DNA of 57,085 nucleotides from Alistipes sp. GTDB taxonomy: Bacteria > Bacteroidota > Bacteroidia > Bacteroidales > Rikenellaceae. The stretch is from NCBI GenBank assembly GCA_017560425.1, contig JAFZEX010000011.1, positions 1-57,085 of the forward strand. The letters run 5' to 3'. The notes under the pieces were generated by a model that was not told where the DNA came from, did no database searches, and saw only the letters and a program-made list of their open reading frames with translations. The position numbers and the translations under genes are program-made. This document shows, piece by piece, positions 1 to 57,085 of the stretch. The first letter of the stretch is position 1. Each line of letters begins with the position of its first letter.

Positions 1-74
1 GTACAGTCCCGGCTGAACAATCAAATATTATTTTTTCTCTTTTAGTTTCCGATAAAGCTGAACAGCTCGCAATA

Positions 75-106
75 CAAAGATACAAACTTTTCTATATAAA
101 ACAAAA
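75..106 (-). promoter_or_regulatory. Bacteroidota-type promoter for a gene left of the window
   Basis: On the minus strand a TATCTTTG -7 box (82 to 75) has a TTTTG -33 box (106 to 102) with a 19-base gap, the expected Bacteroidota geometry. It points out of the window, so the gene served starts beyond position 1. Bases 1-74 hold no reading frame I can support and would be its leader. Confidence 0.6.
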
Positions 107-143
107 ACCTGCCTAACAAAAAACTTGTTAGACAGGCTCTCTT
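103..143 (-). terminator. Intrinsic terminator after dusB
   Basis: A stem of about 11 bp (CCTGTCTAACA / TGTTAGGCAGG, one mismatch) with an A/T-rich loop is followed on the minus strand by TTTTTGTTTT. It sits just after the dusB stop codon. The plus strand also ends in T-rich sequence, so it could work both ways. Confidence 0.75.
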
Positions 144-144
144 T

Positions 145-1167
145 TTATATGTCGTGCGACAGCGGCGAGGGCACGGTGTTTGCCATGTCGAAGTCGCCCC
201 AGCGCTCAGCAATGTAGTCGAGGGTGGAGCGTATCTCCGCTTCGTCGAACGATGTCACGAGTTTTAACCTTGTCTGCTTAAAGTCGGGCAGACCCTTGAA
301 GTAGTTGGTAAGGTGGCGGCGCATCTCGAGGATGCCTACCCTATCGCCCTTAATCTCGAGCGACTTGGTTAGGTGTTCCTGCGCTATGGCAACACGCTCT
401 ACGACTGATGGTTGCGGAAGGAGCTCGCCCGTAGTGAGGTAGTGGCGACACTCACGAAATATCCAAGGACGACCATACGTAGCACGACCAATCATCACGC
501 CATCGACACCATACCTATCGAACATCTCCTTGCACTTTACGGCCGAGTCCACGTCGCCATTGCCGATGATGGGAATGGTTATGCGGGGGTCGTTCTTAAT
601 CTTGCCTATGAGCGTCCAATCGGCCTCGCCACGATACATCTGCGAGCGTGTGCGGCCATGTATGCTAAGGGCGGCGATGCCCACATCCTGAAGGCGAAGG
701 GCAATCTCCTCGATATTTTTCATCTCGTCGCTCCAGCCGAGGCGCGTCTTCACGGTGACGGGCTTGTTCACGGCACGCACAATCTGACGTGTCATCTCTA
801 CCATGAGGTCAGGGTCACGCATCATGCCCGAGCCAGCGCCACGTGCGGCAATCTTCTTCACGGGGCAGCCGAAGTTGATATCTATGATGTCGGGGTTAGC
901 GCTCTCGGCAATGCGTGCCGCCTCGACCATGGGCTCAATCATGTGGCCATAAATCTGTATGCCCACAGGGCGCTCGTAGTCGGCGATGTTGAGCTTGGCA
1001 CGTGACTTCCAGGCATCACGAATGAGGCCGTCGGAGGAGATAAACTCGGTGTAGACCACATCGGCACCAAACCTCTTGCACATATATCGAAACGAGGGGT
1101 CGGTGACATCCTCCATGGGTGCGAGGAATAGTGGCTTGTCGCCAAGTTCTATGTCTGCAATCTTCAT
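145..1167 (-). CDS. dusB: tRNA-dihydrouridine synthase (DusB-type)
   Basis: This cytoplasmic flavoenzyme reduces uridines in the tRNA D-loop to dihydrouridine, using FMN and NADPH. The 340-residue length fits the family. Visible motifs are the N-terminal APMEDVTDPSFR barrel strand, DINFGCPVKKI with the likely catalytic Cys101, KTRLGW, the IHGRTR segment, IIGNGDV and the GVMIGRA phosphate-binding strand near residue 230. The gene is a single transcription unit with a TATCTTTG box 16-23 bases before the ATG and a terminator after the stop. DusB is the usual call for Bacteroidota; DusA and DusC cannot be fully excluded without a tree. Confidence 0.95.
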   Translation of the reverse strand: MKIADIELGDKPLFLAPMEDVTDPSFRYMCKRFGADVVYTEFISSDGLIRDAWKSRAKLNIADYERPVGIQIYGHMIEPMVEAARIAESANPDIIDINFGCPVKKIAARGAGSGMMRDPDLMVEMTRQIVRAVNKPVTVKTRLGWSDEMKNIEEIALRLQDVGIAALSIHGRTRSQMYRGEADWTLIGKIKNDPRITIPIIGNGDVDSAVKCKEMFDRYGVDGVMIGRATYGRPWIFRECRHYLTTGELLPQPSVVERVAIAQEHLTKSLEIKGDRVGILEMRRHLTNYFKGLPDFKQTRLKLVTSFDEAEIRSTLDYIAERWGDFDMANTVPSPLSHDI

Positions 1168-1183
1168 ATCGTTGAATTTTTGG

Positions 1184-1191
1184 CAAAGATA
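1184..1191 (-). promoter_or_regulatory. -7 box of dusB promoter
   Basis: TATCTTTG on the minus strand about 20 bases before the dusB ATG. A -33 box at the expected distance is not convincing. Confidence 0.5.
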
Positions 1192-1335
1192 GCGAAATAA
1201 TTAGTAATTAGAAGTTGGTAATTAGGAATAATTTTTCGTTGCTACTGCCGATTGCTCATTGCTCACTACTAATTCATCATTTCGCCGTGCGCTCCATACA
1301 CCAGCGAGGGATTGCGCCGTGGGGCTCGGGCTTGG

Positions 1336-1510
1336 GTTTTTCAATTTTCTTTCTTTCAAAAACCCTATGTTTTGAAAAAAAGAAAATTCTTTATCCCTTA
1401 ACTAAGGGTTATTCTTAAAGTATTGTTGAGGTTTTCAAATTTTCATTCTTTCAAAAACCCTATGTTTTGAATTGAAAGAAAATTCTTTATCCCTTAACCA
1501 AGGGTTATTC
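1336..1510. repeat. Two direct copies of a TTTC..GAAA hairpin unit
   Basis: Two copies (about 1336-1415 and 1428-1510) share CTTTCAAAAACCCTATGTTT, a GAAAATTCTTTATCCCTTAA segment and the small palindrome CCCTTAACTAAGGG (second copy CCCTTAACCAAGGG). Each copy folds on itself because the T/C-rich left side (TTTTCTTTC) pairs with the right side (GAAAGAAAA). Confidence 0.75.
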
Positions 1511-1855
1511 TCAATGTATTGATTAGGGGTGTAGTAACAACCACTATTACACTTACTTACATTGTCACTAACATACTAATTATATAATTAGTAATATTTT
1601 TTTTGAGACGACAGAGACGAAAGAGACGGAAGAGACGACAACGAAGTCGGGTATCAACTTTTTAATGAGTAATGAGTAATTAGGAATTAGTAATATTTTT
1701 TTTCAGTATAGATAGTTGTCTCTATTACTCATTACTCACTACTCATTACTAATTACTCTCTCTCTGCTCTCTCTGTTGTCTTTGTTGTCCCTGTGGTCTC
1801 TGCTCTCTCTGTTGTCTCTCTACTCCTCATTACTCATTACTAATTACTAATTCCT

Positions 1856-2112
1856 CCCTCTCTCTGCCACGATACTACCCCAACCAATATCTAAAAACGT
1901 TCATAGTTGTGATGATTTTTATTTTTTCTTTTTTTTCAAAACATAGGGTTTTTGAAAGAAAGAAAAATTGAAAACACCCCCTCTCTCTGCCACGATACTA
2001 CCATAATTGATATCGAAAAACGTTCATAGTTGTGATGGTTTTTATTTTTTTCAAATTCAAAACATAGGGTTTTTGAAAGAAAGAAAAATTGAAAATCACC
2101 CCCTCTCTCTGC
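1856..2112. repeat. Tandem duplication of about 122 bp (2.1 copies)
   Basis: Units start at about 1856 and 1978, with a third partial start at about 2100. Each begins CCCTCTCTCTG, continues CCACGATACTACC and AAAAACGTTCATAGTTGTG, and ends with the CAAAACATAGGGTTTTTG hairpin plus AAAGAAAGAAAAATTG, which is the inverted form of the 1336-1510 hairpin. Copies differ by a few substitutions and small indels, so the duplication is not brand new. Confidence 0.8.
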
Positions 2113-2176
2113 GCCCTCGACCCTACAAAAAAAAATTGCCAACCGCAACATTTTTCGCAAATCCAAAAAAAGTTTG

Positions 2177-2184
2177 TATATTTG
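2177..2184 (+). promoter_or_regulatory. -7 box of argS promoter
   Basis: TATATTTG lies 28 bases before the argS ATG, just after the repeat block. The -33 region is only T-rich (TTTTTC at 2151). Confidence 0.5.
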
Positions 2185-2212
2185 CGCATTAGATATATAA
2201 ATATAGGTAACA

Positions 2213-3988
2213 ATGCTAAACATCGAAGAGTTTATTTCAAGCGTCGTGTGCCGTGCAACAGAGGAGTTGTGGGGCGTGAGCGACAACATTCAGATACAGA
2301 AGACCCGCAAGGAGTTCGAGGGCGACTACACCGTGGTGGTGTTCCCCCTATTGCGTGCATCGAAGCAGTCACCCGAGGCTACAGCAACAGCCCTCGGCGA
2401 GAAGATTGTGGCATCGACACCCGAGATTAAGTCGTTCAACGTAATCAAGGGCTTCCTTAACCTCGTTGTAGACTCGTCATTTTGGGCACAGCGCTTCGGC
2501 GAGATTGTTGCAACCGAGAACTTCGGCATGGCAGAGAAGTCTGGTCGCACAATAATGATTGAGTACTCGTCGCCAAACACCAACAAGCCACTCCACCTCG
2601 GACATATCCGCAACAACCTACTCGGCTACTCGGTGGCAACAATCCTCAAGGCTAATGGCCACAACGTCATCAAGGTGAACTTGGTGAACGACCGAGGCAT
2701 TCACATCTGTAAGTCGATGCTCGCATGGCAGCTATATGGCAATGGCGAAACCCCAGCATCGTCAGGCATGAAGGGCGACCACCTCGTAGGTAAGTACTAT
2801 GTAGAGTTCGACAAGCACTACAAACAGCAGGTCAAGGAGCTTGTGGCAGAGGGCATGAGCGAGGAGGAGGCAAAGAAGAAGGCACCAATCATGCTCCAGG
2901 CGCAGGAGATGTTGCGCAAGTGGGAGGCTAAGGACGAGGCGGTATACTCGCTATGGCAGACCATGAATGGCTGGGTATACGAGGGCTTCGACGTGACGTA
3001 CAAGGCTCTCGGCGTAGACTTCGACAAGGTATACTACGAGTCGCAGACATATCTTTTGGGCAAGAGCCTCGTGGAGGAGGGCTTGCAGAAGGGCGTATTC
3101 TTCCGCAAGGAGGACAACTCGGTATGGATTGACCTCGAGGCAGACGGCCTCGACCAAAAGCTACTATTGCGTGGCGACGGCACATCGGTATACATGACCC
3201 AGGACCTCGGCACAGCGCTCAGCCGCTTCGAGGAGAACAAGCTCGACGACATGATATATGTTGTGGGCAACGAGCAGAACTACCACTTCCAGGTGCTCAA
3301 GCTCGTGCTAAAGAAGCTCGGCTATGAGTGGAGCGACAACATCTTCCACCTATCATACGGCATGGTTGAGCTCCCCGAGGGCAAGATGAAGTCACGTGAG
3401 GGCACCGTTGTCGATGCCGACGACCTCATTGCCGACATGGTGGGCACAGCACGTGAGATGTCCGAGGAGTTGGGCAAGCTCGATGGCTCGTCAGAGGAGG
3501 AGGCAGCAGCCATCTGCGAGATGGTTGGTCTTGGCGCCTTGAAGTACTTTATCCTCAAGGTAGACCCTAAGAAGACCATGCTCTTCGACCCACGAGAGTC
3601 AATCGACTTCAACGGCAACACAGGTCCGTTCATCCAGTACACCCACGCACGTATCCGCTCAATCATGCGCAAGGCAGAGGAGGCGGGCATCGCTACAGAC
3701 AACTTCCTCGGCGCACCACTTCTCCAGGAGGAGGTAGAGCTTATCAAGGCTCTCTCGGAGTACCCAGCCGTAGTTCGCACTGCGGGTGAGCAGTTTGCGC
3801 CATCGGTGATTGCGGCATATGCCTACGACCTCGCTAAGCAGTTCAACGGCTACTACCACGACCACTCAATCCTCAAGGAGGAGGACTCTGCGGTGCGCTC
3901 ATTGCGCCTCAAGCTCGCCTCGGAGGTGGCTCGAGTAATCCGCTCGGCAATGTCCCTCTTGGGCATCAACGTTCCTGAGCGAATGTAA
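2213..3988 (+). CDS. argS: Arginyl-tRNA synthetase
   Basis: This class Ia aminoacyl-tRNA synthetase charges tRNA-Arg. The 591 residues match the usual length. An N-terminal additional domain (about 1-110) is followed by the catalytic core with the HIGH signature as LHLGHIRNN (about 127-135), a central tRNA-contact insert, the KMSKS-equivalent KMKSREGT (about 390-397) and an all-helical anticodon-binding domain at the C terminus with FIQYTHARI. The ATG start follows a TATATTTG box. It is monocistronic: an intrinsic terminator lies 11 bases after the stop. Confidence 0.97.
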   Translation: MLNIEEFISSVVCRATEELWGVSDNIQIQKTRKEFEGDYTVVVFPLLRASKQSPEATATALGEKIVASTPEIKSFNVIKGFLNLVVDSSFWAQRFGEIVATENFGMAEKSGRTIMIEYSSPNTNKPLHLGHIRNNLLGYSVATILKANGHNVIKVNLVNDRGIHICKSMLAWQLYGNGETPASSGMKGDHLVGKYYVEFDKHYKQQVKELVAEGMSEEEAKKKAPIMLQAQEMLRKWEAKDEAVYSLWQTMNGWVYEGFDVTYKALGVDFDKVYYESQTYLLGKSLVEEGLQKGVFFRKEDNSVWIDLEADGLDQKLLLRGDGTSVYMTQDLGTALSRFEENKLDDMIYVVGNEQNYHFQVLKLVLKKLGYEWSDNIFHLSYGMVELPEGKMKSREGTVVDADDLIADMVGTAREMSEELGKLDGSSEEEAAAICEMVGLGALKYFILKVDPKKTMLFDPRESIDFNGNTGPFIQYTHARIRSIMRKAEEAGIATDNFLGAPLLQEEVELIKALSEYPAVVRTAGEQFAPSVIAAYAYDLAKQFNGYYHDHSILKEEDSAVRSLRLKLASEVARVIRSAMSLLGINVPERM

Positions 3989-3998
3989 TAACAACAAC

Positions 3999-4035
3999 GG
4001 AGTGCTTCGCTTTACCCGAGGCACTCTTTTTTTTT
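3999..4035 (+). terminator. Terminator after argS
   Basis: The stem GAGTGCTTCG / CGAGGCACTC (one internal mismatch) is followed by nine Ts. Confidence 0.85.
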
Positions 4036-4087
4036 AATGCGTAGTGTGTAATTACTAATTTAAAAATAGTTCCCAATCCGTCGCACC

Positions 4088-5026
4088 ATGAAACACCTAT
4101 CATACATAGCTCTCGCCATGCTAACAATAGCGTGTGGCGCTCAGCCTACTCTCGACAACAGCAACGACAACGAGGAGGAGTCAGAATGTTCAATAACGTT
4201 CACACCCCCCATCGACGACCTTCGCAAGATAGAGAGCCGTGAGCAGTACGACCACTATGTGGCGCACTATTGGGACAACTTCCGCTTCGACATAGGCGAC
4301 GACGTTGAGCTATACTCCTCGGAGGAGATATACAGCGCCTTTGCCAAGTATGTGATGACCATACCAGCAGCCAAAGCCGACTCGCTACTACGCACACTCA
4401 TTCATCGTGCCGAGGCAAGCCGCCCCGTGCTCGACCTCTTCGCCGACATGGCAAGCGAGATACTCTACGACCCCAACTCGCCTGTGCGCAACGACGAGTA
4501 CTATATCCCCATCTTGGAGGAGCTCGCCAAGTCATCACTCTTGGACGAGTACGAGCGTCAGATACCCCAGCACACGCTCCACATCGTAAAGCAGAATAGG
4601 CTCGGCGCTGTGGCCAACAACTTCACCTTCACCCTCGCCAACGGCTCTCAGCACACGCTCCACACCCTCGATGCCGACTACACCATTCTACTCTTCAACA
4701 ACCCTGGTTGCGAGATGTGCAAGGAGGTGATAAGCGAGATAGAACATTCAAAACAGCTCAAGGAGCTAAGCGCAAACTATCGCATCGTAACCCTCGCCAT
4801 CTACCCCGACGAGGATATAGAGGCATGGCGTGACTACCTCCCCCATATGCCCAAGACATGGACATGTGGCTACGACAAGGAGCAAGCCCTCACCCACGAG
4901 CGCCTCTACGACCTTAAGGCGATACCCTCGCTCTACCTCCTCGACCGCCACAAGCACGTGCTCGTGAAGGACGGCATCAGCATCAGCGACATAGAGCGCA
5001 TAATCAGCCAAGGCATACAGCTATGA
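4088..5026 (+). CDS. DUF5106-type lipoprotein with thioredoxin-like C-terminal domain
   Basis: The protein is 312 residues. The signal peptide ends in TIAC, so Cys16 would be the lipidated residue and the protein sits in the envelope. The middle part (about 40-170) is helical and resembles the DUF5106 region found ahead of thioredoxin folds in Bacteroidota. The C-terminal part (about 175-312) looks thioredoxin-like, with a redox-type CEMC at Cys208/Cys211 after FNNPG and a cis-proline-type IPSLYLLD near 283. I infer a thiol-disulfide role in the periplasm; the substrate is unknown. Its stop overlaps the next start as ATGA, so the two genes are probably translationally coupled. Confidence 0.75.
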   Translation: MKHLSYIALAMLTIACGAQPTLDNSNDNEEESECSITFTPPIDDLRKIESREQYDHYVAHYWDNFRFDIGDDVELYSSEEIYSAFAKYVMTIPAAKADSLLRTLIHRAEASRPVLDLFADMASEILYDPNSPVRNDEYYIPILEELAKSSLLDEYERQIPQHTLHIVKQNRLGAVANNFTFTLANGSQHTLHTLDADYTILLFNNPGCEMCKEVISEIEHSKQLKELSANYRIVTLAIYPDEDIEAWRDYLPHMPKTWTCGYDKEQALTHERLYDLKAIPSLYLLDRHKHVLVKDGISISDIERIISQGIQL

Positions 5027-6006
5027 TAGACACCTTTGTAATGCTCGGCAACCGCCTCGAGCAGTTCGGCGAGCAGAGAGATATTATCCGCAACGCCACC
5101 GCCCAAAACCCATGGTTTAGCGAGGAGGAGATACTCCGCTCGGTAGATGCCATACGTCGCACCATGCTCCAGCGCCCCTTGCTCGAGGCATGGATTGAGC
5201 GCTACACACCCGTCGCAACACCTCAGCGTGTCGCCGTAATCATGGCGGGCAACATACCCCTCGTCGGCTTCTTCGACCTAATGTGCGTCCTCCTAAGCGG
5301 TCACGAGTGCCACTACAAACCATCGTCTAAGGATAGCGTGCTCATGCGCTACGTTGTCGCCACGCTACGCTCCCTCCGCCCCGACATCGCCATCTACGAC
5401 TACTCCGCCACGGAGCGCTACGACATGGTTATTGCCACGGGAGGTGACGATGCCAACCGCTACTTTAACGAGCACTTTGCCACCACACGCCGCCTGCTGC
5501 GTGGCAGCCGCCACTCCATCGCCGTTGTCGATGGCACCGAGAGTGGTGAGGAGCTTGCCGCCCTTGCCACCGACATCACCGCCTACTCGGGTCTTGGCTG
5601 TCGCTCGGTGTCGATGATTTTCTACCCCGACCACACAACGCCCATGCTCGCCTCGCACCCTGCCTCGTGCCCTAAGCTCTCTCAGAGCCTCCGCATGCGC
5701 AAGGCGCTCCTTAGGATGCAGTCTACGCCCTACAGCGACCACGACGGCTATATCGCCACCCACGGCACCGAGTTTCCCACCTCGCTTGGCGAGGTCACGC
5801 TACATGCCTACTCTACGCTTAGCGACGTAGAGCGCTGGCTTGCGACACACTCCGAGGATGTGCAATGTGTAGTCTCGCACCTCGACACCCTCACCCCCCA
5901 CCTTCCCTTCGGTCGCCTCGTCCCCTTCGGCAGTGCCCAATACCCCACCCTTAGCGACTACGCCGACGGCGTGGACACCATGGCGTTCCTCACGAGCGAG
6001 AGGTAA
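5023..6006 (+). CDS. Acyl-CoA reductase-like protein (LuxC family)
   Basis: This is a 327-residue protein of the aldehyde-dehydrogenase superfamily; LuxC-type enzymes reduce acyl thioesters to aldehydes with NAD(P)H. Visible signatures are the nucleotide-binding segment AGNIPLVGFFDLMCVLLSGH (about 75-94) and a likely catalytic cysteine, Cys193, in YSGLGCRSVSM. The family is common in Bacteroidota as a stand-alone gene of unproven substrate. It starts four bases inside the end of the DUF5106 gene. No terminator is obvious; after the stop the sequence goes straight into the repeat region 6007-6318. The CDS is notably C-rich at third positions. Confidence 0.8.
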   Translation: MIDTFVMLGNRLEQFGEQRDIIRNATAQNPWFSEEEILRSVDAIRRTMLQRPLLEAWIERYTPVATPQRVAVIMAGNIPLVGFFDLMCVLLSGHECHYKPSSKDSVLMRYVVATLRSLRPDIAIYDYSATERYDMVIATGGDDANRYFNEHFATTRRLLRGSRHSIAVVDGTESGEELAALATDITAYSGLGCRSVSMIFYPDHTTPMLASHPASCPKLSQSLRMRKALLRMQSTPYSDHDGYIATHGTEFPTSLGEVTLHAYSTLSDVERWLATHSEDVQCVVSHLDTLTPHLPFGRLVPFGSAQYPTLSDYADGVDTMAFLTSER

Positions 6007-6318
6007 AAGGTGAAAGGTGAAAGGTGAAAAGTAAGGTGTGCTTCGCACGGGATTAATGGGACGAATGGGATAGATGGGATAGATGGGAGAATAGGGAATT
6101 TAGGGATGAGTATCACTAATATCCTTAAGTTCACTAAACTCCTTAAGTTCACTAAACTCCTTAAATTCACTAAACTCCTTAAATTCACTATCTCTGCGCT
6201 ACCCATCACCCTCATCAAGCGAAGCGATACCCATCAAGCGAAGCGCTCCCATCTCTCCCATCAAGCGTTAGCGCCCCCATTTATTCCAGCCCCTGCCCAC
6301 CTAAATCAGCAAGAAATA
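6007..6318. repeat. Composite low-complexity fold-back region
   Basis: In order: AAAGGTGAAAGGTG tandem units; ATGGGATAGATGGGATAG; AATTTAGGGATGAG; an 18-bp tandem repeat (TTAAGTTCACTAAACTCC, 3.8 copies, 6123-6190); CATCAAGCGAAGCG twice plus CATCAAGCGTTAGCG with CCCATCTCTCCC. The left ATGGGA blocks can pair with the right TCCCAT blocks. Similar modules recur at 14715-14845 and 52090-52335. Apparent reading frames reading LKFTKL are artefacts of the 18-bp period. Confidence 0.75.
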
Positions 6319-6448
6319 GATTTGTTTCAGAAGGGGTTAGGCTTGGTCTATCGCAAAAGAAGAACCCCTCGGGATAGTACTTAGACGTACAGCCCGAGGG
6401 GTCTTACTTTTTGTGATGGGCCGAGAATGACCCCTTATCACGATAATC
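6319..6448 (+). repeat. Long-hairpin element, copy A
   Basis: A 130-base imperfect inverted repeat. Outer arms AGAAGGGGTTAGGCTTGG and its partner after the apex (CCGAGAATGACCCCTTATCA) pair with G-T wobbles. The apical stem is CCCCTCGGG...CCCGAGGGG, with conserved GGGATAGTAC and GTACAGCCC around the loop. The distal tail CCACCTAAATCAGC lies at 6299-6310. This is the plus-oriented form; it lies beside copy B, which is in the opposite orientation. Together they follow the M16 peptidase stop codon on the minus strand. Confidence 0.85.
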
Positions 6449-6458
6449 AGCGAGAGGG

Positions 6459-6584
6459 AATTTGTTGTCAGAGTGGTGTAGCAGTGACGATGACATGAAA
6501 AAGCCCCAGATGGGCTGTACTGTAGTACTGCTCATTTGGGGCTTTGATTGAAGCGTCGCTGATACGCCGCTATCACAACAAATT
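6459..6584 (-). repeat. Long-hairpin element, copy B (abuts M16 stop codon)
   Basis: A 126-base inverted repeat with ends AATTTGTTGT / ACAACAAATT. The last two bases overlap the M16 peptidase stop codon (6583-6585). The apical stem is CCCCA...TGGGG, and the conserved core is GGGCTGTAC...GTACTGCTCAT, the reverse orientation of copy A. In the gene sense the apical stem ends GGGGCTTTTTC, which looks like an intrinsic terminator. A degenerate tail AATCAGCGAGAGGG separates it from copy A. Confidence 0.85.
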
Positions 6585-9393
6585 ATTTTGCTGGGCGCAT
6601 AATAACCTTTGTAAAGTTACCATCAGCGAGAACCTTCTTAGCCATAGCCTTCACGTCGTCATAAGTCACGTCATTAAGCATGTCGAGGTAATCCTCCTTG
6701 TAGTTGTAGCCCTCCTCATACCAACGTGTGATAGCCGACATCCAGCCGCCGTTGTTCTCGAGAACGTTATTGTAGTTCTTCTTGAGGAACTCACGAGCCT
6801 TGTCGATGTCGTCGTGCTTAGGACCCTCCTCAGCAATCTTCTCGATCTCGGCAACGCAAATCTCTACGAGCTCGTCAGCAAGCTGCTCGTTAGTGTCGAA
6901 TGCGATTAGCATCTGATAGTGCTCGTAAGGATACTTGTTGATGCCACCCTGCACCTGTACGCCATAGGTACCACCCTTCTCCTCACGGATAGAAACGAGG
7001 TAGCGTGAGTCGAGCGCACGGCAAAGGAGGTCGAGTACGAGGCGGTTCTTAGCGTTGTCAGCAAAGTCGCCCGAGTAAGTCAAGTATACAGACACCTTAG
7101 GCTGCTGCATCTGAGCTGTGAAGTCGCAAGTAACCTCACCCGTAGCAACACGCACGCCATCGTCCTGAGCGCTATACTTCGACTTCTTAGCAGTAGGCAA
7201 TGAGCCGATATACTTCTCAACGAGTGGCTTCAAAGTCTCGAGCTCCACGTTACCAACGATGATGAAGCGGAAGTCGTTAGCGTAGCTGTAAAGCTGGCTG
7301 TGTACGCTTGCCAAGCTCTCGAGGGTCAATGTCTCGAAGTCAGAAGCCTTAGTCATCTGACGACGTGGGTGGTTACCATAGAGAGTCTCAATATAGTTCT
7401 TGCTTACGATGTATGAAGGATCCTTCTCCATGTTAGTGAAGTAAGGAACATACATCTTCTTAATATTGTCGAGGTCGTTCTGATCGAAGCGTGGGTCGGT
7501 AAACTGGAGGTACATGAGCTGAAGGATAGTCTCGATGTCCTTAGGCGAACCTGCAGCGTTCACGCCGTGCTCGTAGTCAGCAACGCCGATAGATGCCGAT
7601 GCGTTCTTACCTGTAAGCTGCTTAGCGAGCTCAGTTGCTGAGAACTTGCTGATACCTGACTGACCCATCACCATGCCGAGCATGTCACCTGTGAAGAGCA
7701 CGTCGTCAGCGAGCAACGACTTACCACCCTTAGCCACAGCGTTGATGCGTACCTCGTCAGCCTTGAGTGTAGATGGGCGAACGATAACCTTGATGCCATT
7801 CTTCAATGTCCACTCAGTGTAGCCGAGCGACTCGTTAGTAGCTGTCTTCTTCACTACTGAGCCCTTCAACTCAACTGACTCGTCGATAAGTGGAACAATC
7901 ACGGTGTTGTCCTTGTAAGGTTCAATCTCTGCAGCCTTCACCTCAGCGATAACTGCCAAGAACTCCTCCTCAGTAGGGATCACAAGACCCTCCTTCTCAG
8001 GTGTGCGAGCAAGGATCACGAGGTTCTGATCAGGTGTTGAAAGCTGGCTGTAAAGCTGGTTGAAGATGTCGATGTTAATGCTTGCAAGCATCTGCTGGTC
8101 GAGCTGCCACTCAGTCTCAGCGTCCATCATAGGAGTACCCTTAGCGTAGAAGTCGAGGTAGCGCTGTGCATACTCGTCGTTGCGCACGTCGTTACGGTTT
8201 GTGTATTGGCGCTCAGCATACATCTTGAGCTCCTCCTTAGCACGCTCCAACTCGCCTGCTGTGAAGCCATGACGACGCATACGCTCCATCTCAGTGTACA
8301 TAGCACGGAAGCCATCGATGAGGCGACCCTCGTGAGCAACAACAGAGAAGCTTGTAGCGTCCAATGTAGGACATACGCCGATGCTACCCTCAGACATACC
8401 ACCACCCAAGAATGGAGCGTCAGCAGCCTGAGCAATCTCCTCGAAGCGGTTGTTCATCATCATTGTAGCGAGGTTGTAAACAACGTCCAAAGAGTAAGCC
8501 TCTACGGTGTTCTTAACCTCCTTAGGAAGAGCCTCACGACGACCAAACATCATCACGCTTGAACGTGTAAGCTCCACGTCAGAGAATACAGAAACGATAG
8601 GCTCCTCAGTTGCAGGAACGAATACTACCTCCTTCTGTGCAGCATCTGCTGGTGAGGCAGGAATATCTGACATAAGGTCCTTAAGCTTTGCCTCTACCTC
8701 ATCAACGTCGATGTCACCAACGATAACAATAGCCTGGTACTCAGGGCGATACCACTTCTTGTAGAAGTTCTCCAACGATGTGTGGTCGAATGAGTTTAGG
8801 CCATCGAGGTAGCCGATAAGGTTACGACGCTCGTAGATAGTGCCCTTGAACAAGTTCTCGAACATGTCGTACTGAGCACGAAGGTTAGCACCATCACGTG
8901 TACGAAGCTCCTCCATGATCACGCCACGCTCCTCATCAACCTCAGCTGGATCCAATGCGATGAACTGCGACCAGTCGTGAATGATAAGAAGAGCAAGGTC
9001 GAGGTTCTCAGGGGTGATTGGGCAATCCTTAATCATATACTCGGTGCAATCCCATGAAGTAAATGCGTTAAGGTTGTAACCAAACTGCACACCGATAGTC
9101 TCAAGGCTCTCAATCATCTCCTTACCTGGGAGGTTCTTGGTGCCGTTGAATGCCATGTGCTCGAGGAAGTGAGCCAAACCCTGCTGGTCGTCATCCTCCT
9201 GTACTGCGCCCACATCGTGGTAGATGTAGAAGCTTGCCTGGCCCTTTGGCTTCTCGTTGTGGCGAATGAAGTAGGTCATGCCATTCTCAAGGCGACCTAC
9301 TCGCACCTGCTCGTCAAGCGGAAGCGGAGTCTGAGCCGAAAGACCCATAACACCCAATACAAGTGCTACGAGTGAAAAAATAAGTTTTTTCAT
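6583..9393 (-). CDS. Secreted M16 (insulinase/pitrilysin family) zinc peptidase
   Basis: The protein is 936 residues with a cleavable signal peptide (LVLGVMGLSAQ end). It contains two tandem M16 repeats: an active N-terminal half carrying the inverted zinc motif HFLEH (His75, Glu78, His79), and C-terminal halves starting around residue 520 that lack it, as is normal for single-chain pitrilysins. It probably degrades peptides in the periplasm. It is monocistronic, driven by a TATCTTTG box, and ends directly in hairpin element B. Codon use is biased towards codons seen in the highly expressed genes here, which suggests strong expression. Confidence 0.93.
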   Translation of the reverse strand: MKKLIFSLVALVLGVMGLSAQTPLPLDEQVRVGRLENGMTYFIRHNEKPKGQASFYIYHDVGAVQEDDDQQGLAHFLEHMAFNGTKNLPGKEMIESLETIGVQFGYNLNAFTSWDCTEYMIKDCPITPENLDLALLIIHDWSQFIALDPAEVDEERGVIMEELRTRDGANLRAQYDMFENLFKGTIYERRNLIGYLDGLNSFDHTSLENFYKKWYRPEYQAIVIVGDIDVDEVEAKLKDLMSDIPASPADAAQKEVVFVPATEEPIVSVFSDVELTRSSVMMFGRREALPKEVKNTVEAYSLDVVYNLATMMMNNRFEEIAQAADAPFLGGGMSEGSIGVCPTLDATSFSVVAHEGRLIDGFRAMYTEMERMRRHGFTAGELERAKEELKMYAERQYTNRNDVRNDEYAQRYLDFYAKGTPMMDAETEWQLDQQMLASINIDIFNQLYSQLSTPDQNLVILARTPEKEGLVIPTEEEFLAVIAEVKAAEIEPYKDNTVIVPLIDESVELKGSVVKKTATNESLGYTEWTLKNGIKVIVRPSTLKADEVRINAVAKGGKSLLADDVLFTGDMLGMVMGQSGISKFSATELAKQLTGKNASASIGVADYEHGVNAAGSPKDIETILQLMYLQFTDPRFDQNDLDNIKKMYVPYFTNMEKDPSYIVSKNYIETLYGNHPRRQMTKASDFETLTLESLASVHSQLYSYANDFRFIIVGNVELETLKPLVEKYIGSLPTAKKSKYSAQDDGVRVATGEVTCDFTAQMQQPKVSVYLTYSGDFADNAKNRLVLDLLCRALDSRYLVSIREEKGGTYGVQVQGGINKYPYEHYQMLIAFDTNEQLADELVEICVAEIEKIAEEGPKHDDIDKAREFLKKNYNNVLENNGGWMSAITRWYEEGYNYKEDYLDMLNDVTYDDVKAMAKKVLADGNFTKVIMRPAK

Positions 9394-9462
9394 AAAGCTG
9401 ATAATTAAGTAATTATATTAAGTTTTTGTTGCTATCTGCACATTTGCGGATATTAATTCAAG

Positions 9463-9470
9463 CAAAGATA
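9463..9470 (-). promoter_or_regulatory. -7 box of M16 peptidase promoter
   Basis: TATCTTTG on the minus strand, with a TTG about 20 bases further upstream (near 9490). It gives a leader of roughly 65 bases. Confidence 0.55.
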
Positions 9471-9568
9471 CGATTTTTTGCTTGATTACCAACATCTACG
9501 CACACATTTTTTGAATTTATTTACACAATATTTCAACGCCAATGTTAGCTTATTATTGCAAAGTTTAG

Positions 9569-9576
9569 TATATTTG
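9569..9576 (+). promoter_or_regulatory. -7 box of thioesterase-glycosyltransferase operon
   Basis: TATATTTG lies 19 bases before the ATG of the acyl-ACP thioesterase gene. The -33 region is weak (TTAG near 9544). Confidence 0.5.
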
Positions 9577-9595
9577 TACTCAAATATTACTACAT

Positions 9596-10318
9596 ATGGC
9601 AGAAATCACTACTTACAAATACCGAATAGAGCCCCAGGATGTAGACTTCACACTACGTGCCTCGGCAGCCTCAATCATCAACTATATGCTCAACGTTGCG
9701 GGCATCGATGCCGACAGCAAGGGCTTTGGCGTAGCATCGCTCCAGGGCAACAAATTTACATGGGTACTCTCACGCCTCGCCGTGGATATCGAGCGCCAAG
9801 CAGAGCAGTATAGCAACATCGAGATCGACACATGGGTCAATGAGTGCAACCGTCTCTCCTCTACCCGTAACTTCTGCATGCGTCAGGGCAACGAGCTTTT
9901 GGCAGCCTCAGTGTCGCAGTGGTGCGTGCTTGACATGGAGAGCCGTCAGGTAGTAGACCTCTCTATCATGAAGGAGCGCCACGACCAAATCATGGTAGAT
10001 GCTCCATCGCCCACAAGCGTCCCTGCTCGCCTACGTCCTATGGAGTACACAGCCTCGAGCCAGCACACCGTGGCATACAGCGACATCGACTTTAACCGCC
10101 ACATGAACACGTTGCGCTATGTCGATATGATCTTCGATGCTATCTCGCTCGATGCCATCGAGAACAACCGTGGCATGCGTCTTGACTTTAACTTCATCGC
10201 CGAGGCACGCTATGGCGAGACACTAACCATATCACACCTAAACGATGGCAACACATGGCACTTCGAGATAGCCACAGCAGAGAAGACGCTTTGTAGAGCA
10301 AAAATAGAGTTTAAGTAA
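9596..10318 (+). CDS. Acyl-[acyl-carrier-protein] thioesterase
   Basis: This 240-residue double-hotdog protein of the FatA/bacterial acyl-ACP thioesterase family hydrolyses acyl-ACP to free fatty acid. The N-terminal hotdog holds TWVLSRLAVDIERQ and the C-terminal one holds the catalytic-type SDIDFNRHMNTLRYVDM (about 158-174), with Asn and His placed as in plant and bacterial FatA/FatB. The start is the ATG after the TATATTTG box. The next gene begins directly after its TAA, so the two form an operon. Confidence 0.88.
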   Translation: MAEITTYKYRIEPQDVDFTLRASAASIINYMLNVAGIDADSKGFGVASLQGNKFTWVLSRLAVDIERQAEQYSNIEIDTWVNECNRLSSTRNFCMRQGNELLAASVSQWCVLDMESRQVVDLSIMKERHDQIMVDAPSPTSVPARLRPMEYTASSQHTVAYSDIDFNRHMNTLRYVDMIFDAISLDAIENNRGMRLDFNFIAEARYGETLTISHLNDGNTWHFEIATAEKTLCRAKIEFK

Positions 10319-11461
10319 GTGAACACCAAGAAGCTACATATCGCCATCGTTGGTCCTGCACACCCCTATCGTGGAGGACTTGCCTCCATCATGGAGACCA
10401 TGGCTCGTGAGTATCAGCGTCGAGGCTATCGAGTCGATATTCTCACCTTCACGCTGCAATACCCCGCCCTTTTGTTCCCCGGCAAGAGTCAGACGGTAGA
10501 CACCCCTCCGCCCACCGATCTAAGCATCGAGCGCAAGGTATCGACCATCAACCCTATGACCTGGTGGCAGGTGGGTCGCAAGCTCTGCAAGCTACGTCCC
10601 GACATTGTGCTAATGAAGTATTGGACACCCTTCATGGCACCTTGCTTCGGCTCTATCGCACGCCTTGCCCGCAAGAATGGCCACACACGTGTCATCTGTC
10701 AGATAGACAACGTCGAGCCCCACGAGCACCACATAACCGACAAGATGTTTAACCGCTACTACCTACGCTCGGTAGATGGATTTATCTACATGTCGGAGCA
10801 GGTGCATGGCGAGCTTACAACATACACCCACGCCCCCGCACTCTTCTCGCCACACCCCATGTTCGAGCACTTTGGAGAGCGCAAGGAGCGCACCGAGGCG
10901 TGCAATGCCTTGGGCTTAGACCCTGGCACTCGCTATGCCCTATTCTTCGGCCTCATACGTGACTACAAGGGCTTAGACACCCTCATCGAGGCATGGGCAA
11001 AGTTCCGCCGCTCGGGACATAAGCTCCTCATAGCGGGCGAGTTCTACGCCTCACGCGATAAGTATATCGACCTTATTGAACGCCTTGGCTTACAAGATGA
11101 TATCATCCTCCACGACCACTTTATCCCCGACAGCGAGGTAGCCAACTACTTCTCCGTCTCGGACTGCGTGGTGCTCCCCTACAAGACCGCAACGCAGAGT
11201 GGCGTGACACAGATAGCCTACAACTTCCGCACCCCTATCATCGTAACAGACGTAGGAGGACTAAAGGAGATTGTTCCCGACGGCGTGGTAGGATATGTCG
11301 TAGACAGCTCAGTCGAGGGTGTCGTAGATGGACTAAACAGAATATACGAGCAAGGTTGCCTCGATGAGTTCACCCACAATATGGAGCATGAGCGCAAGCG
11401 CTTCTCGTGGGCAGCCATGTGCGACAAAATCGAGGAGGTATACCACCTAACGAATAAATAG
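10319..11461 (+). CDS. Family 4-type glycosyltransferase
   Basis: The 380-residue protein has a GT-B fold. The N-terminal domain opens with HPYRGGLASIMETMA, the nucleotide-independent start typical of GT4. The C-terminal domain contains FFGLIRDYKG, SVSDCVVLPY and the donor-binding region ATQSGVTQIAYNFRTPIIVT with VGGLKE. The classical EX7E is altered: the first Glu position is within TQSG. No signal peptide or membrane span is seen. The start is a GTG placed immediately after the thioesterase stop (TAAGTG), implying coupling. Donor and acceptor are unknown; pairing with a thioesterase hints at lipid or glycolipid metabolism, which is inference. Confidence 0.85.
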   Translation: MNTKKLHIAIVGPAHPYRGGLASIMETMAREYQRRGYRVDILTFTLQYPALLFPGKSQTVDTPPPTDLSIERKVSTINPMTWWQVGRKLCKLRPDIVLMKYWTPFMAPCFGSIARLARKNGHTRVICQIDNVEPHEHHITDKMFNRYYLRSVDGFIYMSEQVHGELTTYTHAPALFSPHPMFEHFGERKERTEACNALGLDPGTRYALFFGLIRDYKGLDTLIEAWAKFRRSGHKLLIAGEFYASRDKYIDLIERLGLQDDIILHDHFIPDSEVANYFSVSDCVVLPYKTATQSGVTQIAYNFRTPIIVTDVGGLKEIVPDGVVGYVVDSSVEGVVDGLNRIYEQGCLDEFTHNMEHERKRFSWAAMCDKIEEVYHLTNK

Positions 11462-11473
11462 TTGGCAAAAATA

Positions 11474-11505
11474 TTTTGTTGTTACAACGAAAATCACTAT
11501 ATTTG
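11474..11505 (+). promoter_or_regulatory. Promoter of zeta-like kinase gene pair
   Basis: TTTTG at 11474-11478 and TATATTTG at 11498-11505 have a 19-base gap, a full match to the Bacteroidota vegetative promoter. Confidence 0.7.
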
Positions 11506-11528
11506 CATAAAGTAAGTTTATAAGAGGT

Positions 11529-12101
11529 ATGCGCAAGCTCTATATCATAGCAGGTTGTAACGGTGCCGGCAAGACCACGGCATCATACACTATGCTTCCC
11601 GAGCTACTGCACTGCCACGAGTTTGTAAACGCCGACGAGATTGCTCGAGGACTCTCGCCATTCAATCCCGATAGCATGGCTATCGAGGCTGGTCGCCTAA
11701 TGCTTCGCCGCATCAACGACCTCTTGGAGGAGGGCACCGACTTCGCATTCGAGACAACACTATCAACCAAAACATACCAAAAGTTCATCGAACGAGCTCA
11801 GGAGCGTGGCTACTTTGTGTCACTGCTCTACTTTTGGCTTCCCTCGCCCGAGCAGGCTATCGAGCGTGTGGCTAAGCGTGTGAGCCTCGGTGGACACAAC
11901 ATTCCTGTAAACACGATTTGTCGTCGCTACGAGTCGAGCATGCGTAACCTCACGAAGCTCTACGTTCCCATCTGCGACTATTGGGTAATCTACGACAATT
12001 CGACTGCCGAGGGGGTGAGAAAGATAGCATACGGCTCGAAGGGCGAAATAAAAGAGATCGTCAATCCGTTAGCTTATCAGAAAATTTTGAGTTATGAGTG
12101 A
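11529..12101 (+). CDS. Zeta-toxin-like P-loop kinase
   Basis: The protein is 190 residues. Walker A is GCNGAGKTT (residues 9-17), followed by NADEIARGLSPFNPD, FETTLS (the conserved substrate-site strand) and GGHNIP with CRRYESSMRN, an arrangement shared by the zeta toxin/AAA_33 proteins common in bacterial chromosomes. Classical zeta toxins phosphorylate UDP-N-acetylglucosamine; many chromosomal relatives are untested. It has its own full promoter, and its last eight bases overlap a 54-codon gene in another frame, as in a toxin-antitoxin pair. It could equally be a housekeeping kinase. Confidence 0.75.
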   Translation: MRKLYIIAGCNGAGKTTASYTMLPELLHCHEFVNADEIARGLSPFNPDSMAIEAGRLMLRRINDLLEEGTDFAFETTLSTKTYQKFIERAQERGYFVSLLYFWLPSPEQAIERVAKRVSLGGHNIPVNTICRRYESSMRNLTKLYVPICDYWVIYDNSTAEGVRKIAYGSKGEIKEIVNPLAYQKILSYE

Positions 12102-12258
12102 GTTTGAGCTTAGAGAGCTACAGGAGCGTATCGACGCAGGAATACTTCTTGCACAGCGTCGTCTTATCGAGCGCACCCGACGAGATAATGGCGACCTGGT
12201 GGTTGTGCGTGACGGCAAGGTCGTACACCTAACCCCCGACCAGCTATTAGAGGAGTAG
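12094..12258 (+). CDS. Small protein (54 aa), candidate antitoxin partner
   Basis: The ATG at 12094 overlaps the end of the kinase gene by eight bases (ATGAGTGA) and the frame runs to TAG at 12256-12258. The product is highly charged: MSEFELRELQERIDAGILLA opens an amphipathic helix rich in Glu and Arg, then comes a basic patch (RRLIERTRRD) and a beta-like end (DLVVVRDGKVVHLTPDQLL). I do not recognise a named family. Overlap, operon position and charge suggest a regulator or antitoxin of the upstream kinase; that is inference. Confidence 0.6.
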   Translation: MSEFELRELQERIDAGILLAQRRLIERTRRDNGDLVVVRDGKVVHLTPDQLLEE

Positions 12259-12276
12259 ACAAGTAAACAAAAAGTT

Positions 12277-12306
12277 AGAGGAGACCCGCTTTGGGCCTCC
12301 TCTTTT
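12277..12306. terminator. Bidirectional terminator between convergent genes
   Basis: AGAGGAG-CCC / GGG-CTCCTCT with TTTT on the right and AAAAAG on the left. It serves the kinase pair on plus and the 175-aa gene on minus. Confidence 0.8.
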
Positions 12307-12330
12307 ACGTTAGTATATTGCCTTGGCAGA

Positions 12331-12858
12331 CTACCAGATTCGGTTGCACATCACAATATCACCACCATCATTAAGCTTCATAGTCTTGTCATCAATGTAG
12401 ACAATAGTCATCTCACCAGAGAAATTCTCATCGAGGCCACTCATCTCAGCACGCAACTGCTTTTCTAGCTCATCCTTAAGCATAACCAACACATCTGCAT
12501 ACATAGGATTATATGGCTCAATTGCAATCTTCTCAATATCAACATCAACATCTGTTGCATTTAGCGAGATAACTGAACCATCAAGCGTCCAATCAGCCTC
12601 AATCTCAAACTCTATCGAAATGACAACACTTGTTTGATCATCAATAGGCAGTGTAGCATCTGCTGATAGGAGCACCTCCACCTCTCCATCCTCATCGAAA
12701 ATCATGATAGACTTAGCATTTTCAAATCCCTGCTCAGCAAGTCCAAACACCGATGAATCAACATTCCACTTACCGATGATCTTAGATGCCTGCGCTGAAG
12801 CATCAACAGCTACTGCTGCAACGAGCAACATGATAGCCAACGAAATAAACTTTTTCAT
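12331..12858 (-). CDS. Secreted protein of unknown function, lipocalin-like opening
   Basis: The protein is 175 residues with a signal peptide ending in ASAQA. The mature part opens IIGKWNVDSS, a G-x-W pattern seen in lipocalin-like and DUF4488-type Bacteroidota proteins, and is then acidic and beta-rich (DVDVDIEKIAIEP). It has a single cysteine near the C terminus (VMCNRIW). It lies 12 bases after ispE and ends at a terminator, so it is the last gene of a three-gene minus operon. I cannot assign a function. Confidence 0.7.
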   Translation of the reverse strand: MKKFISLAIMLLVAAVAVDASAQASKIIGKWNVDSSVFGLAEQGFENAKSIMIFDEDGEVEVLLSADATLPIDDQTSVVISIEFEIEADWTLDGSVISLNATDVDVDIEKIAIEPYNPMYADVLVMLKDELEKQLRAEMSGLDENFSGEMTIVYIDDKTMKLNDGGDIVMCNRIW

Positions 12859-12870
12859 AGCACAAAATTA

Positions 12871-13686
12871 TTAGTTAATATATTCAATATGTACAAACTC
12901 ATCATCGCCAAACGTTAGCTCAGGGCGAGCCTTAAACAAGCCGAACACCGCAGAGCCCGAGCCCGACATCGAGGCATACACAGCACCACTATCCATGAGC
13001 GACTGCTTAATCTCGGCAATGCGTGGATGTGCCGCAAGGATGTGACCCTCAAAGTCGTTGAGCACACTACCCTGCCACCTATCCACACTATCTTGCAACA
13101 ATTCACGCAAGTCGTCATTAGGCACACATGGCTTAACACCCGAGTATGCCTCAGCCGTAGAGACACCCTCCTGGGGCTTAACCACAGCAAGCCATAAACC
13201 GTGCAAATCTACCGTTGCTGGCTCCATAACCTCACCACGAGAGGTGCAATACTGCGGCTCGTCGTAGACAAAGAACGGCGTGTCGCTACCCAACTCGGCA
13301 GCAAGCTCGGCAAGAACACTGCGCTCCAGCCCAAGCTCAAATATCTCGTTAATAGCCACAATCACGGCAGTAGCATCTGACGAGCCGCCACCAAGACCTG
13401 CACCAAAGGGCACACGCTTATCGAGGGTTATACGCACACCGCCCACGCCATAACGCTCCTGCATAAGGCGGGCAGCACGCACACAGAGGTTCTTCTCCGC
13501 TGGACAATCAACAACAATGCCTCGACCCACAAACTCAACGCCCTCACCCTGCATAGCCTCGACCTCGACAACATCGTAGAGCCCACGCACGTGATACATC
13601 ACCGTCTGCAACTCATGGTAGCCGTCCTCACGCTTACGCACAATGCGCAAGCCCAAGTTTATCTTACAACACGCCTCTAATACCAT
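12871..13686 (-). CDS. ispE: 4-diphosphocytidyl-2-C-methyl-D-erythritol kinase
   Basis: This GHMP kinase performs the ATP-dependent fourth step of the MEP isoprenoid pathway. The 271-residue length is typical. An N-terminal CKINLGLRI strand contacts substrate, the glycine-rich ATP loop is PFGAGLGGGSSDA (about 90-102), and the C-terminal motif is ASMSGSGSAVFGLF. It lies 14 bases after the zinc-ribbon gene and 12 before the secreted protein, all minus. Confidence 0.95.
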   Translation of the reverse strand: MVLEACCKINLGLRIVRKREDGYHELQTVMYHVRGLYDVVEVEAMQGEGVEFVGRGIVVDCPAEKNLCVRAARLMQERYGVGGVRITLDKRVPFGAGLGGGSSDATAVIVAINEIFELGLERSVLAELAAELGSDTPFFVYDEPQYCTSRGEVMEPATVDLHGLWLAVVKPQEGVSTAEAYSGVKPCVPNDDLRELLQDSVDRWQGSVLNDFEGHILAAHPRIAEIKQSLMDSGAVYASMSGSGSAVFGLFKARPELTFGDDEFVHIEYIN

Positions 13687-13700
13687 AATTACTAAATGGC

Positions 13701-14156
13701 CTAAAAGAATAAGCCTATCACAAAACCTATGATAAACACCACGATGGAAGCCATAGCCACATATCGCGAGTAGTTACCCAACTTCTCCGCAGACTCCTCA
13801 TTACCCGACTTCCACGCTTTTGTAGACAACACTCTGAGCACAAGCGACACAACAGCACAAGGCCAATAAAGTATTATCGCAACAATAGACCAACCTAACG
13901 ACACATGGGGATTGGGCTCCAAGTCGTAACGTCGTGCAATGGGCGTGTTGAAGGCATCAGCACTTCTCTTCATCTCCTCAGTATTGTGCGGAGTTGCTGG
14001 CTCGGCAGGTTTTGCAGGCTCAACAACACTTATCTCAGGCATCACAGGCTTAACAACAGGGGTTGCCTGGGGTGTTAGTGGCGCACCACAGCGCATGCAT
14101 ACACTCTTCGACGCTGGCACGATAATACCACATTTAGGACAAACAACAACAGCCAT
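13701..14156 (-). CDS. Zinc-ribbon protein with CD225/dispanin-like membrane domain
   Basis: The protein is 151 residues. A zinc ribbon at the N terminus (Cys6, Cys9, Cys20, Cys23) is joined by a Pro/Ala/Glu-rich linker to two membrane segments. The first is WSIVAIILYWPCAVVSLVL, then KAWKSGNEESAEK, then the second, IVVFIIGFVIGLFF. The pattern membrane helix, Pro-Cys, A/S-L-V, short loop with small-to-acidic GN-x-E-x-A, second helix matches CD225/dispanin proteins. The role is unknown. It is the first gene of the ispE operon. Confidence 0.7.
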   Translation of the reverse strand: MAVVVCPKCGIIVPASKSVCMRCGAPLTPQATPVVKPVMPEISVVEPAKPAEPATPHNTEEMKRSADAFNTPIARRYDLEPNPHVSLGWSIVAIILYWPCAVVSLVLRVLSTKAWKSGNEESAEKLGNYSRYVAMASIVVFIIGFVIGLFF

Positions 14157-14195
14157 AGTAAAGTATCATGTAAAATTATTAGGCATATCTTTATA

Positions 14196-14203
14196 CAAAG
14201 ATA
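14196..14203 (-). promoter_or_regulatory. -7 box of the zinc-ribbon/ispE operon
   Basis: TATCTTTG on the minus strand, 40 bases before the ATG. Confidence 0.5.
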
Positions 14204-14247
14204 GGGAAAATTTAGCAACATCACTACATAATATTCTTAAAAATTTA

Positions 14248-14279
14248 TTTGGATATAAGAATACTATTTCGTATCTTTG
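14248..14279 (+). promoter_or_regulatory. Promoter of the 93-aa gene
   Basis: TTTG at 14248-14251 and TATCTTTG at 14272-14279 have a 20-base gap. It is divergent from the ispE operon promoter. Confidence 0.65.
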
Positions 14280-14329
14280 CGTAATAGCTAATAGCGAATT
14301 TTATAAATTAACTAAATAATTTTACGATT

Positions 14330-14611
14330 ATGGCAAATTTGAGAGTCCTAAAGAAGGAGATTGACTATCGTTTGGAGGAGTTCGTATTTGACTGCGAGAT
14401 GGCAGCATTCTTCCAGCCTAACAAGGAGGAGAAGGTTGTAGAACTTATGCTTAAGGGCGTAGAGTTGCGCAACGCTTTCTACGTAAAGGCTAACAACCCT
14501 GCTGAGCCACACAACCGCTCATTGGTTAAGAAGCACTACGCAGCCCTCCGTCGTGATATGGCTGAGAGCTTCGCTGGCTTGTTCGCTGAGCTTAGCGCAG
14601 TTTGCGAGTAA
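14330..14611 (+). CDS. Small conserved-looking protein of unknown function
   Basis: The 93-residue cytoplasmic protein is mostly helical and charged, without signal peptide or cysteine motif (two cysteines, one at the very end). Segments such as DYRLEEFVFDCEMA and NRSLVKKHYAALRRDM suggest a helical bundle. It has its own strong promoter and a perfect intrinsic terminator, and highly biased codons, so it is a real and probably well-expressed gene. I do not recognise its family. Confidence 0.8.
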   Translation: MANLRVLKKEIDYRLEEFVFDCEMAAFFQPNKEEKVVELMLKGVELRNAFYVKANNPAEPHNRSLVKKHYAALRRDMAESFAGLFAELSAVCE

Positions 14612-14631
14612 CACCACTCCGCACAATGCAC

Positions 14632-14663
14632 AATGCCGACCTTTACGGGGTCGGCATTTTTTT
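14632..14663 (+). terminator. Terminator after the 93-aa gene
   Basis: ATGCCGACC / GGTCGGCAT stem followed by seven Ts. Confidence 0.9.
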
Positions 14664-14866
14664 GTTTAGCGACGCGTGACACGTAGGAAGAGATAAGCCC
14701 TGCGTGCTTGATAGGGGTTTTTAAAGTGGGACGAATGGGATAGATGGGAGCGCTAAAATAGGGAGATTAGGGGAATTTAAGGAGATTAAGGAAATTAAGG
14801 AAAGGCTATCACTAAACTCATTAAATTCACTAAACTCCTTAATCTACCACCTCAATCAGCGCACCG
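14664..14866. repeat. Composite fold-back region beside hairpin copies C/D
   Basis: It contains GGGACGAATGGGATAGATGG, then AATTTAAGGAGATTAAGGAA, then ATTCACTAAACTCCTTAA: the same modules, in the same order, as 6050-6195. It ends with CCACCTCAATCAGCGCAC (about 14848-14865), the distal tail found beside other hairpin copies. No gene is seen. Confidence 0.7.
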
Positions 14867-14996
14867 ATTTCTCGCGAGAAGGGTTGCAGATGCAACGCTC
14901 GGCAAAAATCCCGACGATGGGCTGTACTTTGGCGTACTGCTCATTGTCGGGACTCTTTTTGCTAGCGGCGGCAGATGCGCCCTTATCACGAGAAAG
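14867..14996 (-). repeat. Long-hairpin element, copy C
   Basis: Arms TTTCTCGCGAGAAGGG and CCCTTATCACGAGAAA pair almost fully. The apical stem is CCCGAC...GTCGGG, with GATGGGCTGTAC / GTACTGCTCATT around the loop, in the same orientation as copy B. In the minus-strand sense the apical stem is followed by ATTTTTG. It joins copy D head-on through GAAATTTC. Confidence 0.85.
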
Positions 14997-14998
14997 AA

Positions 14999-15127
14999 AT
15001 TTCTTGTTAGAAGGGGTTAGGCTTGGTATATCACAAAAGAAGATCCCCTCGGGATAGCACAAATAGTACAGCCCGAGGGGTCTTTCTTTGTGTGATGGGC
15101 CGAGAATGACCCCTTATCACAAGAAAT
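14999..15127 (+). repeat. Long-hairpin element, copy D (two bases from a stop codon)
   Basis: A 129-base inverted repeat with ends ATTTCTTGTTAG / ACAAGAAAT. The outer arms are nearly identical to copy A (GGGGTTAGGCTTGGTATATC) and the apical stem is CCCCTCGGG / CCCGAGGGG, with GGGATAGCAC and GTACAGCCC. It ends two bases before the stop codon of the 416-aa lipoprotein gene. Confidence 0.87.
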
Positions 15128-15129
15128 AA

Positions 15130-16380
15130 TTACTTCTTAGCTGGAACAATCTTCATTGGCACTTTCGCACCCTCAGCTGGCTCAACACCTGTATTCACAG
15201 GAGCATTCTCAGGGCGCACGGTCTGTGTCGATTTCTTAGGGAGCTCAGGGAATGCTGGCATAGCCGCACCTGGAACAATGCGCTTAATCTCGAAATCAAC
15301 CACAACACCCTCGTTAGGCATCAACATTCGTGATGGAGGTGCAAACTTAGTAGGTGCCCAAATGGTGATGCTACCAAACTCACCGACATACTGCAAGCAG
15401 TGCTTGATAACCTCCAAGCGGATAGTGCTTACAGGAGCCATGTGCTTCTTAAGGTCAGCAATGATCTTCTCGCTCTGGCGAATAACAGCGTAGCGTGCCG
15501 AGTCGGTAAGCTCCTTGTTAGCCTTAGCCTCCATGATACGCTTCTCGAGACCCTCCATCTGAGTCTTTGTAGACTGAAGGAGCGTACCACGATAGCTATA
15601 GATGCGATAGTCGAGAGCAATAGAGTCGGTAGGAGCAGAGATCTTCACACCACCAGCGTTGTTAATGCGGTAGTAGATAGTATCGTTGCCGATAGCCAAA
15701 GGCTGCACACCTGGCTGCTTAGCAACCTCTGCCAACCACTCGCCTGTCTGCTCCAAGTGATACTTAGGAAGCTCGTTGCGGTAGTAGTTCTGAATGTGTG
15801 AGCGATGCAGCATAATCGTTGCCTGTGCCGCTGAGTCAAGGCGAACTGCCGAAGCATCAGCCTGCTCGCCAATAAGATCCTTAGTCGCCTTGATACCCTC
15901 GAGCACATAGTGAACATTCACAGGGGCAGCTGCCGACACAACCATGTTAGAAGCCATTGCCGACATCCACTCAGTAAACATCTCACGAGTATACTTCTCG
16001 TTGTAGATTGCAGGGAGCTCCATGTCTGCGCTATGTGCAAACATACGACGCTGCTTAGCCATCATATATGGACGCATGCACTCCATATCGAACTTAGCAA
16101 ACTCAGCGTTAATAAGCTCGATGTCAGGAAGTGACTTAGCATCGGTTGAGAGATACTTCTCAGCGAGCTCGATAAAGAGGTCACGATTGTAGTCGAAATC
16201 AGCCAACTGAGTGTGAAGAGGCAAAGCCATCTCGATACCATAGGCATATGATAGCGAGTCGAACTCTGCATTAGGGTTGTTGTAGGCACGATTCTCCGCC
16301 TCGTCGAAGTAGAACTCGCCGTGCGAGCTACACGAAATAAGCGTAGCCATAGCGGCTACAAGAAATAAGATTTTCTTCAT
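15130..16380 (-). CDS. FKBP-type peptidyl-prolyl isomerase-like lipoprotein (long form)
   Basis: The protein is 416 residues. The signal peptide ends in LISC (lipobox), so it is a predicted lipoprotein. The N-terminal part carries the FDSLSYAYGIEMAL opening shared with FKBP_N dimerisation domains, and the C-terminal part keeps an FKBP-like order: DYRIYSYRGTLLQST, then a long helical insert (about 280-310), then VGEFGSITIWAPTKFAPPS, ending PNEGVVVDFEIKRIVPG. Active-site aromatic residues are only partly conserved, so isomerase activity is doubtful. It is the last gene of a four-gene minus run and ends at hairpin D. Confidence 0.72.
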   Translation of the reverse strand: MKKILFLVAAMATLISCSSHGEFYFDEAENRAYNNPNAEFDSLSYAYGIEMALPLHTQLADFDYNRDLFIELAEKYLSTDAKSLPDIELINAEFAKFDMECMRPYMMAKQRRMFAHSADMELPAIYNEKYTREMFTEWMSAMASNMVVSAAAPVNVHYVLEGIKATKDLIGEQADASAVRLDSAAQATIMLHRSHIQNYYRNELPKYHLEQTGEWLAEVAKQPGVQPLAIGNDTIYYRINNAGGVKISAPTDSIALDYRIYSYRGTLLQSTKTQMEGLEKRIMEAKANKELTDSARYAVIRQSEKIIADLKKHMAPVSTIRLEVIKHCLQYVGEFGSITIWAPTKFAPPSRMLMPNEGVVVDFEIKRIVPGAAMPAFPELPKKSTQTVRPENAPVNTGVEPAEGAKVPMKIVPAKK

Positions 16381-16403
16381 AGAGTTTTAATTAATTATAG
16401 TTA

Positions 16404-17093
16404 TTATCTTCTTGGTACATCTTTGAGTCGTAGGTCGTAGAAGAGCATGGTGTTTGGCTTCACGCCAATAGAGTCGCAACCCGCAGCGCTATATGCCAAT
16501 GCCGATGGCACCCACACCTCGAGACGGCCACCAGGACCGATAAGGCGCAACGCCTCCTGAACACCCTTAGGCAACTTGCCAAGAGGTGTACGCAAGCTCT
16601 TAGCAACATAAGTTGAGTCGAGCATCTCGCCAGCAACGTTAAATATCTTGAAGTTCACGAGCACTGTATCACGTGTCGAGCGAGGACCACGCTTAACATC
16701 GCCCAGCGTAACAACCTTATATGTCACACCCGATGATGTTGCCACAAACTTACGATCTGACTTACGCAAATCATCTAAGTAGCGACGCTCCATCTCCTTA
16801 GTGCGCTCATAAACATCAAAGTTCATATACTTCAAAAAGGCATAGCGTGCCTCGTCAGCATTCATTCTTGTTCTCGACTCGTAGACATCACGTATCGCCA
16901 AGCACACCGCATCGACATTTAGCGTAGAGTCGGCAGCGTAGAGGTTAAGAGCGATGTTCATGCCCATGGCATACGACACCGAATCGACACTATTCTGCAA
17001 CGAGTGCTCAGCATCGGCACCACCCTTAGACGAGCACGACACCGCAACCATAATGGCAATGGCCGCAAGAGCCAATAACGACTTTTTCTTCAT
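16404..17093 (-). CDS. FKBP-type peptidyl-prolyl isomerase lipoprotein
   Basis: The protein is 229 residues with lipobox VSCSS. The FKBP_N-like helical part begins SVSYAMGMNIALNLYA; the FKBP domain follows from about residue 120, with VTYKVVTLGDVKRGPRST, VNFKIFNVAGEMLDST, GVQEALRLIGPGGRLEVWVP and ALAYSAAGCDSIGVKPNTML and FYDLRL. This is the usual order of periplasmic FKBPs, which assist folding of envelope proteins. It lies 12 bases after nhaA and 23 before its longer paralogue. Confidence 0.88.
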   Translation of the reverse strand: MKKKSLLALAAIAIMVAVSCSSKGGADAEHSLQNSVDSVSYAMGMNIALNLYAADSTLNVDAVCLAIRDVYESRTRMNADEARYAFLKYMNFDVYERTKEMERRYLDDLRKSDRKFVATSSGVTYKVVTLGDVKRGPRSTRDTVLVNFKIFNVAGEMLDSTYVAKSLRTPLGKLPKGVQEALRLIGPGGRLEVWVPSALAYSAAGCDSIGVKPNTMLFYDLRLKDVPRR

Positions 17094-17105
17094 ATATTAG
17101 TTAGA

Positions 17106-18479
17106 CTATTTTGACTTTTTAGCATTTAGGATAATCAGCAAGCTACCCACGACAGCCGCAGTGGTAGATGCCATAAGTATCGAAATCTTTCCCTTATTAA
17201 TAAGGTTAATCTGTGTCTCGGCATCAAAGGCGAGGTTATCCACGAAGATAGACATCGTAAAGCCGATACCGCCAAGGCATGCCACAGCCGCAAGCATTCG
17301 CCATGTTGCGCCCTGAGGCTTATCTGCCAAGCCGAGCTTAACGGCAAGGTAGCTAAACAACGAGATGCCAAGAGGCTTACCTAAGAGCAAGCCAAAGAAG
17401 ATACCCATGCCAATTGAGCCCACCGTAGACGAGTACTCAAAAATATTAAAGTAATCAACGCTCTCGATATGCACACCCGCATTAGCAAGGGCAAAGATAG
17501 GCATGATAATGAAATTAACATACGGCATCAAGAAGTGCTCAACACGGTGGCTCATACTCTCAGCGCCATTCGATATCTGCTTCATGCGACGAAGGCAGTA
17601 CATGCGCTCCTCCTCTGCCTCGTTCTCGTTCTCAATCTTGTCGGCATTACGAATTCCCTGCTCGATAACGTCTGCCTTGTGCAGGTAGTATGAGCGGCTA
17701 TAACGTGGTGTTGTAGGGATAAGCATAGCCATAGCCACACCCGAAATTGTTGCATGAACACCCGAGTAGTAGAACAACGTCCACACAATCACGGCTGGGA
17801 TAATATATGCAATAGTGCGGAACTCACCCATGCGACGCATGAAGTAGATGCCCACCATTATCAACACAGCAATGCCCAACAACAGCATGTTTGGAGTCTC
17901 GCCATAGAACAGGGCGATGACAACGATTGCACCAAGGTCGTCGGCAACAGCCAAAGCCGTTAGAAAGACTTTTAGCGAGATAGGCACACGATTGCCAAGC
18001 AACGACATGATACCTATCGCAAAGGCGATATCAGTAGCCGTAGGAATACCCCAACCACTGATGGTCGCTGTGCCAAAGTTAAAGCATGTGAATATGAGTG
18101 CTGGGGCAAGCATACCACCCAACGCTGCGATGACAGGAAGAATTGCCTTTTTGGGCGTAGATAGTTCGCCATATGACATCTCACGTCGGATCTCAAGACC
18201 AACAGTGAAGAAGAAGATAACCATCAACGCATCATTGACAAACTTCTCCACGCTCATTCCCTCGGGAAAGAGCTCACCACCGATAGATATTCCGAGCTCC
18301 ATGTGAAGGATCTTGTGGTAGAAGTGAGCCGTTACAGGGAGGTTGGCAAGCAACATCGCCACAACAACACACGCCACCAAAACAATTCCTCCAGCCCAGG
18401 GTGCTTGCAAGAAGTTACGACCCTGCTGCGAGAGGATATGCATGCGTTTTACTCTGCCAAACTTAGTGAAATATGCCAT
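17106..18479 (-). CDS. nhaA: Na+/H+ antiporter NhaA
   Basis: This inner-membrane antiporter exports Na+ in exchange for protons. The start is chosen at the ATG (18477-18479), giving 457 residues; a TTG two codons upstream is less likely. There are about 12 membrane helices. Signatures include PTATDIAFAIG and the ion-binding pair in ALAVADDLGAIVVIALFY (two adjacent Asp). A charged cytoplasmic insert (KIENENEAEEERMYCLRRMK) interrupts the middle, as in several Bacteroidota NhaA. It lies between the arginase-like gene (33 bases) and the FKBP gene. Confidence 0.95.
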   Translation of the reverse strand: MAYFTKFGRVKRMHILSQQGRNFLQAPWAGGIVLVACVVVAMLLANLPVTAHFYHKILHMELGISIGGELFPEGMSVEKFVNDALMVIFFFTVGLEIRREMSYGELSTPKKAILPVIAALGGMLAPALIFTCFNFGTATISGWGIPTATDIAFAIGIMSLLGNRVPISLKVFLTALAVADDLGAIVVIALFYGETPNMLLLGIAVLIMVGIYFMRRMGEFRTIAYIIPAVIVWTLFYYSGVHATISGVAMAMLIPTTPRYSRSYYLHKADVIEQGIRNADKIENENEAEEERMYCLRRMKQISNGAESMSHRVEHFLMPYVNFIIMPIFALANAGVHIESVDYFNIFEYSSTVGSIGMGIFFGLLLGKPLGISLFSYLAVKLGLADKPQGATWRMLAAVACLGGIGFTMSIFVDNLAFDAETQINLINKGKISILMASTTAAVVGSLLIILNAKKSK

Positions 18480-18512
18480 ATTCAATCTACAAGTTAGTAG
18501 TTAAACATTCTA

Positions 18513-19580
18513 TTATAATACATCGGGTGATGGGTGATGCTTAAGAGCCATGCTACACATCTTAAATAATAGACGTGCAGCAATCACAGCATCGGTCTTA
18601 TCATCAACATCAGGCACCACCTCTGTGAGGTCGAAGCCCACAATCTTACGACCCGAGCCCACAATCTTGCTCATGAGATATACCACCTCTGGAAAGCGCA
18701 AGCCACCCGAAATGGTTGTTCCGGTGTGTGGCGAGCACTCGACAGTAAGTCCGTCAATATCGAGCGATATATATACATTCTCGGGCAACTCCGCAATGAT
18801 TTGGTCGCATAGCGTAGCCCAATTAACACCCTCGAAGTGCGACGACCATATATACTGACCTGTGAATAGACGTATACGCTCGTCGTCCTCGGAGCGCTGC
18901 CACTCACGTGGGCTAAACTCACGAACACCCACCGCCACAAGGCGCTTAAGGTTCTTCACATCGCTCAGCACATTGTGCATCACCGACAAGTGCGAGTGAC
19001 TAAAGCCGTAGCACTCCTCCTTAAGGTTGCACTGAGCATCAATCTGCAACACGCCAAAGTCGTCATAACACTCGCTCACAGCACGAATGTTACCATACGA
19101 CGTTGAGTGGTCGCCGCCAACCAAGCCAACAATCTTACCCCTCTTTAGCCACATCTTCGACTGCTCATATATCTTCTCGTTCACCTGCCCCGATGCCTCG
19201 TTGATGCGACGTAGGCGGCGATCGTGCATAAGGTTATTGATGATATAGTCGGCATCGGAGTGGCTCATGTTGATAATCTTATCAGCATCGGAGCGCAGGC
19301 GGTGCGACATATCCTGAATTGAGTAGTCGATAGGCAACGTGGCGATACCCTTGCGCCAGCTATTAGGCGCCATAGGCTCGTGGAAATCAACAAAGCGTGA
19401 TGCCTCGATAATTGCATCGGGAGCATACGAGCTACCAGCACGTGTTGCCACGGTGGTATCCCAAGGCGCAGAGATAAGTACCAACGCAGCATCCTCGGCA
19501 TCAATCGGAAAACCGAAGTAGTTACCGTTATCTGGCACAATGCCATTAGGGTCGAATTTTGTCTTACTCTTGGTTGTCAT
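18513..19580 (-). CDS. Arginase/agmatinase-superfamily protein with altered metal site
   Basis: The protein is 355 residues. Ureohydrolases hold two Mn ions with one His and Asp residues in three motifs. GGDHS is present (His158) and SLDIDG keeps Asp274 and Asp276, but the DAHxD motif reads DAQCNL, so the usual His is Gln183 and the second Asp is Asn185, while Asp181 remains. Downstream SHLSVMHNVL corresponds to the family's SHA-x-M segment. Loss of two of six ligands suggests altered metal use or a non-hydrolytic role. It is the first gene of a run with nhaA and two FKBPs, with its own promoter. Confidence 0.8.
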   Translation of the reverse strand: MTTKSKTKFDPNGIVPDNGNYFGFPIDAEDAALVLISAPWDTTVATRAGSSYAPDAIIEASRFVDFHEPMAPNSWRKGIATLPIDYSIQDMSHRLRSDADKIINMSHSDADYIINNLMHDRRLRRINEASGQVNEKIYEQSKMWLKRGKIVGLVGGDHSTSYGNIRAVSECYDDFGVLQIDAQCNLKEECYGFSHSHLSVMHNVLSDVKNLKRLVAVGVREFSPREWQRSEDDERIRLFTGQYIWSSHFEGVNWATLCDQIIAELPENVYISLDIDGLTVECSPHTGTTISGGLRFPEVVYLMSKIVGSGRKIVGFDLTEVVPDVDDKTDAVIAARLLFKMCSMALKHHPSPDVL

Positions 19581-19641
19581 AGCTCCAAATTTTTAATTAG
19601 CAACAGTAAACATTTCATGCCTACCACACTAAAATATCATG

Positions 19642-19649
19642 CAAATATA
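19642..19649 (-). promoter_or_regulatory. -7 box of the arginase-like/nhaA/FKBP run
   Basis: TATATTTG on the minus strand, 61 bases before the ATG; it is divergent from the pdxB promoter 24 bases away. Confidence 0.5.
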
Positions 19650-19672
19650 ATATAAATTTACAGAAAATTGCC

Positions 19673-19680
19673 TATCTTTG
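19673..19680 (+). promoter_or_regulatory. -7 box of pdxB promoter
   Basis: TATCTTTG lies 27 bases before the pdxB ATG. Confidence 0.55.
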
Positions 19681-19707
19681 TTAAAAATTACGTAGTAAAA
19701 CCCCGTT

Positions 19708-20703
19708 ATGCGCATAATCATCGACAGCGACATACCCCACATCAAGGGCATCTTGGAGCCCTATGCCGAGGTAGAATACCTAGAGGGCACAGAGATTAAC
19801 ACCCAAAGTGTTCGCCATTGCGATGCCCTCATTGTGCGCACACGCACCAAGTGTAACGAGGCACTACTCGGCAGCTCGCAAATCAAGATTATCGCCACAG
19901 CAACCATCGGCACCGACCACATCGACCTCGACTACTGCCACCGCTCGGGCATCGAGATATGCAACGCCAAGGGATGCAATGCACGAGGCGTGTTGCAATG
20001 GGTGGCAGCAACACTACGACACATCACGCTCACCGACAACAAACAACCAAGCAACTACCGCTTAGGCATCGTTGGCGTAGGCTCGGTAGGCTCACTCGTT
20101 GCGAAGTATGCTCGCCATTGGGGCTTTAGCGTCATGGAGTGCGACCCACCACGCCAGGAGCGAGAGGGAGGCGAATTCTACCCTATCGACAAACTTGCCG
20201 AGGAGTGCGACATACTCACATTTCACACCCCTCTCGACAACACAACACACCATCTATTGAACAAATCGCTACTTGACAAACTTCGCCCCGATGCAGTAAT
20301 TTTGAACGCATCGCGTGGTGGCGTAGTAGACAATTTAGCAGTTGCCAATTCTTCGCATAGATACTATTTCGACGTATGGGAGAATGAGCCCAATATCGAG
20401 CGTATAGTTCTCGAAAAATCTACCATTGCCACACCCCACGTAGCTGGCTACTCAGCACAGGGTAAAGCTAATGCCACCGCAATGGTTATCAACCAAATAG
20501 CAACATGCTTCAACCTACCACTAACAACATGGTACCCCGACGATGCGCCACGTAGTTGCGAGCGTCTTATCGACTGGGACGAGATGTGCAGAACAATAGA
20601 TAAATATTATCCTATTTCGGAAGAGTCCAAAGAGCTCAAACGCCACCCCGAGCGCTTCGAAACAATGCGCAACAACTACACCTATCGCCAGGAGTATTTC
20701 TAA
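19708..20703 (+). CDS. pdxB: Erythronate-4-phosphate dehydrogenase
   Basis: This D-2-hydroxyacid dehydrogenase-family enzyme oxidises 4-phosphoerythronate in the DXP-dependent pyridoxal-phosphate pathway. The 331-residue length is a little shorter than E. coli PdxB. PdxB-type features are TATIGTDHID and AKGCNARGV near residues 70-100; the NAD fold is LGIVGVGSVGSLVAKYA (about 121-137); the catalytic-region strand is LNASRGGVVD, and the final His is in TPHVAGYSAQGK. The C-terminal dimerisation segment is short. PdxB rather than SerA is supported by the GCNA motif; activity is inferred. Confidence 0.9.
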   Translation: MRIIIDSDIPHIKGILEPYAEVEYLEGTEINTQSVRHCDALIVRTRTKCNEALLGSSQIKIIATATIGTDHIDLDYCHRSGIEICNAKGCNARGVLQWVAATLRHITLTDNKQPSNYRLGIVGVGSVGSLVAKYARHWGFSVMECDPPRQEREGGEFYPIDKLAEECDILTFHTPLDNTTHHLLNKSLLDKLRPDAVILNASRGGVVDNLAVANSSHRYYFDVWENEPNIERIVLEKSTIATPHVAGYSAQGKANATAMVINQIATCFNLPLTTWYPDDAPRSCERLIDWDEMCRTIDKYYPISEESKELKRHPERFETMRNNYTYRQEYF

Positions 20704-20752
20704 GCCTCACACACTAAAAGTCCAGAATATATAAAATATTCTGAGGGCAGGG

Positions 20753-20783
20753 TTGCAACAATAGCCTTTTATTTGTATATTTG
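20753..20783 (+). promoter_or_regulatory. Promoter of the DHODH-like/cinA/pncB operon
   Basis: TTG at 20753-20755 and TATATTTG at 20776-20783 have a 20-base gap; the ATG is 18 bases downstream. Confidence 0.6.
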
Positions 20784-20801
20784 TATTATTATTCAGATTG
20801 A

Positions 20802-21830
20802 ATGGCAATGAGACGCTCGCTGCTACAAAGATTTATACGCCTCTTCCCCGCCGAGGCATCACATCGCATTCAACATGCGATGCTCAGTTTCGTGGGCGCA
20901 CTTCCCTTTGGCAAGAGAATTCTTCGCCACCGACACTCACCTCAAAACATCAACCTTGAGCGTGAGGTTATGGGCATACACTTTAACAACCCAATAGGCA
21001 TAGCTGCGGGCTACGACCCCAATGGCGACCACCTCGACGAGTTGGCAGCATGTGGCTTCGGCTTTGTTGAGATTGGCTCGGTAACACCACGCCCCCAGCC
21101 TGGCACACCACGTCCACGCCTAAAGCGTCTACGCAAGGAGAACTCGCTAATCAACAACTCGGGAGCACCCAGCCGTGGCATTGAGTATGTGATGCACAAC
21201 ATTCGCAAGCGCACCAAGCACAACCGCAACATTGTCATCGGCTGCAACATCGGCAAGCTCACCACAACGCACTCAAAAAACATAGTCAAGGAGTATCTTC
21301 GTGTATTCCGCAACACATATCAGTATGTCGATTTCTTCGTCATAAACATTGCGTGCAACACCGCCGCCAAGCGCTATGAGCCACGCACTCGTGAGGAGAT
21401 TTTGGCACTCATAGAGCCGATGTTTGAGTTTAGGCGTGGTCAGCTCGACTACCGTCCAATACTCCTAAAAATATCGCCCGACATCAGCCAGGAGGAGCTC
21501 GACACAATCATCGACATACTAATTGAGACACCCCTCGACGGCATCGAGGCTGTGGCTGGCTCAACAGCCATGTGTACAACCGAGAAGGGTGCAATATGTG
21601 GTGCAATGCTCACCGAGCGAGCCATCGAGATGGTGAGCTACATCGCCCAGCGCAGCGAGCACAACTACCCCATCATTGGCACAGGCGGCATGATGACACC
21701 TAACGACATAGAGCGCATGATGGAGGCCGGAGCATCGCTCGTAGCCCTCAGCAGCGGAATACGTGAGAACGGGTTCAAACTACTCAAAAAGGCAATGACA
21801 CATATTGCCACAAACAACGCAAAACGATGA
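20802..21830 (+). CDS. Dihydroorotate dehydrogenase-like flavoprotein, divergent active site
   Basis: The protein is 342 residues. The fold is clearly class 2 (PyrD) DHODH: NPIGIAAG, FGFVEIGSVTPRPQPG and GCNIGK are conserved and the FMN phosphate region (IIGTGGMMTPNDI, AGASLVAL) is present. But orotate-contact positions differ: the AAGFDK lysine is Pro73, the usual NRMGFNN is NNSGAPS (118-124), SSPNTPGLR is ACNTAAKRY with Cys185 where class 2 has Ser, and ATNTT is AVAGSTA. The N terminus lacks a convincing hydrophobic membrane anchor. It may be a paralogue with another substrate rather than the pyrimidine enzyme. It overlaps cinA by four bases. Confidence 0.75.
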   Translation: MAMRRSLLQRFIRLFPAEASHRIQHAMLSFVGALPFGKRILRHRHSPQNINLEREVMGIHFNNPIGIAAGYDPNGDHLDELAACGFGFVEIGSVTPRPQPGTPRPRLKRLRKENSLINNSGAPSRGIEYVMHNIRKRTKHNRNIVIGCNIGKLTTTHSKNIVKEYLRVFRNTYQYVDFFVINIACNTAAKRYEPRTREEILALIEPMFEFRRGQLDYRPILLKISPDISQEELDTIIDILIETPLDGIEAVAGSTAMCTTEKGAICGAMLTERAIEMVSYIAQRSEHNYPIIGTGGMMTPNDIERMMEAGASLVALSSGIRENGFKLLKKAMTHIATNNAKR

Positions 21831-23068
21831 AAGCCACAATAATAACCATAGGCGACGAGATACTTATCGGTCAGATTGTCGATACAAACAGCGTGTCGAT
21901 AGCTCGCAAGCTAAACGCCATAGGCATCGCCATTCGAGAGAAACTATCTATTGGCGATAGCCGTGACCAGATAGTAAACACGCTTAGTCGCACACTAAAA
22001 ACATCAGACGTATTAATCATAACGGGTGGTCTTGGTCCTACGAAGGACGACATCACGAAACACACCCTTGCAGAGTATTTCGGCTCAACACTCGTCTACA
22101 ACCCCACCGAGGGCGAACATGTACGTCAGCTATTGGAGCGCCGTGGCATTCAGTTTACAGAGCTCAATCGCCAGCAGGCAATGTTACCAGAGTGTTGCAC
22201 CGTGCTACACAATGCCCATGGCACAGCCCCAGGCATGTGGTTCGACCATGAGGGCAAGGTTATCGTATCGCTCCCTGGCGTTCCATTCGAGATGGAGCAT
22301 CTCATGGACGACGAGGTTATCCCACGCCTAAAGGCTCAATTCACGCTTAACGACATCGTGCACCGCACAATCATCACACGAGGCATTCCCGAGTCGATAC
22401 TCGCCGAGCGCATCGCCAAGTGGGAGGAGTCGCTACCCGACTATCTGCACCTCGCCTACCTACCCGCACCCAACATCGTGCGACTACGCCTCTCGGCATA
22501 CGACATTGACAAAGCCGTGGCAGAGAGCGAGATAGATAGGCAGATTGAGAAGCTACGCATAATCATCGGCGACAACATCGTAGGCATGGAGGGTGCAACC
22601 GTCGAGAGCCTTGTGCACGACATTCTCACCAAGCGAGGGCTAAAGTTAGCCGTAGCAGAGAGCTGCACGGGAGGCACTATCTCGGCAAAGTTCACAGCCA
22701 TGGCGGGAGCATCACAATACTTCATGGCGGGCGTAACATCCTACTCGAATGAGGCTAAGCGTGACCTCCTTGGCGTTGATATGACCAGCATTGAGTGCTT
22801 TGGTGCTGTTAGCGAGGTTGTGGCATTGGAGATGGCTGAGGGTGTTCGCCGTGCGGCGGGTGCCGACTATGCCATAGCAACAACGGGCATCGCAGGTCCT
22901 GGTGGTGGAACGCCACAGAAACCCGTGGGCACAGTATGGATTGCAGTAGCAACACCTAACGGCTCATACGCCGTGATGCGCAACTCGGGCACCGACCGCT
23001 CACAGATAATCAGCCGAGCATCAGCTTATGCCATAGAGATGCTCTACGAGGAGCTAAAGAAGATATAA
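21827..23068 (+). CDS. cinA: CinA family protein (MoCF domain plus NMN deamidase domain)
   Basis: The protein is 413 residues. The N-terminal MoaB/MogA-like domain (about 1-170) includes GDEILIGQIVDTNS and TGGLGPTKDDITK; the C-terminal PncC-like domain (about 255-413) includes AESCTGGTIS and GIAGPGGGTPQKPVGTVWIA. The C-terminal domain deamidates nicotinamide mononucleotide to NaMN. The gene overlaps the DHODH-like gene by ATGA and precedes pncB by 19 bases, which fits NAD recycling: CinA and PncB both yield NaMN. Confidence 0.93.
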   Translation: MKATIITIGDEILIGQIVDTNSVSIARKLNAIGIAIREKLSIGDSRDQIVNTLSRTLKTSDVLIITGGLGPTKDDITKHTLAEYFGSTLVYNPTEGEHVRQLLERRGIQFTELNRQQAMLPECCTVLHNAHGTAPGMWFDHEGKVIVSLPGVPFEMEHLMDDEVIPRLKAQFTLNDIVHRTIITRGIPESILAERIAKWEESLPDYLHLAYLPAPNIVRLRLSAYDIDKAVAESEIDRQIEKLRIIIGDNIVGMEGATVESLVHDILTKRGLKLAVAESCTGGTISAKFTAMAGASQYFMAGVTSYSNEAKRDLLGVDMTSIECFGAVSEVVALEMAEGVRRAAGADYAIATTGIAGPGGGTPQKPVGTVWIAVATPNGSYAVMRNSGTDRSQIISRASAYAIEMLYEELKKI

Positions 23069-23087
23069 CACAAACAAAATAGATGGT

Positions 23088-24254
23088 ATGATTCGTTCAA
23101 TCTTAGACACCGACTTGTACAAGTTCACCACTTCGTACGCCTACTTCAAGCTCTATCCACAGGCTATAGGCACATTCACCTTTAACGACCGTGCCAAGAC
23201 TGAGTTTGACGAGGACTTTTTAGAGGATTTGAAGGCAGAGTTCAAGGCGTTGGAGCGCTTGGCACTCAGCGACGACGAGTTCGAATATATGAACTCGCAC
23301 TGCAAGTATATCCCACAAAACTACTTCGAGTGGCTTCGAGGCTTCCGATTTGACGCATCGAAAATCAACGTATGGCTCGACGAGGAGAAGCACCTTCAGA
23401 TCAACGTCACCGACTATATGTACAAGGTTACGTTGTACGAGATTCCCGTACTTGCTACCGTGTCGGAGCTCTTCCACCTACGCAACAGCTACGATGCTGA
23501 GGCGATGATCAAGCGTCTTGAACAAAAGGAGCAGATAGCTCGTGAGAACAACTTGGTATTCTCGGACTTCGGCACTCGCCGTCGTTTCTCATACGACGTT
23601 CAGCGCATGGTAATCAAGCACCTTAAAAACAACCCTTGCGGCTGCACAGGCACATCGAACTGCCACCTTGCCATGGAGCTCGACATGAAGATGATTGGCA
23701 CCTACCCACACGAGTTGCCAATGTTCATCGCTGCGGTTAAGGGCGGTCCACGTATGGCTAACTACCTAACGATGGAGGATTGGGTGAAGGTCTACGATGG
23801 TTACCTCGGCACAGCACTCACCGACAGCTTTGGCTCGGAGGTATTCTTCAAGAACTTCTCGAAGAAGCACGCCTGCCTCTTTGACGGTGTACGCCAGGAC
23901 TCGGGCGACCCCATTGCATTTATCGACTTGGCTATCAACCGCTACAAGGAGCTCGGCATCGACCCTAAGACCAAGAGCATCGTATTTAGCGACTCGCTCA
24001 ACTTCGAGAAGGCAGTTCAGATCAAGAATGCTTGCGAGGGACGCATCAAGTGCATGTTCGGCATCGGCACAAACCTCACGTGCGACACTGGCCACGCATC
24101 GTGCAACATCGTAATGAAGCTGTCGTCATGCCAGATTAACTCACGCCAGCCTAAGGAGCTCTGCGTGAAGCTCTCAGATGTCGAGGGCAAGGAGATGGGC
24201 GATCCAGATGAGGTAAGAGTATATCGCTACCTCCTCCGCAACCAGGCACAGTAA
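23088..24254 (+). CDS. pncB: Nicotinate phosphoribosyltransferase
   Basis: It converts nicotinate and PRPP to nicotinate mononucleotide, the Preiss-Handler entry to NAD. It is 388 residues. Visible features are the N-terminal LDTDLYKFTTSYAYFKLYP, FSDFGTRRRFSYDVQ (about 162-176), the loop HELPMF, and the PRPP-site region FDGVRQDSGDP (about 264-274) with IVFSDSLN. The stop codon TAA shares a base with the ATG of the following sulfoxide reductase gene. It follows cinA in one operon. Confidence 0.95.
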   Translation: MIRSILDTDLYKFTTSYAYFKLYPQAIGTFTFNDRAKTEFDEDFLEDLKAEFKALERLALSDDEFEYMNSHCKYIPQNYFEWLRGFRFDASKINVWLDEEKHLQINVTDYMYKVTLYEIPVLATVSELFHLRNSYDAEAMIKRLEQKEQIARENNLVFSDFGTRRRFSYDVQRMVIKHLKNNPCGCTGTSNCHLAMELDMKMIGTYPHELPMFIAAVKGGPRMANYLTMEDWVKVYDGYLGTALTDSFGSEVFFKNFSKKHACLFDGVRQDSGDPIAFIDLAINRYKELGIDPKTKSIVFSDSLNFEKAVQIKNACEGRIKCMFGIGTNLTCDTGHASCNIVMKLSSCQINSRQPKELCVKLSDVEGKEMGDPDEVRVYRYLLRNQAQ

Positions 24255-24721
24255 TGGCTGAGAGTCTTGCGATTGCCGAGGGTGGCAAGAACGAAAAATA
24301 TGAGTTGCTATACAAGCAGATAGCATCGCTCACAGAGGCAGAGAGCGACCCCATTGCCAACATGGCAAATGTTAGCTCAATGCTACACCAAACATTTGGA
24401 TTTTGGTAGACAGGATTCTATCGTGTCGTTGGCAACGAACTCGTTCTTGGACCATTTCAAGGTCCTATGGCATGCACACGCATCGCCAAGGGCAAGGGTG
24501 TTTGTGGCACAGCATGGAGCGAGGAGCGCACCGTGGTTGTCGAGGACGTGGACAAGTTTCCGGGGCACATCGCCTGCAGCTCACTCTCACGTAGCGAGAT
24601 TGTCGTTCCCGTGTGGCACAACAACGAGGTTGTTGGCGTATTGGACACCGACAGCGAGCACCTCGCCTCGTTCGACACCACCGACAAGGAGTGGCTCGAG
24701 CGCATCGTGCAACTACTATAA
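24254..24721 (+). pseudogene. Free methionine-(R)-sulfoxide reductase gene with in-frame TAG
   Basis: One frame runs from ATG 24254 to TAA 24719-24721 (156 codons with stop), interrupted only by TAG at 24407-24409 (codon 52). The product would be a GAF-fold fRMsr: MAESLAIAEGGKNEKYELLY opening, FGFW-stop-TGFYRV, then Cys74, Cys84 and Cys108 in GPMACT, GVCGTAW and HIACSS, with the 10/24 residue spacing of the family's three cysteines. The family has W-x-GFY where the stop falls, so TGG to TAG is the likely change. An internal ATG at 24467 lies after Cys74, so reinitiation could not give a complete enzyme. It is a recent pseudogene, a sequencing error or a readthrough case. Confidence 0.85.
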
Positions 24722-24812
24722 CAGAGGCTATACCTATATATAATAGTTAGCACATTAATTAGATTAATTTTTAACCAGCCCTGTTCATAGGGCATTAATA
24801 AAATAAAGTGAT

Positions 24813-25100
24813 ATGAAGAACGTGAAGTTTATACTATTTGCTGCGATAGCACTGTTTTTAGCATCATGCAGCACCGACACCACAAAGATTGCTGAGCAAG
24901 TACGCTGCGAGATGGAGAGCCAGCTTCAAAATGAGTATGGCGCTGATGTTACCGTAGACGACCTAATCCTTGTTCACCTTGAAGGCAACAAATATGATAG
25001 CATTACAACAGTGCGCCAAAACGGAGAGGCTATACAGTTTAAAGTTAATGTGATCTACGATGGCAAAAACTGGAATGCCATGTGGGAATCGCTAAAATAA
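24813..25100 (+). CDS. Small lipoprotein of unknown function
   Basis: The protein is 95 residues with signal peptide and lipobox LASC (Cys19). The mature part is mixed helix and strand (EQVRCEMESQLQNEYGADVT, then LVHLEGNKYDSITTV and INV-type strands), about the size of a single small domain. I do not recognise the family; the shape resembles short DUF-type lipoproteins of Bacteroidota. It stands alone, 91 bases after the broken fRMsr gene, and a terminator follows at 25164. Confidence 0.7.
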   Translation: MKNVKFILFAAIALFLASCSTDTTKIAEQVRCEMESQLQNEYGADVTVDDLILVHLEGNKYDSITTVRQNGEAIQFKVNVIYDGKNWNAMWESLK

Positions 25101-25163
25101 CTGCTATTACGTTTAAGGGATATTCAGGCCTATACCACGGCCGAGTTATACCTTATATAATTA

Positions 25164-25197
25164 ATGGGACTATCTACCGCAGATAGTCCCATAATTT
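25164..25197 (+). terminator. Terminator after the 95-aa lipoprotein gene
   Basis: ATGGGACTATCT / AGATAGTCCCAT perfect 12-bp stem, then AATTTTGT. It lies 63 bases after the stop codon. Confidence 0.7.
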
Positions 25198-25231
25198 TGT
25201 CTTGTCCGCAACCACCTCAATTAGCGCACAA

Positions 25232-25357
25232 TTTCTTGTTAGATGGGGCTGGGCTTAGTCTATTTCAAATAAAGATCCCCTCGGGATAGTACTAAAAGTA
25301 CAACCCGAGGGGTCTTACGTTTAAGATGGGCCGAAAATAGCCCATTATTACAACAAA
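25232..25357 (+). repeat. Long-hairpin element, copy E (touches a stop codon)
   Basis: A 126-base inverted repeat, single copy. Arms TTTCTTGTTAGATGGGG and CCCATTATTACAACAAA; apical CCCCTCGGG / CCCGAGGGG with GGGATAGTAC and GTACAACCC. It ends on the base before the stop codon of the zinc-ribbon gene (25358-25360). The distal tail CCACCTCAATTAGCGCAC is at 25213-25230. Confidence 0.87.
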
Positions 25358-26098
25358 CTACTCTGCAACGAGAATACGACCGCAATACTCACACACGATA
25401 AGCTTCTTACCCTGGCGAATATCTGCCTGACGCTGTGGAGGGATACGGTTGAAGCAACCGCCACAAGCATCACGAGTAACAGTCACAACAGCCAAGCCAT
25501 TGCGAACGTTGCTACGGATACGGTTGTATGCTGCCAACAAGCGCTCGTCGATAGGCTCCTTAGCCTTCTCAGCCTTAGCAACAAGCTCGGCAACCTGCTG
25601 AGCAGTCTCTGCCTCGATTGAGTCGAGCTCCTCGCGCTTAGCCTTATAGTCGATGTTGCGCTCCTCGACCAAAGCGTTAGTCTCGTCTACAAGAGCCTTC
25701 TTAGTCTTGATCTGTGCAGAGTACTCCTTAAGGCGCTTCTCAGCAAGCTCGATCTCGAGCTCCTGATACTCAATCTCCTTAGTGATAGCGTCGTACTCAC
25801 GGTTGTTACGCACGTTGTTCTGCTGCTCCTTGTAGTTGCCAATCATAATCTTTGCCTGGTCAACCTCACGCTTACGCTGACGTGTGAGCGAGTTGAGCTC
25901 CTCGATCTCGGCATTCACATTCTCGATACGAGTATTCAAACCAGCAAGCTCGTCCTCGAGGTCCTGCACCTCCAAGGGAAGCTCACCCTTAATCTTGTTG
26001 ATTTCGTCGATTGCTGAGTCGATCTTCTGCAACTCGTAAAGAGCCATAATCTTCTCCTGCATCGAGTAATCAACCTCGTTTGTCTTCTTCTGTGCCAT
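25358..26098 (-). CDS. Coiled-coil C4 zinc-ribbon protein (zf-RING_7/DUF164 type)
   Basis: The protein is 246 residues. A long antiparallel coiled coil (about 12-185, rich in Glu, Lys and Leu) is capped by a C4 zinc ribbon: CGGCFNRIPPQ and CEYCGRIL near the C terminus. Homologues in many bacteria are annotated as nucleic-acid-associated zinc-ribbon proteins and often sit next to nif3, exactly as here (24-base gap). The molecular role is unsettled. It is the last gene of the trkA-to-zinc-ribbon minus run and ends at hairpin E. Confidence 0.88.
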   Translation of the reverse strand: MAQKKTNEVDYSMQEKIMALYELQKIDSAIDEINKIKGELPLEVQDLEDELAGLNTRIENVNAEIEELNSLTRQRKREVDQAKIMIGNYKEQQNNVRNNREYDAITKEIEYQELEIELAEKRLKEYSAQIKTKKALVDETNALVEERNIDYKAKREELDSIEAETAQQVAELVAKAEKAKEPIDERLLAAYNRIRSNVRNGLAVVTVTRDACGGCFNRIPPQRQADIRQGKKLIVCEYCGRILVAE

Positions 26099-26122
26099 AT
26101 ATCTTTAATTTAGTTATTTCCG

Positions 26123-26914
26123 TTAGAATAAGTAGTGTACAGGGTTGCGAGAACTTTCGCTCTTGCGAACCGCAAAGTTACACATTTTTTTCGATAATAC
26201 ATCATTTATGATGTTAATTGCGCAAAATTCGCTCTCAAAATGGCCAATATCCACCAAAATCATGCGATTTTCGCCCATCATAAAGTCGTTATAGCGTAGA
26301 TCAGCAGTGACATAAGCATCGGCACCGCTCTTCAAGGCAGCATCGATGAGCGAACGACCCGAGCCCGTACATATCGCAACACGGCGCACACGGAACTCAT
26401 CACAAGGGATGTCGCTATGACGAATAGCCCCCACCTCGAACCTCTCGGCAACACCACGCATAAACGCCACAGCATCGACACTTGCGGGCATATCGCCAAC
26501 AACGCCGTAGCCGATATTAGGCTCATTGGGGCGTGGCTCAAGAACAGAGATATTCTCCAAGCCAATCATGTGTGCCACACGCCAGCTCATACCCTCAAAC
26601 GTGCTGTCAAGGTTGGTATGGCAAGCATACAAGGCAATACCTCTGCGCAGTGCCTGCTCGACACATCGCTCAACATAGTTCGACGAGTTCAGGCGCTTAA
26701 GCGGCGTAAAGATTATTGGGTGGTGCGTGATGATAAGGTCGCAACCCTCACGCTGAGCCTCGGCAATAACCTCTTCGGTAACATCGACAGCGAGCAACAC
26801 CCCGTGCACCTCGTCATCGTAGCGGCCGATGATAAGGCCCGAGTTATCGTAGCTATCCTGCAACTTTAGTGGTGCAAACTCCTCGATAGCTGATACAACA
26901 TCACGTATGGTCAT
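26123..26914 (-). CDS. Nif3-like dinuclear metal-centre protein
   Basis: The protein is 263 residues. The metal-binding residues of the family are all visible: THHP (His64, His65), CHTNLDS (Asp) and DIGHFESE (His and Glu) near the C terminus. Also seen is QDSYDNSGLIIG at the start. Many Bacteroidota Nif3 proteins are about 360 residues with an inserted PII-like domain; this one is the short form without it. The function is unclear (GTP cyclohydrolase-like fold; a hydrolase is suspected). Gaps are 11 bases to the MerR gene and 24 bases to the zinc-ribbon gene. Confidence 0.9.
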   Translation of the reverse strand: MTIRDVVSAIEEFAPLKLQDSYDNSGLIIGRYDDEVHGVLLAVDVTEEVIAEAQREGCDLIITHHPIIFTPLKRLNSSNYVERCVEQALRRGIALYACHTNLDSTFEGMSWRVAHMIGLENISVLEPRPNEPNIGYGVVGDMPASVDAVAFMRGVAERFEVGAIRHSDIPCDEFRVRRVAICTGSGRSLIDAALKSGADAYVTADLRYNDFMMGENRMILVDIGHFESEFCAINIINDVLSKKMCNFAVRKSESSRNPVHYLF

Positions 26915-26925
26915 ACCGCCAAAAA

Positions 26926-27576
26926 TTAGAACAACGACTGCTCGTAGAATGGGAACAACTCCTGGTTCTCCTCCTTCTTCTTTGTACGACGGCGAGGCGC
27001 AGCTACCTCAGCACCATCACCCTCGGTAGTCTTGCGTGGGCGACCACGACGGCGTGGCTCAGGAGTACCCTCCTCGTCCTCAGCCTTAGGCTCCTCGATA
27101 GGATCATCAACAGTCACCTTCTCAGGCTCAGCTACGGGCTCAGCAACAGCCACATCCTCGGGTGTTGTTGCAACCGCTACTACATGCGCCTTTGCCTCCT
27201 TCTCAACATCGGCAATAAGCTCCGACACAGCCTCGATAGGTGCCTCATACTCAGCATTCTCACCCAACGACTCACGCACCTCGACAAGCATAGCACGGAT
27301 ATTCTGCAAGCGCTCGAGGATAGACACCTCCTTATGTAGCTTCTTGCCACGACGCTTCATAGTATTGTTAGCACCCTCGAGCGTCATACCCTTCTCCTTA
27401 ACGAGGTGGTAGATAAGCTTGAAATTCTCGATATCAGAGGGGGTAAACAAGCGGTTACCCTTCTTATTTTTCTGAGGCTTGATGCAGTCGAACTTCGACT
27501 CCCAATAGCGAATGAGCGATGCATTTACATCGAACATCTCAGTAACCTCACCCATGGTGTAAAGTAGTTTAGCCAT
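26926..27576 (-). CDS. MerR-family transcriptional regulator with AT-hook-like tail
   Basis: The start is taken at ATG 27574-27576 (216 residues). The N-terminal MerR helix-turn-helix reads YTMGEVTEMFDVNASLIRYW and ESKFDCIKPQKNKKGNRLFT, followed by a short helix and a Pro/Glu/Ala-rich acidic region. The C-terminal basic tail contains RRRGRPRKT, an AT-hook-like core. No metal-binding cysteines of classical MerR are seen. Proteins like this are conserved beside nif3/zinc-ribbon genes in Bacteroidota; the target is unknown. It lies between the rRNA methyltransferase (18 bases) and nif3 (11 bases). Confidence 0.88.
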   Translation of the reverse strand: MAKLLYTMGEVTEMFDVNASLIRYWESKFDCIKPQKNKKGNRLFTPSDIENFKLIYHLVKEKGMTLEGANNTMKRRGKKLHKEVSILERLQNIRAMLVEVRESLGENAEYEAPIEAVSELIADVEKEAKAHVVAVATTPEDVAVAEPVAEPEKVTVDDPIEEPKAEDEEGTPEPRRRGRPRKTTEGDGAEVAAPRRRTKKKEENQELFPFYEQSLF

Positions 27577-27594
27577 GATCAAACGTATATTAGT

Positions 27595-28956
27595 TTATAA
27601 TTTCATTATTCTCAAATCCTTGGGATACATATTGTTGCAGCGAGCACCTATGCGCTTCACAAAGCCTATGGCAACACCACGATACATAACCCTATTTATG
27701 CCCTCGACGAACTGCGCCGCCGAGATATCCTGACGACGTAGGTAGTCCTGAGCATCTGACTCGCCAAGCTCAACACTTGGTACAGCCGAAGCATTCATGC
27801 CAACAAAGAGAGCCAAGGCGTGCTCGGGGCGTAGCTTGCGCTTAAATATCTGACCTAAGCAGACACCCGAGTATACGACCGTGAGTACCTCGCTAAGTGC
27901 CACAACATCATCAACCACCGAGCGATGATAGCCATACATCACATCGCCAATCTGACGAAAAGCCATCTCGGCACTATCATCAACCCAGCGTGACAGCTCC
28001 TCAACATCGCTCTTAGCGGGAAGGGCAAATAGCTTACGACGAGGCTTTGGCGACTGTCGGCGCACAACACCCTCTCTCTTACGAGCAATGGCTGCAAAGA
28101 AGCCCTCGCCACGACACTTATGTGGATAGAAGTGGAAACATTGGAACTCACCAATACGACACGTAGTAATACCCCACCTCTCGTCAATATCAACACCCAC
28201 TACTGCCTCGAGCTCAGAGCCATACTCCGCCATAAGCCACTCGACAATACCCTCGTCCTCAGTAGGATTAAAGGTGCATGTGCTATATATGAGCGTACCT
28301 CCTGGGCGCAACGTCTGCCATGCCTCTGCAAGAATATCTCGCTGACGCTCAGCACACTGCTCGGGAGCCGAAGCACTCCACTCGGTGCGTGCCTCCTCCA
28401 TCTTGCGAAACATTCCCTCGCCCGAGCATGGAGCATCAACGGCAACAACATCGAACCAATGCTTAAATGCCGAGATATGCTGAGGCTCGTTGTTTGTCAC
28501 CACAACATTTCCCATACCCCAGCGCTGAACATTATCGGCAAGGGCGAGTGTACGACTGCGGCTAATGTCGTTAGCAACAACCAAGCCCTCACGGCCAACC
28601 AGCGTAGAGTAAATCGTAGACTTGCCACCAGGTGCTGCACACATATCCAACACCCTACAACCACGCAAATCCAAGTTCTTAAGCAGGTAGCCGACAAACT
28701 GCGACGAGGCCTCCTGAACATAGTAGGCACCGCCATGCATAAGTGGGTCGAGCGTAAACTGAGGACGTTGCTCAAGGTAGCGACCATGCTCCGACCAGCC
28801 GACACTCTCGCCATCGAATGTCTCGGCAGGCTTCATCGGATTAAGACGTATCGACACCTCAGGCTCGGTGTCGAGCGCCGAGAATAATCTCGCCGCCTCG
28901 TCATCACCCAGGGCACAACACATCGTCGTCTTAAACTCCTCGGGAAGTGGTAGCAT
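27595..28956 (-). CDS. RsmB/RsmF-type rRNA (cytosine-C5) methyltransferase
   Basis: The protein is 453 residues. The SAM-dependent NOL1/NOP2/Sun domain (about 70-300) has DMCAAPGGKSTIYSTLVG, DAPCSGEGMFRKM and YSTCTFNPTEDEG, holding the two catalytic-type cysteines (in PCSGE and STCTF). The C-terminal part (about 320-453) resembles the RsmF/PUA-like RNA-binding region. RsmF (m5C1407 of 16S rRNA) is the nearest well-known function, but the precise target needs a tree. It is 6 bases after the deoxynucleoside kinase gene and 18 before the MerR gene. Confidence 0.9.
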   Translation of the reverse strand: MLPLPEEFKTTMCCALGDDEAARLFSALDTEPEVSIRLNPMKPAETFDGESVGWSEHGRYLEQRPQFTLDPLMHGGAYYVQEASSQFVGYLLKNLDLRGCRVLDMCAAPGGKSTIYSTLVGREGLVVANDISRSRTLALADNVQRWGMGNVVVTNNEPQHISAFKHWFDVVAVDAPCSGEGMFRKMEEARTEWSASAPEQCAERQRDILAEAWQTLRPGGTLIYSTCTFNPTEDEGIVEWLMAEYGSELEAVVGVDIDERWGITTCRIGEFQCFHFYPHKCRGEGFFAAIARKREGVVRRQSPKPRRKLFALPAKSDVEELSRWVDDSAEMAFRQIGDVMYGYHRSVVDDVVALSEVLTVVYSGVCLGQIFKRKLRPEHALALFVGMNASAVPSVELGESDAQDYLRRQDISAAQFVEGINRVMYRGVAIGFVKRIGARCNNMYPKDLRIMKL

Positions 28957-28962
28957 CGCTAA

Positions 28963-29583
28963 CTACAATTGACGTTTACCGCTACACATCTCCTCAACCT
29001 CGGCGCAGATGCGGTCGATGATTGAAGGGTCGGCAACGAAATCATCGGTATCCTTATCAACAACAAGCACACGACCCTCATAGACATTCTCAATCCAATG
29101 GTTATACTTGTCGTTAAGACGACATAGATACTCCTCGTCGATATTCTGCTCATACTCTCTACCACGCATCTTAATCTGCGAGATAAGCGTAGGAACACTC
29201 GCCTTGAGGTAGATCAACACATCGGGCTTTGGCAACAAGTCCTGCTCGATGTTAAACATCTTCATGTAGGTGTCGAAATCACGACTCGCCATAAGACCCA
29301 TAGCGTGAAGGTTGTTGGCAAAGATGTGGGCATCCTCATAAATCGTACGATCCTGCACGATATTCTCCGAGCCATCTGCCAACATCTCCAATGTCTGCTG
29401 AATACGACTTCCCAAGAACCACAACTGAAGATGGAACGACCAGCGCCCCATATCCTCGTAGAAGTCATTGATGTATGGGTTGGCAAGATTCTCGTAGTAA
29501 GCCTTAGCCCCATAGCGCTTTGTAAGTATCTCGGTGAGCGTAGTCTTTCCGCTACCAATATTACCGGCAATAGCTATATACAT
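28963..29583 (-). CDS. Deoxynucleoside kinase
   Basis: The protein is 206 residues. The P-loop is GNIGSGKTTL (residues 7-16), followed by the dNK-family signatures FLGSRIQQT and DRTIYEDAHIFA (the DRS-like catalytic region) and the LID arginines in RGREYEQNIDEEYL. It phosphorylates deoxynucleosides for salvage; the base preference (dG/dA or dC) cannot be read by eye. It lies in the trkA operon, 33 bases after trkA. Confidence 0.9.
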   Translation of the reverse strand: MYIAIAGNIGSGKTTLTEILTKRYGAKAYYENLANPYINDFYEDMGRWSFHLQLWFLGSRIQQTLEMLADGSENIVQDRTIYEDAHIFANNLHAMGLMASRDFDTYMKMFNIEQDLLPKPDVLIYLKASVPTLISQIKMRGREYEQNIDEEYLCRLNDKYNHWIENVYEGRVLVVDKDTDDFVADPSIIDRICAEVEEMCSGKRQL

Positions 29584-29616
29584 AAGTCAGTAGTTTTATA
29601 TATTTTATTTTGTTTC

Positions 29617-30957
29617 TTAATTGAAATACTCAGCCACCTGCATCACACTCTCAGGCATAGAGAAGACCACAACACGGTCATAAGGCATGATCTCGGTTTC
29701 GTCTACGGCAATAAATACCCTATCGCCACGCACCACGCCACCGATGATAGCATCCTCAGGGAGTCCAAGCTCGCTCACAGGCACCTTCGTAGCTGGCGAG
29801 TTAGGCTTAACGATAAACTCCATGACCTCGGCCTGACTGCCTGTAAGACACTTAACAGCCTGCACGTCGGTAGCCATAGTAAAGCGGAAGATGTTTGAGG
29901 CGGTAACAAGCTTCTTGTTGATGATGGTATCAACGCCAATACTCTCAGCAAGCGAGATATAGTTGATATTCTCAACCTCAGCAATAACCTTCTTTACACC
30001 CATACGCTTGGCAAGCATAGCAGCAAGAATATTTGTCTCGCTGCGTCCCGTAACGGCCACAAATGCGTCCATACCCTGAATATCCTCCTCGAGCATAGCC
30101 TCGGTATCTCGACCGTCCTCGTTGATAATAAGCGTCTTATCCAAATACTCGGCAAGACGGAATGCCTTCTCGGCATTGTAATCAACAAGCTTGATGCTCA
30201 CATCCTCCTGCAACTCACGAGCGATACGTACACCAATGCGTGAGCCACCCAAGATCATCATATTGCGGATGACAACCTCCTTGCGTCCCGACTGCTCAAT
30301 AACGTGCTGTGTAGCACTGTTGCGAGCAATAACATAGACCATATCGCCCTCTTTGTAGACATCCTCGGCCTTAGGAATAATGGTCTTAGCGCCACGAATA
30401 ATCGCCACGGTGCGATAGTCGATATCCTCGTCGTTACTCTCCTTATCGAAGACAGTCTTGCCCAACAGAGGCGATGTAAGCTCAAGGCGGAATGCTACCA
30501 ACGAGAGCTTACCACCTGCAAACTCGACATACTCCGTTGTAGAGGTATGACCCAAAAGGTTGATAACCTCACGTGCTGCGATATGCTCGGGATAGAAGAT
30601 ATAGTCGATACCCATATCGATAAAGACCTCCTTGCTGTTAGGCTCGAGATACTCGCTACTATCGACACGAGCGATGGTCTTCTTTGCGCCCATCTGTTTA
30701 GCAACAACCGCCGAGAGAATATTATCATTCTCGACCGAGCGAACAGCGATAAACAGGTCGCACTTACGAACGCCCGCCTTGCGCAAAACAGAGAACTGCG
30801 TTGTATCACCCTCGACCGTAACAACATCTACAAGGCTATCTACCTCAGCCAGCGCCTTAGCATCAACATCCACAACAGTGATGTCGTGGTCGTTACCACT
30901 AAGCATCTTGGCAAGATGCGTTCCCATATCTCCAGCACCAGCGATAACAATCTTCAT
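29617..30957 (-). CDS. trkA: Potassium uptake regulator TrkA
   Basis: The protein is 446 residues. Two tandem RCK units each have an NAD-binding Rossmann half and a TrkA-C half: VIAGAGDMGTHLAKML (residues 3-18) and MMILGGSRIGVRIAREL (about 232-248). TrkA is the peripheral cytosolic gating subunit of the Trk potassium transporter; no trkH or trkG is in the window. It is first in a six-gene minus run. Its promoter is back to back with that of the 84-aa gene. Confidence 0.93.
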   Translation of the reverse strand: MKIVIAGAGDMGTHLAKMLSGNDHDITVVDVDAKALAEVDSLVDVVTVEGDTTQFSVLRKAGVRKCDLFIAVRSVENDNILSAVVAKQMGAKKTIARVDSSEYLEPNSKEVFIDMGIDYIFYPEHIAAREVINLLGHTSTTEYVEFAGGKLSLVAFRLELTSPLLGKTVFDKESNDEDIDYRTVAIIRGAKTIIPKAEDVYKEGDMVYVIARNSATQHVIEQSGRKEVVIRNMMILGGSRIGVRIARELQEDVSIKLVDYNAEKAFRLAEYLDKTLIINEDGRDTEAMLEEDIQGMDAFVAVTGRSETNILAAMLAKRMGVKKVIAEVENINYISLAESIGVDTIINKKLVTASNIFRFTMATDVQAVKCLTGSQAEVMEFIVKPNSPATKVPVSELGLPEDAIIGGVVRGDRVFIAVDETEIMPYDRVVVFSMPESVMQVAEYFN

Positions 30958-31019
30958 AGAGTAATCAAGTGAGTATAAAACAGTTATATACGGCTTTTAT
31001 CTAATGATTTGCTACAACA

Positions 31020-31051
31020 TTTGCAAAATCAACTGCAAATATATAAATTTG
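31020..31051 (+). promoter_or_regulatory. Promoter of the 84-aa Cys-rich protein gene
   Basis: TTTG at 31020-31023 and TAAATTTG at 31044-31051 have a 20-base gap. It overlaps the divergent trkA promoter. Confidence 0.6.
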
Positions 31052-31066
31052 CACTCGAAAAAGCAA
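31036..31066 (-). promoter_or_regulatory. Promoter of trkA run
   Basis: TATATTTG (31043 to 31036) and TTG (31066 to 31064) on the minus strand have a 20-base gap. The two -7 boxes face each other within 16 bases, so the two polymerases would compete. Confidence 0.55.
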
Positions 31067-31095
31067 CTAAAAACTAAGTTTTTAACAAAAAGGCA

Positions 31096-31350
31096 ATGAA
31101 GACCATTCTAATTACCGTCATCGCAGCCATTGTTGTTGTGGGATTTTTCGCCCTTGCAATGTCGCTAACATACATCTTCAAGGGTCACCACATCGAGTCG
31201 GAGATCTCAACAAACCCCAACATGCAGAAGATGGGCATCAAGTGCGCCGTGCAGGAGACACGTGAGGACATGGGCCTCGACGACTGCAACGACAACAGCA
31301 TCTGCTCGGGCAACTGCGCAGGTTGCGATATCGACCACTCAAAACAATAG
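31096..31350 (+). CDS. Small membrane protein with Cys-rich tail
   Basis: The protein is 84 residues. One N-terminal membrane helix (ILITVIAAIVVVGFFALAM) is followed by a soluble tail with six cysteines, the last four arranged as DCNDNSICSGNCAGC, which could bind a metal or a cluster. Small membrane proteins with a Cys-rich end are common near redox or envelope genes in Bacteroidota; none is characterised that I can name. The next gene starts seven bases later. Confidence 0.7.
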   Translation: MKTILITVIAAIVVVGFFALAMSLTYIFKGHHIESEISTNPNMQKMGIKCAVQETREDMGLDDCNDNSICSGNCAGCDIDHSKQ

Positions 31351-31356
31351 AGAACA

Positions 31357-31773
31357 ATGAGCGAGAACAACAACACATGGCTCTGCTGCAACTGCAACAC
31401 CCTGCTTTCGAACGACATCAACCATTGTCCAAAGTGTGGTGCTGAGCGAGGCGAGGAGTGCGAAATTAACGAGCAGCAAGATACAATCACTGTAGACGAC
31501 TACGCAAATTATATCGAGGCACAAAAGAATAAATATATATTTCGTGAGTCGGTGCTAATCTATGCCGCCGACATCACACTTATCCTCGGAATATTCCTTG
31601 CATTAGGAGCTCTACTATTGCCTCATATGATTGATATCAACTACAACAACCCCACACTTTTATCAATCGTCACAGCCATGGCAACATTCCTAACATCACT
31701 CGTATCGTGGGCGATACTCCGCACCCTTGCCGAGGTGTCGCAGATGTTGCGCAAAAACAACCAAAAAGAGTAG
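31357..31773 (+). CDS. Zinc-ribbon membrane protein
   Basis: The protein is 138 residues. The N-terminal zinc ribbon has CCNCNTLL and CPKCGAE (about residues 9-30). Two membrane helices follow (ILGIFLALGALLL and IVTAMATFLTSLVSWAIL), giving a cytosolic ribbon with two spans. Function is unknown. It shares an operon with the 84-aa gene (six-base gap) and with a lipoprotein gene that starts three bases after its stop. Confidence 0.72.
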   Translation: MSENNNTWLCCNCNTLLSNDINHCPKCGAERGEECEINEQQDTITVDDYANYIEAQKNKYIFRESVLIYAADITLILGIFLALGALLLPHMIDINYNNPTLLSIVTAMATFLTSLVSWAILRTLAEVSQMLRKNNQKE

Positions 31774-31775
31774 AT

Positions 31776-32357
31776 ATGTCATACCGCACATTGGGCTTTA
31801 TAGCAGCCCTAATTCTAAGCTCATGCCTTCAAAAAACAACACAAACAGAGGCAGAGACAACAGAACCATCGCCGATAGCAAACAATGCGACGCTAATAGG
31901 CTCAATCGAGGGCAACTTCGATGGCGACAATAGCATCGACAAGGCGGAGCTATACCACCTCATTGAGCGTAACACTAACCATACGACAATCGATGAGCGC
32001 TACATATTAATTATTAATAGAGACAATAGCTCCATCTTCGAGACCCGCGACCGACTAAGCCACCTAACCTTCGAGGGCGACATCAACGGTGATGGACACG
32101 ACGAGATGGGAGTATACATCGAGAAGGGCAACGCCACATGGGGCGAGTACACAACAATGCACTTCACCGACACATGGCACAACATAACCGCAACAACGCT
32201 CAACCTACACCTTCTCCACGAGATGGGAGTGCAGCCCAACTTTGACGAGATAATATCGCAAGACTCGCTACACCAAGGCTGCGTGATTGAGATGCGTCCA
32301 CAGATACGCAACGCCGAAAAGGTGGAGATGCTCTTCGACACAATAAATCTACGATAG
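31776..32357 (+). CDS. Lipoprotein with two Ca-binding-like DxDG repeats
   Basis: The start is taken at ATG 31776, three bases after the previous stop; the longer frame back to 31707 would lack a signal peptide. The protein is 193 residues with lipobox LSSC. Two stretches, GNFDGDNSIDKAELY and GDINGDGHDEMGVYI, resemble FG-GAP/VCBS-type calcium-loop repeats (D-x-[DN]-x-D/S-x-x-D). Secreted and probably beta-rich; no enzyme motif. It is the third gene of the 31096 operon and has a terminator after it. Confidence 0.7.
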   Translation: MSYRTLGFIAALILSSCLQKTTQTEAETTEPSPIANNATLIGSIEGNFDGDNSIDKAELYHLIERNTNHTTIDERYILIINRDNSSIFETRDRLSHLTFEGDINGDGHDEMGVYIEKGNATWGEYTTMHFTDTWHNITATTLNLHLLHEMGVQPNFDEIISQDSLHQGCVIEMRPQIRNAEKVEMLFDTINLR

Positions 32358-32361
32358 GCAC

Positions 32362-32400
32362 AAAGAGTTTACCAACAACACATTTGGTAAACTCTTTTTA
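32362..32400 (+). terminator. Terminator of the 31096-32357 operon
   Basis: AAGAGTTTACCA / TGGTAAACTCTT (12-bp stem) followed by TTTAT. Confidence 0.85.
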
Positions 32401-32441
32401 TATTTATATGCACAAGGCTTTTAACTTTCAAAATTAATTAC

Positions 32442-32449
32442 TACCTTTG
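32442..32449 (+). promoter_or_regulatory. -7 box of DUF4177-like lipoprotein gene
   Basis: TACCTTTG lies 35 bases before the ATG; the -33 region is only T-rich. Confidence 0.5.
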
Positions 32450-32484
32450 TTAGTAATTAGACAAGCATCTTAATCAACCAAACT

Positions 32485-33255
32485 ATGAAGAGAATACCAC
32501 TACTAATCTGTTGCTTAATTGCAATGGCACTAACGTCGTGCACGAGCGAAGGGGAGATGAAGCAGACCCCGCAAACACGACCCAGCAAGGAGTATCAAGT
32601 AATTAACATTTGGGGTAAGACTACCAAGAAACAAGCCCAAATACTCAACGACCTCGGCAAAGAGGGTTGGGAGATTGTGAGCATAGAGTGCGACGTGGTG
32701 AGCGACTCTTCGGGCAACGTTGTTGATGTAGGCACAACATCAATCATGCACATCCTCAAGCGACCTATTGCCTCTACCGTTGAGGGCAAAGCAGCATGGG
32801 AGTATATGCTATGGCAGGGTGGAGGCATGACCATCAAGAAACAAAATAGCAAGCTAAACGAATTAGGTCTGCAAGGCTGGGAGGTTGCTGGCACATTTAC
32901 CGAGCTGGGCCCCGTAAGACACACCAGGATAGAATATGGCTTCTACAGAATATGGAGAATTCATACCTCAGCAATCAAGGTCACCCTTAGCCGCACAGAT
33001 GCTGTTGTAGATAGCGTTGAGCAGAAGCAGATAGAGTACAAAGTAATTCAGGTGGCAGCCGAGAAGAGTGCCGAGCATCAGACAAACCTCCTAAACGAGG
33101 CGGGTGCCGAGCGCTGGGAGTTAGCATCAACCTACACCGAGGTTGGCGAGGCTGGAGTACAGCGTGCTGGCTGGAGAGCAGGTTTTGTTGGCACATACGC
33201 CATTAACTACGTTCTCAAGCGTGACTACACCGCTCCCGCAGCACCACAGATTTAA
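32485..33255 (+). CDS. Lipoprotein with three DUF4177-like repeats
   Basis: The protein is 256 residues with lipobox LTSC. Three repeats of the type W/Y-E/Q-Y-x-V-I ... N-x-L-x-x-x-G-W-E-[IVL]-[VA]-S/G-T are seen, around KEYQVINIWG/EGWEIVS (about 34-70), WEYMLWQGG/QGWEVAG (about 112-148) and IEYKVIQVA/ERWELAS (about 183-220). DUF4177 proteins have this YxV...GWE pattern with unknown function. Two of the repeats end in a strand closing with LKR. It lies 42 bases upstream of a one-repeat paralogue. Confidence 0.72.
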   Translation: MKRIPLLICCLIAMALTSCTSEGEMKQTPQTRPSKEYQVINIWGKTTKKQAQILNDLGKEGWEIVSIECDVVSDSSGNVVDVGTTSIMHILKRPIASTVEGKAAWEYMLWQGGGMTIKKQNSKLNELGLQGWEVAGTFTELGPVRHTRIEYGFYRIWRIHTSAIKVTLSRTDAVVDSVEQKQIEYKVIQVAAEKSAEHQTNLLNEAGAERWELASTYTEVGEAGVQRAGWRAGFVGTYAINYVLKRDYTAPAAPQI

Positions 33256-33297
33256 ACCCCAGACAAAACAAATACTAAACCTTAAAATAATATAGCC

Positions 33298-33624
33298 ATG
33301 AAAAGAATACTACTTATTTGCGCAATTATAGCAGCAGCACTAACCGCTTGCAACAAGACCGAGAACACCGAGACTCAGACAGCCGAGATGAAGACCGGCG
33401 CTTGGGAATATATGGTACTAAAGGTTACCGACCGAGATATTGCCAACCAAACAGCAACACTCAATCAGCTAAATGCCGAGGGCTGGGAGCTTGTAACAAC
33501 ACACTCACAGATTGGAACATCTATCGCCAAGAAGAACACATACTCTGAGTATATAAACGTGCAGACAACAGCACTACACTACGTGTTGAAGCGTCCTCGC
33601 GGCACATACCCAACGGCAGAGTAG
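33298..33624 (+). CDS. Lipoprotein with one DUF4177-like repeat
   Basis: The protein is 108 residues with lipobox LTAC. It has one repeat, WEYMVLKVTDRDIANQTATL followed by EGWELVTTHSQIG and a closing HYVLKRP. It looks like a single-domain relative of the preceding gene and probably arose by duplication. A bidirectional terminator follows. Confidence 0.72.
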   Translation: MKRILLICAIIAAALTACNKTENTETQTAEMKTGAWEYMVLKVTDRDIANQTATLNQLNAEGWELVTTHSQIGTSIAKKNTYSEYINVQTTALHYVLKRPRGTYPTAE

Positions 33625-33640
33625 CACACAACAAAATGCA

Positions 33641-33670
33641 GATGACCGAGCCCAACGCTCGGTCATCTTT
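33641..33670. terminator. Bidirectional terminator between lipoprotein and hsp20
   Basis: GATGACCGAGC / GCTCGGTCATC perfect 11-bp stem with five-base loop, followed by TTTG. A short plus-side T-run and the A-rich left flank let it serve both sides. Confidence 0.75.
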
Positions 33671-33678
33671 GTTTAGAA

Positions 33679-34143
33679 CTACTCGACTGCAATCATCTTC
33701 ACGTCGGCTGGCTTCTCCGCAACAGCCCTCTTTGGCAGCTTGATATGGAGCACGCCATGCTTCATCTTAGCTGTGATGTGGTCACGGTCGATGTTCTCAG
33801 GAAGATTAAAGACCTGACGGCATGAGGCATAGGAGAACTCATGGCGAAGATAGTGGTGCTTCTCGTCCTTGTTGCAATCCTTCTCCATGCAGCAATCCTT
33901 CTTATCGTCCTCCTCGCACTTCTTCTCCATAAACACAATAAGTTGATTCTCAGCATTCAGCTCGACACGAAAATCCTCCTTTGTCATGCCTGGAGCAGCA
34001 ATCTCCACCTTAAACTTTTTGTCGGTCTCGATTACGTTTATTGCTGGCTGCGCACCACGCTTAGCAAACACCTCTGGCCACTGATCATAGAAGAGGTCAC
34101 TGAAGACTCCTGGAAGTCGATTTAGTTTCTTAACTTGCATCAT
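33679..34143 (-). CDS. Hsp20/alpha-crystallin small heat-shock protein
   Basis: The protein is 154 residues. The alpha-crystallin domain (about 37-145) contains KFKVEIAAPGMTKEDFRVEL and the C-terminal GVLHIKLPK. An unusual insert between the beta strands (about 75-97) is rich in Lys, Glu, Asp and Cys (KKCEEDDKKDCCMEKDC), with four cysteines in 14 residues, not typical of Hsp20. It prevents aggregation in the cytoplasm. Its gene stands alone. Confidence 0.9.
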   Translation of the reverse strand: MMQVKKLNRLPGVFSDLFYDQWPEVFAKRGAQPAINVIETDKKFKVEIAAPGMTKEDFRVELNAENQLIVFMEKKCEEDDKKDCCMEKDCNKDEKHHYLRHEFSYASCRQVFNLPENIDRDHITAKMKHGVLHIKLPKRAVAEKPADVKMIAVE

Positions 34144-34221
34144 AAAAATAATATTTTTAAGTTAAACTCACCTCGAATAGTGCAAAATGCGAGCCTAAAG
34201 CATAAAAAAGAGTGTAAAATA

Positions 34222-34252
34222 TTTGTATATCAAAAAATTGTCCGTATATTTG
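34222..34252 (+). promoter_or_regulatory. Promoter of rpsP-rimM
   Basis: TTTG at 34222-34225 and TATATTTG at 34245-34252 have a 19-base gap. The leader then contains the hairpin AACCC-AAAT-GGGTT (34264-34277). Confidence 0.7.
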
Positions 34253-34314
34253 CGCGCTGAAAAACCCAAATGGGTTGAGCGTAATTAATTTTTAACCAAT
34301 AAATTTTATAGCAA

Positions 34315-34845
34315 ATGGCTGTTAAAATTCGTTTGGCACGTCACGGTAAGAAGGGTTATGCTTTCTACCACATCGTTGCCGCAGATAGCAGAGCGCCACG
34401 TGATGGTAAGTTCATCGAGAAGTTGGGTACTTACAACCCTAACACGAATCCTGCTACAATCGATTTGAAGTTCGACCGAGCTTTGGATTGGTTACTTAAG
34501 GGCGCACAACCTACTGACACTTGTCGAGCAATTCTCTCGTACAAGGGCGTATTGTATAAGAAGCACCTTTTGGGTGGTGTAGCTAAGGGCGCATTCACTG
34601 AGGCTGAGGCTGAGGCAAAGTTCAACAAGTGGGCTGACGAGAAGCAGGGCAAGATCGATGCAAAGAGCAACAAGCTCGCATCTGACGCAACTGCTGCTAA
34701 GAAGGCTCAGCTTGCTGCTGAGGCTAAGGTTAAGGAGGAGCGTGCTGCTGCTATCGCTGAGAAGAAGGCTCAGGCTGCTGCTGAGGCTGCCGCTGCTGCT
34801 GCAGAGGAGGTTGCTGAGACTGAGGCTCCAGCTGAGGAGGCTTAA
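34315..34845 (+). CDS. rpsP: 30S ribosomal protein S16 with long C-terminal extension
   Basis: Residues 1-80 are normal S16 ([40 protein letters not shown]). After that a Glu/Lys/Ala-rich tail of about 90 residues continues ([18 protein letters not shown], ending [15 protein letters not shown]), as known for Bacteroidota S16. The tail is low-complexity and probably helical, and is absent in E. coli (82 aa). Promoter and leader are typical of a ribosomal-protein operon. Confidence 0.95.
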
Positions 34846-34861
34846 TCCTTCTGAAGGTGCG

Positions 34862-35356
34862 ATGCTCGCCGTGGGACGCATAGGCCGTTTATTCGGCACT
34901 GATGGTGGAGTGATGGTATCGCTCTATGCATCGTTCCCCGACGACTTCCAATTTGAGGAACCGCTGTTTGTCTATATAGATGAACTTGCGGTTCCTCTTT
35001 ATTGTTCTAAGTTCGAACGTCGTGGTCAGGCGGGCGCAATAGTCACGTTTGACGACATCAACACAACACGCCGTGCCGAGGACTTCTTGGTCGGCCGTGA
35101 GATATTTATCGAGGAGGAGGAGTCGGAGAGCGACGACGAGTTCTACATGGAGGACCTCATCGGCTTCAAGGTTGTTGTAGGCAAGCTCAAGGGCGAGCTC
35201 ACAGACTACTACGACAGCGAGGCAAACCCTCTTTTCGAGATTACATTAGACAACAAAGCTCACCTCATACCTGCGCAGGAGGAGTTTATAGCACATATCG
35301 ACTTCGACAAGCGCATAATAAAGTTTGTGCTCCCCGAGGGGTTGCTCGAACTATAG
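34862..35356 (+). CDS. rimM: Ribosome maturation factor RimM
   Basis: RimM assists 16S rRNA processing around the 30S head and binds S19. The start is ATG 34862, 16 bases after the rpsP stop, giving 164 residues; the longer frame back to 34658 runs over rpsP as its shadow and has no family match. Signatures are VGRIGRLFGTDGGVMV, the DFLVGREIFI strand and the PRC-barrel-like C-terminal part with IPAQEEFIAHIDFDKRII. The usual trmD neighbour is absent, since a large hairpin and folE follow. Confidence 0.88.
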   Translation: MLAVGRIGRLFGTDGGVMVSLYASFPDDFQFEEPLFVYIDELAVPLYCSKFERRGQAGAIVTFDDINTTRRAEDFLVGREIFIEEEESESDDEFYMEDLIGFKVVVGKLKGELTDYYDSEANPLFEITLDNKAHLIPAQEEFIAHIDFDKRIIKFVLPEGLLEL

Positions 35357-35401
35357 GTGCAGAGAATGGATCAAAGGCAAATTAGCCATTCACATTTTGT
35401 C

Positions 35402-35533
35402 AAGAGGTTGAATAAAAAGATGTAGTTTTAGGCTTGCGAAGCCCCCAGAAGCGGAGTTTACTGAGCGTAAATGAGCATTTTGAGGGCAAGCGTAACGACA
35501 AAATACACTTTTTATTCAATCTCTTTTTTTTTT
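35402..35533 (+). terminator. Long inverted repeat (132 bp) ending in ten Ts after rimM
   Basis: Outer arms AGAGGTTGAATAAAAAG and CTTTTTATTCAATCTCTT pair with one G-T difference. Between them lie CTTGCGAAGCC, GTTTACTGAGCGTAAAT and GAGGGCAAGCG, giving smaller inner hairpins. The right arm runs into TTTTTTTTTT (35524-35533), so it ends the rpsP-rimM unit. It resembles the long hairpin elements in build but not in sequence. Confidence 0.7.
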
Positions 35534-35562
35534 GCAAGTTTGAACTAAATTACCTACTTTTG
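35531..35562 (+). promoter_or_regulatory. Promoter of folE-mnmA
   Basis: TTTG at 35531-35534 and TACTTTTG at 35555-35562 have a 20-base gap. The leader carries a 14-bp tandem repeat (TGCTCTATAATATA twice, 35561 and 35576). The -33 box begins inside the T-run of the preceding terminator. Confidence 0.6.
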
Positions 35563-35597
35563 CTCTATAATATATTGCTCTATAATATATAAAGTAT

Positions 35598-36200
35598 ATG
35601 GACGAGTTGATTACAAACTACCGAAGAGAGGATATATACAACCCCGTGAAGATCGAGGAGTTGATGGGCCACTATCGTGAGATCTTGCGTCTTCTTGGCG
35701 AGGATCCCGACCGTGAGGGACTGCTCAAAACTCCCGAGCGTGTGGCTAAGGCCATGTCGTTTATCACCAAGGGATATTCACAGAACCCTATCGACATTCT
35801 CCGTTCGGCAATATTCAAGGAGGAGTACCAACAGATGGTGTTGGTGAAGGATATCGAGCTATTCTCGGTATGCGAGCACCACATGCTACCATTCATCGGC
35901 AAGGCACACGTGGCATATATCCCTAACGGCTATATCACAGGTTTGTCGAAGATTGCACGTGTTGTAGAGTGCTTCGCACGCCGCCTTCAGGTGCAGGAGC
36001 GCCTAACAGTGCAGATTCGTGATAGCATTCAGCAGGCACTCAACCCTCTTGGCGTTGCCGTGGTTATCGAGGCAAGCCACACATGTATGCAGATGCGTGG
36101 TGTGGAGAAGCAGCGCTCAGTGACTACCACATCGGCATTTACGGGTTGCTTCCTCTCAGACCCTCGTACTCGTGACGAGTTCATGCAGCTTATTAAATAG
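35598..36200 (+). CDS. folE: GTP cyclohydrolase I
   Basis: It converts GTP to 7,8-dihydroneopterin triphosphate, the first step to folate and pterins. It is 200 residues. Zinc and active-site residues appear in [20 protein letters not shown] (Cys, His, His) and [20 protein letters not shown], then [15 protein letters not shown] with the second Cys and the GTP-binding end. The mnmA gene starts nine bases later. Confidence 0.97.
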
Positions 36201-36209
36201 TAATACACT

Positions 36210-37385
36210 ATGCGTGTTGTCGTAGGTCTTTCGGGCGGTGTCGATTCGTCGGTGGCAGCATACCTGCTCAAGCAGCAAGGTCATGAGGTCATCGGACTCT
36301 TCATGCGCAATTGGCACGACACCACAGGCACACTCGAGGGCGACTGCCCATGGTACGACGACCAGGTCTTTGCCGAGCTTGTAGCAAAGCGCCTCGACAT
36401 CGAGTTTCATTACGTAGACCTCTCGGCAGAGTATCGCAAGAGGGTTGTAGATTACATGTTTGCCGAGTATGAGGCTGGACGCACACCCAACCCCGACGTA
36501 CTATGCAACCGTGAGATAAAGTTCGACGTGTTCCTAAAAGAGGCACTCAAGCTTGGTGCCGAGAAGGTGGCTACCGGCCACTACTGCCGACTCGACGAAT
36601 GGACTGATAACGAGGGTATTAAGCACTACAAACTACTTGCCGGCAGCGATCCAAACAAAGATCAGAGTTACTTCCTTTGTCAGCTCACGCAAGAGCAGCT
36701 ATCCTACGCAATGTTCCCCATTGGCGACCTACTAAAGCCCGAGGTAAGACACATTGCCGAGGAGCAGAAACTCGCAACAGCAAAGCGCAAAGACTCACAG
36801 GGAATATGCTTTGTAGGCAAGGTAGATCTACCCGTGTTCTTACAGCAAAAGCTCAAGGCAAAGGAGGGTAACGTACACGAGATACTACCCCACTCGCCAC
36901 GCTTCGCAATTAACTGCGACCCAGCAGATTACAAAGCACTTAGCGAGCCTTACAGGCTCACGGTGCGTGATGGCAAGAAGATAGGCACACACCAAGGCGC
37001 ACACTTCTACACCATAGGTCAGCGCAAGGGCTTGGGCATTGGCGGCAGAAAGGAGTCGCTCTTTGTCATTGGCACCGACGTTGAGCAAAACGTGGTCTAT
37101 GTAGGCGAGGGAGATAGCCACCCTGGACTCTATCGCAAGGTGCTACACATTCGCCCCGAGGAGATACATTGGGTAGACCCACAAGATGCAATGGCGGAGG
37201 GCGAACGACGCAGATATAGCGTGCGCATACGTTATCGCCAGCCCCTGCAACAAGCAGAGTTAGTGATGGATAGCGACGGCTTATATATCATCTTTGATGA
37301 ATCGCAACGAGGCATCACCGCAGGACAATTTGCGGCATGGTACGATGGCGATAATTTGGCAGGTAGCGGAGTAATTGCAAAGTAA
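36210..37385 (+). CDS. mnmA: tRNA 2-thiouridine(34) synthase MnmA
   Basis: It thiolates the wobble uridine of tRNA-Lys, -Glu and -Gln. The protein is 391 residues. The PP-loop is VGLSGGVDSSVAAYLL (residues 3-18); the active cysteines are in PNPDVLCNREIKF and GICFVGKVDL; substrate residues lie in HYCRL and IGQRKGLGIGG. It is the second gene of the folE operon and ends in an intrinsic terminator. Confidence 0.96.
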   Translation: MRVVVGLSGGVDSSVAAYLLKQQGHEVIGLFMRNWHDTTGTLEGDCPWYDDQVFAELVAKRLDIEFHYVDLSAEYRKRVVDYMFAEYEAGRTPNPDVLCNREIKFDVFLKEALKLGAEKVATGHYCRLDEWTDNEGIKHYKLLAGSDPNKDQSYFLCQLTQEQLSYAMFPIGDLLKPEVRHIAEEQKLATAKRKDSQGICFVGKVDLPVFLQQKLKAKEGNVHEILPHSPRFAINCDPADYKALSEPYRLTVRDGKKIGTHQGAHFYTIGQRKGLGIGGRKESLFVIGTDVEQNVVYVGEGDSHPGLYRKVLHIRPEEIHWVDPQDAMAEGERRRYSVRIRYRQPLQQAELVMDSDGLYIIFDESQRGITAGQFAAWYDGDNLAGSGVIAK

Positions 37386-37390
37386 ATTTA

Positions 37391-37420
37391 GGGGCACAAC
37401 TTTAAGGGTTGTGCTCTTTT
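37391..37420 (+). terminator. Terminator after mnmA
   Basis: GCACAAC / GTTGTGC stem with a seven-base loop, then CTCTTTTT. Confidence 0.8.
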
Positions 37421-37463
37421 TGTATCAAACCACGCAATTTCACCACTAATAGCTCTATAAATA

Positions 37464-37495
37464 TTTGCAATTTCATATTTTTTTGCCTAATTTTG
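37464..37495 (+). promoter_or_regulatory. Promoter and leader hairpin of ppdK
   Basis: TTTG at 37464-37467 and TAATTTTG at 37488-37495 have a 20-base gap. The leader to the ATG at 37579 holds the hairpin GACCCC / GGGGTC (about 37511-37531). Confidence 0.65.
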
Positions 37496-37578
37496 TAGGC
37501 TAATAAAAGCGACCCCACCCCTACAGGGGTCTAAAACTAAGAAAACTAATTTATTTCTAACAATAAAAATTGACGATT

Positions 37579-40308
37579 ATGGCAGATGTAAAGCGTGTCT
37601 ATACCTTCGGCAATAAGCTAGCTGAGGGTAATGGCAAGATGCGAGAGTTGCTCGGTGGTAAGGGTGCCAACCTCGCCGAGATGAACCTTATCGGTATTCC
37701 TGTTCCTCCAGGATTTACTATCACAACCGATACATGTTCAGAGTATTACAAGGAGGGTAAGGAGCGTGTTATCGAGTTGCTTCGTCCTGAGGTTGAGGCA
37801 GCTATCAAGAACATTGAGAACCTTACTGGTCGCAAGTTTGGCGACACTACCCTTCCTTTGTTGGTTTCAGTACGTTCAGGTGCACGTGCATCAATGCCAG
37901 GTATGATGGATACTATCCTTAACCTTGGTATGAACGATGAGGCTGTTGAGGCTATCGCTAAGCTTTCAGGCAACCCACGTTTCGCATGGGACTCATATCG
38001 TCGTTTCGTACAGATGTATGGCGATGTAGTTCTCGACATGAAGCCTGTATCAAAGGAGGATCAGGATCCATTCGAGGTTATCATCGAGGCTCAGAAGGAG
38101 AAGCGCGGCATCAAGGCTGATACCGACCTTACAACTGACGACCTTAAGGAGTTGGTTGCAGCATTCAAGAAGGCAGTAAAGGAGCAGACAGGCAAGGAGT
38201 TCCCAACAAGCGCTTGGGAGCAGCTTTGGGGTGCTATCTGCGCTGTGTTCGGTTCATGGATGAACGAGCGTGCTATCCTCTATCGTAAGCTCAACAACAT
38301 TCCTGAGGCTTGGGGTACTGCAGTATCTGTTCAGGCAATGGTATTCGGTAACATGGGCGAGAACTCAGCAACAGGTGTTGCTTTCTCTCGTGACGCAGCT
38401 ACCGGCGAGAACATCTTCAACGGTGAGTATTTGATCAACGCTCAGGGTGAGGACGTAGTAGCAGGTATCCGCACACCACAGCAGATTACCATCGAGGGTT
38501 CTAAGCGTTGGGCTGCTGCTCAGAACATCTCTGAGGAGGAGCGTGCATCTAAGTACCCATCTTTGGAGGAGGTTATGCCTGAGGTATATGCTGAGCTTAA
38601 CGGCATTCAGAAGCACCTCGAGACATACTTCACTGATATGCAGGATATCGAGTTTACTATCCAGGACGGTAAGCTTTGGATGTTGCAGTGCCGTAACGGT
38701 AAGCGTACTGGTGCAGCGATGGTTAAGATCGCTATGGATATGCTCCGTGAGGGTCTTATCGACGAGAAGACCGCAGTTTTGCGCTGCGAGCCTGAGAAGC
38801 TCGACGAGTTGCTCCACCCAGTATTCGACAAGAAGGCTATCAAGACTGCTAAGGTTATCGTTAAGGGTCTTCCAGCATCTCCAGGTGCAGCTACAGGTCC
38901 TGTAGTATTCTTCGCTGACGACGCTGAGAAGGTGCTCAACGAGACTGGCCAGAAGGCTATCTTGGTACGTATCGAGACATCTCCTGAGGACTTGAAGGGT
39001 ATGCTTGACGCTGCAGGTATCCTCACAGCACGTGGTGGTATGACATCTCACGCTGCCGTTGTTGCTCGTGGTATGGGTAAGTGCTGCGTATCAGGTGCTG
39101 GTGAGCTCGAGATCGACTACAAGGCTCGCACTATCAAGGTTAATGGCTACGAGATTAAGGAGGGCGATTGGATCTCTCTAAACGGCTCAACTGGTGAGGT
39201 TTACCTCGGTCAGGTAGCTACTAAGGCTGCAAACCTCGACGGCGACTTCGGTCAGCTTATGGAGCTTGCAGGCAAGTACTCAACAATGAACGTTCGTGCT
39301 AACGCTGATACTCCACGTGATGCTGAGCAGGCATTTGCTTTCGGTGCTCAGGGTATTGGTCTTTGCCGTACAGAGCATATGTTCTTCGAGGGTGATCGTA
39401 TCAAGGCTATCCGTGAGATGATCCTCTCTGACGACGAGGACGGCCGTCGTGTTGCTTTGGCTAAGTTGTTGCCTATGCAGCGTGGCGACTTCGAGGGCTT
39501 GTTCAAGGTTATGAACGGCTACCCAGTTATCGTTCGTTTGCTCGACCCACCATTGCACGAGTTCGCTCCTAACACCGAGAAGGATCAGCAGGAGATGGCT
39601 GACGCTATGGGCATTTCTATTGAGAAGGTTAAGGCTAAGGTTGAGGCATTGCACGAGGTTAACCCTATGTTGGGTCACCGTGGTTGCCGCCTTGGTAACA
39701 CATATCCTGAGATTACCGAGATGCAGGCACGTGCTATCATCGAGGCTGCAATGAACGTTAAGGCTCAGGGTACACCTGTTAAGGTGGAGATCATGGTTCC
39801 ACTCGTAGGTAACCACAAGGAGCTCCGCTACCAGAAGAACGTTATCGACAAGACTGCTGAGGCAGTATTCGCTGAGCGCAACGACCGCATCGACTACCTC
39901 GTAGGTACTATGATCGAGGTTCCACGTGCTGCTGTTACTGCTAACCAGATTGCTGAGGTTGCTGAGTTCTTCTCATTCGGTACTAACGACCTTACTCAGA
40001 TGACTCTCGGTTTCTCACGTGACGATATCGCTAAGTTCTTGCCTATCTACTTGGAGAAGAACATCTTGAAGAACGACCCATTCAAGATTTTGGATCGTAA
40101 CGGCGTTGGCCAGCTCATTCGTGAGGCTGTATTCAAGGGCCGCACAACTCGTCCTGAGTTGAAGTGCGGTATCTGCGGTGAGCACGGTGGTGAGCCATCA
40201 TCAGTAGAGTTCTGCCACCACGCAGGCTTGAACTACGTAAGCTGCTCTCCATTCCGTGTGCCTATCGCACGTTTGGCTGCTGCTCACGCTGCTCTTAGCC
40301 AGAAGTAA
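37579..40308 (+). CDS. ppdK: Pyruvate, phosphate dikinase
   Basis: It interconverts pyruvate, ATP and Pi with PEP, AMP and PPi. The start is the ATG at 37579 (909 residues); a TTG nine bases upstream is not used. The N-terminal ATP-grasp part opens GGKGANLAEMNLIGIPVPPG; the central phosphohistidine domain has GGMTSHAAVVARGMGKCCV (catalytic His); the C-terminal PEP-binding barrel contains GLCRTEHMFF, LVGTMIEVPRAA and CGICGEHGGEPSSVEF. Codons are strongly biased, as expected for a central enzyme. Monocistronic with own promoter and terminator. Confidence 0.97.
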   Translation: MADVKRVYTFGNKLAEGNGKMRELLGGKGANLAEMNLIGIPVPPGFTITTDTCSEYYKEGKERVIELLRPEVEAAIKNIENLTGRKFGDTTLPLLVSVRSGARASMPGMMDTILNLGMNDEAVEAIAKLSGNPRFAWDSYRRFVQMYGDVVLDMKPVSKEDQDPFEVIIEAQKEKRGIKADTDLTTDDLKELVAAFKKAVKEQTGKEFPTSAWEQLWGAICAVFGSWMNERAILYRKLNNIPEAWGTAVSVQAMVFGNMGENSATGVAFSRDAATGENIFNGEYLINAQGEDVVAGIRTPQQITIEGSKRWAAAQNISEEERASKYPSLEEVMPEVYAELNGIQKHLETYFTDMQDIEFTIQDGKLWMLQCRNGKRTGAAMVKIAMDMLREGLIDEKTAVLRCEPEKLDELLHPVFDKKAIKTAKVIVKGLPASPGAATGPVVFFADDAEKVLNETGQKAILVRIETSPEDLKGMLDAAGILTARGGMTSHAAVVARGMGKCCVSGAGELEIDYKARTIKVNGYEIKEGDWISLNGSTGEVYLGQVATKAANLDGDFGQLMELAGKYSTMNVRANADTPRDAEQAFAFGAQGIGLCRTEHMFFEGDRIKAIREMILSDDEDGRRVALAKLLPMQRGDFEGLFKVMNGYPVIVRLLDPPLHEFAPNTEKDQQEMADAMGISIEKVKAKVEALHEVNPMLGHRGCRLGNTYPEITEMQARAIIEAAMNVKAQGTPVKVEIMVPLVGNHKELRYQKNVIDKTAEAVFAERNDRIDYLVGTMIEVPRAAVTANQIAEVAEFFSFGTNDLTQMTLGFSRDDIAKFLPIYLEKNILKNDPFKILDRNGVGQLIREAVFKGRTTRPELKCGICGEHGGEPSSVEFCHHAGLNYVSCSPFRVPIARLAAAHAALSQK

Positions 40309-40331
40309 TTCGAACTAAGATAATACACCAA

Positions 40332-40367
40332 GGACCGTCTTCGAAAGTGAAGACGGTCTTTTTTTTA
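40332..40367 (+). terminator. Terminator after ppdK
   Basis: GACCGTCTTC / GAAGACGGTC stem followed by eight Ts. Confidence 0.9.
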
Positions 40368-40474
40368 TGTATTGTTGGATGGCGGTTTATCTATTTTTCA
40401 AGAATTCTTTAGAAGAAGTATAACTTTGGTAAAATTTAATTGCATTTTTTGATACACCCTATTACTTTTTTTCG

Positions 40475-40482
40475 TATATTTG
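40475..40482 (+). promoter_or_regulatory. -7 box of korAB promoter
   Basis: TATATTTG lies 92 bases before the korA ATG, after a T-rich -33 region (TTTTTTG at 40445-40451, at a longer than usual distance of 23). Confidence 0.5.
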
Positions 40483-40573
40483 TATGAAATTATGTGGGTG
40501 TATGCTTAAGCATCACCTAACTTGCTATGAACTAAAACAATATATTAATTATAAAACTACAAACTTCACTACC

Positions 40574-42415
40574 ATGGACAACGTAAACGTACTGCAGTTG
40601 CAAGATGTAGTTATCCGTTTCTCGGGTGACTCAGGTGACGGTATGCAGCTTACCGGTACACTATTTTCGGACACGTCGGCGCTATTTGGTAATGGCATCT
40701 CAACATTCCCAGACTACCCTGCCGAGATTCGAGCACCTCAGGGCACAGTAGCTGGTGTATCTGGCTTCCAGGTTCACATCGGCTCAAGCCGTGTGGACAA
40801 CCCTGGCGACTACTGCGATGTGCTTGTTGCTATGAACCCAGCAGCACTTATCGCTAACCGCAAGTGGCTAAAGCCTTCGGCAACAGTTATCATCGATGGC
40901 GACACTCTCACTGAGGACAACATCAAGAAGGCTGGTTTCAAGACTCTTGATCCTATTGCGGAGCTTGAGCTTGGCGACTACAACGTAGTTATTCCTGACA
41001 TCACTACAATGACCAAGGAGGCATTGAAGGATAGCGGCATGGATAACAAGGCTGTTGTTAAGTGTAAGAATATGTTTGCGTTGGGTATCGTATTCTGGAT
41101 GTACAACCGTCCAGACGACTACGCAAAGCAGTACCTCGACTCAAAGTTTGCTAAGAAGAACCCAGCTGTTGCCGAGGCAAACAAGAAGGTTATCGAGGCT
41201 GGTTACAACTATGCTGCAAACACACACCAGTTTGCAAACAACTATACAGTAGCTCCTGCTGAGTTGGAGAAGGGTACTTACCGCTCAATCAATGGTAACA
41301 CAGCTACTGCATGGGGTTTCTGCGCTGCATCTGAGAAGTCGGGCCTTCCACTCTTCTGCGGCTCATACCCTATCACTCCTGCTACAGTTATCCTCGAGGA
41401 GCTTGCTAAGCGCAAGGATCTCGGCGTGAAGACCGTTCAGGCTGAGGATGAGATTGCTGGTATCTGTACATCTATCGGTGCTGCTTATGCTGGTAACTTC
41501 GCCGTGACAACAACATCAGGTCCTGGTATCTCACTCAAGAGCGAGGCTATGGGTCTTGCAGTTATGGCTGAGCTTCCATTGGTTGTTGTTGATGTTCAGC
41601 GTGGTGGTCCATCAACAGGTCTTCCTACAAAGACTGAGCAGAGCGACCTTCAGCAGGCACTCTACGGCCGTAATGGCGAGTGTCCAATGGTTGTTATCGC
41701 AGCATCATCACCAAGCGACTGTTTCCACTATGCATTCATGGCAGGTAAGATTGCTATGGAGCACATGACCCCTGTAATGTTGCTTACTGATGGTTTCATC
41801 GCTAACGGCTCTGAGCCATGGAAGATTCCATCAATGGCTGACTACCCTGCTATCGTTCCTCCTATCGTTGAGGGCCGTGAGGGCGAGGAGTTCATGCCAT
41901 ACTTGCGCAACGAGAAGCTTGCTCGTGGCTGGGCATTCCCAGGTAAGGAGGGTCTTGAGCACCGCATCGGTGGCTTGGAGAAGGACCGTGTAAAGGGTAG
42001 CATCTCTCACGATCCTAAGAACCACCAGGAGATGGTAACAACACGTCGTCGTAAGGTAGAGCTCGTTGCCGAGGAGCTTCCAGAGGTTGAGGTATTCGGT
42101 GCAGAGCAGGCTGACGTACTCGTTGTTGGTTGGGGCGGTACACGTGGCCACCTCCACAGCGCAGTTAAGCAGCTTCAGGACGAGGGCAAGTCAGTAGCAC
42201 ACCTCCACTTCAACTACATCTACCCACTTCAGAAGGGTGTTGAGGATGTGTTGAAGCGTTACAAGAGAATCGTAGTATGCGAGCTCAACGAGGGTCAGTT
42301 TGCGGGCTACTTGCGTCAGCAGTTCCGCGATGTTGTTATCGAGTCATACGGTAAGACTGAGGGTCAGCCATTTACCGTTATCGAGATCAAGGATAAGGTT
42401 AACTCAATGTTATAA
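40574..42415 (+). CDS. korA: 2-oxoacid:ferredoxin oxidoreductase, alpha subunit (fused gamma-alpha)
   Basis: The start is ATG 40574 (613 residues); the longer frame back to 40484 starts at the transcription start region. The N-terminal gamma domain is IRFSGDSGDGMQLTG with FPDYPAEIRAP (about 16-50); the alpha domain begins about residue 225 (TATAWGFCAASEKSGLP) with GSYPITPATVILEEL and QAEDEIAGICTSIGAAYAGN. Paired with korB, the enzyme oxidises 2-oxoglutarate (or another 2-oxoacid) to acyl-CoA with reduced ferredoxin. The 2-oxoglutarate preference is the usual one for this KorA form; alternatives are possible. Confidence 0.9.
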   Translation: MDNVNVLQLQDVVIRFSGDSGDGMQLTGTLFSDTSALFGNGISTFPDYPAEIRAPQGTVAGVSGFQVHIGSSRVDNPGDYCDVLVAMNPAALIANRKWLKPSATVIIDGDTLTEDNIKKAGFKTLDPIAELELGDYNVVIPDITTMTKEALKDSGMDNKAVVKCKNMFALGIVFWMYNRPDDYAKQYLDSKFAKKNPAVAEANKKVIEAGYNYAANTHQFANNYTVAPAELEKGTYRSINGNTATAWGFCAASEKSGLPLFCGSYPITPATVILEELAKRKDLGVKTVQAEDEIAGICTSIGAAYAGNFAVTTTSGPGISLKSEAMGLAVMAELPLVVVDVQRGGPSTGLPTKTEQSDLQQALYGRNGECPMVVIAASSPSDCFHYAFMAGKIAMEHMTPVMLLTDGFIANGSEPWKIPSMADYPAIVPPIVEGREGEEFMPYLRNEKLARGWAFPGKEGLEHRIGGLEKDRVKGSISHDPKNHQEMVTTRRRKVELVAEELPEVEVFGAEQADVLVVGWGGTRGHLHSAVKQLQDEGKSVAHLHFNYIYPLQKGVEDVLKRYKRIVVCELNEGQFAGYLRQQFRDVVIESYGKTEGQPFTVIEIKDKVNSML

Positions 42416-42444
42416 TTAGCACACCACTTAAAACTTAGAAAACT

Positions 42445-43476
42445 ATGGCAGATTTTAAATATACACCCGCTGATTTCAAGAGCGATCAACAGGTAAAGTG
42501 GTGTCCAGGTTGTGGCGACCACGCTATTCTTAACGCTGTTCAGCGTGCTATGCCTGAGGTGGCAGATGCACTCGACAAGCCACACAACAAGTTCACCTTC
42601 GTATCAGGTATCGGTTGTTCATCACGCTTCATCTACTACATGAAGACCTTCGGCTTCCACACCATCCACGGTCGTGCGAATGCCATTGCAACAGGTATCA
42701 AGACTGCTAACCCAGACCTCTCTGTATGGGTATGCACAGGTGATGGCGACTCATTGGCTATCGGTGGTAACCACTTTATCCACGCTATCCGTCGTAACAT
42801 CGACCTTAACGTGATTTTGTTCAACAACGAGATTTACGGTTTGACTAAGGGTCAGTACTCACCTACCACTAAGCTTGGCAAGATTACTAAGACCTCGCCA
42901 TTCGGTACTGTTGAGAAGCCATTTACTCCAGGTGAGTTGGTTATCGGTGCTAAGGGTACCTTCTTCGCACGTACTATCGACCAGGAGGTTATGCTTACCA
43001 AGGACTGCTTGTTGGCAGCTGCTAAGCATAAGGGCATGGCAGTTACTGAGGCTTTGGTAAACTGTATGATTTTCAACGATAAGACCCACGCTATGTTTGC
43101 TGGCGATAAGGCTACACGTGAGGAGAACACTATCCTCTTGAAGCATGGCGAGAAGATGCTCTTCGGCAAGGATAAGCAGAAGGGTCTTGTATTCGAGAAT
43201 ATGCGTCTTAAGGTTGTTACCCTCGGCGAGGATGGCTACACTATCGACGACGTACTCACACACGACGCTAAGACTGCCGACACAACACTTCACTCAATGC
43301 TTGCAGCAATGAAGTACCCTGAGTACCCAGTGGCTGTTGGTGTTATCCGTGATGTTGATGACGAGAATGTCTACGACCAACGTGTTCAGCAGCAGGTTGA
43401 GGAGGTTAAGGCAACCGCAAAGATTAAGTGCGTAGACGACCTCTTGCGTTCGGGCCAGACTTGGGAGATTAAGTAA
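42445..43476 (+). CDS. korB: 2-oxoacid:ferredoxin oxidoreductase, beta subunit
   Basis: This is the TPP-binding catalytic subunit, 343 residues. WCPGCGDHAILNAVQRA (about 20-36) and GIGCSSRF supply cluster and TPP contacts, and the TPP/Mg motif is GDGDSLAIGGNHFIHAIRRN (about 98-117) with NNEIYGLTKGQYSPTT. No ferredoxin-like delta subunit gene is nearby. It lies 29 bases after korA and ends at a complex hairpin region. Confidence 0.93.
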   Translation: MADFKYTPADFKSDQQVKWCPGCGDHAILNAVQRAMPEVADALDKPHNKFTFVSGIGCSSRFIYYMKTFGFHTIHGRANAIATGIKTANPDLSVWVCTGDGDSLAIGGNHFIHAIRRNIDLNVILFNNEIYGLTKGQYSPTTKLGKITKTSPFGTVEKPFTPGELVIGAKGTFFARTIDQEVMLTKDCLLAAAKHKGMAVTEALVNCMIFNDKTHAMFAGDKATREENTILLKHGEKMLFGKDKQKGLVFENMRLKVVTLGEDGYTIDDVLTHDAKTADTTLHSMLAAMKYPEYPVAVGVIRDVDDENVYDQRVQQQVEEVKATAKIKCVDDLLRSGQTWEIK

Positions 43477-43480
43477 TCTA

Positions 43481-43535
43481 CCCCGTGGCAAAACGATAGA
43501 AGGGCTGTCCCACGGGGCAACCCTTCTCTTTTTAT
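43481..43535 (+). terminator. Terminator with two mutually exclusive stems after korB
   Basis: CCCCGTGG (43481-43488) pairs with CCACGGGG (43510-43517). AGAAGGG (43498-43504) pairs with CCCTTCT (43521-43527), which runs on to CTTTTT. The two stems interleave, so they compete or form a pseudoknot; the second has the T-run of an intrinsic terminator. Confidence 0.65.
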
Positions 43536-43553
43536 AATGATAACGCTTTAAGT

Positions 43554-45884
43554 ATGAAACACATACTATATACTCTTGTTCTCGCACTACTTCTATTCAC
43601 AAGCTGCATAGGTAGAGATAGCGAGGCTCGCATCGTCGAGGATTTCAACTTCGACTGGAGCTTTATGCTGGGCGACAACAAGGCATACTCATCGCCAAAC
43701 TACAACGACTCGGACTGGCGACAGCTGCACCTACCCCACGACTGGAGCATCGAGGGCGAGTTTAGCCGCAAGCACAGCACAACACCCGCTGGCGGAGCAC
43801 TCCCCGCAGGCATTGGCTGGTATCGCAAGAGCTTTGCAAGCCCCGACACCGACGACAAGTTGGTATTCGTGGAATTTGATGGCATCTTCCGAAATAGCAC
43901 CATATATATAAATGGTGTGGAGGTTGGCTCACGTCCCAATGGCTATGCTTCGGCGTCGTACAACATCACCGAGCACCTCAAGCCTCGTGGCGAGATGAAT
44001 GTCATTGCTGTGCGTGTCGATAACTCACAGCAGCCCGCATCACGCTGGTACACAGGCTCGGGCATCTATCGCAACGTGCGCATGGTGACATGCTCTGATG
44101 TGCATGTGGCATACCTCGGCACAAACATCACCACAACAGAGATTCGTGATGGCATGGCTAAGATACGTGCGGTGGTTACGGTGAACAACCTTAGCGAGGA
44201 GGATAAGAGTATCACTCTTGACAACATCGTGCTCAACTCACGTGATAAGGAGCTACACCGAGGTAGCACAAACCGCACTATTAAGGCGGGCGAGATTGCG
44301 CAGATCGAGATGTACATCACCATCGAAGCGCCACACCTTTGGAATGTTGGCAAGCCATACGTTTACACGTTGCGCAGTGTTGTTAAGGTGGGCGAGAAGA
44401 ACCTCGACACATACAACACTAAGTTTGGCATTCGTGACATCGAGCTTGAAGCCGACTCAGGACTATGGATCAACGGCGAGAACATCAAGATTAAGGGTGT
44501 GTGCCTTCACCACGACCTTGGCGCATTGGGTAGCGCCGTGCACCGTCGTGCCTTGGAGCGACAGCTCGACATACTGCAAAAAGCGGGCGTAAATGCCATA
44601 CGCACAGCGCACAATCCTCCATCGCCACAGCTCTTGGAGTTGTGCGACGAGCGAGGCATCATGGTCTTGGTCGAGGCATTCGACACATGGCAGTATGCTA
44701 AGGTGCGCAACGACTACTCACGCCTATTCAACGAGTGGTGGGAGCGTGACATTGCCGACATGGTTAGACTTAACCGCAACCACCCATCTGTAATCATGTG
44801 GTCGATAGGCAACGAGGTAGAGGAGCAGTGGATGGGCAACAGCATCGACCCCGAGCAGAATAAGAGCGTTCAGCTCACACGCAACATAGTAGAGATTGTC
44901 AAGCGCTTGGATAACACACGTCCTGTGACTGCGGCATGCAACGACGTGCGCCCTACGAACAACCTACTACGCTCAGAGAGCCTCGACATCGTGGGCATCA
45001 ACTATAGCCACAAGGAGTACGACTCGTTACACTCGAGATATGACGACTTGGCTTTGCTTGCCACCGAGAGTGCTTCGGTTGTTAATCGCAAATCATGGAA
45101 CGAGGCACACGAGGAGAGCTGGATTGCCGTGCGTGACAGGAACTTTGTTGCCGGCACATTCGTCTGGTCAGCATTCGACTACCTTGGTGAGCCTACACCA
45201 TACTCATGGCCATCACGCTCATCACGCTATGGCATCGTCGATCTTGCTGGTTTTGAGAAGGATATCTACTACTTCTACCGCTCGGAGTGGACATCAGAAA
45301 GCACCCTACACCTCTTCCCACATTGGAACCACAAGGAGGGAGCGAAGGTAGATATGCGTGCCTACTACAACAATGCCGACGAGGTGGAGCTATTCATCAA
45401 TGACCGCTCAGTGGGCAAAAGCGCAAAAACCGAGACACGCCAGCATGCTCTATGGCAAGGTGTTGAGTTTGAGGCGGGCGTGATCACTGCCGTGGCATAT
45501 AAAGATGGCAAGGAGGTTGCTCGACACTCACACAAGACAGCCATGGAGCCCGCAAAGCTCAAGCTAAATGTTGATCGTGACATGCTCAAGGCTGATGGCT
45601 ACGACCTCGCCTACATCACTGTTGAGTGCTACGATATGTACGACAGCTTTGTGCCTACTGCCACCAACCAGATACACATCGACATCGAGGGTGCTGGCGA
45701 GCTTATGGGTGTGGATAATGGCAACCCCGAGGGTCATGAGTCGCTCAAAGGCTCTAAGATTAAGCTACACAACGGCAAGGCGCTCATCATCGTGCGCACG
45801 CTCAGAGATGTTCCTGGCAACATCCGTATTAATGTGCGTTGCGAGGGTGCTGAAGATGCCGAACTGATACTAACAAGCATGTAA
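43554..45884 (+). CDS. Glycoside hydrolase family 2 lipoprotein (beta-galactosidase-like)
   Basis: The protein is 776 residues with lipobox FTSC (Cys18), so it is envelope-attached. GH2 order: the jelly-roll sugar-binding domain (WRQLHLPHDWSIEGEF, about 55-180), an immunoglobulin-like domain, and a TIM barrel from about 290. The acid/base Glu is in MWSIGNEVEEQW (about 420) and the likely nucleophile Glu is in LATESASVV (about 505). WSAFDYLGEPTPYSWPSRSS is a characteristic aglycone-side motif of Bacteroidota GH2. The loop after the nucleophile is short. It stands alone in the window, without SusC/D partners, so it may act on a small soluble glycoside. Substrate unknown. Confidence 0.9.
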   Translation: MKHILYTLVLALLLFTSCIGRDSEARIVEDFNFDWSFMLGDNKAYSSPNYNDSDWRQLHLPHDWSIEGEFSRKHSTTPAGGALPAGIGWYRKSFASPDTDDKLVFVEFDGIFRNSTIYINGVEVGSRPNGYASASYNITEHLKPRGEMNVIAVRVDNSQQPASRWYTGSGIYRNVRMVTCSDVHVAYLGTNITTTEIRDGMAKIRAVVTVNNLSEEDKSITLDNIVLNSRDKELHRGSTNRTIKAGEIAQIEMYITIEAPHLWNVGKPYVYTLRSVVKVGEKNLDTYNTKFGIRDIELEADSGLWINGENIKIKGVCLHHDLGALGSAVHRRALERQLDILQKAGVNAIRTAHNPPSPQLLELCDERGIMVLVEAFDTWQYAKVRNDYSRLFNEWWERDIADMVRLNRNHPSVIMWSIGNEVEEQWMGNSIDPEQNKSVQLTRNIVEIVKRLDNTRPVTAACNDVRPTNNLLRSESLDIVGINYSHKEYDSLHSRYDDLALLATESASVVNRKSWNEAHEESWIAVRDRNFVAGTFVWSAFDYLGEPTPYSWPSRSSRYGIVDLAGFEKDIYYFYRSEWTSESTLHLFPHWNHKEGAKVDMRAYYNNADEVELFINDRSVGKSAKTETRQHALWQGVEFEAGVITAVAYKDGKEVARHSHKTAMEPAKLKLNVDRDMLKADGYDLAYITVECYDMYDSFVPTATNQIHIDIEGAGELMGVDNGNPEGHESLKGSKIKLHNGKALIIVRTLRDVPGNIRINVRCEGAEDAELILTSM

Positions 45885-45895
45885 CAAACAACACC

Positions 45896-45934
45896 AAGGC
45901 TGACTTACGGAAAATCCTCATAGTCAGCCTTTTT
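45896..45934 (+). terminator. Terminator after the GH2 gene
   Basis: AAGGCTGACT / AGTCAGCCTT stem followed by TTT. umuD starts 12 bases later. Confidence 0.8.
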
Positions 45935-45945
45935 AACCACTAAGC

Positions 45946-46368
45946 ATGAAACCATTTGCATTAGACGTAACAGAGGGTGTCGAGCTCGACATGCTTGGCG
46001 AGGTGCGTGCCGGATTTCCCTCGCTTGCCGACGAGGAGCCTACTGAGAAGCTCGACCTTGTAAGGCTCCTTGTGCGCCACCCCTCATCAACCTTCTTCTT
46101 TCGCATCGGTGGCACGTCGATGGTCGATGCCGAGATGGACGAGGGCGATATCATCATCGTGGACCGAGCTGTTGATCCTTACAACAACTGCAAGGCTGTG
46201 TGCTATATTGATGGCGAGTACACAGTTAAGCGTGTCGAGATGCTCGATGGCAAGGTGCGCCTGATGCCTGCCAATGAACTCAACACCAAGTTTAAGCCTA
46301 TCGAGGTGCAACCCGAGAATCAGTTTATCATCTGGGGTGTGGTAACCTATGTAATAAAGAAGATGTAA
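45946..46368 (+). CDS. umuD: UmuD-like S24 peptidase, subunit of translesion polymerase V
   Basis: The protein is 140 residues. UmuD self-cleaves on contact with RecA filament to UmuD', the partner of UmuC. Visible are the cleavage site EVRAGFPS (Ala-Gly), the catalytic Ser in GGTSMVD and the Lys in EYTVKRVEM, with the FIIWGVVTYVI end. It is upstream of umuC but separated by a 103-residue gene, and no LexA-type site is obvious. Confidence 0.92.
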   Translation: MKPFALDVTEGVELDMLGEVRAGFPSLADEEPTEKLDLVRLLVRHPSSTFFFRIGGTSMVDAEMDEGDIIIVDRAVDPYNNCKAVCYIDGEYTVKRVEMLDGKVRLMPANELNTKFKPIEVQPENQFIIWGVVTYVIKKM

Positions 46369-46371
46369 GAG

Positions 46372-46437
46372 ATGAAGGCTTTAAGTAAAAATGCATTGAT
46401 AGGATACCCCGCAGGTATTATTATCAAGATGATGTAG
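46372..46437 (+). CDS. Possible 21-aa reading frame between umuD and the YgbA-like gene
   Basis: MKALSKNALIGYPAGIIIKM-M, starting three bases after the umuD stop. The ending (IIIKMM) resembles the umuD C terminus (YVIKKM), so it may be a leftover of a partial duplication, a leader peptide or chance. No family support; listed because of its position. Confidence 0.2.
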   Translation: MKALSKNALIGYPAGIIIKMM

Positions 46438-46454
46438 GTAAAACATTACAATCT

Positions 46455-46766
46455 ATGACGCGTATTGAAGAAGAAAAAAGTACGATTGAGAAAATGATTT
46501 CACTCTATTGTCGCAAAAAGGAGGGAAATATAAAAATGTGTCCTTCTTGTCTCGAACTACTTAATTACGCACATGCGAGACTTGAGAAATGTAAGTTTGG
46601 CAACAAAAAGGGAACATGCCAAAAGTGTCCCGTACATTGTTACAAGCCTGATATGCGAGAGAGAGTGCGTACTATAATGCGCTGGTCTGGCCCAAGAATG
46701 ATTATATATCACCCAATTGCAGCAGTAAAACATCTGATAAAGAACAGAAGAGATAATAAAGGTTAA
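46455..46766 (+). CDS. YgbA/nitrous-oxide-stimulated promoter family protein
   Basis: The protein is 103 residues. It is Cys-rich and basic, with motifs ISLYCRKKEG, MCPSCLELL (Cys29, Cys32), CKFG-KKGTCQKCPVHCY and a basic end (ERVRTIMRWSGPRM). The Cys layout matches this family, whose E. coli member YgbA is linked to nitrosative stress. Its placement between umuD and umuC is unusual. The base composition is clearly more A+T-rich than in the flanking genes, which suggests a different origin. Confidence 0.8.
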   Translation: MTRIEEEKSTIEKMISLYCRKKEGNIKMCPSCLELLNYAHARLEKCKFGNKKGTCQKCPVHCYKPDMRERVRTIMRWSGPRMIIYHPIAAVKHLIKNRRDNKG

Positions 46767-46829
46767 GAATTTTTTGATACGACTTATAGTTCTACATTAG
46801 ATAGTAACTACATAAATCATAATTGATAT

Positions 46830-48092
46830 ATGTTTGCCCTTGCCGACTGCAACAACTTCTTTGTCTCGTGCGAGCGAGTCTTCCGACCCGACCTTGAGGG
46901 GCGGCCCGTCATCGTGCTCTCGAACAACGACGGCTGCGCCATAGCACGAAGCAACGAGGCTAAGGCTCTCGGCATAAAGATGGGCGACCCGCTCTTCAAG
47001 ATACGCCACCTGGTACAGGCGCACAACGTAGCCGTATTCTCGGGCAATATGACCCTATATGCCGACTTCTCACGCCGTGTGCGTACAGTGTTACGTGAGA
47101 GTGCGCCACAAATCGAGGTATACTCTATCGACGAGGCATTTCTCGATATGCGAGGCATGGACAACATCAACTTCGACGACTTCGCAAAAAATCTCTCTGC
47201 ACGCTGTCGTCGCCTCACAGGCATTCCCATATCTGTGGGCGTAGCACCCACCAAGACCCTCGCAAAGATTGCTGCCGAGCTATGCAAGCACTACCCCAAG
47301 CTTCGTGGCGGTTGCTTCATGCATCGTGACGAAGATATAGAGAAGGTGTTGCGCAAGACCCCTATCGAGGATGTGTGGGGCATAGGTCGCCGTAGCGCAC
47401 CACGCCTACACCTTAGTGGCATACACACCGCCTGGGATTTTCGACAACTCAGCGAGGAGCATATTCGCAATCGCATGGGTATCAATGGAGTACGCACATG
47501 GCGAGAGCTTCATGGCATACCCTCAATAGGCTTCGAGCACCAGCCACGCAGCAAGCAGTCGATATGCAACTCTCGCAGCTTCTCGCACGAGATCTACGAC
47601 CTGAAACTTCTGGCTACGCAGGTTGCTAAATTTGCATCGATGACCGCCGAGAAGCTACGTTCGGAGGGCAGCCTATGCTCCGAGCTCACGGTGTTTGCTG
47701 CCACCAACCGCTTTCGTGACGACGAGCCACAGCAGTATGGCAACATCAAGCTCTCGTTCCCCGAGCCCACGAATAGCACTCTGCATATTGTGCGCAGCGC
47801 CCGTGAGGCTCTCGCCGAGATATTTGTGCCAGGTTGCGGATATAAGAAGGCGGGGGTTATCGCCTCGGGCATACAGCCACGTGAAGCCACACCCCACTCG
47901 ATGTTCGATGCAGAGAAGCAGGCACAACACGAGCGCCTCATGCGTGCCATGGACTCGATAAATGGCAAGCACGACGGAAAGAATGTGGTTATAGCATCGG
48001 AGGGCATGAGCCGTCTGCTATCATCGAGCGAGCACCGCTCACCCCGCTACACCACACATTGGGACGAGATACCTGTGGTGACAATCAAGTAA
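46830..48092 (+). CDS. umuC: UmuC-like Y-family DNA polymerase V catalytic subunit
   Basis: The protein is 420 residues. The palm opens FALADCNNFFVSCERVFRPD with the catalytic Asp, then VIVLSNNDGCAIARSNEAKALGI; the second acidic patch is EVYSIDEAFLDM (about 95-106). Then come the helix-hairpin-helix region (DVWGIGRRSAPRL) and the DUF4113-like C-terminal part (ending YTTHWDEIPVV). It gives translesion synthesis with UmuD'. Confidence 0.95.
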   Translation: MFALADCNNFFVSCERVFRPDLEGRPVIVLSNNDGCAIARSNEAKALGIKMGDPLFKIRHLVQAHNVAVFSGNMTLYADFSRRVRTVLRESAPQIEVYSIDEAFLDMRGMDNINFDDFAKNLSARCRRLTGIPISVGVAPTKTLAKIAAELCKHYPKLRGGCFMHRDEDIEKVLRKTPIEDVWGIGRRSAPRLHLSGIHTAWDFRQLSEEHIRNRMGINGVRTWRELHGIPSIGFEHQPRSKQSICNSRSFSHEIYDLKLLATQVAKFASMTAEKLRSEGSLCSELTVFAATNRFRDDEPQQYGNIKLSFPEPTNSTLHIVRSAREALAEIFVPGCGYKKAGVIASGIQPREATPHSMFDAEKQAQHERLMRAMDSINGKHDGKNVVIASEGMSRLLSSSEHRSPRYTTHWDEIPVVTIK

Positions 48093-48122
48093 TAGGTGAA
48101 ATTAATTATTAAAGATGTGATT

Positions 48123-48268
48123 GGCTACTGCACAAGCAAGTTGTGCAGCTTAACGCCCATCCCTACTGCTCGCCGCAGGGGCACTTGCAAACAACGAAGC
48201 AAGAACTGCATAGCAGTAGCCTTTGTCCTTTATACCCATAGCTGCAAACAAGTTTGCCTATGGGCATA
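48123..48268. other. Structured intergenic region beside tRNA-His
   Basis: GGCTACTGC (48123-48131) pairs with GCAGTAGCC (48213-48221). Inside it is the hairpin CTGCACAA / TTGTGCAG (48128-48148) and CTTGC/GCAAG pairs. A second stem follows: CCCATAG-CT-GCAAAC / GTTTGC-CTATGGG (48235-48265). No coding frame is convincing. It may be a structured RNA or a fold-back repeat; I do not recognise it. Confidence 0.5.
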
Positions 48269-48277
48269 AAAAACAAA

Positions 48278-48297
48278 AAGATGTCTTTCGACATCTT
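48278..48297 (-). terminator. Terminator of tRNA-His
   Basis: Minus-strand AAGATGTC-GAAA-GACATCTT stem, followed by TTTGTTTTTT. It lies 18 bases after the tRNA 3' end. Confidence 0.85.
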
Positions 48298-48314
48298 CTT
48301 GCTTCGTGTGTTTG

Positions 48315-48389
48315 GGTGGAAGATGGGATTCGAACCCACGACCTTAGGAACCACAATCCTCTACTCTAACCGACTGAGCTACATCCACC
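48315..48389 (-). tRNA. tRNA-His (anticodon GTG)
   Basis: The cloverleaf is clear on the minus strand: acceptor GTGGATG / CTTCCAC with one U-U mismatch, D arm GCTCAGTCGGTTAGAGT, anticodon loop TTGTGGT with GTG, T arm GTGGG-TTCGAAT-CCCAT. The extra 5' G and discriminator C73 are the tRNA-His identity marks. The 3' CCA is not fully encoded (CCACCC). A promoter upstream and a terminator downstream show a single-tRNA unit. Confidence 0.93.
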
Positions 48390-48416
48390 ATTTGATTTGT
48401 TTTCCAAATCGGTGTG

Positions 48417-48448
48417 CAAATATACACACTTTTTTCTTATCTCCAAAA
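48417..48448 (-). promoter_or_regulatory. Promoter of tRNA-His
   Basis: TATATTTG (48424 to 48417) and TTTTG (48448 to 48444) on the minus strand have a 19-base gap. The tRNA 5' end is 27 bases downstream. Confidence 0.7.
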
Positions 48449-48557
48449 CTTTTGGGTGATTTTTTATGAAAAATGTTAAAATTACAGTTTTCGCCATGTT
48501 GTCGGGCGATAGAAAGTAAAATAATTTATTATTATTTCATAATAAAGGTGCTGAATA

Positions 48558-48588
48558 TTTGTGGATTGACAAAAATTGATTATCTTTG
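48558..48588 (+). promoter_or_regulatory. Promoter of rpmB-rpmG-DUF4295
   Basis: TTTG at 48558-48561 and TATCTTTG at 48581-48588 have a 19-base gap. Confidence 0.7.
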
Positions 48589-48633
48589 TGCGCTTTTCAG
48601 CCACGTTGGTTGATAAGTTAAAAATTAAGATAG

Positions 48634-48867
48634 ATGAAAGTTTGTGAAATTACCGGTAAGGTAGCGATGGTGGGTAACAATGTTTCTCACTCGCACATCC
48701 GCACAAAGCGTAAGTTCTCTCCAAACTTGAGAACAAAGCGCTTCTGGTCGGAGGAGGAGGGCCGCTGGATCACTTTGAAGGTTTCAGCTGCTGGCATCAA
48801 AACAATTAACAAGAAGGGTCTTACTGCTGCACTTCGTGAGGCTAAGGCTGCAAAGAAGGTTTACTAA
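48634..48867 (+). CDS. rpmB: 50S ribosomal protein L28
   Basis: 77 residues, normal length. It opens [20 protein letters not shown] with the L28 Cys, then [15 protein letters not shown]. First gene of the L28-L33-DUF4295 operon, with its own promoter. Confidence 0.97.
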
Positions 48868-48883
48868 AAACAAGTAACAGAAA

Positions 48884-49066
48884 ATGGCAAAGAAAGGTAA
48901 CAGAGTACAGGTGATCCTCGAGTGCACTGAGCAGAAGGAGAGCGGCGTTGCAGGAATGTCACGTTACGTCACCACTAAGAACAAGAAGAATACTCCTGAC
49001 CGTTTGGAGCGTAAGAAGTACAATCCATACTTGAAGCGAGTAACTCTACACCGTGAGATTAAGTAA
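48884..49066 (+). CDS. rpmG: 50S ribosomal protein L33
   Basis: 60 residues. It opens [20 protein letters not shown] and ends [15 protein letters not shown], typical of L33. The zinc-binding cysteines of the C+ paralogue are mostly absent (a single Cys), so this is the C- type. It lies 16 bases after rpmB. Confidence 0.95.
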
Positions 49067-49086
49067 TTTTAACAAGGAGTTAAAGT

Positions 49087-49245
49087 ATGGCAAAGAAAGT
49101 AGTTGCAACACTTAAGACTGGTACTACTAAGAAGTACACTAAGTGTATCAAGATGGTTAAGTCAGAGAAGACTGGTGCTTACGTTTTCCAGACTCAGAAC
49201 ATCTTGGAGGAGGATGAGATTAAGGCATTCTTCGCTCAGAAGTAA
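49087..49245 (+). CDS. DUF4295 small protein
   Basis: 52 residues, too short for most gene finders: MAKKVVATLKTGTTKKYTKC, ending EIKAFFAQK, very basic. This family is found after rpmB-rpmG in Bacteroidota and is thought to be a ribosome-associated protein; the function is unproven. The ATG is 20 bases after the rpmG stop and the operon terminator follows. Confidence 0.9.
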   Translation: MAKKVVATLKTGTTKKYTKCIKMVKSEKTGAYVFQTQNILEEDEIKAFFAQK

Positions 49246-49272
49246 TTTTTATTAGTTCGCAAGAGCTAATAT

Positions 49273-49298
49273 AAAAGGCGACCAAAAGGTCGCCTTTT
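49273..49298. terminator. Terminator of rpmB operon
   Basis: AAAAGGCGACC / GGTCGCCTTTT perfect stem with AAAA loop, flanked by T-rich and A-rich sequence, so usable on both strands. Confidence 0.9.
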
Positions 49299-49364
49299 AT
49301 GTTTTATGTCACTACCCCACATCTATCGAAGTCACCAGACGTGTCCACATAAATTAGCAAGATG

Positions 49365-49495
49365 AATTTGCTGTTAGAAGGGTTGCAGATGTGACTTATA
49401 GCAAAAGAGAACACCCCGGGATAGTACAAGACGTACAGCCCGGGGTGTTTTACTTATTAGGATAGGTCGCAGATGCGCCCTTATCACCACAAATT
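49365..49495 (+). repeat. Long-hairpin element, copy F (overlaps deoC stop)
   Basis: A 131-base inverted repeat, single copy. Ends AATTTGCTGTTAG / ATCACCACAAATT; apical stem ACACCCCGGG / CCCGGGGTGT, with GGGATAGTAC and GTACAGCCC. The last two bases overlap the deoC stop codon (49494-49496). The tail TCCACATAAATTAGC lies at 49345-49359. Confidence 0.85.
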
Positions 49496-50369
49496 AAAAA
49501 TACTTTGTTGGCTTGTCTACAATTGCCGAGATAAGATTATTAGCTGCTGACGAAGCACCGATACGGAAGAGGTCGGTTGTGAGCCACTCCTTGCCAAGAA
49601 CCTCCTCGACGATGGTATAGTAAAGCGCTGCATCCTCAGGGGTCTTAACACCACCTGCAGCCTTGAAGCCCACCTTACGGCCGGTCTTCTGATAGTAATC
49701 CTTAATAGCGTGACACATAACGAAGGCAGCCTCAGGAGTTGCCGCTACGTCAATCTTACCTGTAGAGGTCTTGATGAAGTCGGCACCAGCGAACATAGAC
49801 ACGAGTGATGCACGGCGGATAAGCTCAGGAGTCTTCAACGCACCTGACTCAATGATGACCTTAAGCACTACATCCTTAGCCTCGTTGCACAAGAGCTCTA
49901 CCTCGCTTGCTGCCTCGTCGATGTGGTTTGAGATGATAAGACCAGGGTTGAGCACGATGTCGATCTCGTCGGCACCATTCTCGATAGCCATAGCCACCTC
50001 CAACGCCTTAACCTCGATGAAGCTCTGCGACGCAGGGAAGGCACCAGCAACAGATGTGATGCGCATAGGTGTGCCATCGACCTCAAGGCCTACGTCCTCG
50101 ACAAATGGAGGGTATACACATATTGAGGCAACATTAGGAATGTTGGGGTACTTCTGCGTGAACTCAACAGCCTTACGAGCAAAGGCACGTACTGACTCGT
50201 GCGAATCGGTACATGACAATGTTGTGAGGTCGATTGCCGAATAGCAGAATTTGTAGACATCAACATTTCCATTACGGTTAGCGGCGACCTTGATTTTAGC
50301 CACCTCTTTACCTACCTGCGCCTCGGTATGTGCAGGTGCATAGTTTTCTAGTTCCTTGATGTAGTCCAT
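49494..50369 (-). CDS. deoC: Deoxyribose-phosphate aldolase
   Basis: It splits 2-deoxyribose 5-phosphate to glyceraldehyde 3-phosphate and acetaldehyde. The start is the ATG at 50367-50369 (291 residues): a TTG 18 bases upstream would lie at or before the expected transcription start. The Schiff-base Lys is in ADFIKTSTGKID, the proton-relay Lys in VGFKAAGGVKT, and Asp and Lys in DIVLNPGL and VVLKVIIES. The N-terminal extension of about 35 residues is longer than in E. coli. It ends in hairpin F. Confidence 0.95.
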   Translation of the reverse strand: MDYIKELENYAPAHTEAQVGKEVAKIKVAANRNGNVDVYKFCYSAIDLTTLSCTDSHESVRAFARKAVEFTQKYPNIPNVASICVYPPFVEDVGLEVDGTPMRITSVAGAFPASQSFIEVKALEVAMAIENGADEIDIVLNPGLIISNHIDEAASEVELLCNEAKDVVLKVIIESGALKTPELIRRASLVSMFAGADFIKTSTGKIDVAATPEAAFVMCHAIKDYYQKTGRKVGFKAAGGVKTPEDAALYYTIVEEVLGKEWLTTDLFRIGASSAANNLISAIVDKPTKYF

Positions 50370-50390
50370 AGTCACACTTTTTTGCAATTA

Positions 50391-50398
50391 CAAATATA
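50391..50398 (-). promoter_or_regulatory. -7 box of deoC promoter
   Basis: TATATTTG on the minus strand with TTG about 20 bases upstream (near 50419-50421). It places the transcription start near 50384, only about 15 bases before the chosen ATG. Confidence 0.55.
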
Positions 50399-50453
50399 GA
50401 GTTTTTTAACAAATATTGCAACTATCTTAACAATTTTTATCACAAAACCACCC

Positions 50454-50492
50454 AAAAAAAAGAGCCTACCCTATTTCTTGGGCAGGCTCTTT
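50454..50492 (-). terminator. Terminator of FN3 lipoprotein gene
   Basis: Minus-strand AAAGAGCCTGCCC / GGGTAGGCTCTTT stem (one G-T), followed by TTTTT. Confidence 0.85.
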
Positions 50493-50522
50493 GGTGTTTA
50501 GCTCCTCAAGGGAGCCTATAAA

Positions 50523-51899
50523 TTATAGGCTGTAAACCATTGAAGTAGCGATGAATGAGCTAAGTGAACGAGTCTTCATAGAACGCACGTTAGCCATTGA
50601 AGGAGTAGCAGACTTCTTAGCAAGGTTCTTCATTGTACCAGCGTAGAATGGGAAGATATTCTCGTTCTCATCCTGGTAGAATGAGATATTGCTACCGCCG
50701 TCATATGCACACATACCGAATGCCTTAGGAGCATAAGTGTCGCCCTGCTGGTTGTATGTGATAGATGGCATGAGGCTCTCAGAATCAACAGTGCCATCAG
50801 CGTTCATGATAAGGTAGTGTACTGGGAACTCACCCAACATGAAGTTGTAAGAACCGTCAGCGAACTCACCGCAAGATACCCACATATCGTAGTAGCCATT
50901 GTTGTAGCCGACCATACCCTCGTTCATAAGAGCAAGAACGTTCTCGCCGTTCTGACCCTCGTAGAGGTAACCGATAGCAGGTGTGTTAGCACCAATAGCG
51001 CTGAAGCCATCAACGAGCAAACGATCAGTGTAACCCTCGTACTGAACGATAGTAAGAGTGTGCTCTACAGTCTTGTTAGAGAAGCAATCCTTGATTGACT
51101 TACCGTTCTGGAAAGTGAAGATCTGATCAGTTGAGCAAGTCCACTCACCGAACCAAGCCTTAGCCTCCTCAGTAGCTACTGCTACGTCAGTTGTGATCTC
51201 TCCCTTGTTAAAGAACTCAAGACCAGCCTCATTCTTAACCAAGAAAACTACAGTGTAGCTTGTGCTACCTGTACAGCCTGTGATAACGCCCTCGTAACCC
51301 TCAGCAGTGTTTACCTTAGAAACGATGTCAGCGCTTGCAGCGCTCAAGTACTGCTTAAGATCGTTTGCGTTCATACCAGCGATCTGCTCAGTAGCGAAGA
51401 TACCTGCCTCGATAGACACAACGCCAGTACCCTTCCATGAATACAAGAAACCATCGTAGCTGTTTACGAAGTAAGTGCTGCCGTAGCCATCCTCTACCTC
51501 GACAGGCTCAGTGATCTTAGAAAGAGTCTGCTCAAACCAATCAACCTCAGTTGGACCAGTGATCTCAACTACCACCTTAGCAGCGTCAGATGTCTCGTAG
51601 CCAGTACCCTTAGCCTGAACACGTACAGTGTACTCACCTGCGTTAAGGTTGTCGAAAGTGTACTCGCACTCAGCAGTGTTGTAGTTCTTACCACCCATAT
51701 TAACGAGGTACTGCTCAGCACCTGTTACAGGGTTCCAAGTTAGAGTAAAGCTGGTTGCAGTCTTAGTTACTGACAACTCAGGAGTTGCAAGCTTAGTCTC
51801 GCCTGGCTGTGGCTCTGGCTCTGGACCTGGAGTAGGCTCACAAGAAGCGAAAGCAAACATAGCAGCCAAAACTGCCATCATAGAAAAAAACTTCTTCAT
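50523..51899 (-). CDS. Lipoprotein with fibronectin type III domain
   Basis: The protein is 458 residues with lipobox FASC (Cys20), then a Pro/Glu-rich spacer (EPTPGPEPEPQPGE). An FN3-like domain (about 37-112) has SFTLTWNPVTGAEQYLV and AGEYTVRVQAKGTGY. The remaining 340 residues have no recognised motif but are beta-rich with aromatics (DGYGSTYFVNSYDGFLYSW). It is surface or periplasmic, monocistronic and well expressed by codon use. Function unknown. Confidence 0.78.
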   Translation of the reverse strand: MKKFFSMMAVLAAMFAFASCEPTPGPEPEPQPGETKLATPELSVTKTATSFTLTWNPVTGAEQYLVNMGGKNYNTAECEYTFDNLNAGEYTVRVQAKGTGYETSDAAKVVVEITGPTEVDWFEQTLSKITEPVEVEDGYGSTYFVNSYDGFLYSWKGTGVVSIEAGIFATEQIAGMNANDLKQYLSAASADIVSKVNTAEGYEGVITGCTGSTSYTVVFLVKNEAGLEFFNKGEITTDVAVATEEAKAWFGEWTCSTDQIFTFQNGKSIKDCFSNKTVEHTLTIVQYEGYTDRLLVDGFSAIGANTPAIGYLYEGQNGENVLALMNEGMVGYNNGYYDMWVSCGEFADGSYNFMLGEFPVHYLIMNADGTVDSESLMPSITYNQQGDTYAPKAFGMCAYDGGSNISFYQDENENIFPFYAGTMKNLAKKSATPSMANVRSMKTRSLSSFIATSMVYSL

Positions 51900-52371
51900 A
51901 ATTTTGATAATTAGTTATAAAAAATAAATGTTGTTTCAGCTCGTCAAACATGACCACAATAGAAGACTAATAATAGCACATCTACTATAGACACAATTTT
52001 ACAATGCGAAGATAATATATTTTTTTCAAATGCACATAAAAGAGCTATGTTTTTTGCTTAAATTTAGCAAAGTAGACGCAAATAAGCAAAAATGGGAGAG
52101 ATGGGGACAATGGGACAAATGAGAAGTGGTAATTCCCATCAAGCGAAGCGTTACCCATCGAGCTTTAGCGCTCCCATCTACCCTTTGCCTCTGCCCCCGT
52201 AATTAGCGCAAAGATAGTGAGCTTAGAGAATTTAAGGAGCTTAGAGAGTTTAGGGAGAGCGCTATCATCATTTATTCGCAAAGCACAAACTCTCCCTAAA
52301 TTCACTATACTCCCTAATTTCCCTATATTCTCTCTCTTCCATTTGCCTCTACCCCATCACTAAGTGCACTA
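51900..52371. repeat. Composite fold-back region beside hairpin copies G/H
   Basis: It first holds the upstream region of the FN3 gene (TATCTTCG, one mismatch from a -7 box, about 52007-52016 on minus). From 52090: GAGATGGGGACAATGGGAC, CCCATCAAGCGAAGCG, GAGCTTTAGCGCTCCCATC, then AATTTAAGGAGCTTAGAGAG (52220-52240) facing CTCCCTAAATTCACTATAC (52292-52310). The same modules occur at 6050-6290 and 14715-14845. No gene is seen. Confidence 0.7.
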
Positions 52372-52495
52372 TTTCTTGTTAGAAGGCATCAGGCACAACG
52401 CTCGGCGAATTTCGAGGCGATGGGCTGTACTAATGATACCACCCATTGCTAAGATAATTCGTTAGCGGCAGTAGATGATGACTTATCACAAGAAA
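52372..52495 (-). repeat. Long-hairpin element, copy G (degenerate)
   Basis: Ends TTTCTTGTTAGAAG / CTTATCACAAGAAA are intact, but the centre is decayed: GATGGGCTGTAC is kept while its partner reads ATACCACCCATTGC. It is oriented like B and C. Next to copy H, in the opposite orientation. Confidence 0.75.
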
Positions 52496-52496
52496 G

Positions 52497-52627
52497 AATT
52501 TGTTGTTAGAAGCCGCGAGATGTGGTACATCGAAAAAGTAATCACCCAGGGATAGTACACTTTAGTACAGCCCTGGGTGATTATCTTTTAGCGATGTTCC
52601 GCAGATTGCGGCTTATCACAACAAATT
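52497..52627 (+). repeat. Long-hairpin element, copy H (one base from a stop codon)
   Basis: A 131-base inverted repeat with ends AATTTGTTGTTAGAAG / CTTATCACAACAAATT and apical stem AATCACCCAGGG / CCCTGGGTGATT, with GGGATAGTAC and GTACAGCCC. Its arms (GCCGCGAGATGTGG) differ from the other copies but are matched on the other side (CCGCAGATTGCGGC). It ends one base before the OmpA-type gene stop codon (52629-52631). Confidence 0.87.
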
Positions 52628-52628
52628 A

Positions 52629-54383
52629 TTATAGCTGGATCTCGTTGCCAATATACTGACGCAAATTAACATCCTTCTTAGCACGCTCAGCATAAGCTGG
52701 ATCCTTTGCGATAGCTGACTTAAGCTCAGCAGTTGCTGCGTTCATATCACCCTGCTTTGTAGCGATGATAGCACGAAGGTAGTCAGCCTTAGCGCTCTTA
52801 TCGTTAGCGATAGCCTGCTTAGCAGCTGTATAGTCTGCGTTCATTGTAGCAGCAATAGCAGCGTTGTAGCCATCGAGCTGTGACTGAGCCTGAGCGTAGT
52901 TACCCTCAGCAGCAGCAGCCAAAGCCTTAGTCTCCTTAGAAGCACCATTCACATAAGTCTTAGCAGCCTCAGTGTCGCCGTTCATAAGGTTTACAAGAGC
53001 AAGGTTATTGTTGATCTGTGAAGCCTTGCCGCCAGCAGTTACAGCCTTAGCAAAAGCATCAGCAGCCTTCTCACCATCACCAGCAGCAGCATAAGCTACA
53101 CCAAGGTTGTTGTAAGCAGCAGCGCTCTTGTACTCATTAGCAGCAGCCTCCAACACTACGATAGTCTCCTCTGAAGAGAGCTTGCCTGTAGAAGCGATGT
53201 AAAGCATCTCCTTCTCGTCGAGCTCGTTGAACTTACCCTCACGAACAAGAGCAATCATCTCCTCGTCAGTCTTACCTGTAACGTCTGAGCTGTTGATAAG
53301 CTGAGCACGACGAAGCTGTGGAAGGATGTCGTTCTTCAAAGTGTCGTAAACCTGTGACATATTCTTGATCTGAATCTCACGGTCGGTAGAAGAGTCGTAG
53401 CTACGCAATACAGAGAGGATAACCTCCTTGTCCTCCATATCTGATGCAGCAACCAACTCAGCAAAGCCCTCCCAGTCCTCGCCATAAGATGCAGCGTCGA
53501 GCTCGAGGCCTACCTCCTTAAGAAGCTTCTCAGCAGCCTTCTTACCTGACTCGCTACGAGCAGCAGAGAGCTTGTCGTTGAACTTCTCAGGACCATCTGG
53601 TGAAGCATAACCCTTAACGTAGATGTTCTGCTTTACACGGTCGTTATCCTTCTGATCTACTGCGTTCTGCTGGAAAGCCTTGATCTCCTCAGTAGAAGAA
53701 GCCTTAGAAGACAATGTTGAAGAGTTGATAGCGTACATGTAGCTTGCCTTAGTCTCAACAGTAATAACATTCTGGTAGCCAGAAGCCATGTTCTGCATTG
53801 CAGTAGCATAGTTAAGGTCACGCTGCAAAGTATTAACACCCTGAGCGATAGTCAAGCCGAACTCACGCTTCAAAGCGTCAGCCTCAGCGCCACCTGCAGC
53901 CAAAACTGCTGCCTGCTCCTTAGTAGGAATAGCACCATCGTTAAGGTTTACCAAAGTGAACTCCTTGCACTTACCACCTGGGCACTTGATCTCAGCACGA
54001 AGCTGAAGCTGGCTGCATGCCATGCGCTCGTCGTAAGGGAAAGATACGTGCATAGTGTACTCGCCACCATTTGCCTTGTCGATAACAGTGTAGTTGTCAT
54101 CAACCTTAGTACCCTGGAAATACTGAGTTGTGCCAGCTACCTCGCCACCCTCGAATATGATAACAGGAGTAACCTTAACTACAGCCTTAGCATCGTAATA
54201 CTTAACTGGGAAAGTTACCTTGATGTCGGCGTCAACCTTACCATTGTTAAGAACCAACACCTCAGGTGTGCAAATAAGCTGCACATCATCACGGTTCTTA
54301 GCCATCTTCTTAAAGCAGTTACAGCTTGAGAAAAGCACAACTGCCATGGTGAGCACAAGGCTCATCTTGAAAAGATTCTTCAT
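52629..54383 (-). CDS. OmpA/TPR-type lipoprotein
   Basis: The start is the ATG at 54383 (584 residues); a TTG three codons upstream opens the longer frame. Lipobox FSSC with a Cys-rich NCFKK. Beta-rich domains (about 25-160, with ALT-type strands) are followed by an OmpA-like segment, YVKGYASPDGPEKFNDKLSA (about 270-290) with SAARSESGKKAA, and then C-terminal TPR-like helices from about 390 (AYNNLGVAYAAAGDGEKAAD). The OmpA part would bind peptidoglycan. Codons are strongly biased: probably an abundant envelope protein. It ends at hairpin H. Confidence 0.8.
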   Translation of the reverse strand: MKNLFKMSLVLTMAVVLFSSCNCFKKMAKNRDDVQLICTPEVLVLNNGKVDADIKVTFPVKYYDAKAVVKVTPVIIFEGGEVAGTTQYFQGTKVDDNYTVIDKANGGEYTMHVSFPYDERMACSQLQLRAEIKCPGGKCKEFTLVNLNDGAIPTKEQAAVLAAGGAEADALKREFGLTIAQGVNTLQRDLNYATAMQNMASGYQNVITVETKASYMYAINSSTLSSKASSTEEIKAFQQNAVDQKDNDRVKQNIYVKGYASPDGPEKFNDKLSAARSESGKKAAEKLLKEVGLELDAASYGEDWEGFAELVAASDMEDKEVILSVLRSYDSSTDREIQIKNMSQVYDTLKNDILPQLRRAQLINSSDVTGKTDEEMIALVREGKFNELDEKEMLYIASTGKLSSEETIVVLEAAANEYKSAAAYNNLGVAYAAAGDGEKAADAFAKAVTAGGKASQINNNLALVNLMNGDTEAAKTYVNGASKETKALAAAAEGNYAQAQSQLDGYNAAIAATMNADYTAAKQAIANDKSAKADYLRAIIATKQGDMNAATAELKSAIAKDPAYAERAKKDVNLRQYIGNEIQL

Positions 54384-54482
54384 AGACGTCAAATAAAATA
54401 AATATTAATAGTTTCTGTTTACTCGTTTATATAAACGCTCCGCACTACATATTATTATATATAGTACGGAACGTTTAGCACT

Positions 54483-56723
54483 TTATCGCTGCTCACGGCG
54501 TGGACCACGGTGGTTGTTACGCTTGTCACCACCATCCTTCTGCTCACGTGGCTTGCGCTCACGTGGCTCACGCTCTACCCAACCCTCAGGCTGTGGAAGC
54601 AACGCCTTGCGAGAGAGCTTAAGCTTGCCGGTCTTTGCGTCCTTAGCAATAAGCTTAACCTCGATCATATCGCCCTCCTTAAGACCTGTCTCCTCCATAG
54701 TCTCGAAACGCTTGTAGTCGATCTCAGAGATGTGGAGCAAAGCGTCCTTACCTGGAAGAATCTCAACGAAAGCACCGAAGTCTACGATAGAACGAATCTT
54801 ACCGTTGTAGGTCTCGCCAATCTCAGGAACAGCAACGATGCCCTTAACACGTGCCAAAGCAGCGTCCAAAGACTCCTTGTTCTGACCGAAGATATCAACG
54901 ATACCCTTCTCATCAACCTCAGTGATAGTGATAGTTGTGCCGGTAGTCTTCTGAATCTCCTGGATAACCTTACCACCAGGGCCGATAACAGCACCGATGA
55001 ACTCCTGTGGAATAGCAATCTGAACGATACGTGGAACAAATGGTTTGTAGTCCTCACGTGGCTCAGAGATAGTCTCAACCATCTTGTTAAGGATGTGAAG
55101 ACGACCCTGACGAGCCTGCTCCAAAGCCTTTGCCAAAACCTCGTATGAAAGACCATCAACCTTGATATCCATCTGTGTTGCTGTGATACCATCACGTGTA
55201 CCTGTAACCTTGAAGTCCATATCGCCCAAGTGATCCTCGTCGCCAAGGATATCAGACAACACAGCCCAACGACCTGTTGCAGAGTCAGAGATAAGACCCA
55301 TTGCGATACCTGATACTGGCTTGCGAAGCTTAACACCAGCGTCCATAAGTGCCAAAGTACCAGCACATACAGTAGCCATAGATGATGAACCGTTAGACTC
55401 GAGAATATCAGATACTACACGTACTGCGTAAGGATTCTCCTCGCCAACAGGCACCATAGGCTTCAACGCACGCCAAGCCAAGTGACCGTGACCAATCTCA
55501 CGACGGCTCAAACCACGTGCAGGACGTGCCTCGCCTGTAGAGAATGGAGGGAAGTTATAGTGCAACACGAACTGCTCGCTACCCTGAACCAAAACCTCGT
55601 CCTTCTGCTTCTCGTCGAGCTTAGTACCGAGAGTTACGGTTGTCAATGACTGAGTCTCACCACGTGTGAAGATTGCTGAACCATGAGCACATGGCAAGTA
55701 GTCGATCTCGCACCAGATAGGACGAATCTCGTCAGTGCGACGGCCATCAAGACGCTTACCCTCATCGAGGATCATGTTACGCATAGCCTTCTTCTGAACA
55801 TCGTCGTGGAAGTACTTGTGGATAAGTGGAGCCTTCTCCTCGAGCTCCTCCTCAGTGAAGCGTGAAGCGAACTCAGCCTCCAAAGCATCGAATGCCTCAG
55901 CACGCTCGTGTTTCATAGTACCGCTTGTAGCGATAGCATATGCCTTATCGTAGAGCTCAGTGATAATTGTCTGGCGAAGCTCCTCGTCGTTAGTCTCGTG
56001 GCAGTACTCACGCTTAACGTCCTTGCCAAGCTCCTTCATAAGCTCGATCTGAACAGCGCAGTGCTTCTTAATCTCCTCGTGAGCGAACATAATAGCGCCG
56101 AGCATAACCTCCTCAGACACCTCGTTCATCTCACCCTCAACCATCAAGATGTTGTCGATAGTACCACCAACCATGATGTCGAGATCAGCACTCTTCATAG
56201 CCTCGAAGCCTGGGTTGATGACATACTCGCCACCGATACGTGCTACACGTACCTCAGAGATAGGGCCACCAAATGGAATATCTGATACGGCCAAAGCAGC
56301 TGATGCAGCCAAACCAGCCAATGCATCAGGCTGAATATCCTTCTCAGCCGAAATAAGATTTACAGTAACAAAAACCTCAGCGTGGTAATCAGCAGGGAAA
56401 AGTGGACGCAACGCACGGTCGATAAGACGTGCAACCAAAATCTCTGAATCACCAGCCTTACCCTCACGCTTCATAAAGCCACCAGGGAAGCGGCCACATG
56501 AGGCATACTTCTCCTTATACTCTACCTGCAAGGGCATGAAATCGGTTCCCTCTTTTGCATCTTTAGCGGCAACAACAGTACCCAAAAGCATTGTGTCGCC
56601 CATACGAACAACCACCGAGCCATCTGCCTGCTTTGCAAGCTTACCGGTCTCAATCATAATCTCACGACCATCAGCCAAAGTGATTGTCTTCTGTACAGCA
56701 TTGTACAACTTGTTAGCTTCCAT
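54483..56723 (-). CDS. pnp: Polynucleotide phosphorylase
   Basis: This phosphorolytic 3'-5' exoribonuclease is part of the RNA degradosome-like machinery. The protein is 746 residues. Two RNase PH domains (the first with [20 protein letters not shown], the second with [19 protein letters not shown] and [16 protein letters not shown]) are followed by a KH domain ([20 protein letters not shown]) and an S1 domain ([20 protein letters not shown]). A basic Arg/Lys/Glu tail closes the protein. It follows rpsO, the classic rpsO-pnp order. Confidence 0.97.
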
Positions 56724-56787
56724 AATTTTTTAAAAAACCTCTTAAAAAAACGTCAATATATAAACATCAAATTTGTTTCCACGTAAA

Positions 56788-56815
56788 TGAAGGCAACACC
56801 GAAGCATTGCCTTCA
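56788..56815 (-). terminator. Terminator or attenuator between rpsO and pnp
   Basis: TGAAGGCAA / TTGCCTTCA perfect 9-bp stem 15 bases after the rpsO stop on the minus strand. The following T-run is poor (ATTTACG), so it may be an RNase processing site or a partial terminator, as in other rpsO-pnp operons. Confidence 0.6.
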
Positions 56816-56829
56816 TTTTCTGCACACTC

Positions 56830-57085
56830 TTACTTACGGAGGTTAAGAGTCTTGATAATTGCGCGGTAACGCTCGATATCAACCTCCTTCAAGTACATAA
56901 GCAACTTACGACGCTTACCTACAAGACGCAACAAAGAACGCTGCGTACCGTAGTCGTGACGGTTGCTCTTCATGTGCTCGGTAAGGTGGTTGATACGGTA
57001 GGTGAATAACGCGATCTGGCTCTCGGGTGAGCCTGTGTCGGTTGTAGACTTGCCGTACTGGCCAAACAACTCCTGCTTCTTCTCA
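56830..57085 (-). CDS. rpsO: 30S ribosomal protein S15 (N terminus cut by window edge)
   Basis: The frame continues through the right window edge: EKKQELFGQYGKSTTDTGSP at the edge aligns with S15 residues from about 6 on, so only about five N-terminal residues are missing. Full S15 is 89 residues. Motifs LLRLVGKRRKLLMYL and ERYRAIIKTLNLRK are typical. The apparent Met inside is a TTG Leu codon, not a start. Confidence 0.95.
   Translation of the reverse strand, partial: EKKQELFGQYGKSTTDTGSPESQIALFTYRINHLTEHMKSNRHDYGTQRSLLRLVGKRRKLLMYLKEVDIERYRAIIKTLNLRK

What the first reader, a model, noticed from the sequence alone, without database searches (positions are those of the whole stretch)
6319..52627. 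Uncatalogued family of ~125-131 bp long hairpins: eight copies at five loci, with covarying arms
Copies A 6319-6448, B 6459-6584, C 14867-14996, D 14999-15127, E 25232-25357, F 49365-49495, G 52372-52495 and H 52497-52627 are full-length imperfect inverted repeats. Primary sequence of the arms differs while pairing is kept: apical stems CCCCTC/GAGGGG (A, D, E), CACCCC/GGGGTG (F), CACCCA/TGGGTG (H), CCCGAC/GTCGGG (C), CCCCA/TGGGG (B); outer ends TTTCTTG/CAAGAAA (D, G) versus AATTTGTTG/CAACAAATT (H, B). A GTAC-loop-GTACAGCCC core is constant. Compensatory change points to selection on structure, or to family amplification from several source copies. I do not recognise the family.
Basis: partly seen in the sequence, partly recalled or inferred. 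Interest (0 to 1): 0.82.

Follow-up and report, generated by a model that had tools for sequence, protein, structure and literature searches.

The report
Hairpin repeats docked at gene ends
A gut bacterium carries well over a hundred copies of a long DNA hairpin that begins almost exactly where genes end; its pairing is preserved while its letters are swapped between copies, and the same gene ends stay occupied in a sister species, so it looks like an undescribed family of gene-end repeats that may also stop transcription.

Summary
The eight hairpins are real. They belong to a chromosomal family with at least 125 copies at 97 loci in this 1.84-Mb MAG. It occurs in 23 of 37 genomes of the genus that were searched (own included) and in 0 of 24 from other families; the 80 listed hits of a capped species-wide scan are all Rikenellaceae. 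Covariation is far above shuffled and slid controls.

In fixed orientation, the element starts at the stop codon of the upstream gene: 88 of 92 loci, against 4 of 85 at the other end and 75 of 1540 random positions. The strand antisense to that gene carries the G-U pairs: 553 of 6126 pairs against 78 of 5575. In a sister species 19 of 19 examined gene ends also carry an element, but in 17 of 19 an own copy from another locus is more like it than the orthologue. Element-bearing ends mostly lack an ordinary terminator (4 of 79 against 30 of 92).

Best reading: a new ERIC/REP-like family of gene-end hairpin cassettes, kept as compound terminators and swapped between copies. Function and exchange mechanism are inferred.

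The parts
6319..6448 (+). Copy A, class 1, second unit of a tandem pair (strand given = the better-folding strand, antisense to the neighbouring gene)
   Evidence: fold -72 kcal/mol on + against -50 on -; model hit 131 bits
6459..6584 (+). Copy B, class 2, touching the stop codon of the M16-peptidase gene 6583-9393(-)
   Evidence: in gene orientation CAAAATAA|TTTGTTGTGATAG
14867..14996 (+). Copy C, class 2, second unit of a tandem pair; the sister species has a single unit here
14999..15127 (+). Copy D, class 1, 2 nt from the stop codon of gene 15130-16380(-)
   Evidence: also present in the sister species
25232..25357 (+). Copy E, class 1, at the TAG stop codon of the Zn_ribbon_9 gene 25358-26098(-)
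   Evidence: orthologous ends with and without element
49365..49495 (+). Copy F, class 1, at the TAA stop codon of the DeoC-family gene 49494-50387(-)
52372..52495 (+). Copy G, class 2 (degenerate), second unit of a tandem pair
52497..52627 (+). Copy H, class 1, next to the stop codon of the gene 52629-54392(-), with weak TPR matches
6289..6312 (-). Tail motif (TTGCTGATTTAGGTGGGCAGGGGC) beyond the A/B array
   Evidence: 0 in 100 shuffles
14847..14864 (-). Tail motif GTGCGCTGATTGAGGTGG beyond the C/D array
25212..25229 (-). Tail motif GTGCGCTAATTGAGGTGG beyond copy E
52352..52369 (-). Tail motif (GTGCACTTAGTGATGGGG, 2 mismatches) beyond the G/H array

Best explanation
This is a chromosomal family of about 125-135 bp hairpin cassettes that sit in one orientation directly behind the last base of genes. 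Shown: the copies, the gene-end docking, conservation of pairing rather than letters, the one-strand G-U bias, a difference in tandem number, and same-site presence with different sequence in a sister species. Inferred: (1) once docked, the cassette serves as the gene's transcript-end structure, a compound terminator usable in both directions, and the native terminator is lost; (2) copies overwrite one another by ectopic recombination between their conserved ends, helped by the palindrome, so position is inherited while sequence turns over; (3) the form that selection sees is the folded antisense strand, as antisense RNA or as single-stranded DNA. How a new site is first occupied exactly at a stop codon is not known.
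For: Copies and spread: 125 copies at 97 loci; within the genus only, among the genomes searched; no match in viral contigs (one pattern), phages, plasmids and E. coli (copy H). Docking: 86 of 90 loci with a stop codon within -8..+13 nt, 56 exact; 88 of 92 against controls 4/85, 4/92 and 75/1540. In named Rikenellaceae loci 75 of 94 matches lie within 19 nt of a stop codon, and by eye 12 of the other 19 are second units of arrays. One copy starts right behind a tRNA-Gln CCA end. The base outside the right end pairs with the last base before the element in 211 of 224 (permuted mean 192.5), and the outer triplets pair in 177 of 224 against 76.9. Covariation; arm-swap test, own arm beats a foreign arm in 90.9% of 2450 comparisons. 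Terminator role: bearing ends have a canonical terminator before the next ORF in 4 of 79, non-bearing ends in 30 of 92; a stretch of at least 5 T in 8 follows the central stem in 105 of 116 copies (sense) and 96 of 116 (antisense), mean 5.3 and 5.4 against 4.2 shuffled. At the copy-E gene all 4 close relatives without the element show a hairpin-plus-T terminator behind the same stop codon (by eye). Replacement: 19 of 19 own sites shared; medians 91.5% identity for gene ends, 0.76 for the elements, 0.96 for the best own paralogue. From the other side, 19 of the 20 G017 arrays in those stretches lie at own element-bearing ends.
Against: The G-U bias is on the strand antisense to the mRNA and does not depend on whether the next gene is convergent (8.4%) or co-directional (8.3%), so selection is not simply for a sense-strand terminator hairpin. 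A strict terminator scan calls only 2 of 89 arrays on the sense strand and 0 antisense, though it needs a perfect stem and cannot see the interrupted central one. No transcription data exist. Gene conversion alone cannot place new copies at stop codons. Orthologous elements are slightly closer than the median paralogue (0.76 against 0.71), and in 2 of 19 no paralogue is closer. The G017 stretches (148 kb, 108 kb of it chosen for its elements) are a small part of that genome, and positional retention at about 9% divergence could be plain inheritance.
Confidence: 0.5

Rival explanations
1. An ordinary selfish miniature transposon or REP-type repeat: moved by a transposase, tolerated at gene ends, with covariation produced by hairpin-templated repair rather than by selection.
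For: Multi-copy, palindromic, intergenic, patchy between species; empty and filled orthologous ends.
Against: No target-site duplication above expectation in 49 single-copy loci. Y1 transposase in 0 of 41 genomes. Positions shared 19 of 19 with the sister species although sequences differ. Templated repair would remove, not keep, G-U pairs on one strand. Insertion without regard to genes does not give 88 of 92 at stop codons.
Confidence: 0.2
2. A structured antisense RNA: the element is transcribed from the downstream side and acts as an RNA that blocks, cleaves or stabilises the 3' end of the gene.
For: The antisense strand is the better-folding one in 114 of 122 copies and carries the G-U pairs; the sequence of internal loops is conserved.
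Against: The next gene is co-directional at 36 of 97 loci (convergent 49, none called 12), so no neighbouring gene would transcribe that strand there, yet the bias is equal in both settings. No consistent promoter was recognised by eye in the tail. With DNA parameters the same strand is also the more stable in 7 of 8 window copies, so RNA is not singled out.
Confidence: 0.15
3. A folded single-strand DNA recombination substrate at gene ends: the antisense strand folds and a tyrosine (Xer-type) or other recombinase exchanges the interior between docking sites, as integron attC sites are recombined.
For: One-strand fold, structure kept without sequence; interior and outer stem assort almost independently (67 of 125 pairs with interiors at least 95% alike share the outer triplet, against 1817 of 4005 of all pairs); replacement at fixed sites; position directly behind stop codons.
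Against: Integron integrase: 0 of 41 genomes over the cut-off. From recall, the attC end motifs would lie the other way round. The cassettes carry no gene. Interior swapping is also what plain gene conversion would give. No recombinase limited to element-bearing genomes was sought systematically.
Confidence: 0.15

Closest known systems
ERIC / IRU (enterobacterial, 127 bp)
   Same: About 127-bp repeats in many intergenic copies; effect on the upstream mRNA when at a gene 3' end, depending on orientation (passages of PMC2229807, and PMC10969869); imperfect palindromes (recalled)
   Different: Different phylum and sequence (copy H: no match in 20,395 E. coli records); here docking is at the stop codon itself, pairing covaries, and no TA or other duplication was found
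YPAL / RU-2 (Yersinia, ~168 bp palindromic)
   Same: Long intergenic palindromes without terminal TA (passages of PMC2229807)
   Different: YPAL makes 3-26 bp target duplications (same passages); none seen here
REP / REPIN with RAYT transposase
   Same: Dispersed extragenic palindromes; a single-strand fold is thought to matter (recalled)
   Different: REPs are 20-40 bp (start of the abstract of PMC3733652 in the listings); a Y1 transposase was found in 0 of 41 genomes here
SPRITE, and DUS-pair terminators
   Same: Dispersed repeats that can resemble or form Rho-independent terminators (passages in PMC10969869, and PMC2267715)
   Different: Not compared by sequence; here the unit is about 130 bp, modular and docked at the stop codon
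Integron attC sites
   Same: Imperfect hairpin directly behind a stop codon; structure kept, sequence variable; one strand is the active fold (recalled)
   Different: Dispersed sites rather than cassette arrays; no integron integrase over cut-off in 41 genomes; end motifs the other way round (recalled)

Membership tests
REP/REPIN-RAYT | Y1 (RAYT) transposase in the genome or clade | tested here: not met
   PF01797 in 0 of 41 genus genomes; the control search rang in 5 of 14 known genomes
REP/REPIN-RAYT | 20-40 bp unit | tested here: not met
   units of about 125-135 bp
MITE (DDE-type) | terminal inverted repeats | tested here: met
   outer triplets complementary in 177 of 224, permuted mean 76.9
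MITE (DDE-type) | target-site duplication | tested here: not met
   49 single-copy loci: direct flanking repeats of 2-5 nt at or below expectation
MITE (DDE-type) | related autonomous transposon with the same ends | not tested
   no systematic search for a longer element with the same ends was made
ERIC | ERIC consensus sequence | tested here: not met
   copy H only: no match in 20,395 E. coli records
Integron attC | integron integrase in the genome | tested here: not met
   TIGR02249 over cut-off in 0 of 41 genomes; weaker matches in all 41 and in 14 of 14 controls
Integron attC | hairpin behind a stop codon, one strand folding better | tested here: met
Known Rfam RNA | score above a family's gathering threshold | tested here: not met
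   only a tRNA in the window; best weak hit in 52300-52700 RAGATH-23, 22.8 bits against 92.6
Retroelement | reverse transcriptase in element-rich genomes | tested here: not met
   RVT_1 in 4 of the 11 genomes with at least 43 hits and in none of the other 7, own included; MAGs are incomplete
Intrinsic terminator | GC-rich stem followed by a T run | tested here: inconclusive
   T-rich stretch behind the central stem in 105 of 116 (sense) and 96 of 116 (antisense), but a strict perfect-stem scan called 2 of 89 and 0 of 89
Intrinsic terminator | ends transcripts in vivo | not testable with these tools
   no expression data

The most novel reading that the evidence does not exclude
The elements are docking sites of a gene-end cassette-exchange system: the antisense strand folds into a hairpin whose shape, not sequence, is recognised, and the interior is swapped between sites while the seat behind the stop codon (or behind a tRNA's CCA end) is kept. 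It would be an integron-like logic without integron integrase, dispersed over the chromosome and carrying 3' ends instead of genes.
Probability: 0.17. Interest if true: 0.88.

Novelty: new variant of a known kind. Interest (0 to 1): 0.63.

Why it matters
Dispersed bacterial palindromes are usually seen as repeats that land between genes with little precision. Here is a family placed to the base at gene ends, held as a one-strand structure, and replaced in place between sister species while position is kept. If the terminator role holds, a genus has swapped many of its native gene ends for interchangeable repeats; if the exchange is enzymatic, it is an unknown recombination system. Both are testable with 3'-end mapping and long-read strain comparisons.

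Tried and rejected
Y1/RAYT transposition was tested and rejected: 0 hits in the own genome and 0 of 41. Reverse transcription from RNA 3' ends was considered because one copy follows a tRNA CCA and one a terminator T run; RVT_1 is missing from the own genome and from 7 of 11 element-rich genomes, own among them, so it is not favoured. Integron integrase. Target duplication. A promoter reading of the tail (TAAATTTG at the 5' end of some copies) was looked at by eye and dropped as inconsistent between copies. Rfam, viral contigs, phages, plasmids, E. coli: nothing. The automatic present/absent totals (96 / 39) hold false positives and are not used; only rows read by eye or re-parsed are. The alignment of the A/B site laid the sister copy against A; it differs from both A and B.

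Rows dropped: 3 of 125 copies under 116 bases; loci with weak or partial hits or too little flank, so 90, 89, 79, 92 or 85 of 97 loci were used; 49 single-copy loci that fitted the end pattern; only copies with regular ends (90; 224); 87 own first copies. In one search bearing ends needed a gap of 20 nt behind the array, non-bearing ends a gap of 40 nt behind the stop.

Limits: the own-genome model search scored 150 of 622 candidates, and further diverged subfamilies exist, so 125 is a lower bound, although it includes a few partial or weak hits. The relatives search used stricter filters that lose weak matches. R-scape was not available. Genomes are incomplete MAGs.
Full report
What was checked. 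All eight hairpins exist at the stated places. RNA folding with 10-nt flanks gives -48 to -78 kcal/mol on the + strand and -41 to -67 on the - strand; + is the more stable in all eight. With DNA parameters + is the more stable in seven of eight, copy E being even. No Rfam family reaches its threshold. The 'constant' core reads exactly as stated in three of eight (A, F, H), with one change in D and E; B and C carry the turned-round core and G is a degenerate form of it.

Family size and spread. A covariance model from 27 copies finds 150 places in the 1.84-Mb own genome, which collapse to 125 distinct copies at 97 loci, up to three in tandem, all units of an array in one orientation. That is about 0.9% of the genome by simple multiplication, and a lower bound: 150 of 622 candidates were scored, and further subfamilies with the same ends but other centres turned up beside the tail motif. 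An end-to-end pattern gives 101 matches against 2 for its reversed control. In relatives the model hits 23 of 61 genomes, own included, all within the 37 genomes of the genus in that search, and none of 24 from other families of the order. Contig lengths identify G017, the closest genome, as isolate RGIG9436 from yak cecum. No match in viral contigs, phages, plasmids or E. coli.

Gene-end docking. In the orientation of the neighbouring gene each element reads stop codon, TTTSTTGTGATAAG, stems, CTTCTRACAASAAA. Of 90 loci with enough flank, 86 have the stop codon of an open frame of at least 60 codons ending within -8 to +13 nt of the element's first base, 56 of them exactly; the codons are mostly TAA, with some TGA and TAG. 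With matched controls it is 88 of 92, against 4 of 85 for the right end read on the other strand, 4 of 92 for the left end on the opposite strand and 75 of 1540 random positions. In the 80 named loci from other genomes 75 of 94 matches lie within 19 nt of a stop codon; of the other 19, by eye, 12 are second units of arrays, 5 are cut by the locus end, 1 lies upstream of a start codon and 1 is a false match. In the own genome one copy begins directly behind the CCA end of a tRNA-Gln gene, one behind the T run of a native terminator, and one is not next to a stop codon at all. In close relatives without the element the gene ends at the same codon, so the stop codon is the gene's own. The stem reaches the gene: the base beyond the right end pairs with the base before the element in 211 of 224 copies (permuted 192.5); behind TAA it is T in 130 of 131, behind TAG it is C in 3 of 4.

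Structure and strand. On 20 own copies less than 88% alike, 23 of 46 pairs change on both sides and 95 cells do so, against 40.7 in shuffles and 11-23 in slid structures. On the 27-copy set it is 29 of 46 and 98 cells against 17.5 and 17-28. In a swap test on 50 of 115 copies the own right arm folds better than a foreign one in 90.9% of 2450 comparisons (mean -68.0 against -47.9 kcal/mol). The model strand, antisense to the docked gene, is the more stable in 114 of 122 copies and carries 553 G-U among 6126 pairs, against 78 among 5575 on the sense strand. This holds in 7 of 7 subfamily representatives less than 70% alike (38 against 2) and is the same whether the next gene is convergent or co-directional (8.4% and 8.3%). 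Correction of one arm by the other would erase such pairs, so I read this as selection on that one strand as a single strand.

Turnover. The 34 kb of synteny between the window and G017 holds three arrays in each genome, at the same gene ends. At C/D the G017 element is D's left part joined to C's right end, a unit gained or lost by recombination; at A/B the own genome has two units and G017 one of another subtype. Over 19 own gene ends whose orthologues lie in the 148 kb of G017 held, all 19 carry an element there. Gene ends are a median 91.5% identical, elements only 0.76, the median own paralogue 0.71 and the best own paralogue 0.96; in 17 of 19 at least one paralogue is closer than the orthologue. 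Of those stretches 108 kb were chosen because they hold G017 elements; looked at from that side, 19 of the 20 G017 arrays in them lie at own element-bearing ends. Farther away presence varies. Behind the Zn_ribbon_9 gene 6 of the 10 closest genomes, own included, have an element (one degenerate) and 4 do not; behind the DeoC gene it is 3 of 8, one with a shortened left end (by eye). Interior and outer stem are nearly independent: 67 of 125 pairs with interiors at least 95% alike share the outer triplet, against 1817 of 4005 of all pairs.

What it may do. The four close relatives without an element behind the Zn_ribbon_9 gene show ordinary hairpin-T terminators there (by eye). Own gene ends with an element have such a terminator before the next ORF in 4 of 79 cases, those without in 30 of 92 (1 of 89 against 26 of 82 for a fixed 160 nt). 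The central stem is followed by at least 5 T in 8 in 105 of 116 copies on the sense strand and 96 of 116 antisense, though the strict scan calls few elements. I therefore favour a compound, two-way terminator that has taken over from native ones. The strand bias says that this is not the whole story, since the mRNA-side fold is the poorer one; antisense RNA or a single-stranded DNA form must matter too.

How it spreads. No target duplication is visible. Y1 transposase was found in 0 of 41 genomes, reverse transcriptase in 4 of the 11 element-rich ones, and integron integrase is below cut-off in all 41. Ectopic gene conversion explains the replacement in place; it does not explain how a fresh stop codon is reached.

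Against known kinds. ERIC, YPAL, REP, SPRITE and terminator-type repeats share parts of the picture (passages of PMC2229807, PMC2267715 and PMC10969869; other papers seen as listings only). None was seen described with stop-codon docking plus one-strand covariation in searches, which cover open-licence PMC papers only. I file it as a new variant of the dispersed intergenic palindrome kind, not as a member of any named family.

Noticed in passing
window 52211-52338 and 14783-14845 (behind arrays), 1663-1856 (away from any array): Low-complexity second hairpins: purine-rich minisatellite arms followed by their pyrimidine-rich complement (for example AGATTAAGGAAATTAAGGAA / TTCACTAAACTCCTTAATCT); similar stretches follow the tail motif at many other arrays.
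   Followed up: partly
own genome, 28 exact places of GTGCGCTNANTGANG; tail-like motif behind 52 of 95 arrays: A tail motif near GTGCGCTKATTNAGGTGGGCAGGGGC directly follows many arrays; 60 matches with up to one mismatch against 1 for the reversed control.
   Followed up: partly
own genome C45:36168-36301 (L031): An element begins directly behind the CCA end of a tRNA-Gln gene, so the rule is 'gene end', not only 'stop codon'.
   Followed up: partly
own genome C31:15393-15526 and the class 2 copies: The apical stem-loop is inverted relative to the arms, as if the hairpin tip had flipped.
   Followed up: no
ends of own contigs C1, C2, C9, C15, C16, C18: Several contigs of the MAG break inside or at elements, so repeats of this family limit assembly and the true copy number is likely higher.
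   Followed up: no
G003 locus L224, behind the DeoC gene: A diverged genome of the genus keeps GGCTGTAC..GTACTATCC in a different hairpin right behind the same stop codon.
   Followed up: no
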